Both the position numbers and the translations under genes were made by a program. The notes beneath the pieces are model-generated. The model was not told where the DNA came from. It worked only from the letters and a program-made list of their open reading frames with translations, and did no database searches. A stretch of 64,000 bases of DNA from Limnomonas spitsbergensis (taxonomy: Eukaryota; Chlorophyta; Chlorophyceae; Chlamydomonadales): positions 1,116,001-1,180,000 of the forward strand of contig JAYJMM010000116.1 in assembly GCA_037349105.1 (NCBI GenBank), in the 5' to 3' direction. Below, piece by piece: positions 1 to 64,000 of this stretch; positions within the stretch are counted from its first letter, which is position 1, and every line of letters begins with the position of its first letter.

Positions 1-149
1 GCGATACATAGCAGGCAGAGGTTTTATTTCTCTCTCGAGAATGTGTTTTTCAGGGAGGGTTGAGGGGGGGGCGTCTTTACCAGATTTTGGTGGCAGTGGT
101 GCGGCAGAGGGTGGGGCGGTGTTAAACGTTTGAAGATGCTGCGGCGATT

Positions 150-410
150 GGGTGTGGTAGTGTGTAACAGATGAAGTTGTTGTGGCAGGGAGGGGGTTGG
201 TGAACCCGATTATCGTGATGTTACGTAAATGGGTGTGGCAGTGTATGCAGAAGTTGCGGACGAGGGTGTGTCAGTGTGTTATAGATGAAAGTGATGTTGT
301 GGCAGGGAGGGGTCGGTGCACAGGAGTCTCGTGGTGTTGCGTCAAGAGGCTGTGTCAGTGTTGCGTCAGAGGCTGTGTCGGTGTTGCGTAGGAGGCTGTG
401 TCAGTGTGCA
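150..410. repeat. Short degenerate tandem repeats
   Basis: A 23-bp unit beginning GGCTGTGTCAGTGTTGCGTC is repeated three times from about 348 to 410. A longer segment ending in GTTGTGGCAGGGAGGGG appears near 155-200 and again near 270-315. The region lies in what should be an intron of the TGD1-like gene, which is on the minus strand and continues off the left edge. No TGD1 exon downstream of position 780 was recognised here. Confidence 0.55.
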
Positions 411-549
411 ATATAAAATAGGTGCTCCAGCAGAGGGTGGGTCAGGGCAGCAGGATCTTGAAGGAGTTCAAGTTGAAAAACTGTTAAATCAACGTTTAGG
501 AGGACATCCGAAAACGTAGAGCGTCAACTTAATGTCGAATCTCGTCACA

Positions 550-620
550 GACCTGGAGCACATCATGCCCCCCACTTGGATTGGGAAGGCCATGCAAGCC
601 ACCCTCTCATCAAAATCTAC
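550..620 (-). repeat. Decayed copy of TGD1 exon 3 end plus donor
   Basis: On the minus strand this segment resembles the last 20 or so bases of TGD1 exon 3 followed by its GTGGGGGGCA donor. The real sequence translates as GMVFTIQ before the donor and the copy as CMAFPIQ. It lies about 200 bp downstream of the real exon in transcript order. It is read as a donor-side duplication within the intron, not as a used exon, because nothing after it continues the family sequence. Confidence 0.5.
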
Positions 621-779
621 ATTCCAGTGCACAGCTTTAATTGTACACAACCTGACAAAAACCATTTAACCCTGAATCACTTCACCCTCATCACACAAAC
701 CTCCCACAATATTCAAGTAATAACACAAACATACGGACATACCACATGAGTACTTGCGAAGGCACCTCCTGCCCCCCAC

Positions 780-3696
780 CTGGATGGTGAAGACCATGCC
801 CACAAAAGCGGCCGTCAGCAGCGCCACCCCCAGGGAGCTCGGCCCAACGAGCTTCAACTGATCCGCCGTGTTCTTCCAGTGGATCTTCCCTGAGCACACA
901 GTGAGCATATATCATATGTGTGAACACATGTGTGGGGTAGTGGGTTGTGTGGGGGGGGTCTATGTGAGAAAGGGGAGGGCGTGCGTGCATGAGTGTCCAG
1001 AAGGAGGACAGCTTTAAACAAAAATCACAGAGTTCCTCCAGTGGATCTTCCCTGTTCATACAGCAGGCATGTGTCACATGTGTGAGAAAGTGAGTGTGGG
1101 GGGGCAGATGGAGGACGGCATCCAAGAGGTTCCGCAGTGTGCTTCCAGTGGATCTTCCCTGTTCACACTAAGGGCATATGTGTGAGAAAGGCTACGGCCC
1201 TACCCCAAATGCAAAATTAGGGTCCCTCCTAGCCAGGGGGCGGGGGAGGGTGTGGAGGGGATGGAAGATGGCTTACAAGAGGTTCTGAAGTGTTATTCTA
1301 TTGGGTTTTCCTGTATACACAGCAGGGCACATGTCAATATGTGTGAGAAGGGGGCGGGCGGGGGAGGGTGTGGAAGGGATGGAAGATGGCTTACAAGAGG
1401 TTCTGAAGTGTTCGTTCAGCGGATCTTGCCAGCTCACGCAGCAGGGAGGATGTCAGTATGTGTGAGAAAAGGGGGGTATGTGAGTGTGTGGGCGGGTGTA
1501 TGCAAGTGTGTGGGGATGAAGGATGGCCATAAAGAGGGTCTGCATTCTATGGAGGCTCCGGAGGGATCTGAGGGATGCCTATGTCTGACCAGCTTCAGCT
1601 GACGTGCAGCGTTCTGCGAGTAGATCTTGCCTCTACTCTAGACAGCGCGTGTGTACGTAGGGGCGGGGAGGGGAGAGGGGGGAGCGGAGGAAGGTTTTCA
1701 TGAGGTCATGCAGTGCCCCTCTAGTGGATCATGCAAACTCATGAGCAGTATGCTTGAGTGGGGTGTATGTGCGTGGGCAGGGAAGGAGTGGATGGAGGAA
1801 GTTTTTCGTGAGGTTATGCAATGTTCTTCCAGAGGATAATGCATGCTCGCAACAGAGGTCTGTGACTGTGTGTGATGCAGGGGTATGCTTGTACTGGGTG
1901 CATGTGCGCCGGCGGGAAAGGGCCGGATGGAGGAAGCCAGGAAGGCGTTCACAAGTTGTACGCAGTGATTCTTCCTGCCCCCCCCCCTCGCCCGAAGGGG
2001 GGAGTAGGAAGGGGTCCCAAGACAGAGGGAAGGGGCTGGTTTTAGCCCCTGCCCCCCTATTACTTGGGACCCCTCCATAAGATTCCCCTGCAGATGTTCT
2101 TCCAGTGAGCTTTGAACACTCATATCATATCAGTGGGTGCAAATGTTTGTGGCAGGCAAGGAAGTGGATGGATGGAGTTTTTTTGAACACCGGTACCTGT
2201 ACAGCTCTGCTAGGCTTTTAAAAGAGGTTCTGGCACTTTGCACTATGCAGAAGCTCCAGGAGTAGCCGAGGGATGTCTTGAATGGTGGTAAGTGGTTATT
2301 TAGTACTGGCCACCAAAAGGGCGGGGGGCCTCCGGGTCTGGGCCATCTTCTGGGCCATCGGGGACCAAACCACAACCAGCCTCCAGGCGTTGGCCCAAGC
2401 AGCAGGCACCTCGCTGTACCAGGCGCCCACGACCGTAGGCCGTGATGTAGCTGAGCTGTAGCGGAAGCGTGCCAAAGCGAACTGTGCTGGTGGAGGCTGG
2501 ATCTTGATGATGGCCAGTTTTCCTCAACATGCAGTAGACGAGGATGCAAGGCAGCAGTGGCGGATATGATGTTCACAATTTTTTGGGGGCGGGCATCAGC
2601 GCTTTACCCTCAACCATGAACCTGAGGCGGGGCTATGAGGAGACATACTGGGGCTACAGCCCATGAGGGAGTCTACGTGGGAGCTTTTTGGGGCATGGCT
2701 ATGAAAGGATCTACACGGGGCATGGCTATGAGGGGCTGTGGAAGCCCGTCACAGCCAGGTTCCATGCTTGGAGCACGTGCAAAACATTCAAAGCATCATG
2801 TGCAATTTTGTTCGGCCCCGCGACGGCGAGCGTTTTGTCACGGGGCATTGTGTGGGTCATGACACGTGACCTGACAAAGAGCTTGGTCCCAATGCCTATT
2901 TGAGGCGGCTTCTGCTACAGTACAGCTATATCACGGCCCACGTCCGGGGAGAATTGGTGTGGCAAGCCATACTGTTTGGGCCACCGGACGGACGCTGGTC
3001 AAGGTTTTAGTCCACATTGGCCCAGTGGTGGCTGGGCCAGACAGCCTGCCTAAGTTGGCCTGACACACGCTAAAATAACGCTAGGATTGTGACACCCAAA
3101 CGCTAGGCCCCGCACAGTCTCTGCATGCATGTGATGCCACCATGGTGGGGTCTCGCCATTGGGCTCCATGCAGACCTGGCCTGATGTTGGGCTCGGCTCG
3201 CATGGTTTCGCACCTTGGAAAATACGGAGCATGACCTGGCCTCCGAGCACGAGGCACGCCACTGTGCGGAACACCCACTTGGGGGGCTTGAATCTGTCTA
3301 TGGCTTGAATGATGGCTGCAGCAGCAAAGGGGGCGTGGTTTCATGTGAGCGCCATGCGATATCCCCGCCGCCATGTTGGCTGAAGGGCAGGTGACCTGCC
3401 CCATGCAGCCATGCAGCCCCTGTCGTGTGCAAATTCGCATTCCGTTCAAATTATCACTGCGAAGCTGAGCTGGAGCTCTTGGAAAGTTCACCTTCTGGCG
3501 TCTCAATCACTGGTTTTGATTCTGACGTCTGCGGATCATTCCCGGTGTTTTCATCTGGGCTTGCCGCTGCTTGGGATATCGAAGCGCTCGGTATGAGCAA
3601 GTGTCTGCTGCGCCTTCTCGTCAGCACAGGAATTCTAGAATGACATGAAACGAAGCGCGCTGGTCGCCGCAGCGCTGGCTGCATCAAGCCATTCAT
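780..3696 (-). CDS. TGD1: TGD1/MlaE-type ABC lipid transporter permease (5' part)
   Basis: Three coding exons are visible: 3696-3492, 3315-3214 and 889-780, joining in phase (1, 1, 0). Exon 1 encodes about 68 residues rich in R and S with few acids at the start, which resembles a plastid transit peptide, followed by a linker rich in S and E. Exon 2 ends in ACLVLGGQVMLRI and exon 3 carries GKIHWKNT and LLTAAFVGMVFTIQ. These match the conserved start of the MlaE permease domain in TGD1 proteins (LGGQV, GKIHW, LLTAAFVGM, FTIQ). The TGD1 family forms the membrane part of the TGD1-2-3 importer in the chloroplast inner envelope, which moves lipid precursors from ER to plastid. The remaining two thirds of the domain must lie left of position 1. 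The start ATG at 3696 is the first in an open frame. The intron between exons 2 and 3 is filled with decayed exon-3 copies. Confidence 0.82.
1020..2120 (-). repeat. Array of decayed TGD1 exon-3 acceptor copies
   Basis: Copies of the segment that in the real exon reads CAG then GGAAGATCCACTGG recur on the minus strand. Clear copies sit near 1038 and 1145, and weaker ones near 1296, 1415, 1616, 1731, 1829, 1965 and 2102. Spacing is about 100-200 bp. The two copies nearest the real exon (876-893) keep the acceptor and the first 15 or so coding bases almost unchanged, and similarity falls with distance. All sit in the intron immediately upstream of exon 3 in transcript order. Confidence 0.65.
2321..2470 (-). 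repeat. Dispersed CAGCTACA/GGCCTACGG element, copy 1
   Basis: Minus-strand copy with the head CAGCTACATCACGGCCTACG, then a CTGCTGCTTGGGCC core and a GGTTTGGTCCCCGATGG segment near its end. It lies in the intron between TGD1 exons 2 and 3. Confidence 0.6.
2630..2745 (+). repeat. Short repeat GGGGCATGGCTATGA
   Basis: Three imperfect copies of a GGGGC(AT)GGCTATGA motif followed by AGGATCTACAC-like sequence occur here. No function is visible. Confidence 0.4.
2918..3062 (+). repeat. Dispersed CAGCTACA/GGCCTACGG element, copy 2
   Basis: Plus-strand copy beginning with CAGTACAGCTATATCACGG. It has the GGCAAGC core, a TTTGGGCC(A/G)CCGG block, and ends near CCAGTGGTGGCTGGG and CAGCCTGCCTAA. It is intronic in the TGD1-like gene. 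Confidence 0.55.
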
Positions 3697-5355
3697 CCCC
3701 CTTCCTTCAATTTATGCAAGGAAGAGCATAGACGCAAAACGATTGTTGGGATTAGACCGGCAAGCCCGCGCTCCTGAATGATTGCTATCACGAGGATCGC
3801 TCTGTTGGGATCTAAAAAATCGAGCGGGCAAGCCCACCCCTCGGTAAAGGATGCATCCTGGGATGTGACTCATCACTACCTGACTCAGCAAAAATACCTT
3901 GAGCATACTGATACCAGGGGCTGGTACTGTGTACGCAATTTGCTTACAGACCTGCTCCAGAATGAGTATGCCCCTCTGCCACAAACAGAAGAAAAAAAAT
4001 GCCCAATTAGAACAGGAAACTGATCGGCAAGGAATGCATGCCGCATTCTGCCTGCGGTAGCGCACTAGAGCCCTTGTCCACAGATAGTGCATGCCTGTCA
4101 GTGCAGCGATGCTTTGTCCCCTGGGATTGTGCATGCTGAGCATGTGTTCGTTCAGTGGCACGGTATGTCAGATCAATTGTGGGGGGGACTGGTCCTCAGA
4201 CAGCATAGTAGCATGTCTTCTGGCTGTTACGGTGCTTGAGGCAGCGTCACGGTTTCTCATATCTTCAAGCTAAGCTACAAGATATGGAGACAGAATCATC
4301 TCAATGCCTTCATCGCTGCAACGTCTGTGGCCTGTGAAGCGTCCAGCCATTAACAAACTAACAAAGCATGACTGGCCAGCCATCATGTAAGCTGACACTC
4401 AATAAAAACAAACACTGTTGCATGGATACGCAAACATCCATTTGAGATATATGCACCGTCAGCACTTGGGATATCCACCCATCTAAACCCTCAGACCTTG
4501 GGGTCCTTCAATGAACCCACACCGGCACACCCCATCCAACCAGACAGGACGTCGGAGAGCCCGCAGGCAGGGAATAGATGGAGGCCCTGCATTTTGTACT
4601 TTTACTTGAGCTTTTTGGATTATAGTCTCTTCAGGGGCAGGCGATACGGTTTGCCCGACCTTTGTATTCTTTTTGTTTGGTGGGTGAACTTGCTATCCTT
4701 TCTTTCCTCTTAAGCCCTCTCCCTTGACCTTCCTAGCTGTTTTTTTGTTTGCCGACATCCCCGAGCTTTATTTCATCATGGCCCAGAGGTGTTATGTCAA
4801 CACTGGCAAACCCTGACAGTACAGCCCAACTTGGTCGGTTCCATTAGTTACTTAAACATGGTTCAGCTACTCTCATGCTACATCACTGCCTACGAACAAG
4901 GAGAGCAAGCCCTTACGCCATGTTGCTCTCCATGTAGATCCGTCAAGGTTAGGTCCCTCAGAAGCCCAGACGCAGAAGCCCACCGGCCTGCCATAGCGGC
5001 ACCTGAATTAAGTGATCACAGCATGCCAGCCTTTGCGACAGGTAGACAATCAGACATGCAATTATGTGCGGTCACCCTTTTCACCGCAGTGCATGGGCGC
5101 ATGCCCTCACCCGTCTCAAAATGACACACAGGGAAAAGGATATCTCGTCGCCCTTCGTCCACTCTTCCCAAGTGAACCAAGCACCTCATGTTGACCTTCA
5201 CAGAAAGGCACTAGGGAAGTCCCGCCAGGTTACCCATTCATGTACGGTACATGCACTGTTTTGGCGAGTGTCCCTCCTTGTATGTCCACCCACACATGTG
5301 TGAACTCCCTTCTCAATTACCATGCTCGCTACTGGTCTGGCGTATTCTGCCCACA
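3697..5355. other. Divergent intergenic region, no gene seen
   Basis: This lies between the TGD1-like start (minus strand) and the first recognisable exon of the SR-protein gene (plus strand). Open frames here are short and lack family resemblance. It presumably holds both promoters and possibly an unrecognised 5' exon of the SR gene. Confidence 0.5.
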
Positions 5356-8300
5356 ATGTTTGCATCTAAAGGTGATTTTTTTTCAATTTTCATTAGTTGG
5401 GAAGTGCATGAAGCATGTGTGCCGAATGAATCTGACGCTTCACGGCTCCAACGCGTTCACGCAGTTTACGTCGGAGGATTACGTGCAGACGTGACGCAGC
5501 GAGACGTTGAAGACGGTAAGATAGCATTGCTCAGTGTCACAGGAAGTTCTTCCTGTCGAAGAGTCACTTCCGAAGTTGCTGGAAGCTGAAGTAGCTGGCT
5601 GGTTGCCCAACATACATTCGCGTCTCCCCCGCCCTTGCTTTTGCCCAACAGAGTTCCTGAGGTTTGGACGAATCGACAAGGTGATGAGTACTTGACCTCG
5701 GTCCATTGCGGCTGGTAACACTGGTGTAGTATGAATGATAGAATCTTCGGGGAAATAAGAAATTCTCGGCCCTAATTAATTGTCTCATCCCATCCGATCA
5801 CATCCGCCCTGCACTGGGTGCCCTGGGTGCTGATTGAGTGCGTCGTGGTAGTAGTGCGTGTCAACTACTGCCAAGTGGTCAGCCACTCAGTCTCCTCCCC
5901 GACCTCTCCCATCCACCCGGCGGATTACCAGCAGGGCTGTGCATGCCCCGGGCATTTACCCTTCCCCTACTGCCTGATCTGTGAAAGCCTCTGAATCGCC
6001 CTTTATCGATCTCACTGGCTGGAAGTGTGCTTTGTCTGGCCGCATTCTGACGGAATACTTGTGCAACCTACAATTTGACCTGCTCCGCAGATATGGATTG
6101 CTAGAAACCCCCCAGGTGAGGCTTTGCTGGCAAGAACCAGAAATCTTCAAGATATTCTGCCCCCCCCCGGCCATGACCATTCTTACCAGTTTTCTACTGA
6201 TAGGGAAGGACATTGCTCTGAATGCTTGCAGTACCCGTACTGCTACTTTCATTTGGCGCTTTGATGCCTTTGGGGGTCCAATTTTAGGCAATTCATAATA
6301 TTCCAGTGTTTTAGGGGTTAGTTATCAAGAATATTCAATATATTCCGGTGATGTGACTTTGGGGGTTGAATATTTCCAGAATTCAGAGCAGTTATTGGCA
6401 TCAATGTGCCCCTCTGTCCCCATCTGAATAGGATGCTAAATAGAACTCCATTACATAACATTATCTGATGAGGAGACCTGAAGACAAACATCTGCCACAC
6501 AACATTCACCCGTAGGTTGAAAATATTGTGGTGATTTGGCTGTAGGGGTTCAAGCCGACCCCTAATATCAATGGTGTTACAATTGGGGGTTGTAACCCCC
6601 CAAATTAAGCACCAAAGATAAGTAGCAGTAAGGTATTCAAGCTGTATGTACCAGTAGTCAGAACAATGAGTCGCTGCGGCCTGCGGCCCACCAGCAGGTT
6701 TTGCCTTCATTGACTACGAGGACTACCGAGATGCCGAGGATGCAGTCAGGAGGCTGGACGGTGAGCTGATGGACCTTAGTTCACATGCCTCACTACCCGG
6801 CGGCTACTTTTTAATTTCTTCTTCATCTGGGCCAAGCTCCTGCAACAACCTGCAACAACCTGCAACAACCTGCTTACATGCAACAATATGCAACAACTTG
6901 CAATAATCTGCAACCTGCAACAATCTTCAACAACCTGCAACAACTTGCAACAACATGCAACAACATGCAATGCTCTGCTACAATTTGCAAGAACCTGCAA
7001 CATCCTGCAACAATCTGCATGCATCTGCAACAACCTGCACTACCTGCAACAACCTGCAACCTGCAACCGCGCACAACACTGGCTGCACAGCCGCATGCAA
7101 ACCCGTGGATGTTCCTGCCTTGTGGTCCAGCACACTCAGAGTGTTCCAGCTGACTGAAAATTGGAATCCATGCAGGACTGATCGCTGTCTACTTACAAAA
7201 TAATCAAGAGTAATGTCTCATTATAATCTTGTGGCCAGTGCCCCACTCTTTATCTACCTTACTCAATTGTACAGCTCTAGGGACAGCCTTCTCCTCCTCA
7301 GCTGGGAGGGGGCCTCGTTACTGCTGCCGCTGCTGACCGCCGCAAGGCTCCCCCCATGCACAGCAGCACCTACAAGCCAGCTGCGCTCCAGCTCACACCC
7401 TGCAGCGATGAGTCGTGTCGTCCGCCTCAGCACACCTAGTCCACTTCAGCCTGCACCTAGCAGCCATCTCGCCCCTGCACGCTCGCTGCGCTCCAGTCCA
7501 AATGCAGCAGCGATACGAGTCTTGTCGCCCCCTGCACACCTGCTGCGCTCCAGCGCTCTCCCCTGCGCGCCTGCCACGCTCCAGCCCTCGCCTCAGCACG
7601 CTTCAGTAGCACTATGAGGCTTGTCGCCCCCTGCACGTCTGCTGCGCTCCAGCCCTCCCCCTGCACGCCTGCCATGATCCAGCCTTCGCCAAAGCATGCC
7701 TCAGCAGCACATGTCGTCACTGATGCATACGCTCCAGCCCTTGCTTCGCTCTCGACACATCCACCACACTGGTAGAAGCTGGATGTCCACTCTTTACTTG
7801 TTGGGGATAGACTAATTTACCTTCTGTGCAATGACCAATGTCGTTTGACTGTGTGTATATTTTGAGAAAGCCCATACCATGCTAACCTAGCCCGGCACTC
7901 CTTACTAGCAGTAGCTGCTCTGCTCAGCACAACCACAGATATGCCCGATCAGCACTTTTCCCCTAGTTTCCATTTTTCTATTTATTTGCTTGCAATTTAT
8001 GTGCATGGTGCAGGTGCCTATGGCTGGAAAGTGGAGATCTCGCGCTCCAGGGGCCCTGGTAGTGCTGGATTCGGCCGCAGTAGGGGAGACATGGCGTAAG
8101 TTGATGAAACCCTCAACCCCTTAGAGCCTCCCCCTGGTGCTGGATTCGACCGCAATATATAGAGGAGACATGGCGCAAGTTGATGAAACCCTCAACTCCT
8201 TAAGAGCTTTCCCCTGGTGCTGGATTCGGCCGCAATAGAGGAGACATGGCGTAAGTTGATGAAAGCATGAACGCCTTGCAATACTTCCCCTGTGCTACAT

Positions 8301-9572
8301 TCACCTACAGTAGGGTACCAATGGCATAAGTTGACGAAAACATAACCCCCCTAAGCCCCCCGCGCCCCCCTTCCCCCTGGTGCTGGATTCGGCTGCAATA
8401 GAAGAGACATGACGGAATTTCACATTGATTGCTTCTAGCAGTGACCTATGCTAGGCTTTCGAGGCTATCGAGTCACCCTTTATTAGCCATCAGCTACATT
8501 GGTGGCAAGCAGTAACCCACGCTTAAACCCGTGGTGTTCACCCTTCTTGTTTATCCCACCTCTCATGCATCGCGCCCATCCTTGCCCATGGATGCAGGTG
8601 TTTCGTGTGTGGCGAGTTGGGACATCTGGCGCGCGACTGTCGAGGCGGCCCCCCTCGAAGACCCTACAGGTTAGTGCCGGTGCCCTTGATTGAGAGGCTG
8701 CTATTCTCCCTCCATGATATTCCTCCCCTTGATATCCCCCCCCTCCATGATATTCTCCTTCCATCATATTCTCTCCCCTTTTTCTTGTCGATCCTTCAGT
8801 AGACTGCTGCCGGTGGGGTGCCTTGTAGAGTGCTGGGGGCCTTGGAGCTGCCTAACCCAGATAAATGACGGATTGCTCATCATTTAAAGATATGCACTTC
8901 GATCATTCCAGGCCTTCGAGCAGTACATTGTTATTTAATCCCTTACATCATGATTTCGCACTTTGCACACCTTACCTGTACAGTATCCCCACGGAATTGA
9001 TATACTCCTGACAGGGGGGCCAGTGATACATTTCTGGCTGTCGGCCACTTTAGACAAGCCATCCCGTGAACACCAACGGCGCGATGGGACTAAACTTGGT
9101 CTGGCCTACGGCCGGCGACCCGGCAGCATGGCTGGCCAGATCTGAGGCCCTCAGCTGGAAGCCTGAATATATCTGATATGTTTGTATGATATGTAGCTGA
9201 ATCACGAAAAAATTCTCCTGTCCAACGAGGCGGCCATTCAACCACCGCTTCAAGTGCAGATACAAGTGTACTATATCCCACTACTTTGAGTACAGACTGA
9301 ACGAGTTATAAGAAGCAAATGTCTAACTAGTCTAACTCATTGCATGTATCGTATTGCCTGTTTACCCGTACAGCCCTCCCAGGGGGATGATATCCCCAGG
9401 CCCTTCAAGGCGTTTCAACCGCAGCCCTCCCAGACGCGGATACGACAGCCCGTTCAGGCGGGGGTACGACAGCCCGCCCAGACGCCGGAGCCGCAGCCCC
9501 CCACCCAGGGGAAGGGCGCGCAGCCGCAGCCTGTCCCCTTTCCTTTACCGCCGGAGCAGGAGCCTCTCATAG
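5356..9572 (+). CDS. RSZ22/SRSF7-like SR splicing factor
   Basis: Seven exons join in phase: 5356-5515, 5652-5680, 6091-6115, 6698-6760, 8014-8095, 8598-8669 and 9374-9572, giving about 209 residues. The RRM shows RNP2 (VYVGGL), the DEFLRFG-like helix, IWIARNPPG on a 25-nt micro-exon, and RNP1 (GFAFIDYED). Then come the AYGWKVEISRSRG linker, a perfect CCHC zinc knuckle (C-x2-C-x4-H-x4-C, exon 6) and an RS/RSPP-rich tail. This order is that of plant RSZ21/22 and animal SRSF7, nuclear proteins that bind exonic enhancers and recruit U1 and U2AF. Exons 2-7 are well supported. The start is not: ATG 5356 is in frame but precedes 40 atypical residues, and AAAG/GTGATT just after it could itself be a donor, so a different 5' exon is possible. 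It neighbours genes full of duplicated splice sites, which may be coincidence. Confidence 0.86.
6837..7071 (+). repeat. TGCAACAACC-type tandem repeat in SR intron 4
   Basis: About 23 imperfect units of TGCAACAACC/TGCAACAATC occur in the intron after the RNP1 exon. They create spurious open frames on both strands. Confidence 0.85.
7320..7740 (+). repeat. CTGCGCTCCAGCCCT-type degenerate repeats
   Basis: Imperfect units containing TGCACGCCTGCTGCGCTCCA and GTCGCCCCCTGCAC recur about eight times with roughly 50-75 bp spacing, in the same intron. Several open frames here are repeat by-products. Confidence 0.6.
8125..8420 (+). repeat. Four decayed copies of SR exon 5 end plus donor
   Basis: The end of exon 5 reads GTGCTGGATTCGGCCGCAGT, then GGGGAGACATGGC and the donor GTAAGTTGATGA. 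The same block recurs at about 8132, 8216, 8285 and 8376. The third copy keeps the GTAAGT donor exactly, the second has GCAAGT, and the fourth and fifth are more changed. Copies follow the real exon directly in the intron, spaced about 70-90 bp. None has an intact reading frame continuing the protein. Confidence 0.8.
9030..9200 (-). repeat. Dispersed CAGCTACA/GGCCTACGG element, copy 3 (partial)
   Basis: Minus-strand partial copy. It has a TTCAGCTACATATC head near 9190 and a GCCGGCCGTAGGCC block followed by AAGTTTAGTCCCATCG near 9070-9115. It lies in the last intron of the SR gene. Confidence 0.45.
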
Positions 9573-12084
9573 ACTGCTATCCCTAGGTGCAATTTTCCCA
9601 TTCCATAGGTTGAACGGCGAGGTCAGGAGTTGCTTGCATACGGACATGTTACAGGGCCTGACCCGCACTGGCTGCAGTCCTTGTGCATATTTCCTTTTTT
9701 GTTGTTGACTAGCCTTCGCCCACAACATATACCGGTACTGATTTTCATTTTATGCAGCCAGCAGGCCGAGTTATTATGACATTGCTTGCCTGCTTCTGCG
9801 CAGCTTGTGAGGTGCAGCTGTCGATCACAACGCATCTGTATATCATGAATGTGTGACAGAATAACTGATATTTGAGGTGTGTGTTGGGATTTACTTGGTT
9901 ATTTTGAGGGGAAACCTGTTCGTGTCCCTCAGGGTTCCCCATTGGTTGTACCAAGGGTTTCTTATGGTTTTCCCTGGAGGTGCATGTTAAGCAGACATGT
10001 CGCAGAAGACCCCTCTCCCTGATCTAGAAGCCCCTGAAGGTCTCCGATGGCAGCCGCAAGCAAGGCTCTAACATGTTACAAATAGAATAGTAGCCACACC
10101 AATTAATGGCATGCCTAATGTTGTCACCTTTTGCACGGGGACGGGGATGCCACACTGTCGGTGAAACCAATTATGTTAAAGTATTTTGTCTGGCCGACAG
10201 GCAAATAAAGTCATGACGCGCAGTACGATAGAGGAAAGGCAGAGGGTTTTGAAGGGAATACAAATGAAGATATAATGAATGCCACACACCAGAAAAGCGG
10301 GCCCCGATCGTATGTCTATCCATGCACCCTCTCATGCTGCACTTCGGACCTGCACGGAAAAGAGGGGGGGGGGATTGTGTGACGTGTCGTTAAAAAGACA
10401 AAGTGGCAAGGAATTCAGCTACCATGTGGCCTCTTGTTTCAGTAGGTGTTTACCTTCAACTCCGTGATATATGATTTCTTGCTAGTGAATACATTTTACA
10501 TAAGAAGCTCGAGAACATACAAAGCTGCAGGCCTTGTCAAAGGACTTTTCAGGGGGAACCCAAATTTGGCCCAAATGTTTTTTTAGTAAACCAAACGAGT
10601 AAAGCCAATATTTTCAGGTACAATATAAGAAAACCAACCGTAACAACCAACCGCGTTTAAAAGCAAATTCCGGGATCCAGAAAAAATCAACTCAGAACAA
10701 GAAATCTGACCAAAACTACGGTACCGTCACTGCCATTTGGTCCTCGTCAACTGAATTGTTAAGTCTTAACCCAAGCATCTTAATTGCCCCCCAGCCCAAT
10801 CAAGCCGGTGTCCATTATTGGGCAGTGAGTGCGGATCCAGTTCGCAGCTTGTCTGGCCACTCTGGCACTGCGGTGACATGGGTTGAGTACATAGATTGGC
10901 GATGAAAAGGAATTGAGAATATCCCCCGATTTCCATGACCGTTTCAAGTGGAATGTATCTAGTTCTAAGACCCCTGGACGACCGGTACTAAATCTATAAA
11001 ATAATAGTTCAGGGCTGAGAACACGTATGTAAGATCCATATGCCTCACAGTTGGTGTGGACTGTGGACTGACTTGGTGCACCTCTTACCGGCTGCTTGTA
11101 AGATACCGTAAATATGAGACTGGGTGGCTGAATCCTTACCTGTGCCTGCGCCAACGCAATGTTCGCTTCTGGTGAAAGTGTGCATGCATGGGCTTTTCTG
11201 CTTTGGAGTTTGGAGGGCGAATGAGTGGCTGAACCTAAAGGATTGAAATGGCCTCGTCGTACTCATTGGAATGAAGATTTCACAGCCCAGCGGAGAATCA
11301 CGTTCGATGCATGGGGCACGTGCCTGCACACCGTTTTGAAAAATCTAGCGATTGACAGTGCTTGAGCTTAAGCTGAGATACCTTTGGATCCGTTTCTTAA
11401 AGATACCTGAAAGACGGCAGGACAACGGCATTTACTCTCTCAACCCACGAGCCTTACCTGTTTCGCCGGATGAACAACGCAGTCCTCTCTTCTTTCAAAA
11501 TTTGAATTCCACACCAGGATTGTTCTTTGGTTCATGAGGAAGGCATACATGCAGGACGGCCGAAAAATGAGAAAATAAGAACCTTGACACCGACACCAGG
11601 GTTGCCCCCTGCTTGACACTGTTGAAGGACGGTAACGACAGGCAATTGCCTGATTGATGTTGATTTATACGAAATTCACACACCTGTTCGTACACTTCAT
11701 GTATAAACCTTGCTCCATGCCCATGCCCAGTCAATACCTACCCCTCTACTCCGTATCCAGGTCCCTGCACCTGCCCCCTTACTCGGCGCTGATTTCAAAC
11801 TTAATTACGGTCGCCAATTTAGCATTGGTTTGCCTTTGCTGTGACACATGATACTCTAACAAGTGTGCGGCTGACTGAAATCCTAAACAACGGAGTGCAA
11901 TTCAAATTCAAATCCGCGGTCGTCACTCTGAAGGGGGCGCTAAATCGGCCTCTTGCCTGGTAGTTTGCACATCGTCCATGTGATAGTGATCAAATTGAAA
12001 TCCGTGCACCTGGCTCCGAAGCAGAGGACCATGTCGATTGAATTTCGTCGAATTTGAAGAAGGGCATATTGCACACCGACCCAG
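9573..12084. other. Intergenic region, no supported gene
   Basis: This is the convergent region between the 3' ends of the SR gene and the monooxygenase gene. One 124-codon open frame on the minus strand (11154-10780) has ordinary composition but no recognised motif and no splice continuation. I see no RNA gene or repeat of note. Confidence 0.45.
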
Positions 12085-15000
12085 TTACCAAGCCCCAAGA
12101 ACCTTGGAGACAACAGCAACCAAGATAGCAGCCACCAGGACCGCAGCCATGCTTGCGTCCCGCCGGACCGCCGCCAAAATCTTTGCGTAAGGCGCAGATC
12201 CCAATTGCAGCAGCAGCGGCTGGCTGCCGTAAAGGAACGGGACGATCTTGGACAGGATCGTACCTTTGAATGAGGCAGGGCAGGCAATATTTAATTGTAT
12301 GCATTACGGTACATCATGCGATTGTTTGTGTCTGACTGAACCCGGCGAGGATGTAATGCAAATGTTAGATGGGGCATGCTGTGAGGACCCAGGGTACCAA
12401 CCTGCTGGTTCGTACTAGGGCATGCTCCTGTGCCATTGTTTGTTTGTTCCCCCCTAGCTTATTTTACCACCCACAACTCCAGGATATGTATGATTTAATA
12501 CCGTGCAACTATCCCACGCCCCCCTGCCTGAAAATTATTAAACCGTTTTCCTGACGCATTCTCCATTGTTCACTGATTTGTTCACATAGGATATTGCATG
12601 GGTATGTGAGTAATATGACAGTAGCTGCAGGATTTTGACAGGCCGGGGGACATCACCTCTTGATAAGATTCATAAGGCGGCAGTTTCTTAGTCTCAAGCT
12701 AAGCCAGCCATTTTCTGATGTCCTTTGCACTTCTGAGAGCAGCTCACCGAGAACGATATGTGACAGGAGCTGCAGAAAGTCTGGGTCGAATGGACCCTTG
12801 CGGCTGAAAAAACTGGGGATGGGCAGAAGCAGGAAGGGGGGGCGGGGAGGAGGAGGCAGAGATGAGGGGTAGGACTGGGCAGTCAGACTGATAAAATCGT
12901 TTGTCTCCGAGTGTATCAGCTACAATTCAGCTACATCAAGGCGCATGGCCGCAAGAGGCTGGTGCAGCAGGCCCTGCTGCTAGGGCCGCCGACTGTAGGC
13001 CGGTCATGGCAAAAGGGGCACAGTGCCCATAGGCGCCTCCCCGGGAGGCACTCCAAGGTGCCCTGGTGCACACTCGGGCACATACATATTGGCGTAATAG
13101 CAGACAGGCGGGGCAATAAAGCCTTCTTGACACAAGGCACATCAGACCAGCAGTGCTAGACAGCTCCCTGCTCATGCTGCAGGCTCATGCAGGTGGACAC
13201 AAGTGGAGCTGGTCCAAATCATTACTTGTGATGGAAAGAAGATCAATTGGGAGACAACGCGGCCTGCTGCTCATCGGTGTTTAACTCGACCCAACAGGCA
13301 GAGAGACATAAACAAATCAAGCCTTGGGCAGAGAGACTAACGAATCAGGCCTGGGCAAAGGCAGAGGTAGAGAGACTAACGAATCAGGCCTGGGCAAGGG
13401 CAGAGGCAAAGAGACTAACGAATCAGGCCTGGGCAAGGGCAGAGGCAAAGAGACTAACGAATCAGGCCTGGGCAAAGGCAGAGGTAGAGAGACTAACGAA
13501 TCAGGCCTGGGCAAAGGCTGAGGCAGAGAGACTAACGAATCAGTCCTGGGCAAGGGCAGAGGTAGAGAGACTAACGAATCAGGCCTGGGCAAGGGCTGAG
13601 GCAAAGAGACGAACGAATCAGTCCTGGGCAAGGGCAGAGGTAGAGAGACTAACGAATCAGGCCTGGGCAAGGGCAGAGGCAAAGAGACTAACGAATCAGG
13701 CCTGGGCAAGGGCAGAGGCAAAGAGACTAACGAATCAGGCCTGGGCAAGGGCAGAGGCAAAGAGACTAACGAATCAGGCCTGGGCAAGGGCAGAGGCAAA
13801 GAGACTAACGAATCAGGCCTGGGTAAAGGCAGAGGCAAAGAGACTAACGAATCAGGCCTGGGCAAGGGCAGAGGCAAAGAGACTAACGAATCAGGCCTGG
13901 GCAAGGGCAGAGGCAAAGAGACTAACGAATCAGGCCTGGGCAAGGGCAGAGGCAAAGAGACTAACGAATCAGGCCTGGGCAAGGGCAGAGGCAGAGAGTC
14001 TAACGAATCAGGCCTGGGCAAGGGCAGAGGCAAAGAGACTAACGAATCAGGCCTGGGTAAAGGCAGAGGCAAAGAGACTAACGAATCAGGCCTGGGCAAG
14101 GGCAGAGGCAAAGAGACTAACGAATCAGGCCTGGGCAAGGGCAGAGGCAAAGAGACTAACGAATCAGGCCTGGGCAAGGGCAGAGGCAAAGAGACTAACG
14201 AATCAGGCCTGGGCAAGGGCAGAGGCAAAGAGACTAACGAATCAGGCCTGGGCAAGGGCAGAGGCAAAGAGACTAACGAATCAGTCCTGGGCAAGGGCAG
14301 AGGCAAAGAGACTAACGAATCAGGCCTGGGTAAAGGCAGAGGCAAAGAGACTAACGAATCAGGCCTGGGCAAAGGCTGAGGCAGAGAGACTAACGAATCA
14401 GTCCTGGGCAAGGGCAGAGGCAAAGAGACTAACGAATCAGGCCTGGGTAAAGGCAGAGGCAAAGAGACTAACGAATCAGGCCTGGGCAAGGGCAGAGGCA
14501 AAGAGACTAACGAATCAGGCCTGGGCAAGGGCAGAGGCAAAGAGACTAACGAATCAGGCCTGGGCAAGGGCAGAGGCAAAGAGACTAACGAATCAGGCCT
14601 GGGTAAAGGCAGAGGCAAAGAGACTAACGAATCAGGCCTGGGCAAGGGCAGAGGCAAAGAGACTAACGAATCAGGCCTGGGCAAGGGCAGAGGCAAAGAG
14701 ACTAACGAATCAGGCCTGGGCAAGGGCAGAGGCAAAGAGACTAACGAATCAGGCCTGGGCAAGGGCAGAGGCAAAGAGACTAACGAATCAGGCCTGGGTA
14801 AAGGCAGAGGCAAAGAGACTAACGAATCAGGCCTGGGCAAGGGCAGAGGCAAAGAGACTAACGAATCAGGCCTGGGCAAGGGCAGAGGCAAAGAGACTAA
14901 CGAATCAGGCCTGGGCAAGGGCAGAGGCAAAGAGACTAACGAATCAGGCCTGGGCAAGGGCAGAGGCAAAGAGACTAACGAATCAGGCCTGGGCAAGGGC

Positions 15001-18000
15001 AGAGGCAAAGAGACTAACGAATCAGGCCTGGGTAAAGGCAGAGGCAAAGAGACTAACGAATCAGGCCTGGGCAAGGGCAGAGGCAAAGAGACTAACGAAT
15101 CAGGCCTGGGCAAGGGCTGAGGCAAAGAGACTAACGAATCAGGCCTGGGCAAGGGCAGAGGCAAAGAGACTAACGAATCAGGCCTGGGCAAGGGCAGAGG
15201 CAAAGAGACTAACGAATCAGGCATGGGCAAGGGCTGAGGCAAAGAGACTAACGAATCAGGCCTGGGTAAGGGCAGAGGCAAAGAGACTAACGAATCAGGC
15301 CTGGGCAAGGGCAGAGGCAAAGAGACTAACGAATCAGGCCTGGGCAAGGGCAGAGGCAAAGAGACTAACGAATCAGGCCTGGGCAAGGGCAGAGGCAAAG
15401 AGACTAACGAATCAGGCCTGGGTAAAGGCAGAGGCAAAGAGACTAACGAATCAGGCCTGGGCAAGGGCAGAGGCAAAGAGACTAACGAATCAGGCCTGGG
15501 CAAGGGCTGAGGCAAAGAGACTAACGAATCAGGCCTGGGCAAGGGCAGAGGCAAAGAGACTAACGAATCAGGCCTGGGCAAGGGCAGAGGCAAAGAGACT
15601 AACGAATCAGGCCTGGGCAAGGGCTGAGGCAAAGATACTAACGAATCAGGCCTGGGTAAAGGCAGAGGCAAAGAGACTAACGAATCAGGCCTGGGCAAGG
15701 GCAGAGGCAAAGAGACTAACGAATCAGGCCTGGGCAAAGGCAGAGGCAAAGAGACTAACGAATCAGGCCTGGGCAAGGGCAGAGGCAAAGAGACTAACGA
15801 ATCAGGCCTGGGCAAGGGCAGAGGCAAAGAGACTAACGAATCAGGCCTGGGCAAGGGCAGAGGCAAAGAGACTAACGAATCAGGCCTGGGTAAAGGCAGA
15901 GGCGAAGAGACTAACGAATCAGGCCTGGGCAAGGGCAGAGGCAAAGAGACTAACGAATCAGGCCTGGGCAAGGGCAGAGGCAAAGAGACTAACGAATCAG
16001 GCCTGGGCAAGGGCAGAGGCAAAGAGACTAACGAATCAGTCCTGGGCAAGGGCAGAGGCAAAGAGACTAACGAATCAGGCCTGGGCAAGGGCAGAGGCAA
16101 AGAGACTAACGAATCAGGCCTGGGCAAGGGCTGAGGCAAAGAGACTAACGAATCAGGCCTGGGCAAGGGCAGAGGCAAAGAGACTAACGAATCAGGCCTG
16201 GGCAAGGGCAGAGGCAAAGAGACTAACGAATCAGGCCTGGGCAAGGGCTGAGGCAAAGAGACTAACGAATCAGGCCTGGGTAAAGGCAGAGGCAAAGAGA
16301 CTAACGAATCAGGCCTGGGCAAGGGCAGAGGCAAAGAGACTAACGAATCAGGCATGGGTAAAGGCAGAGGCAAAGAGACTAACGAATCAGGCCTGGGCAA
16401 GGGCAGAGGCAAAGAGACTAACGAATCAGGCCTGGGCAAGGGCAGAGGCAAAGAGACTAACGAATCAGGCCTGGGCAAGGGCAGAGGCAAAGAGACTAAC
16501 GAATCAGGCCTGGGCAAGGGCAGAGGCAAAGAGACTAACGAATCAGGCCTGGGTAAAGGCAGAGGCAAAGAGACTAACGAATCAGGCCTGGGCAAGGGCA
16601 GAGGCAAAGAGACTAACGAATCAGGCCTGGGCAAGGGCAGAGGCAAAGAGACTAACGAATCAGGCCTGGGCAAGGGCAGAGGCAAAGAGACTAACGAATC
16701 AGGCCTGGGCAAGGGCAGAGGCAAAGAGACTAACGAATCAGGCCTGGGCAAGGGCAGAGGCAAAGAGACTAACGAATCAGGCCTGGGCAAGGGCAGAGGC
16801 AAAGAGACTAACGAATCAGGCCTGGGCAAGGGCAGAGGCAAAGAGACTAACGAATCAGGCCTGGGCAAGGGCAGAGGCAAAGAGACTAACGAATCAGGCC
16901 TGGGCAAGGGCAGAGGCAAAGAGACTAACGAATCAGGCCTGGGCAAGGGCAGAGGCAAAGAGACGAACGAATCAGTCCTGGGCAAGGGCAGAGGCAAAGA
17001 GACTAACGAATCAGGCCTGGGCAAGGGCAGAGGCAAAGAGACTAACGAATCAGGCCTGGGTAAAGGCAGAGGCAAAGAGACGAACGAATCAGTCCTGGGC
17101 AAGGGCAGAGGCAAAGAGACTAACGAATCAGGCCTGGGCAAAGGCAGAGGCAAAGAGACTAACGAATCAGGCCTGGGTAAAGGCAGAGGCAAAGAGACTA
17201 ACGAATCAGTCCTGGGCAAGGGCAGAGGCAAAGAGACTAACGAATCAGGCCTGGGCAAGGGCAGAGGCAAAGAGACTAACGAATCAGTCCTGGGCAAGGG
17301 CAGAGGCAAAGAGACTAACGAATCAGGCCTGGGCAAGGGCAGAGGCAGAGAGACTAACGAATCAGGCCTGGGCAAGGGCTGAGGCAAAGAGACTAACGAA
17401 TCAGGCCTGGGCAAGGGCAGAGGCAAAGAGACTAACGAATCAGGCCTGGGCAAGGGCAGAGGCAAAGAGACTAACGAATCAGGCCTGGGTAAAGGCAGAG
17501 GCAAAGAGACTAACGAATCAGGCCTGGGCAAGGGCAGAGGTAGAGAGACTAACGAATCAGGCCTGGGCAAGGGCAGAGGCAAAGAGACGAACGAATCAGT
17601 CCTGGGCAAGGGCAGAGGCAAAGAGACTAACGAATCAGGCCTGGGCAAGGGCAGAGGCAAAGAGACTAACGAATCAGGCCTGGGCAAGGGCAGAGGCAAA
17701 GAGACTAACGAATCAAGCCTGGGCAAGGGCAGAGGCAGAGAGACTAACGAATCAGGCCTGGGTAAAGGCAGAGGCAAAGAGACTAACGAATCAGTCCTGG
17801 GCAAGGGCAGAGGCAAAGAGACTAACGAATCAGGCCTGGGTAAAGGCAGAGGCAAAGAGACTAATGAATCAGGCCTGGGCAAGGGCAGTGGCAAAGAGAC
17901 GAACGAATCAGTCCTGGGCAAGGGCAGAGGTAGAGAGACTAACGAATCAGGCCTGGGCAAGGGCAGAGGCAAAGAGACTAACGAATCAGGCCTGGGTAAA

Positions 18001-21000
18001 GGCAGAGGCAAAGAGACTAACGAATCAGGCCTGGGCAAGGGCAGAGGCAAAGAGACTAACGAATCAGTCCTGGGCAAGGGCAGAGGCAAAGAGACTAACG
18101 AATCAGGCCTGGGCAAGGGCAGAGGCAAAGAGACTAACGAATCAGGCCTGGGCAAGGGCAGAGGCAAAGAGACGAACGAATCAGTCCTGGGCAAGGGCAG
18201 AGGTAGAGAGACTAACGAATCAGGCCTGGGCAAGGGCAGAGGCAAAGAGACGAACGAATCAGTCCTGGGCAAGGGCAGAGGTAGAGAGACTAACGAATCA
18301 GGCCTGGGCAAGGGCAGAGGCAAAGAGACTAACGAATCAGGCCTGGGTAAAGGCAGAGGCAAAGAGACTAACGAATCAGGCCTGGGCAAGGGCAGAGGCA
18401 AAGAGACTAACGAATCAGTCCTGGGCAAGGGCAGAGGCAAAGAGACTAACGAATCAGGCCTGGGTAAAGGCAGAGGCAAAGAGACTAACGAATCAGGCCT
18501 GGGCAAGGGCAGAGGCAAAGAGACTAACGAATCAGTCCTGGGCAAGGGCAGAGGCAAAGAGACTAACGAATCAGGCCTGGGTAAAGGCAGAGGCAAAGAG
18601 ACTAACGAATCAGGCCTGGGCAAGGGCAGAGGCAAAGAGACTAACGAATCAGGCCTGGGCAAGGGCAGAGGCAAAGAGACTAACGAATCAGGCCTGGGCA
18701 AGGGCAGAGGCAAAGAGACTAACGAATCAGGCCTGGGCAAGGGCAGAGGCAAAGAGACTAACGAATCAGGCCTGGGCAAGGGCAGAGGCAAAGAGACTAA
18801 CGAATCAGGCCTGGGCAAAGGCAGAGGTAGAGAGACTAACGAATCAGGCCTGGGCAAGGGCAGAGGCAAAGAGACTAACGAATCAGGCCTGGGCAAGGGC
18901 AGAGGCAAAGAGACTAACGAATCAGGCCTGGGCAAGGGCAGAGGCAAAGAGACTAACGAATCAGGCCTGGGCAAAGGCAGAGGCAGAGAGACTAACGAAT
19001 CAGGCCTGGGCAAGGGCAGAGGCAAAGAGACTAACGAATCAGGCCTGGGCAAGGGCAGAGGCAAAGAGACTAACGAATCAGGCCTGGGCAAGGGCAGAGG
19101 CAAAGAGACTAACGAATCAGGCCTGGGCAAAGGCAGAGGCAAAGAGACTAACGAATCAGGCCTGGGCAAGGGCAGAGGCAAAGAGACTAACGAATCAGGC
19201 CTGGGCAAGGGCAGAGGCAAAGAGACTAACGAATCAGGCCTGGGTAAAGGCAGAGGCAAAGAGACTAACGAATCAGGCCTGGGCAAAGGGCATGAGGCAA
19301 GAGAGACTAACGAATCAGGCCTGGGCAAGGGCAGAGGCAAAGAGACTAACGAATCAGGCCTGGGCAAGGGCAGAGGCAAAGAGACTAACGAATCAGGCCT
19401 GGGCAAGGGCAGAGGCAAAGAGACTAACGAATCAGGCCTGGGCAAGGGCAGAGGCAAAGAGACTAACGAATCAGGCCTGGGCAAGGGCAGAGGCAAAGAG
19501 ACTAACGAATCAGGCCTGGGCAAGGGCAGAGGCAAAGAGACGAACGAATCAGTCCTGGGCAAGGGCAGAGGCAAAGAGACTAACGAATCAGGCCTGGGCA
19601 AGGGCAGAGGCAAAGAGACTAACGAATCAGGCCTGGGTAAAGGCAGAGGCAAAGAGACGAACGAATCAGTCCTGGGCAAGGGCAGAGGCAAAGAGACTAA
19701 CGAATCAGGCCTGGGCAAAGGCAGAGGCAAAGAGACTAACGAATCAGGCCTGGGTAAAGGCAGAGGCAAAGAGACTAACGAATCAGTCCTGGGCAAGGGC
19801 AGAGGCAAAGAGACTAACGAATCAGGCCTGGGCAAGGGCAGAGGCAAAGAGACTAACGAATCAGTCCTGGGCAAGGGCAGAGGCAAAGAGACTAACGAAT
19901 CAGGCCTGGGCAAGGGCAGAGGCAGAGAGACTAACGAATCAGGCCTGGGCAAGGGCTGAGGCAAAGAGACTAACGAATCAGGCCTGGGCAAGGGCAGAGG
20001 CAAAGAGACTAACGAATCAGGCCTGGGCAAGGGCAGAGGCAAAGAGACTAACGAATCAGGCCTGGGTAAAGGCAGAGGCAAAGAGACTAACGAATCAGGC
20101 CTGGGCAAGGGCAGAGGTAGAGAGACTAACGAATCAGGCCTGGGCAAGGGCAGAGGCAAAGAGACGAACGAATCAGTCCTGGGCAAGGGCAGAGGCAAAG
20201 AGACTAACGAATCAGGCCTGGGCAAGGGCAGAGGCAAAGAGACTAACGAATCAGGCCTGGGCAAGGGCAGAGGCAAAGAGACTAACGAATCAAACCTGGG
20301 CAAGGGCTGAGGCAGAGAGACTAACGAATCAGGCCTGGGTAAAGGCAGAGGCAAAGAGACTAACGAATCAGTCCTGGGCAAGGGCAGAGGCAAAGAGACT
20401 AACGAATCAGGCCTGGGTAAAGGCAGAGGCAAAGAGACTAATGAATCAGGCCTGGGCAAGGGCAGTGGCAAAGAGACGAACGAATCAGTCCTGGGCAAGG
20501 GCAGAGGTAGAGAGACTAACGAATCAGGCCTGGGCAAGGGCAGAGGCAAAGAGACTAACGAATCAGGCCTGGGTAAAGGCAGAGGCAAAGAGACTAACGA
20601 ATCAGGCCTGGGCAAGGGCAGAGGCAAAGAGACGAACGAATCAGTCCTGGGCAAGGGCAGAGGCAAAGAGACTAACGAATCAGGCCTGGGCAAGGGCAGA
20701 GGCAAAGAGACTAACGAATCAGGCCTGGGCAAGGGCAGAGGCAAAGAGACGAACGAATCAGTCCTGGGCAAGGGCAGAGGTAGAGAGACTAACGAATCAG
20801 GCCTGGGCAAGGGCAGAGGCAAAGAGACGAACGAATCAGTCCTGGGCAAGGGCAGAGGTAGAGAGACTAACGAATCAGGCCTGGGCAAGGGCAGAGGCAA
20901 AGAGACTAACGAATCAGGCCTGGGTAAAGGCAGAGGCAAAGAGACTAACGAATCAGGCCTGGGCAAGGGCAGAGGCAAAGAGACGAACGAATCAGTCCTG

Positions 21001-24000
21001 GGCAAGGGCAGAGGCAAAGAGACTAACGAATCAGGCCTGGGTAAAGGCAGAGGCAAAGAGACTAACGAATCAGGCCTGGGCAAGGGCAGAGGCAAAGAGA
21101 CTAACGAATCAGTCCTGGGCAAGGGCAGAGGCAAAGAGACTAACGAATCAGGCCTGGGTAAAGGCAGAGGCAAAGAGACTAACGAATCAGGCCTGGGCAA
21201 GGGCAGAGGCAAAGAGACTAACGAATCAGGCCTGGGCAAGGGCAGAGGCAAAGAGACTAACGAATCAGGCCTGGGCAAGGGCAGAGGCAAAGAGACTAAC
21301 GAATCAGGCCTGGGCAAGGGCAGAGGCAAAGAGACTAACGAATCAGGCCCGGGCAAGGGCAGAGGCAAAGAGACTAACGAATCAGGCCTGGGCAAAGGCA
21401 GAGGTAGAGAGACTAACGAATCAGGCCTGGGCAAGGGCAGAGGCAAAGAGACTAACGAATCAGGCCTGGGCAAGGGCAGAGGCAAAGAGACTAACGAATC
21501 AGGCCTGGGCAAGGGCAGAGGCAAAGAGACTAACGAATCAGGCCTGGGCAAAGGCAGAGGTAGAGAGACTAACGAATCAGGCCTGGGCAAGGGCAGAGGC
21601 AAAGAGACTAACGAATCAGGCCTGGGCAAGGGCAGAGGCAAAGAGACTAACGAATCAGGCCTGGGCAAGGGCAGAGGCAAAGAGACTAACGAATCAGGCC
21701 TGGGCAAAGGCAGAGGTAGAGAGACTAACGAATCAGGCCTGGGCAAGGGCAGAGGCAAAGAGACTAACGAATCAGGCCTGGGCAAGGGCAGAGGCAAAGA
21801 GACTAACGAATCAGGCCTGGGTAAAGGCAGAGGCAAAGAGACTAACGAATCAGGCCTGGGCAAAGGCTGAGGCAGAGAGACTAACGAATCAGGCCTGGGC
21901 AAGGGCAGAGGCAAAGAGACTAACGAATCAGGCCTGGGTAAAGGGCAGAGGCAAAGAGACTAACGAATCAGGCCTGGGCAAGGGCAGAGGCAAAGAGACT
22001 AACGAATCAGGCCTGGGCAAGGGCAGAGGCAAAGAGACTAACGAATCAGGCCTGGGCAAGGGCAGAGGCAAAGAGACTAACGAATCAGGCCTGGGCAAGG
22101 GCAGAGGCAAAGAGACTAACGAATCAGGCCTGGGCAAGGGCAGAGGCAAAGAGACTAACGAATCAGGCCTGGGCAAGGGCAGAGGCAAAGAGACTAACGA
22201 ATCAGGCCTGGGTAAAGGCAGAGGCAAAGAGACTAACGAATCAGGCCTGGGCAAGGGCAGAGGCAAAGAGACTAACGAATCAGGCCTGGGTAAAGGCAGA
22301 GGCAAAGAGACTAACGAATCAGGCCTGGGCAAAGGCAGAGGCAAAGAGACTAACGAATCAGGCCTGGGCAAGGGCAGAGGTAGAGAGACTAACGAATCAG
22401 GCCTGGGCAAGGGCAGAGGCAAAGAGACTAACGAATCAGGCCTGGGTAAAGGCAGAGGCAAAGAGACTAACGAATCAGGCCTGGGCAAGGGCAGAGGCAA
22501 AGAGACGAACGAATCAGTCCTGGGCAAGGGCAGAGGCAAAGAGACTAACGAATCAGGCCTGGGCAAGGGCAGAGGCAAAGAGACTAACGAATCAGGCCTG
22601 GGCAAGGGCAGAGGCAAAGAGACGAACGAATCAGTCCTGGGCAAGGGCAGAGGTAGAGAGACTAACGAATCAGGCCTGGGCAAGGGCAGAGGCAAAGAGA
22701 CGAACGAATCAGTCCTGGGCAAGGGCAGAGGTAGAGAGACTAACGAATCAGGCCTGGGCAAGGGCAGAGGCAAAGAGACTAACGAATCAGGCCTGGGTAA
22801 AGGCAGAGGCAAAGAGACTAACGAATCAGGCCTGGGCAAGGGCAGAGGCAAAGAGACGAACGAATCAGTCCTGGGCAAGGGCAGAGGCAAAGAGACTAAC
22901 GAATCAGGCCTGGGTAAAGGCAGAGGCAAAGAGACTAACGAATCAGGCCTGGGCAAGGGCAGAGGCAAAGAGACTAACGAATCAGTCCTGGGCAAGGGCA
23001 GAGGCAAAGAGACTAACGAATCAGGCCTGGGTAAAGGCAGAGGCAAAGAGACTAACGAATCAGGCCTGGGCAAGGGCAGAGGCAAAGAGACTAACGAATC
23101 AGGCCTGGGCAAGGGCAGAGGCAAAGAGACTAACGAATCAGGCCTGGGCAAGGGCAGAGGCAAAGAGACTAACGAATCAGGCCTGGGCAAGGGCAGAGGC
23201 AAAGAGACTAACGAATCAGGCCCGGGCAAGGGCAGAGGCAAAGAGACTAACGAATCAGGCCTGGGCAAAGGCAGAGGTAGAGAGACTAACGAATCAGGCC
23301 TGGGCAAGGGCAGAGGCAAAGAGACTAACGAATCAGGCCTGGGCAAGGGCAGAGGCAAAGAGACTAACGAATCAGGCCTGGGCAAGGGCAGAGGCAAAGA
23401 GACTAACGAATCAGGCCTGGGCAAAGGCAGAGGTAGAGAGACTATCGAATCAGGCCTGGGCAAGGGCAGAGGCAAAGAGACTAACGAATCAGGCCTGGGC
23501 AAGGGCAGAGGCAAAGAGACTAACGAATCAGGCCTGGGCAAGGGCAGAGGCAAAGAGACTAACGAATCAGGCCTGGGCAAAGGCAGAGGTAGAGAGACTA
23601 ACGAATCAGGCCTGGGCAAGGGCAGAGGCAAAGAGACTAACGAATCAGTCCTGGGCAAGGGCAGAGGCAAAGAGACTAACGAATCAGGCCTGGGTAAAGG
23701 CAGAGGCAAAGAGACTAACGAATCAGGCCTGGGCAAAGGCTGAGGCAGAGAGACTAACGAATCAGGCCTGGGTAAAGGCAGAGGCAAAGAGACTAACGAA
23801 TCAGGCCTGGGCAAGGGCAGAGGCAAAGAGACTAACGAATCAGGCCTGGGTAAAGGCAGAGGCAAAGAGACTAACGAATCAGGCCTGGGCAAAGGCAGAG
23901 GTAGAGAGACTAACGAATCAGGCCTGGGTAAAGGCAGAGGTAGAGAGACTAACGAATCAGGCCTGGGCAAGGGCAGAGGCAAAGAGACTAACGAATCAGG

Positions 24001-27000
24001 CCTGGGTAAAGGCAGAGGTAGAGAGACTAACGAATCAGGCCTGGGCAAGGGCAGAGGTAGAGAGACTAACGAATCAGGCCTGGGCAAGGGCAGAGGCAAA
24101 GAGACTAACGAATCAGGCCTGGGCAAGGGCAGAGGCAAAGAGACTAACGAATCAGGCCTGGGTAAAGGCAGAGGTAGAGAGACTAACGAATCAGGCCTGG
24201 GCAAGGGCAGAGGTAGAGAGACTAACGAATCAGGCCTGGGCAAGGGCAGAGGCAAAGAGACTAACGAATCAGGCCTGGGCAAGGGCAGAGGCAAAGAGAC
24301 TAACGAATCAGGCCTGGGCAAGGGCAGAGGCAAAGAGACTAACGAATCAGGCCTGGGTAAAGGCAGAGGCAAAGAGACTAACGAATCAGGCCTGGGCAAG
24401 GGCAGAGGCAAAGAGACGAACGAATCAGTCCTGGGCAAGGGCAGAGGCAAAGAGACTAACGAATCAGGCCTGGGTAAAGGCAGAGGCAAAGAGACTAACG
24501 AATCAGGCCTGGGCAAGGGCAGAGGCAAAGAGACTAACAAATCAGTCCTGGGCAAGGGCAGAGGCAAAGAGACTAACGAATCAGGCCTGGGTAAAGGCAG
24601 AGGCAAAGAGACTAACGAATCAGGCCTGGGCAAGGGCAGAGGCAAAGAGACTAACGAATCAGGCCTGGGCAAGGGCAGAGGCAAAGAGACTAACGAATCA
24701 GGCCTGGGCAAGGGCAGAGGCAAAGAGACTAACGAATCAGGCCTGGGCAAGGGCAGAGGCAAAGAGACTAACGAATCAGGCCTGGGCAAGGGCAGAGGCA
24801 AAGAGACTAACGAATCAGGCCTGGGCAAGGGCAGAGGCAAAGAGACTAACGAATCAGGCCTGGGCAAGGGCAGAGGCAAAGAGACTAACGAATCAGGCCT
24901 GGGCAAAGGCAGAGGTAGAGAGACTATCGAATCAGGCCTGGGCAAGGGCAGAGGCAAAGAGACTAACGAATCAGGCCTGGGCAAGGGCAGAGGCAAAGAG
25001 ACTAACGAATCAGGCCTGGGCAAGGGCAGAGGCAAAGAGACTAACGAATCAGGCCTGGGCAAAGGCAGAGGTAGAGAGACTAACGAATCAGGCCTGGGCA
25101 AGGGCAGAGGCAAAGAGACTAACGAATCAGTCCTGGGCAAGGGCAGAGGCAAAGAGACTAACGAATCAGGCCTGGGTAAAGGCAGAGGCAAAGAGACTAA
25201 CGAATCAGGCCTGGGCAAAGGCTGAGGCAGAGAGACTAACGAATCAGGCCTGGGCAAGGGCAGAGGCAAAGAGACTAACGAATCAGGCCTGGGTAAAGGC
25301 AGAGGCAAAGAGACTAACGAATCAGGCCTGGGCAAGGGCAGAGGCAAAGAGACTAACGAATCAGGCCTGGGCAAGGGCAGAGGCAAAGAGACTAACGAAT
25401 CAGGCCTGGGCAAGGGCAGAGGCAAAGAGACTAACGAATCAGGCCTGGGCAAAGGCAGAGGCAAAGAGACTAACGAATCAGGCCTGGGCAAGGGCAGAGG
25501 CAAAGAGACTAACGAATCAGGCCTGGGCAAGGGCTGAGGCAAAGAGACTAACGAATCAGGCCTGGGTAAAGGCAGAGGCAAAGAGACTAACGAATCAGGC
25601 CTGGGCAAGGGCAGAGGCAAAGAGACTAACGAATCAGGCCTGGGTAAAGGCAGAGGCAAAGAGACTAACGAATCAGGCCTGGGCAAAGGCAGAGGTAGAG
25701 AGACTAACGAATCAGGCCTGGGTAAAGGCAGAGGTAGAGAGACTAACGAATCAGGCCTGGGCAAGGGCAGAGGCAAAGAGACTAACGAATCAGGCCTGGG
25801 TAAAGGCAGAGGTAGAGAGACTAACGAATCAGGCCTGGGCAAGGGCAGAGGTAGAGAGACTAACGAATCAGGCCTGGGCAAGGGCAGAGGCAAAGAGACT
25901 AACGAATCAGGCCTGGGCAAGGGCAGAGGCAAAGAGACTAACGAATCAGGCCTGGGTAAAGGCAGAGGTAGAGAGACTAACGAATCAGGCCTGGGCAAGG
26001 GCAGAGGTAGAGAGACTAACGAATCAGGCCTGGGCAAGGGCAGAGGCAAAGAGACTAACGAATCAGGCCTGGGCAAGGGCAGAGGCAAAGAGACTAACGA
26101 ATCAGGCCTGGGCAAGGGCAGAGGCAAAGAGACTAACGAATCAGGCCTGGGCAAGGGCAGAGGCAAAGAGACTAACGAATCAGGCCTGGGCAAGGGCAGA
26201 GGCAAAGAGACTAACGAATCAGGCCTGGGCAAGGGCAGAGGCAAAGAGACGAACGAATCAGGCCTGGGCAAGGGCAGAGGCAGAGAGTCTAACGAACCAA
26301 TCAAGGCAGAGGGACCAACGAATCAAATAGACTTACGAATCAGACCATGGGCAAGGGGAGCCGCATCCAACGATGATGCAAGCAATGATGCACACACAAC
26401 TGTGTGGGTTGGCTGGTTGATAGTTAACCGATTGTTAACCGTGTCCCAGGCAAAAACATCCCAGCGTTGGGGAAGGATTTTACCAAGTGAACAATTTCTA
26501 TATTATCCTCAATTTGTCGACAAAAGATTGATGTGCCATACCTGAATGCCTTGCGGTCGATCTCGTACAACCCGTGCACATCTGGTTTGCGAAGGCTGTC
26601 GAACAAGGCTGGCAGCGCCTCCAGGTCACCCTTTGCCTGTGGGAAACAAAAGCATGCGTTTAAAAAGTGATATAAGCGTTTGTGTATTATCTGGTTTGCG
26701 AAGGCTGTTAAACAAGCCCGGCAGCACCTCCAGGGCACCCTTTGACTGTTTGCAGGAAACAAAAACATGCTTTTCTTTGCGCAACGTTATTCTTCATTAT
26801 CTGGCTGCTGAGGCTGTCAAACAAGGCCGGCAGCAGAGTCCCCACCATGCGACCCCCACTTTTTCTGGCGATCGAAAACTGTGAGGTCGATCACCATGTT
26901 TTTCTAATCAGGGGTCTGGTGGTGGGGACTGTACAGCAGAGACCTGTGATGGCACAGTCTGCAGGTCTCCGCTTGCCTGTTTAACTCCCTGGCAGAACGG

Positions 27001-30000
27001 AAGATATAAACGAGATATTACTAGGGATCCTCTGATGCTACCCGGGGACACGGAAACCTGATATGGCGCTCACTCCCCTACAAAACCTGTCTAGGCTATC
27101 ACCTGCTCGAGGGCCTCTCCCAAAGCACCCTCCTGCCCAGCCTCACCTGCTGGAGGGCCTCTCCCACTCCCTCCTGCCCTGACTGACCTGCTGGAGGGCC
27201 TCTCCCCCCTCTCCTACCCAGGCTCACTCGTTTAAGGGCGTCTCCCCCCCTCCTGCCCAGGCTCACCCGTTGAAGGGCGTCTCCCCCCACCCTCCTGCCC
27301 AGGCTCACCTGCTGGAGGGCCTCTCCCAGCACCCTCCCGCTCTCTATGCTGCTGTTGGCGCCCTGGCCAAACACAGGAGTCACCTGGGGCAGATTGTAAG
27401 TGTTTGGGTTTCAGGCCTAGGGTATATGATTTGTGGCAACGGCCAAGGGTTCAGGGCTGGGAATTCAGGCCGAGGGTCAAGAGTTAGGGGTTAAGGCCTA
27501 GGGTTGAGGATTTGTGGCAAAGGCTTATGGCTCAGGGTTGGGGGTTCAGGCCAAGGGTTAAAAGTGTGGGGTAGAGGCCTAGCATTTAGGGTGAAGGGTT
27601 GACTGTGGTCCTAGGTGGGCTCGCTGGCAAAGAACGGGGAGGTTTCGAGGTCAGGCAGCATATTAAGGTTGGATTGCTGGTACAGAATGGGGCAGCACTA
27701 GGGTTTAGGGTTAAGGTTTGCAGAGTGGAGAATGGGGAGGCCTGGGGGCTGTGAAGAAAAACAGGGAACACAAGCTCCTGCGTTAACCAAGAAAGTCGAG
27801 AAAGTCTGCCTGGGGCACAGTCCGGAAGTGTGGGTTGGCTGTCCGTGCCACACAGTCTGTCGGTCCCGAAAAAAGCCAGGAGATCCAGGTGGGGGGAGGG
27901 GGCAGTCCATGACATGCATTCTGTTGGTCCCATGGGAGTTGGCTAGTTCTATAAAGCGAGACGGCCTGGGATTTGGAATATTGTACAAGGCAAGGCGGCC
28001 GGGAATAAGGAATGTTCTAGAAAGGAAAGTGGCCGGGGAGTTGGCATGTCCTACACTGCAAGACGAGGGAGTTGGAATATTGTACAAAGCAACATGGCCA
28101 GGTTGGAATGCGGGCGGGGAGTAAAGAAAGAACTTAATCCAGCACTACTGCCATGCTTCCGCCCACGGGCGCCCTAGGGATAGTGAGCAGCTCAAGCATG
28201 GAAGCAAAGAGGTCTCATGATTGAATCACATTCAAGGCATTCTTCACAACATGGCTAGGCTCAGCTCGGCCTGGCTCCAGTCCTATTTGGAGTGCATACT
28301 AAGTCACCAGGCAACCTTAAAAGGGCTGTCAGTCAGACACCATTGGGTCAATTGAGGCGAAACTGTTGGACTCACTGCATGGGCTGCATCGCCCAGGATC
28401 ACCACGCCAGCAGAGCCCAGCTGCGAGCATCGGATCCGCTTGCCTGCGGGGCTGGGCTCCACCTTGGTCACCTGAGAGAGCAGGCAGCGGGAAGTCAGGG
28501 TAGGTGGCAGAAGGGGGGGGGGAAGGGGGGACAAAAGGGGGAGAGAGCGGAAGCTGGCAGTCAAGGTAGGCGGCAGAAGGGGTGACAAAATGGGGACAGA
28601 GCGGAAGCCAGCCCGGCTGCGAGCACTTAAAGCAGGCGGCAGATGGGGAGGGGGTCATGAGGGTGGGTGGGGTGTGGTTAATGTATATTTAAGAAGGCAA
28701 TTAAATGATACCCCTAGGGACATCAATTGAGGGAGCCACCCATTCGGCCATTGCATTAGGTAGGCTACTGTGCAACGGAGCGCTCACGTGTGAAAGGAAG
28801 AGAGAGCCGAGAAGCTTTTTTCTGCGGAGTGCTTGATTCCGCCCACGGATGTTATCATTGGTGCGTTTGATACTACCTTTGGCAGGCCACTGTGCGGCCA
28901 CCACTGGGCCACTTTGGACCAAACCTGGTCCACAGTCAGTGGCCCAGGCAACAAGGCTTGTCGCACCAGGCCGCCCCAGCCACAGGCTGGCATGCACCTG
29001 GCGGGCAGCTGAAGTGTGCTTCAAACAACAATGCCGGGAACACCAGTGCCGCAATCAGCGGGACCCATGCTTCCAACCCGCCCGCAAGGTAGCTGAAGTA
29101 TAGCTGGAGAGTAGCTGAACAGCACTTAAAAACGGATCACCATGTTGCGCACACTTGCACCGCAATCAGCCAGATATATGCCTCCGGAGGCATGCCCACA
29201 AACCTTGACCAGCCTACGGCGAGGGGCCCAGGCAGCAGAGCATGCTGCACTAGGACCCCCCTAGCAGCCGAGGCCTCGGCTGCAGGCTGGGGTGTGATTG
29301 TCCTGTGGATGCCACATCCGGAAGGAAAGAAAGAAAGCTTCGCCCCATGGGGGGCGTGAGAGTTAAGGAAACAGCGCAGCCTGGGCCGAAGCCACATCCG
29401 CGTCGTTACCGTGAGACACATCCGGAAATGTATAGAGGTGCTCGCTTCCTCGTACTACATGTCCTGTACTGCTCCTCATGTGCTGCACACCTCGTGTACT
29501 GTTCCGCATGTACCTGATCTGCGATGAGCGGGATCCACGCGTCGGGAACACCCGCAAACTTGGTGCGCAAGATCTCCTCGTAGGCCGCGGCGGATTTCAC
29601 GGTGGCGTGCGCCCCGGTCTTCATGCTGTCCACAGGGCAGGGGAGGTGGGATATACTTTCATAAGACTTTTTTGATGATACCGAACATCACCCAAATAAC
29701 ATGAGCGATCTGGTTTAACTCTGCTCTCAAAACGCAGGTACCGATACAGAGATTACCAGTGTTAACGTTGAGAATTTAGCGTCTGGGGTCCGCACAACTT
29801 GCACAAATCTAATGAGGTGTTGTATCAGGACAATCGGGCTGATCTCTTCTTTAAGATGCGTGTACCAGTACAGCGATTACCGGTAGTTACGTTGAGGAAT
29901 TAGGGTTTGGGGTCCATGCTCAAGTTCAACCCCGCCCCGCGGTCCTTGTGCACTATTGCACATTGAACCGAAGCGGTCTTAACTAATGAAGGGGGGTCAA

Positions 30001-33000
30001 TTTAGAGCCATCGATAACTCTCCTCCCACCCTGCCTAATCAAGCAGGTCAGCTTGGGGCCATCGACAACCCTCCCCCCACCCTGCCTGATCCAGGGGGGT
30101 CAACTAAGAGCAATCCATAACCCTTTTCCCCACCACACACACACCTGAAGGTGCCGGAATAGGTGTCATCAGGGTTCCTGTGGTCCAGCAGGGTTGGAAA
30201 CCAGAGGATCAGCTAGGAGGGGGAAATCAGGGGGAAATCAGGGGATCAGCTAAGGAGGGGAAATCAGGGGGGTCATCTTAGGAGGGGGAAATCAGGGGGA
30301 AATCAGAGCACCAGTTCAGGAAGGGAAAATCAGGAATCGGCGCGGGGAAGGAAAGCCAGGAGAGGAAAAGCAGGAGGGAATCCAGAGCATCAGCTCAGGA
30401 GGGGAAAGCCAGAGGGAAACCAGTATATAAACAGGAAATGGTAAACCTAGGCGAATACCAGGGGAAACCCAGAGCATCAGCGGAGGAATAAAGTCAGCGG
30501 AGGAATAAAAAACGGGGGGGAACTAGAGGATCAGCATCCGCGCCCTTGTCACAGTAACAGTCAGAACGAGGCTGGTTTGGCAGATTGGCACGACATGAAA
30601 TGGTTTTGGATCCTGGCAAAGCTCGAGGATGGTCTGGCAGAGTGAAAAAATGATTGACCATTTGAACCTGATACAACTTCAATCTGGTTTGGCAACTGCG
30701 CAACATGGCAAAAGGCTTTGAATCCCAACCTCTCCAAGCACAAGCTTTTATGGGCCATGCACAAATACCAGGGCCAGAATAGTTGAGAGAGAGGGAGAGA
30801 GATAGAGAGAGAGAGACAGAGAGAGAGGACCACCATCTGCATGCCTCTGACCCCTGACCCCAGCTGCCTGCTGTTGACCACGCACCTGTGTGCGGTGAAA
30901 CTCATGAATGGCTCGTCCTTAGCCGACCACAGGTGCAGCGTGGATCCGGGGTTGGTGCGGAACTCAGGAGGCTGCAGGAAGAGATTGGGGTTAAGGGTTC
31001 AGGACGTCTGGCACAGAGTGGATCCGGGGTTGGTGCGGAACTCAGGAGGCTGTGTGGAGGGATTGGGGTTAAGGGTTCAGGACTTCTGGCATAGGGTGGA
31101 TCCGGGGTTGGTGCGGAACTCAGGAGGCTGCAGGAAGAGATTGGGGTTAAGGGTTCAGAACTTCTGGCATAGGGTGGATCCGGGGTTGGTGCGGAACTCA
31201 GGAGGCTGCAGGAAGAGATTGGGGTTAAGGGTTCAGGACTTCTGGCACAGCGTGGATCCGGGGTTGGTGCGGAACTCAGGAGGCCGTGTGGAGGGATTGG
31301 GGTTGAGGGTTCAGGACTTCTGGCATAGGGTGGATCCGGGGTTGGTGCGGAACTCAGGAGGCTGCAGGAAGAGATTGGGGTTAAGGGTTCAGGACTTCTG
31401 GCACAGCGTGGATCCGGGGTTGGTGCGGAACTCAGGAGGCTGTGTGGAGGGATTGGGGTTAAGGGTTCAGGACTTCTGGCATAGGGTGGATCCGGGGTTG
31501 GTGCGGAACTCAGGAGGCTGCAGGAAGAGATTGATGTTGAGGGTTCAGGACTTCTGGCACAGAGTGGATCCGGGGTTGGTGCGGAACTCAGGAGGCTGTG
31601 TGGAGGGATTGGGGTTAAGGGCTCAGGACTTCTGGCACAGAGTGGATCCGGGGTTGGTGCGGAACTCAGGAGGCTGTGTGGAGGGATTGGGGTTAAGGGC
31701 TCAGGACTTCTGGCACTGCGTGGATCCGGGGTTGATGTGGAACTCAGGAGGCTGTGTGGAGGGATTGGGGTTAAGGGCTCAGGACTTCTGGCACAGCGTA
31801 GATCCGGGGTTGGTGCGGAACTCAGGAGGCTGTGTGGAAGGATTGGGGTTAAGGGCTCAGGACTTCTGGCACTGCGTGGATCCGGGGTTGGTGCGGAACT
31901 CAGGAGGCTGTGTGGAGGGATTGGGGTTAAGGGCTCAGGACTTCTGGCACTGCATGGATCCGGGGTTGGTGCGGAACTCAGGAGGCTGCAGGAAGAGATT
32001 AGGGTTAAGGGTTCAGGACTTCTGGCACAGCGTGGATCCGGGGTTGGTGCGGAACTCAGGAGGCTGTGTGGAGGGATTGGGGTTAAGGGTTCAGGACTTC
32101 TGGCATAGGGTGGATCCGGGGTTGGTGCGGAACTCAGGAGGCTGCAGGAAGAGATTGGGGTTAAGGGTTCAGAACTTCTGGCATAGGGTGGATCCGGGGT
32201 TGGTGCGGAACTCAGGAGGCTGCAGGAAGAGATTGGGGTTAAGGGTTCAGGACTTCTGGCACAGCGTGGATCCGGGGTTGGTGCGGAACTCAGGAGGCCG
32301 TGTGGAGGGATTGGGGTTGAGGGTTCAGGACTTCTGGCATAGGGTGGATCCGGGGTTGGTGCGGAACTCAGGAGGCTGCAGGAAGAGATTGGGGTTAAGG
32401 GTTCAGGACTTCTGGCACAGCGTGGATCCGGGGTTGGTGCGGAACTCAGGAGGCTGTGTGGAGGGATTGGGGTTAAGGGTTCAGGACTTCTGGCATAGGG
32501 TGGATCCGGGGTTGGTGCGGAACTCAGGAGGCTGTGTGGAGGGATTGGGGTTAAGGGCTCAGGACTTCTGGCACAGAGTGGATCCGGGGTTGGTGCGGAA
32601 CTCAGGAGGCTGTGTGGAGGGATTGGGGTAGAGGGTTCAGGACCTCTGGCACTGCGTGGATCCGGGGTTGGTGCGGAACTCAGGAGGCTGTGTGGAGGGA
32701 TTGGGGTTAAGGGCTCAGGACTTCTGGCACAGCGTAGATCCGGGGTTGGTGCGGAACTCAGGAGGCTGTGTGGAGGGATTGGGGTTAAGGGCTCAGGACT
32801 TCTGGCACTGCGTGGATCCGGGGTTGGTGCGGAACTCAGGAGGCTGTGTGGAGGGATTGGGGTTAAGGGCTCAGGACTTCTGGCACAGAGTGGATCCGGG
32901 GTTGGTGCAGAACTCAGGAGGCTGCAGGAAGAGATTAGGGTTAAGGGTTCAGGACTTCTGGCACAGCGTGGATCTGAGGTTGGTGCGGAACTCAGGAGGC

Positions 33001-36000
33001 TGCGTGAAGAGATTAGGGTTAAGGGCTCAGGACTTCTGGCATAGGGTGGATCCGGGGTTGGTGCGGAGCTCAGGAGGCTGCAGGAAGAGATTGGGGTTAA
33101 GGGTTCAGGACTTCTGGCACAGCGTGGATCCGGGGTTGGTGCGGAACTCAGGAGGCTGCAGGAAGAGATTAGGGTTAAGGGTCCAGGACTTCTGGCACTG
33201 CGTGGATCCGGGGTTTGTGCGGAACTCAGGAGGCTGCAGGAAGAGATTGGGGTTAAAGGGTTCAGGACTTCTGGCATAGGGTGGATCCGGGGTTGGTGCG
33301 GAACTCAGGAGGCTGCGTGAAGAGATTGGGGTGGAGGGTTCAGGAGGAGAGTGCAGGACTCAGGAGGCTGTAAGGAGGGATACACGTTTAGGGTTGTAAT
33401 AAGCAGGCGGGATAAACACTACTAGAAGAATTGGAGAATCCGGTTAAGCCAGGATGCCAAATGTATTCAGGTTGAGGGTTGTAGCAAGCAGGTCGGATGA
33501 GCATATCCAGCGAGAATCAGATAATCAGTTTCTGCTTCCTGGATGGCCCATAAGCACATGAAATATAACAATGTGGTCTTATGGTACATGGCTGTATGAG
33601 CTTCGGAAATATAAAAATCAAGAGACTCTGTGACAGGGCTGACCAGGCGATGAAATGAAAAACAACCTCCACCCCACTCAGAAAGAGCCCGGTAAATGCG
33701 CCCCTCATGCCTTTTCCCCCGCCACGGAAAGCCCGTCATGCAACTCTACCAGGCTCACCCTGTTCCCTGGACAAAACCCACGCCGCCACACACCCTCTGC
33801 AGGACAGGGGAAGGGCTCTGAGACCATTGTAGCGTTCTAACCAGTTACACCAAAGGATCCGGATGTAGTTAACGTCCTGTTAAATTATTAGGATCGTTAC
33901 ATACCTACCAACAATAACACACAGCAGCACACAACGCTCTTGGAAGCAGTCATAGGACTCCTGTGTAAAAAACAGGAACACGACTTCCTTAAGCCGTCTT
34001 ATCAAGGCATGCCACCGAGCTGCCTAAATGAGGGGGGGCCTGCCTCAATCCGCCCTTCTAGCCCTCCCCCCCCACCGGCCTGCCCTTGTCACCCCTTCAT
34101 AGTGCACCAGAGCGCCTTCGACAAGCTGCCCGGCGCTGCCACCACCGGGCTAAAGGGGTCCAAACCATGACCGTCCTACGCCTGGTGGCCCAAGCAACAA
34201 GGCTAGGGGCACCAAGACCCCCCCCGCCCATAGGCTGAGTGACCTCGCCGAAAGCAGTCGGAGCACCCCAAAGTAAACAGTGTCTCTCCCCTACCTCGAT
34301 GTCCCCCTTCAGGTTCAGGTACACCTTGTACTCCCTCCCCGAGTCCGACACATCCACTGTGAAGCCAGGGATGTGCGCCTTGAGTGCTGCCCTCACATCA
34401 CTACAAGTTTCAAGGAGGACACGGGTATGGGCGACTTGAGGGCCACCCTCACATCACTGCAACGGTTTGTGGTTAAGAGTTTAGGGCAGAGGCCCTCCGA
34501 CTCCTTGTGCAGAATCGTAAGAGACATTCAGCGTGCGCGCAATTCGCAAGACGCCGCGTTGTTGGCCACACCAGGCTCATGGCACCTCCATCAAGACTAG
34601 GTGCCAGCATGCTGCGCGCCCGTGCCACCTGGCCCATGCACACATGGCCGCCCCATGCCACCCATCCCATGCACCCCTGGCCACCAAATGCCACCCGCCC
34701 CATGCACCCCTGGCCACCCCAAGCCACCCATCCCATGCATCCTTGGCCACCCCATGCCACCCGCCCCATGCACACATGGCCACCCCATGCCACCTACCCA
34801 TGCAACCCTGGCCACCCCATGCCACCCGCCCCATGCGCACCTGGCCGCTCCATCAGCGCCCACCAGCAGGTCGTAAGAAACCTTGTTGGCCGCCCCTCCG
34901 TTGGTGGACTCAAAGGACACCTGGTCGGCATCAGCAGAGGACAGAAGGTGAGCCTGTGAGGGGGCGTGAGGGGACGTCAGCAGGGAATAGTGATTGCGGG
35001 CTGCAAAGGAGGCGTCAGCAGAGGACAGAAGGTGAGACTGTGAGGGGGCGTGAGGGGACGTCAGTAGGGAATAGTGATTGAGGGCTGCAAAGGAGGCGTC
35101 AGCAGAGGGGAGGGGGAGGGGGGGGGATGAGGGGGGGTCGTCAGGGGACAGTGATCAAGGTCGGCACAGGGGAAGGCAGCATAATACAGCAGGGGGGGGG
35201 GGGGGGTCATAGGGGGAGTCAGCAGAGAAGAGCAATAGGTGTGGGCCTGTAAAGCCACTACACCAAGAGTTGTCGCTATGCTGAAAGGAGACTACGCTTC
35301 AACCACGTTCTGCGCATCCTAACAGGGCCTGTGGATCTCCTACTGCCCCCAGCTGCATACCAGGCCTCAGAGGAATTGTCTTCCAGCTGCAATGTTAAGT
35401 GGCAAACTCAGCTCGGCCCATGCCGCACTCTCTCCTCACCTGTTCCTTGACCCTCAAGCCCCTTTACGGGGTGGTTTAATTTCCTGTTTTTCTCCAGCTG
35501 CACGAGGAGCAGGACGTCCTCTCTCGACCTTCCCCACCTGCCAGGCTGCATGAGTTGGACAAGCTCTCTTGTGTCCCCAATCCACCCCCCATGTCCACCT
35601 CGCAAGTAGGACATCCTCTCTTGATTCCTGACCCTTCCCCACCTGCCAGGCCGCACAGTTGGACAAACTCTCTTGGCCCCAAACCACCTCCCATTATGTC
35701 CAAGTAGAATATCCTCTCTGGAGTCTCGACCCTTCAACACCTGTCAGGCCGTATGAGCTGGATAATCTCTCTTGTGTCCCCCACCCACCTCCCTTGATAC
35801 GTGAGTTGGACATCCTCTATTCCTCTCCTGCCCCCTGCCTCACCTCCTTGGCTGCAAGATCCACCGCGTCCACGCCCTGTCCAAAGTGGAAGCGGATGGC
35901 CTCTGGGTACCGCTCTCTTGCCTCGTTGATCAGGAACTGAGCTAGGTCAGACCGGCTGAACGTTACATTGCCCGCCTCCTTGTTGACCGACTGACGGTGG

Positions 36001-39000
36001 GAAGGGGCAGGCAGGCAGGGCGTTAACACACACTTTCATACAGATTCCTTTGTCCACTTCACTTGCAATTCAATTACATTTCAATGCTTTCAATTCAATT
36101 CGATCCACTTTCACTTTCAATTCACTTTCATTCAACTCAACTCCAATTCACAGTTCCTCCTGCAAACACACACACCTCAAAGTGCCTGCGTTCACGAATA
36201 CGTCAATGGCTGTCTTTTGCTCTCCCACTCTGATCGGTCATCGATCCACTAACGCCGCCTCAGCCACCCATGCGCTGTTTCCTTGACCCTCACACCCTCC
36301 AGGTCCTAGCTTTGTTTCTCCCTTCCTTTCTGCCCGTTCATTTACCATATTCCCCACACATGCACTCTCAAGTTCTGCCTATCCACTCCCATGCATCTCC
36401 CTGCCCCCCTTTAATTACTCTTCCTATCTGTCTGCACCCTCCTCTTCCCTCCACTACCCTACACTTCCCACCTCTTTCCTCCACTTCCATCCCCTGCCAT
36501 CCAATTCTGCACCCTTCACTTCTATCAACTCACCACTTTCCCGTTGGGCGGATGCCTCACAGTGCCTTGCGTCAGGAAGTGAGGATCAGTCGGGAGATCG
36601 ATGCCCAGCTGCGCACAAAAAAGGGATCAGCGCCAAAAATAATGGTGACAGCGGAGGCGGGGAGCTGGCAGAAACGTGTGACAGCAGCTGCAGCCAAAAG
36701 GGGTGGGTCGAAGACAGCCTGGTCAAAAAGAGGACAGCAGCTGCCACAGATCTGGAGACAAATATCTCATCCTTGCTTAAAAGACATGAAAACAAAATGT
36801 TACGATAACACCATGCTGGCAGTCTGTGATTTTCGTCACGCCCCTGTCATTTATAAGCATATGATTCATTGGCCTTCACCCTGTAGCCAATCAAGCATCA
36901 CACCAGCCGCCAATGCTTGCCGCCAATAAAGAGCATTGGCCGCCAATGCTGGCCGCCAATGGAGAGCATTGGCCGCCAATGATGGCCGCCAATGGAGAGC
37001 ATTGGCCGCCAATGATGGCCGCCAATGGAGAGCATTGGCCGCCAATGATGGCCGCCATTGGAGAGCATTGGCCGCCAATGATGGCCGCCATGGAGAGCAT
37101 TGGCCGCCATTGCCCGCCAATGATGGCTGCCGTTCAGTGCTGTGCCAATTACAGTCCATACGGTGGCAGGATTGCGAAGCTGAGTTTCAGACACCGTAAT
37201 TTCGAGGCAAATTCAGCTACCTAGTGTCAGTAAGGGACCGTAATTACTGCCACAATCTCTGAATTACGGCACAATTGCACAGCACTGCCGTCCTTGCTCC
37301 CCAAAGCATCAGCTCTACGACTCCAACAATCCATGCAGCGCTAGCCTGTCTAAATCTCCCCCACAACCGCCTAGCCCCTCGGCACCAACGTGATGATGTA
37401 CGCCCAGCATCGCCCAACACCCTTGAGTAGGGGTGGCTGTACCTGTATACCGGTATGGGGTTAAAATGTACGAGTGTTTACCGTACATACGTGCATCGTA
37501 GATGTCCCCTAAACCGTATATCGGTATGAGGTTACCGTGTATGTCCCCTTTATAAGAGGGCCTCAACCTACCTCCTCCACGGCTGCCTTGCCCCTGGGAA
37601 CCAGAATGATAATGTACGCGCGGCCGTTGTCCACCGCGTCCGCCTGCGGCTCCGGCCGCCGCTCGTACACCTGAAGCATCGGGGCAGTGGCATTTTTTTT
37701 TTTTCGTGACTCAGCTACATGTCAGCTATACTCCGGCCTTTAGCAGTTTTAGGCCAGTCCAGGTTTGGTCCCCATCGGGCCTTGGGCGGCGGCGGGGCAG
37801 CCTGCCAAAGGTAGACACGTATCGGGGGAAGAAATACTGGCCCGTGGGATGGGGAACAATACTAGGAAATTGGGGTGTCCGGATGATCAAGAGGGAACAG
37901 GCTGGCTCACACTTGTGTGCAACACTCCGTGTGGAGGGGGCACAGCCCCTGGGGCACTGAAAGCTGTCGTAGTTCACGCCTTCAGGTTTTTTGGGAGGAT
38001 GGGTAGGCTGTACCAGTTAGTGAGACCTAACTGAGATCAGCGGCTAGAGGAGATCAGGAGATCAGGAGAGCACCTGATGCATGGGTTCAGCAGTAGGGAG
38101 CCCAAACTGAGAGCAGCGGCATGAGAGGAGAGCCCTTTGTTTATTTGTGGTGCTTCAGCAAAACATCAGCTATACCACGGCCTACGGCCGAGGGGGCTTG
38201 GTACCGCAAGCCCTGTTGGCAGAGCCAACGCCTGTAGGCCCCTCAAGGTTGGTTCCCAATGAGCTTGGTAGTGGCGGCACGATGCCCCCTTAAGATGGCC
38301 TGGTGAACTCCGAGATCAACACTGGTATTTGCCCAGGAGCTCTCTGCCCATGCGATGCTGACAAGACAGCAGAAAGCTGTTTGATAGCCCAAGCATATGC
38401 AGAAATCTGCCAATCTGCCAAATCGATCTCACGTCCACATTGAAGCCCTCCCTTGCGAGGTACATCGCCGCAGTGCTGCCAGCAGGCCCAGCGCCCACGA
38501 CCACTGCTTTCTTGCCGACGTACATGATTATCCTGGTATCAGTGGTTTCGATCAGGGTGTCCTCACTGCATGGGACGAGAGAACGGTTGTGCGAGGGGGA
38601 CATGCTTGAGAAGGTGAGGTGACCTAAATGTGTGGATTGAGGGGGGGAAGTTGGGAAGGCTGGGGGGTGGGGTGTCTGGAATGGTGTGCCAGAGGGTATG
38701 CGAAGTTCCTAGAGTAATAGCGATGCAGCATGTTGTTCTGTGCTCAGATCTGGAGAGGATCCATGCATAGTGGCATGTATGGCACCATGAGTCCATGGCA
38801 GCATGGATGGCATGGAAGGGGTGTCGGGAGGGTCGCTGCCTGTCCTTGTACCTTGCTCGGATGGGGACAGCCTGAGCAGTAGCTGCGGCAGGTGCGGAGG
38901 GGTGAGACAGCCTCCATGCTGATCCAAGTCGGCAACAGGGGCCGAGGGCGTTTCGGAGGGCAACGGCTGGGAGCGTCCGGACGGTGGCGTTGAACCGCGC

Positions 39001-39063
39001 GGCTGGGAGGTACGTCAGGGAAACTGACGCGCTACGCGCACGGTGTATTAGACCCAGCTTCAT
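12085..39063 (-). CDS. FAD-dependent monooxygenase, kynurenine-3-monooxygenase-like
   Basis: Fifteen exons on the minus strand join in phase: 39063-38852, 38565-38433, 37670-37572, 36608-36534, 35990-35844, 34920-34841, 34400-34295, 30971-30886, 30177-30145, 29625-29514, 28471-28376, 27383-27309, 26636-26542, 12812-12748 and 12263-12085. The CDS is 1593 nt, giving 530 residues. Order: an Arg/Ala/Ser-rich targeting-like N-terminus (about 70 residues); the Rossmann FAD motif GAGPAG; YERRPEP; the DG motif LLVGADGAA; the GD motif VILGDAAHA then VTPVFGQGANSSIESG; an RKGPFDPDF segment; and a hydrophobic C-terminal helix with AAVLVAAILVAVV, a likely membrane anchor. Such enzymes use NAD(P)H, FAD and O2 to hydroxylate aromatic substrates. 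The substrate here is unknown. The closest family I can name is the KMO-like plant and algal oxidoreductases. The gene is 26,979 bp. Intron 13 alone is 13,729 bp. Donors are all GT and acceptors all AG. It shares a 222-bp divergent promoter region with EYA. Confidence 0.9.
12911..13080 (+). repeat. Dispersed CAGCTACA/GGCCTACGG element, copy 4
   Basis: Plus-strand copy with two head units (CAGCTACAATTCAGCTACAT), GGCGCATGGCCG, CCCTGCTGCTAGGGCCGCCG and a GTAGGCCGGTCATGG block. It sits in intron 13 of the monooxygenase gene, antisense to it. Confidence 0.6.
13318..26310 (-). repeat. 13-kb intronic array of about 333 39-bp units
   Basis: The plus-strand unit is GACTAACGAATCAGGCCTGG followed by GCAAGGGCAGAGGCAAAGA. 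On the transcribed minus strand each unit reads TCTCTTTGCCTCTGCCC, TTGCCCAG, then GCCTGATTCGTTAG, so each carries a pyrimidine-rich tract and CAG like a 3' splice site. Variation is confined to a few sites (CAAGGG/TAAAGG, GCCTGG/TCCTGG, CTAAC/CGAAC, GCAAAG/GTAGAG). A 3-base insertion near 19285 and a 1-base insertion near 21939 break the period. The array fills about 95 percent of monooxygenase intron 13. Because 39 is divisible by three, long open frames appear on both strands. They are not counted as genes. Confidence 0.93.
26679..26850 (-). repeat. Two decayed copies of monooxygenase exon 13 acceptor side
   Basis: The 5' two thirds of exon 13 (AKGDLEALPALFDSLRKPD) and its acceptor recur upstream in transcript order. 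One copy is at offset 109 bp (26691) and one at 110 bp (26801). The first copy reads as a changed version with LEVLPGLFNSLRKPD. The second keeps only the middle (AGLFDSLSSQ-like). The flanking acceptors are altered. Confidence 0.75.
27099..27308 (-). repeat. Five copies of monooxygenase exon 12 end plus donor
   Basis: Exon 12 ends GGGAGAGGCCCTCCAGCAG with donor GTGAGCCTGGGCAGG. Five further copies of this block follow in the intron with donors near 27263, 27225, 27185, 27144 and 27101. The unit length is about 38-46 bp. Donor variants are GTGAGC, GTGAGG, GTCAGT and GTGATA. The real donor is taken as the first, at 27308, because exon 13 then joins in phase. Confidence 0.82.
27384..27725 (+). 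repeat. Degenerate GGCCTAGGGTT/GGGTTCAGG repeats in intron 11
   Basis: Imperfect repeats of GGGTTCAGGCC(T/A)AGGG and GATTTGTGGCAA(C/A)GGC occur with about 60-110 bp spacing. A short TAGGGTTTAGGGTTAAGG stretch near 27700 looks telomere-like but is isolated. Confidence 0.5.
28475..28660. repeat. G-rich repeats with a partial exon 11 copy
   Basis: Two imperfect units with GTAGG(T/C)GGCAGAAGGGG and (A)GAGCGGAAGC precede exon 11 in transcript order. Near 28607-28625 the plus strand has CAGCCCGGCTGCGAGCAC, resembling the inside of exon 11 (GAGCCCAGCTGCGAGCAT). Confidence 0.5.
28885..29000 (-). repeat. Dispersed CAGCTACA/GGCCTACGG element, copy 5
   Basis: Minus-strand body copy with CTGGTGCGACAAGCC, TTGCCTGGGCCACTGAC, GGTTTGGTCCAAAGTGGC and CCAGTGGTGGCC blocks. 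It is intronic in the monooxygenase gene. Confidence 0.5.
29085..29310 (-). repeat. Dispersed CAGCTACA/GGCCTACGG element, copy 6
   Basis: Minus-strand copy with AGCATGCTCTGCTGCC, TGGGCCCCTCGCCGTAGGC and TGGTCAAGGTTTG blocks near 29200-29260. TTCAGCTAC and AGCTATAC head-like units occur near 29090-29125. It may be two truncated copies. Confidence 0.45.
30200..30530. repeat. GATCAGC/GGGGAAATCAGG repeats upstream of exon 9
   Basis: About eight imperfect units of (C/G)ATCAGCT(A/C)(A)GGAGGGG and GAAATCAGGG lie on the acceptor side of the 33-nt exon 9. Exon copies are not obvious in them. Confidence 0.5.
30783..30829 (+). repeat. GA microsatellite
   Basis: A (GA)n tract with GGGA and GATA interruptions lies in intron 8 of the monooxygenase gene. 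Confidence 0.8.
30935..33345 (-). repeat. 78-bp array of about 30 exon-8 acceptor copies
   Basis: On the minus strand the unit reads CAATCTCTTCCTGCAG (or CTCCACACAG), then CCTCCTGAGTTCCGCACC, AACCCCGGATCCACGC, then TGTGCCAGAAGTCCTGAACC. The first part is identical to the 3' splice site and first 34 coding bases of exon 8 (PPEFRTNPGST). The real exon (30971-30886) is the last unit in transcript order, the only one continuing into LHLWSAKDEPF and a GTGCGT donor. The copies are nearly identical, so the array is young. A block of 13 units (1014 bp) is itself duplicated. It lies in intron 7. Confidence 0.93.
34130..34255 (-). repeat. Dispersed CAGCTACA/GGCCTACGG element, copy 7
   Basis: Minus-strand body copy with TTGGTGCCCCTAGCC, TTGTTGCTTGGGCCACC, GTAGGACGGTCATGGTTTG and GCCCGGTGGTGGC blocks. 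It is in intron 7 of the monooxygenase gene. Confidence 0.5.
34401..34470 (-). repeat. Decayed copy of monooxygenase exon 7 acceptor side
   Basis: The acceptor TTGTAG and exon start TGATGTGAGGGCAGCACTC recur 56 bp upstream in transcript order as TTGCAG and TGATGTGAGGGTGGCCCTC. The downstream copy is chosen as real because it continues into AHIPGFTVDV and joins exon 6 in phase. Confidence 0.7.
34600..34840 (-). repeat. 27-30-bp array starting at monooxygenase exon 6 donor
   Basis: From the exon 6 end (GCGGCCAG, donor GTGCGCATGGGGCGGG) about eight units of GGTGGCCAGGG(T)TGCATGG and GGCGGGTGGCATGGG follow. The first unit overlaps the donor, so the array appears to have started from it. Many spurious open frames arise here. 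Confidence 0.75.
34945..35115 (+). repeat. 87-bp tandem repeat next to exon 6 acceptor
   Basis: Two full and one partial copies of a unit starting GTCAGCAGAGGACAGAAGG and including GGGGCGTGAGGGGACGTCAG lie directly upstream of exon 6 in transcript order. The first bases match the acceptor-proximal sequence of exon 6's intron. Confidence 0.65.
35480..35843 (-). repeat. About 120-bp repeats from monooxygenase exon 5 donor
   Basis: The plus-strand block CACCTGCCAGGCTGCATGAG and its variants recur three times. They resemble the exon 5 end read on the plus strand (CACCTCCTTGGCTGCAAGAT, where CAC is the donor). Each is followed by GTTGGACA and a CTCTCTTG(TGTCCCC) block. They are read as decayed donor-side copies. 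Confidence 0.55.
36905..37135 (+). repeat. 33-bp GCATTGGCCGCCAATG array
   Basis: About seven units of GAGCATTGGCCGCCAATGAT plus GGCCGCCAATG(GA) lie in intron 3 of the monooxygenase gene. Each unit contains the near-palindrome CATTGGCCGCCAATG. No exon similarity was found. Confidence 0.8.
37705..37810 (+). repeat. Dispersed CAGCTACA/GGCCTACGG element, copy 8
   Basis: Plus-strand copy with CAGCTACATGTCAGCTATAC at its head, then TTTAGGCCAGTCCAGGTTTG and GTCCCCATCGGGCC, ending GGCAGCCTGCCAAA. The middle CTGCTGCTTGGGCC block is missing. It is in intron 2 of the monooxygenase gene. Confidence 0.5.
38160..38300 (+). repeat. Dispersed CAGCTACA/GGCCTACGG element, copy 9
   Basis: Plus-strand copy with CATCAGCTATACCACGGCCT, then ACGGCCGAGGGGGCTTGGTA, CCGCAAGCCCTGTTGGC, GTAGGCCCCTCAAGGTTGG and GCTTGGTAGTGGCGGC. 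It is in intron 2 of the monooxygenase gene. Confidence 0.6.
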
Positions 39064-39285
39064 GGTTCAAATATCTCGGATGTTTTCTCGGTACACCTGG
39101 GGATCACACTGATAATCGGCTCATACCCGCGAACTGTTCGACCGTTGGGCAGTGAAATGCACCGAACGCCAGGTCCACACCCTAGCGACTGACATTGGAC
39201 ACCCCCCCGGCCTCGAAGTGACTAATCCCAGCATTCGAGGAGTAACAATTGCTTTGGCAGCACGTCAGGTGACGTGAGTGTATCG
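39064..39285. promoter_or_regulatory. Putative bidirectional promoter, monooxygenase/EYA
   Basis: Only 222 bp separate the proposed ATGs of the minus-strand monooxygenase (39063) and the plus-strand EYA homologue (39286). The segment must hold at least the 5' leader of each unless one has an upstream exon. No TATA box is evident. A GTGACGTGAG sequence near 39269 resembles a cAMP-response or bZIP core, but this is only suggestive. Confidence 0.4.
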
Positions 39286-42200
39286 ATGCAGGACGGCCCT
39301 CCCATGGGAACGCCCTGGCGCCCTGCGATTGATCCATGGAGCGTCGATTTAAAGCCATCCTCAGGCCCTCAGCAAGCCCATGCAACCGCAACATGCGCTC
39401 CATCGGCCATAGCCCCACAGCCGCAGCAAAGCGCCCACCCCATGCATGCCGGTGCAGCCGTGCAGCATGCCGCCGCATGGGCATCGCCCACTAGCGCCGC
39501 CCATGCGAGCTACACCCTGCCCTGGGCTCCTGATCATCTGCAAGGTTATAATCCACAGCAACAGGCCTGGGCAGGCAATCGTGACACGCATTCTGGGGGG
39601 CATGGTCAACCACCGCACAGCGTCCAGGGTGAAGAATCTTGGCCAGCATGGGGCACCGCAGCAGCACACCCACAGCAAAGCATTCAGGGTGGTTCATCTG
39701 TGCCTGGATGGGGAACTTCAGCACCTCATCTGCATCAGAGACCGCTTGACCAGCCTCCCACTGAGCAGTACAGCAATGCTCCGATCTATGCCTCGCCTGC
39801 TGGGCAGTACAGCTCAGTCCCTATGTACGCTCCACCTGCTGGGCAGTACAGCTCAGCCCCAATGTATGCCCCACCTGCTGGGCAGTACAACTCGGACCCG
39901 ATGTACGCCCCATCTGCTGGGCAGTACAGCTCTGCCCCGGTGTACGCCCCACCCGCCCCTCCCTGGAATCTAGGGCATCCATACTGCTACCCCAGCCATC
40001 CAGTCAGCAGCAGCCACGCAACAGCCAACCAGGGCAGCCTGCCTGCACAGCTTTCCTCGCAGCACCTGCTGCAGCCTCAGCAGTCATGGGCACCAGCCGC
40101 CTATGGCGCACCCCCTGCCGCCGTCTATGGCCACCCGCCACACCCTCCCTTGCCACAGGCGCATCCAGAACAGCTGCCTCCGGGGCACCAGAGGGGGGGT
40201 CTATCACCTCTGAATGTGCCCGGGCATGGATGGCGAGGTGGCCATGCGCCCATGGCCGGCCATCCTCTTGCCACTTCATCCCCCCAGAACCCTCAGAAAC
40301 CGGATCTAGATCCAGGCGGCCCGAGCGCCGATGAGTACGACCCCTGGAAGGACTCAGGTTCGATCCCTGCCGAACCGCTTCATGCTGCGCTTGTTCCCCA
40401 AAATGAAACCAGCAACGCTGGTCACATGCAACAGCAGACGTGTTCGGCAGTGCCAGCTGCCGGTCCACACGCCGGGCCTACCCACGGCGGTAGCGGCAGC
40501 GCATCTGGGGCACCACCGGCCGCCAAGCGGATGCGGCCCGCAGTGGAGCCAGCGCTAATGCCTGCAAGTCGGAAGGCAGTGTTCGTGTGGGTGGGTACAT
40601 GAACTACTTAGCCCTTGGCCTCAAGCCAGTAGCCTCAACCCTGAACCCTGTGCCCATGACTGGTGAGCCCTGAACATTGGCTTGTGCCACGAGATGCCGT
40701 GTACCTGTACATTTGAAGGTGGTTCAGCTACAACTCAGCTACAACTCAGCTGCATCAAGGCCTACGGCTGCGCCGAGGGGGGGGGGGGCTTTAGTAGCAA
40801 GCCCTGCTGCTTGGGCCGCCGGCAGTAGGCCGGATTAGGTTTGGTCCCCATCAGCCCAGGGATTTGGTTGCCCAGCAGGCTGTCAAACGCGTTCTGGTGT
40901 GCTCTTCACGAAAAATGGCTGTATTGCCATGTGAAGCTAGGGGGCTGAGGCGAATGATTGCCTTCTCTCTGTTTTGACGCCAAAGCCAAATGCTTTGACA
41001 ACAGCATGGGGCCTGTCTGACGTGTCCTTCCTACTGGTCATGAGCATGATCTTTTCCTCAACCCCTGTCTATTTGGATGCCAGAGTGAAGGCCTGTTATG
41101 TCCCTCTTGACAGGACCATGATGAGATCCTCCTCATCTTGAACTTGCTCCTAAACCGAAAGTTTCCCAGAGCAACATGCTTTGACAACAGCGCCCTGCCT
41201 GCCTGAAATGTCCCCCCTTCAGGACCTCGATGAGATCCTTATCATCTTCAACTCACTCCTAAACAGAATGGTCCCCAGAGCGATATGCGCTGACCACAGC
41301 GCCCTGCCTGCCTGAAATGTCCCCCCTTCAGGATCTCGATGAAATCGTCCTCATCTTGAACTTGTTCCTACACCGAAAGTTCCCCAGAGTAACGTGCTTT
41401 GACAACAGCGCCCTGCCTGCTTGATGTGCCTCGCCTACAGGATCTGGACGAAACCCTCATCATCTTCAATTCGCTCCTCAACGGGAAGTTCTTGCTGCCG
41501 GGGGGCGGGCAGGAAGAAAGGGAGTTTGGGACAAGGTAGGTGACCCAGGCTGCCACAGCGGGACATCTCACGTTCATGGCTGGCGCAAGGCAGGCCGGCA
41601 CTGCAAGAGACCTGCCACACATGGCCGCTCATTGGGCACCCGCTGTTTATTTTTTTGTGCTTCCGCTGCAATTTAGCTACAATCCGTTCTACGGCCACAG
41701 GGGGGCTGGTGAACCAAAGCTCTGCTGCTTAATCCACCGCCGTTTTTTTGTGCTACAAATTCAGCTACAATTCGGCCGCTTTTGTTTGCTACAATTTAGC
41801 TGCAATTGAGCTACAATCCGTACTACGGCTGTGGGAGGGCTGATGATCCAAGATCTGCTGCGTAGGCCACTGGCAGTAGGCCTGTAAAGGCTTCCCTGTG
41901 GTCTGCCAAGCGTGGGCCAGTGCACACTAAAAACAGCTTAAATGGGACTGCAATTTCCCCATCGCAGTGCCATGGCTTTCAGGCAGTACAATGCTGCAAT
42001 GATCGGTAGGAGACCTCGATATTTTTGTTACTTATATTTTTCTGAACCATAAAACCTGAACATTGAACCATCAGGGCTGCCGCAGCCTGGGCTGACGTGC
42101 TATTTGATGTGCTGGACAACAGCTTCCGCTTCCCAGCCGTTGAGGATACGGACCCAATGCATCTAGGCGACGTTCTGCGGGCCGACAATGAGCCGCAGCG

Positions 42201-43783
42201 GCACGCACGAGGAGCTACGGGGTGGCAGGGCCATCTTGAACAGGGGAGCGAAAGAGACGGGCCTGCCAGCACAGGGTCAGGCGAGCAGGTCTGCAGTGTG
42301 GAGCAGGGCGGGAGCACTTCCAGGGACGGGGCAGAGCCGCAGCCACAGCAGGGAGGGAGAACATCCAGGGGTGGGGCAGCGCCACAGCTACAGCAGGCAG
42401 GGAGCGCCTCCTGGGGTGGAGCAGTTTCGAAGCTGGATGACAGTGTTGACAACGGGCATGAGCGGCCTGGCGTGGCGCCACGGGAGAGCCTCCCCAGCAG
42501 CAGTGCGGGGGCAAGCGGGCTGGGACGCGATCAGGTGGACGTTTTCAGAGCGGGGCGGGACCTGTATGTTGAGGGCCTGCCTGCTCTCCGGGCCCGGCTC
42601 TCTGCTGGGAACCTGACCAGGATGGACGAGAGCTGGCGGAAGCTGGAGGAGCTGACTGGAAGCTGGGCCAGCATGGCTGCAGGTCTGCTTCGGAGCACGG
42701 CGCTGCGTGGCCTGCCTTTGAGGGAGGATGGAGTGGAATGGGACGTCAGGCATTGCATTGTCTCCCGAGGTAATGGAGCAATATTGAATGACTTCACAAA
42801 CAAAATATGCTGCATGCTGATGGAAGGATGGGGTTCGGAATTGGGGTTCTGGTACTGCATCATCTCCCGCAGTATTCGTCATGGTAAACGTTAAATTTCT
42901 AGTGGGGAAACCGAATTTCTTTCAGACGAAAATGTATACTTGTAGTATCACGGACTGTCATGAGATGCAAAAAAGTGCATGCTCATGAATGCTAGATTGC
43001 TCACTATATCGTGGCTCCAGGTTTCTGTGCACTGAACAAATGCCTGCTGCTGCTACTCCTGCTATGCTCTCAGGCCAGCTTCTCGCCACCCTGGCGAAGT
43101 TGATGCTGTTCGGCTTCAGCGACTCGGTATCATGGCAGGATGTCTACAGTGCCAGCAAGGACACCAAGCTGGCTTGCTTCCAGAGGATTGCGCAATCGTG
43201 AGTTGAAGCCGCATGCTATGCCCTTGTCGCAACATGATGAGTCAAAGCAGATCACTCAACACATTTCACTGACTGAAGAGGAGCCTAGGGCCAAAGGCTG
43301 GCGTCACCGTGTCATTGCACCCTCCCACTAGATTTGTTGAAAGATATTCCAGGCCCCCCCTCAAAGCAGGCATTATTTCTTCCTTATAAAATCCATGTGT
43401 ATTTGAAGTGCCATGTGATGTATGGCTTGTGCGGTTGCATTCCGTGATCACCCCTCTGGCTAATGGTCATACTTTTCCCCAAGCACAGCCACGGTCCTGA
43501 CTGCCGCTTTGTGGCAGCTGGAGATGCCCCCGAGGAGCTGAGAGCAGCAGATAGCATGGGCTGGGCATTCCTCAAGATAGACCCCAAGCCAACCTCTGTA
43601 GTTGGAGCCATCGCAAGTGGCCAGGTTGAACACACGGCACCCGTCGCTGCTGGTTATAGTGTGCCCTCGAGTGGTTTCAAGCAGGCAGCGGGCATGGATC
43701 TGGGTGACTGGGCAGAACGCGGATGCTCGATACATGAGTTGGATGCTGGTAGGCTTTTAAGCCTCCTTAAGCATGCCATGTAA
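39286..43783 (+). CDS. EYA: Eyes-absent (EYA) homologue, HAD-family phosphatase
   Basis: Five exons join in phase: 39286-40590, 41441-41535, 42075-42769, 43074-43197 and 43489-43783, giving 837 residues. Residues 1-430 are P, Q, S, H and Y rich with about five tandem 13-residue units of the YAPPAGQYSSAPM type. The C-terminal EYA domain begins VFVW/DLDETLIIFNSLL across the exon 1-2 junction, with the HAD nucleophile motif DLDET. Next come WADVLFDVLDNSF and FPAVEDTDP, a long G/Q/S-rich insertion of about 110 residues, RMDESWRKLEELTGSW, SRGQLLATLAKLMLFG, SASKDTKLACFQRI (motif III lysine) and AAGDAPEE (motif IV aspartate). EYA proteins are protein tyrosine phosphatases and, in animals, transcription coactivators. 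ATG 39286 is the first ATG in the open frame, though an upstream exon cannot be excluded. The intron before exon 2 contains three decayed copies of that exon. Confidence 0.9.
40720..40905 (+). repeat. Dispersed CAGCTACA/GGCCTACGG element, copy 10
   Basis: The best-preserved plus-strand copy. It has three head units (TTCAGCTACAACTCAGCTAC and CAGCTGCAT), AAGGCCTACGGCTGCGCCGA, AGCAAGCCCTGCTGCTTGGG, CCGCCGGCAGTAGGCCGG, TTAGGTTTGGTCCCCATCAG and CAGCAGGCTGTCAAA. It lies in intron 1 of EYA, sense orientation. Confidence 0.65.
41080..41400 (+). repeat. Three copies of EYA catalytic exon at exact 109-bp spacing
   Basis: Pseudo-exon starts lie at 41114, 41223 and 41332. The real exon 2 starts at 41441, so the period is 109 bp three times running. 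The copies begin after CAG and would read DHDEILLILN, DLDEILIIFN and DLDEIVLILN against the real DLDETLIIFN. All three replace the motif threonine by isoleucine and lose the sequence after the shared 45 or so bases. The stretch GACAACAGCGCCCTGCCTGC and a pyrimidine-rich tract precede each acceptor. Confidence 0.92.
41650..41935 (+). repeat. Dispersed CAGCTACA/GGCCTACGG elements, copies 11-12
   Basis: Two plus-strand copies stand in tandem. One (41650-41740) has AATTTAGCTACAATCCG, TTCTACGGCCACAGGGGGGC and GCTCTGCTGCTTAATCC. The other (41755-41935) has four head-like units, TACTACGGCTGTGGG, ATCTGCTGCGTAGGCC and GGCAGTAGGCCTGTAAAGG. They are in intron 2 of EYA. Confidence 0.55.
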
Positions 43784-43899
43784 GTGATATCGTATGGTGT
43801 ATTATGCACATTTTGATACCAGGAATGACTTATAAAATGCATAATAGCATCCACCTGAGGATGGCTTGCTGGACCCTGTGCTAAGCAGTAAGCATTATA

Positions 43900-43904
43900 T
43901 GTAA
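43900..43904 (+). terminator. Candidate TGTAA polyadenylation signal for EYA
   Basis: TGTAA, the usual green-algal poly(A) signal, lies 117 bp after the EYA stop codon. No experimental 3' end is available. Confidence 0.4.
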
Positions 43905-44594
43905 TAATCACGATTCATATGCTGTTTCTGATTGTACAATCTGCCACGATTCCCTACATTTTGCATCAATTCAAAAGTCTGAATGCCTTGGCAGTCATGC
44001 TGCAACATTCACTGGCCTGGATTGTTCTAGAAGCATGCCTAGAAGTCAACCGCAGTTAAATCAGGAGTTGGCCAGGTGCCTCATCCAGGTAAAACGTTAG
44101 CATGCTTGATCTGCATGCCTCTTTTTGGTATGCTTGCTTTAATACCGTTAGTCAAGAACAAGTCATATGAAAAGGTCCTGTCTGTGGCCACTCTAAAATC
44201 ACGTGCCGCCGTTGGGAAATGGGATCAGGTCATCAGGTACTGCACAAGGACATGACCGCATTCGAGCACCGGCACTTGTCGCGCATAGTCCTACAGAAGG
44301 TGCTTGTGGGATTGCACTTATGGCGTGATTTCGGGGCCGCATGAGGGTCCTGCATCGCCAGAGTCACGCTCGAAAACCGCCTGCAGGCCACCTGTCGCAG
44401 GCCAGGTATCTTCAGGGTTGAAATAACCACCGTTCACTGTTATGTCCCGTACGGTCATCTAAAACCCATCAGGAACATTCCTACACACACCCCTCAGACT
44501 GGATCGCTCATTCTGTATACCCAGCAGGCCCCTTTCTGTTTGCTTTAGATCAAATCGGAATCATCTCTGTCTCGTCCACAGGCAATCATCAAAG

Positions 44595-48308
<3,714 letters not shown>

Positions 48309-48639
48309 ATGTCTGGTCAAGATATCCTCGAGCTCCGACGAAGACGCCGGCTGGAAAGCCGGGTGCAGCACATGGTTTGAATTGATGCAGACACATGATG
48401 GCATGCTTGTCATTCAAATTGTAGTAGCTGCAGTCTGTGATTGATATTGAGGGCTGCTACCCATAGAATTGGTTTTAGATCCTGGTCAAGGTAAAGATCC
48501 ACCAGGTTGTATAAATTGTGCGAATTGCGCTAATTCTGCGCTGGCTGTGTGCTGTGGAAGAAATTGCTCCTGAGGATGGTTTGCACGGCGGTCATTACAA
48601 GACTCCTGCGCCTAGCATGGAATTGTGACATAATAAACA
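48309..48639. other. 3' flank of enolase, no gene
   Basis: Contains the enolase 3' UTR. No clear TGTAA signal is seen. No open frame is supported. Confidence 0.5.
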
Positions 48640-49362
48640 TGTCATGACACAGCTGTCCGTCTAGCTCTGAAGGGAAAGAAAGAGAAGAAAACAAAGGAGA
48701 AAGAAAGACTCTCCCCCTCCGAGGAAAAGGCAACCCAAAGTATGTTTGCCCCTCCCAAGCCTATTCCCCAAGAAGGCAAAGAAAAGCAAAAAATCAGGCC
48801 TCAACAAAGCGTCCATGACATTACACCACTGGGCCCTGCTCAAATAAGTCTCGGCCGCGCTGGCGCCTAACTAGGGAGTTGGGAGGAAAGATGGAAAGAA
48901 ATCTAGGACAAAAGAAAGGGGAAGAAAGCGTACAACGTCCTCAACAAACGTTAGAGCCTCCCATCCAAGCCTACCCCGGTACAACTATTGAAACTATTTG
49001 GCGCTGGGGCACTGAAAGCAAATATGCAGCACATCCTCCACATGCTCGCTTCTCCCCTTGCCCAAAACCGTTGGCATTTGGCAACACCGCCCGCCACGCT
49101 GCTGACCGCTGCGCCATCCTCGAGTGTCAGCCATGCTGACGGCGCCAAGCCGCAGCCTTAAGTTCATGCGCACACAAGCACACTCCCTTCGACTGGTGCG
49201 GCCCCTGGCCTAGCGCCCGCCGTAGAATGAAACCAGATGTTGTAGGCCGCCGTAGACCTGTGTTCAATGGCAGGATCTCTAGGGTCCCCTCTGCCAGCGG
49301 CATCCAGCTGCTGCGCCCGCTTGTATGTTGCATCAAATAGCGCTAGCACCTCGGGGACCTTT
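48640..49362 (-). mobile_element. Decayed LINE 3' portion, minus strand
   Basis: On the minus strand, VLALFDATYKRAQQLDA and GDPRDPAIEHRS near 49349-49250 match VLALVDAAYEQAQLDA and GDPRDPTTEHRS of the LINE at 57.5-58.5 kb. Further on, out of frame, AKCQRFWARGE matches the zinc-ribbon-like segment CCQRCWARGD. A tail with GCGGCCGAGACTTATTTGAG and GGTGTAATGTCATGG ends near 48831. The frame is broken several times. A second tail-like stretch suggests a tandem or older insertion at 48660-48800. Confidence 0.7.
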
Positions 49363-49641
49363 TAGTTTCTTCTCCCTTCTCATCAGTGGGGCGCCCTCGC
49401 GGCCAAGCATGGGTGGGATACGCCTGCTATTGTGGCCATTTTTTTGAGAGGCTTTGTGCATGGCTACCCTTTAGTGGAACTCAGGTGTCGGACTTGGAAA
49501 CTTTGTCTTCTTTGCCTTCCCGGCCTCTCCTTTTGTTCCTTTCCCCCTCTCTTCCTTTTAGTTTCTTCTTTACTCCCTTCTGAACAGTTGTGCGCCCATG
49601 CGGCCGAGCTTTGAGCGGGCCCAGGGGTGTAACGTTATTGA
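49363..49641 (+). mobile_element. LINE 3' tail(s), plus strand, nested in the minus copy
   Basis: Plus-strand sequence TTTTAGTTTCTTCT, GGGCGCCCTCGCGGCCAAGC, and again TTTTAGTTTCTTC, TGCGCCCATGCGGCCGAGC, then GGTGTAACGTTATTGA at 49626-49641 matches the 3' tail of the 58.5-kb LINE. It interrupts the minus-strand LINE remnant, whose next upstream piece resumes at 49641. At least one short, 5'-truncated insertion is implied. Confidence 0.65.
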
Positions 49642-49745
49642 CCAATTGAGCCCTCTGGTGCCCTGTCTGACAACGAGCTCCATGTCGGCCGCCATGGCTA
49701 CGGCCATGAGTGGGCTGTCTTGCTGTGCTATTGGTGCGCCCACGG
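49641..49745 (-). mobile_element. Upstream fragment of the interrupted minus-strand LINE
   Basis: The minus strand encodes APIAQQDSPLMAVAMAADME, matching AQQYSPLMAQAMAADMQ of the 57.6-kb LINE. In the LINE this segment lies about 60 residues before VLALVDAAYEQ, consistent with interruption and a small loss. Confidence 0.65.
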
Positions 49746-51161
49746 CGTGTACTGGGTATGTGTTCATCAATTATGTTACCTCTGCTTAGGGTTAAGAACG
49801 ATTGCGGACTGATTCATCTAGCATTTGACATCAATTCTGGATTGAGTGTAGGGTTACACACTACGACCGTTTGGGCCTACCGTTTCCGTACCGTATCGCA
49901 CCGTTTCACGAAGTTCAGTTAACCAGAGACTGTGGTCGAACTGTCCTTTACTTTTTAGTATGTGGGAATTGGATTGGTCTGATCATGCTAATCATGCATG
50001 CCATGTTTTAGCCTTAGTGTGGATGAGTAGCTTTGTATGATACATGATGATACCTGGTATCAAAGTACAGCTCGTTGTTTTTGTTTGTTTCATGGCTGAC
50101 AATCAGACTCGCAATAATGTTTCATGTACATGCACGCAGACAAAAGTGTGAGAGGTGTGACAGTGTATCCCGAGTGGGATGTGAAAACGCTGATCCTGTT
50201 TGTCGTCTCATGACCGACAACTGACAAACGCAGAATAAATTTAATAGCAACTTCAATAGCGATGTTGTTGCCCTACGAGGTCTACTGCAATCCACCGGCT
50301 GGTACATGCAACTTCTTCCTCGCTCGAGGCAGACCACTTTATTGCCGCAATTTATAAATTTATTACCCCCGGAGATGCACCTTCGGCCTATAAAGCTGTC
50401 ATGTTAATATCGCCACCCTATTTCCCTATGCGTCCACACTTTCTCTCCCCATTTATTAGTTGCTATTTTCCCGCGCCCCGGGTTCAGGGACCAGCGTCAT
50501 CGCGGCGGGCTTGAGTCTCCATCCAGCCATGCCCAATGCACATTCGACATTTTTCATGTTTGGAGACATCATTCAGACTTGACGAATAATTGTGTTGTTC
50601 TTGAAAGGTGAGGGAATGATGAGGGGTAATCTTGATGGAATGTCTGTTACCTCGTCGTCAGCATTTCCATTTTTGCCGATCGTATGGTATGCCCGGTATC
50701 TGACACCAAGCATACACCTGCAGGAAGGCCGCGTTGTAAACATGGCTTGCCAAGGAGGACAATTTGCCCAGGGGGTTGCTCACGTTCGAATCAAGAACAC
50801 TGCTGTCGCCCAGGGAGGCGCAGCAGCTTGCCCGCATGTTCAAGGTATTGCGGGCCCCTCGCCTCATCGCCACACCATCAAACATATATATGCTTGCGTC
50901 TACATCCACGATGGGCCACCTCTAACAAGATAGCTAACAGCTGCTGTCAAAAGCACGAGTGTGAACCAAAGCGACTGGACATGCATCATCAATATATAGC
51001 TCTCGTTCGTTGTTGCCATACATGGTATGACAGGCATGCAGCTAACTGGCACTCGATCGGCATTTCTGCTGATGCCCTGCGCGAGGAATCCTAAGCGAAA
51101 TTTTCTCCTTGCGACATCGCCCGCCGGACCTCGACTGGATCTCTCCTTGCTTGCACCCTAG
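49746..51161. other. Intergenic, no supported gene
   Basis: Only short unrelated open frames are present. It includes the presumed promoter region of the downstream unknown gene. Confidence 0.45.
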
Positions 51162-51265
51162 CTAGGCTGCCAAAGGCTTGAACGGATGGAGGCTTGTGCG
51201 TGCCAGCTTGAGGCCTCAAGTTGGCACGCACAAGCCTCCATCCGTTCAAGCCTTTGGCAGCCTAG
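51162..51265. repeat. 104-bp near-perfect palindrome
   Basis: Two 51-base arms (left starts CTAGGCTGCCAAAGGCTTGA, right ends TCAAGCCTTTGGCAGCCTAG) are reverse complements with one mismatch (CAGC/CAAC), around a 2-base centre. It could fold into a very stable hairpin or cruciform. It lies 256 bp before the ATG of the unknown gene at 51521. It contains no transposon-like body. Confidence 0.9.
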
Positions 51266-51520
51266 AGAACAGGGCTTCGCTCATTAGCTCGCGAGATAGA
51301 AGCGCGGGAACTAAACGAACATCGAAGTACCTCACTGTCCCGCATCTGACGAAAGCGGTAGTTGTGACTCACCTGATAGCAGCCTGGCTGCTGTTCCTTC
51401 AAAACTTCACCACATCCCTCCCACCACCCACACTGGCTGGTAGCTAGGGGGTGTCAACCGGGGGGATGAACCACGCACCTCACTGGCGGCCGGCGGAGAA
51501 CCACCGACATCTTTGTATCA

Positions 51521-52849
51521 ATGAAGCGCAGACCCTCTGGCGGTTCATCCCCCGGCGAACACCCCCGGCTCAGCTCTCCATGCAAAAAGACTGAGCTACA
51601 GGATGCTAAGAACGCTTTTGACCTGCCCGACACAGGCTATGCAGGCGAGGCGGTGCACATGGTCGTGGACAAAGATGCCAACACCGGCGGCAGCGCGGAC
51701 TGGCCGCAGCAGATTTGCAACCACCTAAAAGGGCAGCCTGAGCTCTCTCAGTCGAGGCCAATGACAGAGCCTCTTGAAGATGCCATGGCTGAGGACCAGA
51801 ATAATGTGGAGGGTGAGGAGGCTGCATGCCAGCAGCAAGCGGCAACGCACGAGGGCCGCTGCTACCCCAGTAAAGTCGAGGACATGGACTTCGACATCGG
51901 GGCGTTCGCGGCCGCGGCTGCCCTTGCTGCCCAGGCCGTGGTGCTGGCCGAGGAGGAGGCAGCACAAGCACTGTGGCACCAGTTCGGCTTGCCCAGAGCT
52001 CCGACGGCTCCCCCAATGGCTCACTTCAACGGCGGCCGTCCCGTCCTTCAGCACCACATGTACCTGCCCTGGCAAGAAAGCCCTCATCGCCGTCCGCTCA
52101 GGCCGCAGTTTACGGGCAGCAGCACACGCCATCCGAGCCACCCACAGCAGCTGCAGTGCCATGATGGCAGCCCGCACCTGCTGCTGGGCGCCTTGCCCAC
52201 CGGCCGCTTCAGCCACCTACCGATACGCAGGAACCTCTTCCCGGGCCCCTCGCCCGGCAGCCACCCGAACGGTGGACAGCAATCCGGATTCTCCTCCCAC
52301 CCGCCAGGCCTCCTGAAGCGCCGGCACAGCCCAGCCGCGCCGGCGTCGGGTATCCCGCAGTCCGCAGGCTGGCACCCTGGTGATGCGCACATGGCGCACT
52401 GGCAGCGACACGACCTGCCCCCGGTGCCCATGGTCCATGCCAGGACTGGGACGCCCCTGCTACCCCCTGGCATGGCCATGCAATCTCACGGCAGCCACAG
52501 GGCATCGAGGCCACAACAGCAACACGTCCAACAGGTGCCGGCCAGGTCCACCCCGTCCCTGCCGCACCACATGCCCGCGCCGGCGGCCTTGCGAGACAAC
52601 CAAATGTTCCCGTCTGACATGAGGGGGGACCCACCTTCCGCCGGCTTCCAGCCGTCACATCCCGCTGTGAAAGCCGCTCAGGCGCCCAAGGCCTTCAAGC
52701 ATGGAGGCGCGCCCAGGTTGGTGCAGGGCTGGGGGGCTGCCGTGTTTTTCTTCACTGCACAATCATACATGGAGTTTTATTTCCTGGCGAGGGTCCTTCT
52801 GCCCCTTCCACCGCTGCTGCTACGGCCTTGCACTCTCACTGCTGCTGCC

Positions 52850-52884
<35 letters not shown>

Positions 52885-55800
52885 GGTTGAAGCTCCTTCC
52901 ACAGCGGCTGCTGTAGCTGCTGCTGCTGTTGCTTCTGCCTTGTGAAGTTCTTACTTTCACCGCTGCTGCTGCTGCTGCTGCTGCTGCTGCCCTCCCACTG
53001 CTGTTGCTGATGCTTGTCGCTTGCATCGTTGCTTCTGCTGCTGATTCTGTTGATGTACTGCTCTAGTGCTGCCTTCCACATATAATGCTAGCTGCTGCTG
53101 CTGCTGTTCTTGCTGACGCCCTGCCTCCTTTCGAGGTTGCTGCTAATATCACAGCTGCTACTGGCCACCATTCACGTCCGCTTTTACTCTTAGAGCTGCA
53201 GCTCAACCTCCTTCTAGCTTCTGGTTCTGCAGCTGTCGTCCCGCTTTCACAGCTGGTGCTGCTGCTGCTGCCATACTGCCATGCCTCGTTTCTCAGTTGC
53301 TGCTGCTGCAAATGTGCCTCCTTTCGCAGCTGCTTCTGCTTTTCCTGCTGCTGCTCTCCCTTCTTTTTAGCCTCTGTTTCTGCTGCTGCTGTCTTCCTCT
53401 TTTCACAACTTCTGCTGCTGCCATACTGCCATGCCTACTTTCTCAGTTGCTGCTGCTGCCGTTGTGCCTCTTTTCACAACTGCTTCTGCTCATTCTACTG
53501 CTGCTGCTGTTCCTCCTTTCAGCTTATGTTTCTGCTGCAGCTGTCTTGCCTCCTTTCACGACTGCTGCCGCTGCTGCGCTGCTGCTGCTGCTGCTGCTGC
53601 TGCTTGTGCCATACTGCCATGCCTCTTTTCACAGCTGCTGCAGTTCATGCTGCTACTGTTCCTCCTTTATAGCTGATGCTTCTGCTGCAGCTGTCTCGAC
53701 TCCTTTCAAAATTGCTTCTGCTTCTACTTCTGCTGCTGTTCCTGCTGGTGCCATGCATTTTGGCATAGCTGCCGCTGATGGTTCTGCTGCTGCAATGCCT
53801 ACTTTTATCGCTGATGCTGCTGTGTATGCCAACCCTCTGTTCACTGTTGTTGCTTATGTTCTGTCTCCTTTCACCCTTGCTGCTGCTGCTGTTTCAGCTT
53901 CAGCTGTTTCTGTTTCTGCTTCTGCGTCTGCTGTTGCCTTCACACTTCTTGTTTGTGCTGCTGCTGCCGCTGGTTGTTAATGCTGCTCCTGTCGTGCCTC
54001 CTTCCACCCTTGTTGCTGTTGTTGCTGGTGCTGCTGCTTAGAAATACCGCATGGTAAAGAAGATATTGCACATACAATTTACTTGAATCCTTTCCTGACC
54101 CCTGGCTGCTGTATGCACAATGTTGCCTCACGTAGTGCCAGCTGTGGCATCATTCAGCAAGAGGAGGGGCATGTCTACCCAATGGATCCCCCTCCCTCCG
54201 TCAGACATGGCTATCTGAGGTGTGGCCGCCAGGCCCCGGAACCAGCCGCCAGTCCGGCCCCTCACAGCTCAACCAAAGCTTATCCCATCGCTTTGAGGCC
54301 GCAGGGCCCCTGCATGGACACTGGGCGTCAAATGCTGCCAGCCATGCACGCCGCGCAGCTGAACCTGTCTTCCCCGGAGAGGGCGTTTGAGGGGCGGTAC
54401 GAGGCCTGTGACGAGATGCCGTCGCCGCCGGCAAAGAGGCAGCGGATCTCTTGGCAGGACCTGGAACCGGACATGCCTGAGGAGGAATGGATGGTGAGTG
54501 ATGTACATAAAACCAGGATGACAGCATAGTATCACGGCATCAGATACGATCATAGGATCAGATACGATGTATCAGATTTGATGGTGACTGATGCGCATCA
54601 TACCAGGGATATACCATACCGTAAAACCGGGTAGACTTCGCTCACAATTAATTAATGATTGGGGTGCGCGGACCTGGATGCGCGCTAATATTAATTCAAA
54701 AATGGCCGCTGCGCGAAGTGTCAGCCAGGTGAAAAAAAATTGATCGTACCTGATGTGCGGTGTTAAATTAAATGATCTGCAAAATGTTCGCCACTGTGCC
54801 GCCGGTTCTGAACTTTGGGGGGCCTGCGTAACAAAAATGTAGATTCATTGTTTTATAGGTGCGCGGCCCCTATATGATTTTACGGTAGTAGCAGATATCA
54901 GATATCAGATTTAAAAAATATCTGATATCTGATATCTGATACCGTATCTGATATTAAAAATATCTGATATATGATATATGATACCGTAGTATCAGTCCGA
55001 TTTCGTTTTATATTGAATTCGTTTTTTGTTTGGAAACCTTCTAATTAACAAAATCACGCTTTCGTTTCAGTGGTTCGTTTTTCTGATCGGAGGCTGGAAA
55101 TTTTTACGATCACTGGTTCGTTTTTGCTCCAGAACCACTCAAAACGGCAATCTGCTGCGGCTGGAAGACGCGGCGGGGCCGCTCGCCTATTATCTCGACA
55201 TCCGGGTCAAATCAATAATCGCAGTGGCAGGAGTTGTGGCAGGAGCTGTGGCTAATGGAGCGGCTCCAGGTAGATTCACAGCCCCATCAGCGGGAGCCGG
55301 CGATGTCTGATGAGGTGCTGCCGGTGCCAGAACAGCCCGTGCCTTTGCTCTAGCAATTGATTCAGCGAAAGTGAACTGCCTTTTGCTCATAACGACAGCA
55401 TTTCAATGCGAAAGGAGCGTGATTGCGACATGAACGAAGCTTATCTTTGTGTGGCGATTTTTAGGGGTTTGGGGCTAAAATATTCGTTTTTATGGTTCGT
55501 TTTTGTCCCATGGTACACATTTTAATCGAAATCAACGGTTCGTTTTCTTGAAAAACGATCAATAAAACGAAATCGGACTGATACTACGGTATATGATATA
55601 TGATATATGATATATGATATATGATATATGATACTACCGTCAAATCAGATAGGGTCCGCGCTTTGAGGGTGAGTGATGCGCATAATACCAGGAATATACA
55701 ATGGTATCAGATATCAGATTCCAGATTTCGATCAGTACCGATCTCAAGTTTTGTGCTGAAATGTTTATGTCGATCTCTCTTCGGCCTTAGGGATGCCATG

Positions 55801-56723
55801 ATCACACATGGCCTGTGCTTGCGAATCGCCCGAGGAGGCTGGGCCCATTTAGACAATGGCGGGGAGATGCTCGCTCAGGACTGCTGCGCTGCCGTGAATG
55901 CTGCTGTGCTGTGCTTGGTGCTGTGAGTTATGTTAGGACGTGATGTAATGAGCAGAGTTGTATGCTGAGATGGTGCTGTAGGCACTCGTGCTCTCCCGCT
56001 TTAGAGGCCTGTATTTTAGGCTTCAGGCGCCCAGTCTCTGTATCTGGCTGCATCTCTTGGACACTGGGGGGAGCTTTTGCGGACGGACGTCTCCCTTTCC
56101 TCCGATTGTCCCCACCCCCCTCACCTCCTCCCAGCAATCAGCCACCCCCCATCATCTCCTCCTCCCTGATACCACCCTCGTGCTTTTCATCCCAGAACTT
56201 ACCCCTCTTCCCCTTCCTCTTGCCCCCCTCCCCATGCACCCACCCCCATGCTAACCCCTGTTTCACTCCTCCTGCACATGACCCCATGACCCCGGATGGT
56301 ACGCAGGTGGATTTTCGCGATGCAATGGCAGCAGTGGAAGCAGCAGGAGCAGCAACAGCAGAAGTTGCCGCAACAGCGGGGGATCAAAGGTGGTGGTCAC
56401 CACCGAGTTCGTCGCCTGTCGCCGTCCCGTTCCACGCTGGGTTTCAGGAGGAGCACGGCGGTTTGCTCATCCCAGATCTCCTCAAGGCGCAAGTGGCCGC
56501 CGGCACTCCGGCCCAGGCGCAGCTGCTGCTGGCAGCCCTCATGCAGATCCCTTCTCTACCATTGCTGACGCCTCAGTTCGCGAATGAACTTGAGCCGCGT
56601 CATGACCTTTGGGCCCTCGCGGAGTCAAGCCTTCTGGGGCCCTGCGACTCTGGTGAAGATTTCGATGACTGCATGGGCAAAAACATGGATGTTTGTGATG
56701 ACGTGGACAGCAAATGGCTATGA
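51521..56723 (+). CDS. Unknown low-complexity, probably nuclear protein
   Basis: Three exons join in phase: 51521-52716, 54136-54493 and 56307-56723, giving 656 residues. A tandem AG leaves 54142 as an equally good acceptor for exon 2. The protein begins MKRRPSGG with KK soon after, and exon 2 holds PPAKRQRISWQDLEPD. Both basic clusters are nuclear-localisation-like. The middle is rich in P, H, S, Q and G. Exon 3 has alanine-rich stretches and an acidic end (CDSGEDFDDCMGKNMD, VCDDVDSKWL). There is an Ala-rich helix-like segment near residue 130 (AAAAALAAQAVVLAEEEAAQ). No domain is recognised, so I give no function. Intron 1 is CTG-rich, intron 2 carries two terminal-inverted-repeat elements, and a 30-bp array follows the stop codon. 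Confidence 0.68.
52800..54060 (+). repeat. CTG-rich repeats with recurring TTTC(A/T)CAG acceptor-like sites
   Basis: Intron 1 of the unknown gene is packed with CTGCTGCTG runs arranged in loose units of about 100 bp. Units contain GCCATACTGCCATGCCTC(G)TTTC followed by (A/T/G)CAG or CAACT and then CTGCTGCTG. Several TTTCTCAG, TTTCGCAG and TTTCACAG sites resemble 3' splice sites. Long Leu/Ala/Ser/Cys frames here are by-products. Confidence 0.75.
54580..54600 (+). repeat. Copy of unknown-gene exon 2 donor
   Basis: Exon 2 ends ATG and continues GTGAGTGATG at 54494. ATGGTGACTGATGCGCATCA at 54581 and GAGGGTGAGTGATGCGCATA near 55665 repeat the donor block with the following ACCAGG(G/A)ATATAC. These are donor-side copies, the second separated from the first by the inserted elements. 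Confidence 0.6.
54617..54887. mobile_element. 271-bp element with 10-bp terminal inverted repeats
   Basis: TACCGTAAAA at 54617-54626 and TTTTACGGTA at 54878-54887 are exact reverse complements. The interior has AATTAATTAATG, GCGCGG blocks and no open frame. Target duplication is not clear (possibly TA). It looks like a small non-autonomous DNA element (MITE). Confidence 0.5.
54893..54980. repeat. GATATCA simple repeat with hairpin potential
   Basis: Runs of CAGATATCAGATATCAGA and their complement TCTGATATCTGATATCTGAT flank a TTTAAAAAA centre, making an AT-rich hairpin. It continues as ATATGATATATGAT directly into the next element. Confidence 0.75.
54981..55592. mobile_element. 612-bp DNA transposon-like element with 31-bp perfect TIRs
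   Basis: ATACCGTAGTATCAGTCCGA plus TTTCGTTTTAT at 54981-55011 is the exact reverse complement of 55562-55592. Both ends are flanked by ATATGATATATG sequence. The interior has several GGTTCGTTTTT subterminal repeats, as in many cut-and-paste elements. At 612 bp it is too short for a full transposase and is probably non-autonomous. Confidence 0.78.
55190..55390 (-). CDS. Short open frame inside the TIR element
   Basis: A 66-codon minus-strand frame (MSKRQFTFAESIARAKAR..., ending IIDLTRMSR) sits wholly inside the 612-bp element. The first 20 residues look like genuine protein, the rest is Ala/Pro-rich. It could be the remnant N-terminus of a transposase, but no family motif is visible. Confidence 0.3.
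   Translation of the reverse strand: MSKRQFTFAESIARAKARAVLAPAAPHQTSPAPADGAVNLPGAAPLATAPATTPATAIIDLTRMSR
55593..55634 (+). repeat. ATATGATATATG simple repeat
   Basis: A tandem ATGATAT tract borders the right end of the TIR element and matches the sequence at its left border. Confidence 0.75.
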
Positions 56724-56726
56724 GCA

Positions 56727-57130
56727 AGGATATGGGCAGGGACCATGTGAAGACAGAGGATATGGGCAGGTACCATGTGAAGACAGATAGAGGATATGGG
56801 CAGGGACCATGTGAAGACAGAGGATATGGGCAGGGACCATGTGAAGACAGAGGATATGGGCAGGGACCATGTGAAGACAGAGGATATGGGCAGGGACCAT
56901 GTGAAGACAGAGGATATGGGCAGGGACCATGTGAAGACAGAGGATATGGGCAGGGACCATGTGAAGACAGGATATGGGCAGGGACCATGTGAAGACAGAG
57001 GATATGGGCAGGGACCATGTGAAGACAGAGGATATGGGCAGGGACCATGTGAAGACAGAGGATATGGGCAGGGACCATGTGAAGACAGAGGATATGGGCA
57101 GGGACCATGTGAAGACAGAGGATATGGGCA
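56727..57130 (+). repeat. 30-bp array after the unknown gene's stop
   Basis: Fourteen units of GGATATGGGCAGGGACCATG then TGAAGACAGA, with two altered units, begin within 5 bp after the TGA at 56723. The array ends in GGCAAGGATATGGATTGCTT and GATGACATGGTCAGCAGATG, a changed copy of the last coding bases before the stop (AAACATGGATGTTTGTGATG and GACGTGGACAGCAAATGG). The array therefore lies between two copies of the CDS end. Confidence 0.85.
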
Positions 57131-57234
57131 GGGGACAGCAGATCGCCAGGGGCAAGGATATGGATTGCTTTGATGACATGGTCAGCAGATGGCCACAAAC
57201 CTGGGAGGCTGTGAAGGCGCATTGTGTGACATGA

Positions 57235-57469
57235 AGGAGTACATGGGAAACGGGCATATTAACACCAGTGTTCGTATTGGTTTGTATTATTGATTTATTG
57301 ATGAAATTGGGAGCTATGCAAGTGATCTGTTTCAATATTGGCTGTTATTCGTTATTTGGCTGGCACCGTACCGCATGTGGCCGTTATTTTTATTAGATCA
57401 AGAACTATGGGCTGGCAGAGCTATGGGAGCAAATCATATTGGACACATCACATCTAATATAGCTGTGTA
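57235..57469. other. 3' flank of the unknown gene, nothing recognised
   Basis: AT-richer sequence. No open frame, repeat or clear poly(A) signal is seen. Confidence 0.4.
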
Positions 57470-58552
57470 CGCAGCGCCTGCGGCCAACTACGGCGACGTG
57501 GTGTAGGCCACCAGCCACCTTCGGCCGCGGCAATGTCTCTCCAGCAAACTGCAGTCCAGCTTGCTTCAGCACCTACGCCAGGCTGCGGGGCTACCTGCAT
57601 CAGCCACCACTTGGGGAGTCCTGAGAGAGCTGCAGCTCCAGCCTCTACGAGACCGGTGGACCCATATCCTCCGCTTCTGCAATGCAGCAGTGGCACCGGC
57701 GGCACAGCAATACAGCCCTCTCATGGCTCAAGCCATGGCAGCAGATATGCAGCTTGCAGTCAGCCAGGGCACTGGCGGCCGCACCTGGTGGTCTGATCTG
57801 CTGGGTGTATTAGAGGAGCTGGAGCGGGGAGCAGCCACCCACACCTTGCGCAAGGCAGCAGCTGCCCTACAGCGCCTACCCGTCACAGAGGTGTTGGCAC
57901 TCGTTGACGCAGCCTACGAGCAAGCGCAGTTGGACGCAAGCGGCGGTGGGGACCCCAGGGACCCTACCACCGAGCACAGATCTGCGGCGACCTACCGCGC
58001 CTGGCTCCAGTCCACGGCGGGTGCCGTACTGGCGCAAGCCAGGAGCTGCACTAGCCAGAGGGAGTGTGCGTGTGTGCGCATAAATTTGAGACTGCGGCTC
58101 GGCGCGATTAGCACGGCTGATACCAGAGGACGGCGCAACGGTCAGCGGCGAGGGGCACGCTGCTGCCAGCGGTGTTGGGCACGGGGGGATAGCGAGCAGG
58201 TGGAGGATGCGCTACATGTTTGCTTCCAGTGCCCTAGTGGCAGCCCCACACTGTCAGGGAGCAGTTACGGGAGCGGGGGTGGGCAGGTCCTCTGGGCGCT
58301 GCCACTAACCTCTACCAGCTTTACCAGGCTGAGCAGAGGTGGGATGCACTTCCTTGTGTGGACTGTGCTGTGGGCATTGCTGTGGACTGTGCTGTGGGCA
58401 TTGTTAGGCTCTAGGGATTCTGAGGAGCTGGTCTCGTTTGCCTTTCCGGCCTTTCCTTTTGGTCCATTATATTGCCCCCTTTTTAGTTTCTTCAGTTGGG
58501 CGCCCACGTGGCCAAGCTCTCAGCAGGCCCAGAGGTGTAACGTTATTGATAT
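57470..58552 (+). mobile_element. 5'-truncated LINE (non-LTR retrotransposon) with 3' tail
   Basis: An open frame from about 57510 to 58240 encodes the region downstream of a LINE reverse transcriptase. It includes a CxxC...HxxxxC zinc-binding segment (CQRCWARGD ... DALHVCFQC) typical of LINE ORF2 C-termini. Near 58236-58252 a one-base shift is needed to continue into REQLRERGWAGP, LYQLYQAEQRWDALPC and a TAG at 58412, so the copy is inactive. A 24-bp duplication (GTGGACTGTGCTGTGGGCAT) is near the end. The tail ends GAGGTGTAACGTTATTGAT, holding TGTAA as poly(A) signal. No reverse transcriptase or endonuclease is present. Fragments of the same family occur at 48.6-49.7 kb. Confidence 0.75.
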
Positions 58553-58714
58553 ATAATATTGGTTGTGTGATACTGGGGTGCGCAATGCTTCAAGATGCAA
58601 CCTGGCCTCCTCGAGGCCTCTGAGAAGTGTAAGCTGTTTTAGTAAAGGGATGAAGTGGAGGGCCTACCCACCTCTGGCCTGGAGGGGTGAAACCCCTGAA
58701 TCAACATATTCATC

Positions 58715-58737
58715 AGATTGTGGTCGGACCACAATCT
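58715..58737. repeat. 23-bp perfect palindrome
   Basis: AGATTGTGGTC and GACCACAATCT are perfect 11-base arms around one G. A short AGGGGT/ACCCCT hairpin lies just upstream. It could be a protein-binding site or a remnant transposon end. Confidence 0.7.
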
Positions 58738-58759
58738 AATTGGTATGTGGCTCCAGGAT

Positions 58760-59300
58760 CTACCAAGCTAAGCTACGGTTCGGATGGCGCAATGCCACTC
58801 GTGACATCTGGTGCCTCGTGTCATCCAGGCCGGGGTGTCATCATAAGCGTTGGAAACAACTAAAACGTAACAGACGGTGCTGCCGAGATGTTCAGTCATC
58901 AGGGGCACATTGCCCATGGGATGGTATAATTGGTGTAACAGTGGGATTGCCCGAGTTGGACAGAAGCTGGGAAAACAGGCAGGTGTTATTCGAGGATGCT
59001 GCCTACCCATGATTCTCAGAATCCCAGATAGATCAGACTACGCTGCTGGTCCATTCGAGCGCTCCCTTACATGGGGGATAATGGCACAGTGTGTGCACGA
59101 CCCGCTGTTAGTTTGCAGCAAGGACTTTCAGGCAGCGTCCAAGATTTGCATAAATATCAAATGCAGCTTCTTCAGATGTTAAATGGACATCTCCTATTAA
59201 CAGCCCCTTTGTCGAGGCAGCCATGGCGGTAAGAAAAGAAGCTCTGCATTGACACTACTGATTTTTCAAGGAAACCAAACATAAAGGCCATCGAGGTTCG
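58760..59300. other. No gene seen
   Basis: Several overlapping open frames of 60-100 codons occur on both strands without family resemblance. CCATGGCGGTAAG at 59221-59233 could be a start codon plus donor, but no following exon was found. Confidence 0.35.
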
Positions 59301-59465
59301 AATCAGTCCTCAAGATTTGTAACATAGCCCTCGAGGTTTAAAACACAGCCCTCGAGATTTGGAACATAAGAACTTAGCCTTCGAGGTTTGAAAGAGAGCC
59401 CTCGTAATTTGAATCACTGCTCTCCAGATTTGAAACTTAGCCCTCGAGATTTGGAACACAGCAGC
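59300..59465 (+). repeat. CCCTCGAGATTTGGAAC degenerate repeat
   Basis: About seven units of (AG)CCCTCGAG(A/G)TTTGAAACAT(A)(AG) occur, with a period of about 23-26 bp. A tRNA-like TTCGAATC near 59295 belongs to this repeat. Confidence 0.65.
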
Positions 59466-59777
59466 AATGTAGGTGGCAACTAGCAAAAGTGATTGGGTAC
59501 ATGACTTGCATCTGTATACACCAGCGCAGCAACAAAGTTGAGATGTATGCACGGACACCAGTGAAGCCGTGACAACGTTACGATGAGGGTGCATGCCAAA
59601 GGGTCTGAGATGTAAAAGATTCTAGACAGGCAACACTCAAACTGCATATGATATTCGGGATACCAGATGCATACGTACATCCTTTTTTAACTCTCACACA
59701 AACAAGCCGTGCAAACGTCTCCTAAAATGCCTTAACACAAACCACCAGGAAAATGGAGGAGGACTTCATGCCACAAA

Positions 59778-60000
59778 AATAGATACCGTCTCCAAACAAT
59801 AGATACCGTCTCCAAACAATAGATACCGTCTCCAAACAATAGATACCGTCTCCAAACAATAGATACCGTCTCCAAACAATAGATACCGTCTCCAAACAAT
59901 AGATACCGTCTCCAAACAATAGATACCGTCTCCAAACAATAGATACCGTCTCCAAACAAAAGATACCGTCTCCAAACAATAGATACCGTCTCCAAACAAT
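59778..60000 (+). repeat. 20-bp array AGATACCGTCTCCAAACAAT
   Basis: Eleven tandem units, nearly all identical, are followed by two copies of GAAATGCATTCCAGCATGAA. The uniformity implies recent expansion. There are no spacers, so this is not a CRISPR array. Confidence 0.93.
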
Positions 60001-60603
60001 GAAATGCATTCCAGCATGAATGCATTCCAAAACAATGAAATGCATTCCAGCATGAACTTCAGATGCATGAGAAAGGTAATTATCAGATCACTCTGCAAAA
60101 CAGCGTGATCAGTTGATCACTAATCACACAAAAACTAACATGCTCATCGACCATCAATAATTCCTGACCTGGGCTGTGGATCAGTATTCAAATTACGAAA
60201 GGGCATAAATTGGTTGAGGACATCAGGTACTGCTGTTCACCACCGGAATGACAGCACTCGACAGTCAAAACATTTGGAACTTCAACAATGCCATCGACTC
60301 GGTTCTCATTGACTGAATGACATCAAGCGTAACATTTCTTTGTTGGCGCTCAAGACATGCAATTCAAACAAATCATATCAGTGATTTGCACCCGCCTTGA
60401 CAAAAGTGATGGTACCCGTAGGTTACTCTTAGGAATCACGATTGCCCCCCCATGCATTACTGTATCGCTATTTTGCTATCTTCCTATGGTCAAGGCAGAC
60501 AGGAAAACATCAATGTGACAGGTGCACATGGTGACATGTGCACAGCATGCCAGTGCTTGCAGAATGCGGAGTTGCCGTCAGATGAGCTTTACGCTCTTGA
60601 AAG

Positions 60604-60834
60604 CTGTTTCCCGCTGGACAGGTGGCTGCTGCCTAGCTGCTTGCCGCTGGAGAAAGGGCTGCCGCCTAGCTGCTTGCCGCTGGAGAAGTGGCTGCTGCCT
60701 AGCTGCTTGCCGCTGGAGAAAGGGCTGCCGCCTAGCTGCTTGCCGCTGGAGAAGTGGCTGCTGCCTAGCTGCTTGCCGCTGGAGAAAGGGCTGCCGCCTA
60801 GCTGCCTGCTGCTGGAGAAGGGGCTGCTGCCTAG
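60604..60834 (+). repeat. 33-bp array of acceptor-like units before a putative exon
   Basis: About seven units of GCTGC(T/C)GCCTAG, CTGCTTGCCGCTGGAGAA, G(TG/GG) alternate in two forms (66-bp super-unit). The last unit, GCTGCTGCCTAG then TCGTTTGCCGCTGGAGAA, runs into an open frame at 60835 (SFAAGEKAAS). Each unit therefore carries a TAG acceptor and a copy of the exon start. Confidence 0.7.
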
Positions 60835-61311
60835 TCGTTTGCCGCTGGAGAAAAGGCTGCCTCCCGTCGACCAATCCTGGCTTGGGAAGGAAGCAGACCC
60901 GGGCAGCGCATCAAGGCCAAGCGGGTGGACCTGGCTCCTGCGAATGAGCCTTCGGGACCCGCGCAAGTTCAGGTTAGAGTTTTGCAGTAGCAGCTTGAGG
61001 CTGCGCGACTGCGCCAGCCGCGGGCCGATAGATGATATTTGGAGTGCAAAGCCGCCACGCCGCGGCCTGCGCGGGGTCGGCGAAGAAGGCTGGCGAGCGT
61101 CCAGCGAACTAACAGAGAGACCGCAATGGGCTGGAGCCAGTTCGGATCGAGATCTTTCATACACCTGTTCTCCCGACGAGCTGGTTGGGCATGACGTGCT
61201 GTTCTGCAAACAGCGCCTGCCTCCCACAAATGCCGGCAGCCGGTGTTTGTCCTCACCGGGGATGAGTGGACCTGTTTCCGCATCGTCCTGGAATGCTATG
61301 ACCCTCAATGA
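60835..61311 (+). CDS. Putative 3' exons of an unidentified gene
   Basis: Exon A 60835-60972 (46 codons; contains SFAAGEKAASRRPILAW, RIKAKRVDLAPANEPS and ends AQVQ) has a TAG acceptor and a GTTAGA donor. Exon B 61240-61311 (24 codons; PVFVLTGDEWTCFRIVLECY then DPQ and TGA) follows a CCGGCAG acceptor and joins in phase 0. Upstream exons were not found. The family is not recognised. The alternative long frame through this region on the plus strand crosses the 33-bp array and has a biased, repeat-driven composition. The model rests on splice signals and protein-like composition only. Confidence 0.35.
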
Positions 61312-63460
61312 CCTGCTGGCGGTTACTGCACCAGGCGAGCTGTCGCGCAATGGCCACACCTGCTGCTGCTGCTGCGCAGCGGGCTGCCTTTCGAGGCTGC
61401 TTGCAATAATAGTGGGCGAGCTTTCATCGTCACGTGGTCGGCCACTTGGTGACAGACCTGATGAGAAACAACTCCAAAGGAGTCTGGTGAATTTACCCCG
61501 GCCCCTGTTGACTCCTTCTTCAGACTGCAAGAACCGCAAAAATGGACAGCAGCAGAGGATGGAGCAGAGGGGATGGAGTGAGGATCATCACTAACAAGGT
61601 GCTGTTCATTGCTTGGGTCTGGGTCAGAGCACCGGTTACGTTACTCCTGAGCTGAGCTGATACCACTTGTGTCCACTATTTTCCCAGTTGATATCTGGAA
61701 TGTGGTTGAACACATCTAAAATCGAGAATCGGTACCGGCAAGCGCTATCATAACCAACTTTAGTTTGTTTTGTTTGAGGCCACAGTACAGGACATGTACC
61801 TACTGTCTGCGTGGGCAACCCAGCATTCACCCATTCGACCCAGAGATAATCATGCAGAGACTGGAGCAGTAGCCCTGCGCATGATACATGCTTCTTATGC
61901 AACTCGCTCAGCAGGCTGCTGCAAACGGATGTGAGGATGGATCTCAGCCGATTACGCAGCCGCACAAGCTTGGGCACAGGTCGCCTTCTGCCAAGCAAAA
62001 CTCTCACCGTTTTGACGAGCTGGAAGCGAGGTGGGGCTCAGCTTCCAGAAGCAGGAGTGGTCAAATCGAATTGTCTGCTTCAGAAGCCGGCTAGGTCGAT
62101 GCAACAAGCGACAGTATTCATGGTGGTGGTGGGTTGTGATCACAGACCCTTGGCAAATGCCTGATTCGAAAGCTCCTCGCCGGCGCGCTCGCGGTGGACA
62201 GCAATAGCTGTCAGAATTCTGAAGGGGCTGGTATCAGAACACAAGACTTCACTCGGCTAAACTAATCTGAAGCGATTGATTTACGCATTGTGACCAACTT
62301 GCAGCAAACTTGCGCTGGCCTGCCATGACCCCCTGCCATGACTTAACCGCCGTCCCCTAAATCCTAATTGAGCATCGAACTTCACACTTGGGTCCACACC
62401 CGACGAAAAAACGCGACGTGTCATATCGGTGTCAAATGTCTACCAGTGATGCACATACGCTCATGCATGGATAATTTTCTCGGATACGGCCGCACGTCTG
62501 GCCGAAAGCGTATCCAAGGATACGTAGAAAGAAAGAAAGAAAACGCCTGAGCGTGGCTTAAGGAATACGGGATTTTAAATGCCGTACACGCAGAAAGACA
62601 TAGCTCTTAAACGAAAGTGTGGATTCGTGTGGGCAGTTATTTCGCATTCTCTAACGTTTCCTACGCTGAACGTCGGCTTCCCTCTTCCATACCGTCATAT
62701 ATATAATAATGAAGCAAGCGATGATTGGTACCCTCAGGTCGACTGGAGTTGCCCCCCTGCCCCCCCCTAAGGCCCCCCCTAGCGCCCTGCCTAGCGCCCC
62801 CCCCAAGGCCACCCCTACGTCATTTTCTCCTCATAATTTAGGCTGATACACTGCGTTAGTAAGAGAGATAACCAGGGCTATTGCGTCGCAAGATGCAGTG
62901 TAGAAACGCAACTTTTTGAACGTGTATGACATGCAAACCAGGGGGGTGCAAACTGGGGGCAGCGACAGGCATTGCCGCCTGTGGTCAGAACTCAACTGCG
63001 AACTCGACTGTTGCCAGTGCAGGTGACAGCCAGCCAGCGATGTGAATCTGGCAGTCATTGCTCCGCATGCGCCCTCTCTGATAGCAACGTTTCCTCATGG
63101 AAACTTTTCCCAACGCAAATCGAAGAGGTGAAGCCAATCCGACACTGTCAACCCTGCTTTCAACATCGGTTAATAGAAACGTGCCGAACGCGACCCGAGG
63201 AGATGAAGACCCTCGGACACTGCCAGGTGCCAACGTCGCTGCGCCCATAGAGGAGCGCACCCTTCCCTCGACAGACAGCTACGGGCAGGCACCCCAGCCC
63301 CTCCATCAGCAACAATCCTTACGACAGCCACGACCCCTACCGCTGCCACAACTTCGGCCCTTGCACGCACATGCGAAAGCCTTAGCCAGAGACTGCACCC
63401 GATCCTGTCGTTTTTTTTCAGCTATGCCACGGGATAATATGGCGTGTGCTTAGGCAACTG
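61312..63460. other. No firmly supported gene
   Basis: A plus-strand frame near 61888-62094 (with SAKQNSHRFDELEARWGSAS) and a minus-strand frame 62007-61636 have protein-like composition but no recognisable family or splice context. The stretch 62755-62815 is C-rich with CCCCTAGCGCCCTGCC repeats. Confidence 0.35.
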
Positions 63461-63714
63461 CTTACATGCGTACGACTGGGCATAACTGCATGATAGGGTA
63501 CATGCTTACACGGACAGGGTTGGGCACGGGCTTATCAATGTTTCCCAGGGCTCCCCATGCATGCTAGGCACGGCGTTCTCATGCGTAGGCATGTCCATGG
63601 TCACGGACACCCATCCTCAACATCGGCCATGCCCTTGCTAGCTACACCTCGGCCCAAGTACAGACGAGAGCCTCAGCCAGAGCTTGCTGCACCTGTGCAC
63701 CATGCCTGCTATTT

Positions 63715-64000
63715 TTCCAGTGCTACCATGGGGTGCTTGAGTGCTTCCACGGGATTCAGTGCTGCCACGGGATTCAGTGTTGCCACGGGATTCAGTGCTG
63801 CCACGGGATTCAGTAATGCCATGGGATTCAGTGCTACCACGGGATTCAGTGCTACCACGGGATACAGTGTTACTACGGGATTCAGTGCTGCCACGGGATT
63901 CAGTGCTACCACGGATTCAATGCTACCTCGGGATTTTCAGTGCTACCACGGGATGCAGTGCTACCACGGGATGCAGTGCTACCACGGGAAACATTGCTAC
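63715..64000 (+). repeat. 18-bp array CACGGGATTCAGTGCTAC, cut by the window edge
   Basis: About fifteen units of (G)CCACGGGATTCAGTGCT(G/A) with a few substitutions run to the end of the window. The true right border is outside. The minus-strand frame here (LNPVVALNPVA) is repeat-driven. Confidence 0.9.

Follow-up and report, generated by a model that had tools for sequence, protein, structure and literature searches.

Tandem repeats that span an exon-intron boundary have been described in the amphioxus gene Adh3, where they were named 'mirages', and in the amphioxus globin genes BflGb6 and BflGb9, where they lie on the donor or the acceptor side; RT-PCR of these genes, as outlined in that report, suggests regular splicing (PMC3087553). 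The mirage units are given as 10-72 bp in Adh3 and ~150-160 bp in the globins, with AG or GT in many copies (PMC3087553, PMC3902484), and lancelet PGBD5 has been presented as a further case, with troponin C (TnC) also named (PMC3902484). Repeats at exon-intron boundaries are likewise described as able to change gene structure in human segmental duplications (PMC2812944), and intron gain has been ascribed to the tandem genomic duplication of exon pieces that contain AGGT (PMC4974935, PMC3443670). With this last route, as it is presented there, the arrays that we describe here from the green alga Limnomonas spitsbergensis share the local tandem duplication of splice-site sequence, but intron gain creates a new intron within an exon, whereas the algal copies sit in an existing intron. 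In the human interferon-induced gene 6-16 (IFI6), a minisatellite reportedly lies across an exon-intron boundary and provides multiple donor sites; its unit is said to be 12 bp long, with alternative donors in use. The IFI6 unit carries the splice donor at the exon edge, as the algal arrays do, but it differs in its short length and in the reported use of alternative donors, and the algal copies were compared from genome sequence alone.

The likeness to the amphioxus mirages, as far as the two reports describe them, extends to minisatellite-like tandem copies that span the exon-intron boundary, to the involvement of both donor and acceptor boundaries, to a unit length and sequence that are gene-specific, and to the presence of GT or AG in many copies. 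Unlike the cephalochordate mirages, these arrays have a green alga as host and many of their copies are old and decayed; what we know of them comes from the assembled genome only. Mirages of the amphioxus type are further marked by a copy number that varies among haplotypes or somatically; in the alga, one pair of paralogues differs in its arrays. Among the matches listed, which were open-licence PMC papers only, none was by its title or abstract a report of such arrays in a green alga. The initial annotation of this DNA, which had noticed copies of exon edges in introns, knew of no described process with this pattern, but the same pattern is that of the amphioxus mirages, and it looks like ordinary tandem duplication of a kind already known from amphioxus. 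We consider it probable that minisatellite-like local tandem duplications arise widely in the repeat-rich introns of this genome and sometimes, by chance, span an exon-intron boundary. Slippage or unequal exchange would duplicate a short piece consisting of exon edge, splice site and intron, and the duplicated piece would then sometimes amplify. The exon-side copy would remain in use because selection preserves the protein, while the inner copies would drift neutrally and transcripts would use the outer site only. The outer splice site is backed by protein homology in the spliced alignments.

The window, i.e. the whole stretch of 64,000 nucleotides that was analysed, belongs to a genome of 260.2 Mb in 124 contigs, which was also the genome sampled for comparison. 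Five window genes were modelled: monooxygenase, enolase, EYA, SR protein and TGD1-like. In a protein search the closest relatives of the monooxygenase were those of Chlamydomonas eustigma (73% identity) and strain UWO 241 (72%), both of which are placed in the same clade as L. spitsbergensis (PMC11228838). The monooxygenase and the enolase were modelled with a custom spliced aligner, the references being C. eustigma P0001 and E. coli enolase, respectively; one monooxygenase acceptor was placed by hand at 34920, where the aligner gave 34953, and the 12 enolase exons recovered are the part covered by E. coli enolase. Monooxygenase exons are numbered as in the initial annotation, with one extra 5' exon that is missing from the homology model. 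At 38860-39066, upstream of the found exons, a transit-peptide-like open frame may be a further 5' exon outside that model. Reading frame and motif served to assign the exons of the other three genes, EYA, the SR/zinc-knuckle protein and the TGD1-like gene. EYA exon 2 begins with the DLDET catalytic motif and pieces of the protein match human EYA2 and EYA3 in PDB; a homologue search with the draft EYA protein gave three matches, all weak and partial, so the EYA model rests on the motif and the PDB match. The 51.5-kb unknown gene, whose exon was set by eye, and the 60.8-kb frame stand without a homology-based model. The gene features needed below are these:

780..889, minus strand: TGD1-like exon 3, continuing from exon 2 (..PPKWVFRTVACLVLGGQVMLRIFQ joined to GKIHWKNTADQLKLVG..) in the minus-strand frames
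8014..8095, plus strand: SR/zinc-knuckle protein exon 5, frame through RRM and CCHC knuckle, by eye
12100..38600, minus strand: FAD monooxygenase gene, 14 exons found by spliced alignment to C. eustigma P0001 at 73% identity
13327..26296, no strand: 39-bp satellite, ~332 copies with 95% matches (TRF), in a 13.7-kb monooxygenase intron

In the edge test, the 60-bp edge of an exon was aligned to its own intron and compared with 200 dinucleotide shuffles. The five modelled genes offered 70 junctions; 11 of these have an exon-edge copy at p<1e-3, where 0.07 would be expected, and 14 reached p<0.01. Ten of the 11 copies reach the junction to within 3 bp, five on the donor and five on the acceptor side. 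TRF unit lengths run from ~41 to 118 bp, varying by gene, and the copies are 0 to 25% different from their own exon edge. The individual copies are as follows:

558..595, minus strand: donor-side copy of TGD1-like exon 3 end and intron start, 32/38, p=2e-8 (30 exon and 30 intron bases)
1032..1837, minus strand: acceptor-side copies of TGD1-like exon 3 start at 1032-1052, 1131-1159, 1588-1631 and 1822-1837, best 27/29, p=4e-9
8137..8411, plus strand: donor-side copies of the SR exon 5 edge at 8137-8174, 8217-8250 and 8380-8411, best 32/34, p=8e-12
26689..26744, minus strand: acceptor-side copy of the monooxygenase exon 13 edge (exon 26636-26542), 50/56, p=1e-12
27103..27298, minus strand: 4 donor-side copies of the monooxygenase exon 12 edge (exon 27383-27309)
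31014..33312, minus strand: 30 acceptor-side copies of the monooxygenase exon 8 edge (exon 30971-30886), 78-bp unit
34424..34456, minus strand: acceptor-side copy of the monooxygenase exon 7 edge (exon 34400-34295), 27/33, p=3e-5
34736..34788, minus strand: donor-side copy of the monooxygenase exon 6 junction (exon end 34841), 47/53, p=4.6e-8
35605..35655, minus strand: donor-side copy of the monooxygenase exon 5 junction (exon 35990-35844), 40/51, p=2.9e-4
37356..37403, minus strand: donor-side copy of the monooxygenase exon 3 edge (exon 37670-37572), 37/48, p=7e-7
41120..41382, plus strand: 3 acceptor-side copies of the EYA exon 2 edge (exon 41441-41535), best 33/42, p=4e-7
42822..42869, plus strand: donor-side copy of the EYA exon 3 edge (exon end 42769), 35/46, p=2e-4
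47085..47133, plus strand: donor-side copy of the enolase exon 9 edge (exon 46914-47037), 44/49, p=1e-12
47176-47216, plus strand: second enolase exon 9 copy, more decayed, junction included, 30/40, p=0.004
55665..55693, plus strand: copy of the intron start and ~4 exon bases at unknown-gene exon 2, 25/29, p=1.3e-6
60602..60861, plus strand: 33/66-bp coding repeat, not an exon edge, inside the open frame 60422-61591

The earlier observation of exon-edge copies is thus partly confirmed. It comprised 12 junction claims, of which seven are supported by the exon, three need the intron start, one is weak and one is wrong. Exon bases suffice for the acceptor copies at TGD1 exon 3, EYA exon 2 and monooxygenase exons 7, 8 and 13, and for the donor copies at monooxygenase exon 12 and SR exon 5. 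The donors of monooxygenase exons 5 and 6 and of TGD1 exon 3 fail on exon bases alone (p 0.37, 0.068 and 0.011, respectively) and hold once the intron start is included (2.9e-4, 4.6e-8 and 2.0e-8), because the copied part of the exon is short, amounting in each of the two monooxygenase cases to ~13 exon bases followed by intron start. At exon 2 of the unknown gene the repeat is almost wholly intronic, and the claimed donor copy is weak, with p=0.083 on the exon and 1.3e-6 only with the intron. What had been taken for the same thing in the 60.8-kb exon is an in-frame coding repeat of 33/66 bp, wholly within the open frame 60422-61591; that frame has 390 codons, and one on the other strand has 331. 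Three cases lie beyond the initial annotation, the donors of enolase exon 9, EYA exon 3 and monooxygenase exon 3, and a donor-side copy suspected by eye at monooxygenase exon 10 was not significant (p=0.067). The view that the arrays are mutually independent and recurrent, and unlike in unit and age, is borne out. It is also true of all modelled cases that the real site lies at the exon end of the array, as had been remarked, but any junction-spanning tandem duplication that preserves the protein must give that layout.

The sequence around the copies bears on how they arose. The intron flank of the copy resembles the real flank in 6 of 10 window cases, by only ~2 s.d. for TGD1. A matching flank is weak or absent at enolase exon 9, monooxygenase exons 3 and 7 and EYA exon 3, all of them single copies, and this counts against simple tandem duplication, which for these four needs later loss or decay. 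A copy that ended exactly at the exon edge would hint at an RNA-based route. Enolase exon 9 was a candidate and was dropped in view of the decayed copy at 47176-47216, which includes the junction; the copy of monooxygenase exon 3 may still end in this way. The array at monooxygenase exon 8 has its peak of self-identity at a shift of 13 units (1014 bp), with 97% over 900 bp, as stepwise amplification would leave, and 92-95% at shifts of 11, 12 and 14 units. Two variants of the acceptor flank are interspersed in it, over 31014-33041.

Outside the window, gene family was the sole criterion by which loci were picked from the same genome, and E. coli GltB and ClpB served as references. Of eight Clp loci, six were modelled (L047-L051, L053) and two left out; for GOGAT, parts of three loci were modelled (L052, L054, L055) and one weak match elsewhere was excluded. 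Two PABP loci (L027, L028), modelled on the C. eustigma protein, completed the set; they came from 20 RRM-centred stretches, of which the other 18, without a reference protein, were unused. The sample came to 11 loci with 122 introns and 242 junctions; the model of L053 includes a doubtful 9-bp exon, both sides of which are too short for the edge test. By that test, exon-edge copies stand at 11 of the 242 junctions at p<1e-3, where ~0.24 would be expected by chance, made up of 6/128, 5/90 and 0/24, the last being the junctions of the PABP loci, which are included in the totals. Since the loci were chosen by family, the pattern is therefore genome-wide, albeit sparser in the sample than in the window. 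Eight of the 11 sample copies come to within 3 bp of the edge, six of these on the donor and two on the acceptor side, all in the nine Clp and GOGAT loci. Local duplications there take up 13.6% of intron bases (6,325/46,651), and introns with such duplications have medians of 616 and 718 bp compared to 335 bp for those without, with the caveat that longer introns give duplications more room. It can be hypothesized further that junction-spanning duplication is a preferred route of intron growth in this lineage, with junctions duplicated at roughly double the rate of the remaining intron sequence and the outermost site always spliced despite dozens of decoys, though we regard this as doubtful.

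Whether junctions are preferred was judged from the placement of duplications, as the initial annotation had seen the arrays as anchored on splice junctions. To define events, each intron was taken together with as much as 80 bp of either flanking exon, and the local direct duplications within it were clustered; the expected overlap is the share of uniform placements of each event that overlap a junction, with introns >6 kb excluded. A process targeted to splice junctions, e.g. breaks at R-loops or paused transcription followed by microhomology repair, would duplicate exon edges preferentially, and half of the 22 window events (11, with 4.8 expected; P=0.003) do overlap a junction, an excess that holds at identities of at least 80% (9/15 vs 3.5) and at least 85% (3/5 vs 0.85). 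The window, however, was chosen for study on account of the feature, so its result is biased, and this choice may explain the excess. In the family-chosen sample of 11 loci, 10 of 25 events, a small number, touch a junction against 8.3 expected (P=0.29), and anchoring did not survive there. The sample gives 6/21 vs 6.7 at 80% identity or more, and its young events are without excess: 6/16 vs 5.8 at 85% or more and 2/9 vs 3.3 at 90% or more. Below 85% the sample gives 4/9 vs 2.6, a slight excess in the expected direction, because exon-derived copies stay detectable longer. Simulation with assumed rates puts this detectability advantage at 1.0 for young copies, 1.6 to 4.5 for old ones and 1.25 averaged over age; under that model, longer detectability would account for the mild excess among old events and would fall short of that in the window. 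Window and nine loci together, before PABP was added, have 21/44 vs 12.6 (P=0.004) and, at identities of at least 80%, 15/33 vs 9.6 (P=0.03), which again speaks for targeting, but with the threshold at 85% the excess is not significant (9/21 vs 6.6, P=0.16). For the 22 events of the nine loci, the outcome is borderline with exon flanks of 60 bp (10 vs 6.3, P=0.058), without excess with flanks of 120 bp (9.6 expected, P=0.52), and P=0.38 when 20 exon bases are required. Outside the chosen window there is no support for a special process anchored on junctions, and we regard targeting as improbable.

Less likely still is that selection maintains the copies for splicing regulation or quality control, with a role as decoys or alternative sites; selection for decoys had also been considered in the initial annotation. 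GT or AG is indeed retained by many copies (28 of 30 in the array at monooxygenase exon 8, for example), and one upstream EYA copy would, if used, lead into a stop codon. Outside that array, however, 24 of 32 near-edge copies from the window and the nine loci still have the dinucleotide, where 26.5 would be expected neutrally from their identity. The count rises to 27/32 by eye when TGD1 is read one base over; the start of TGD1-like exon 3 was taken as 890 in the copy and GT/AG tests, one base off. One EYA copy carries eight synonymous and five other codon changes and another four and nine, while the third, out of register, was unused; constraint on these copies was considered and rejected, as the differences common to them fit evolution of the exon instead. 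Selection would also sit poorly with the GOGAT paralogues L054 and L055, which agree in layout across the eight exons compared, with an exon identity of 91% and changes at 79 of 237 four-fold sites, and whose introns barely align. L054 has junction-touching arrays at three donors (introns 3, 8 and 9) and L055 at one (intron 5), and none is common to both among the comparable introns (intron 9 being uncovered in L055); at introns 3 and 5 the partner has a duplication, but of another part. At such divergence an old array once common to both could have decayed. The longer duplication-bearing introns, the unshared GOGAT arrays and the loss of GT/AG at close to the neutral rate fit neutral intron growth by tandem duplication.

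An assembly artefact, in which repeats were collapsed or falsely expanded, is hardly credible: long-read assemblies are generally error-prone at tandem arrays, but the copies are 0 to 25% different from the exon edge, and the read L50 of 33 kb compares with ~2.4 kb for the longest exon-edge array. The assembly was published as built from PacBio reads with that L50 and polished with Illumina reads (PMC11228838).

The preferred reading, local tandem duplication that meets junctions by chance, adds a green alga to the hosts of a little-known amphioxus oddity and provides an initial, approximate rate, a detectable copy at ~4.5% of junctions (11/242). It implies that so striking a pattern can arise from uniform tandem duplication together with the slower decay of exon-derived copies. 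The arrays would be natural tests of how the spliceosome chooses among many near-identical donors or acceptors.

The 39-bp satellite, which was absent from 37 other loci examined in the same genome, lies in the 13.7-kb monooxygenase intron that separates exon 26636-26542 from exon 12812-12748, and the last two found exons (12812-12100) lie beyond it. Several paralogue pairs lie on different contigs with their exon blocks conserved, namely L027/L028, L054/L055, L033/L034 and the Clp matches on C104 and C120; such pairs suggest that many duplicates have been retained in this genome.
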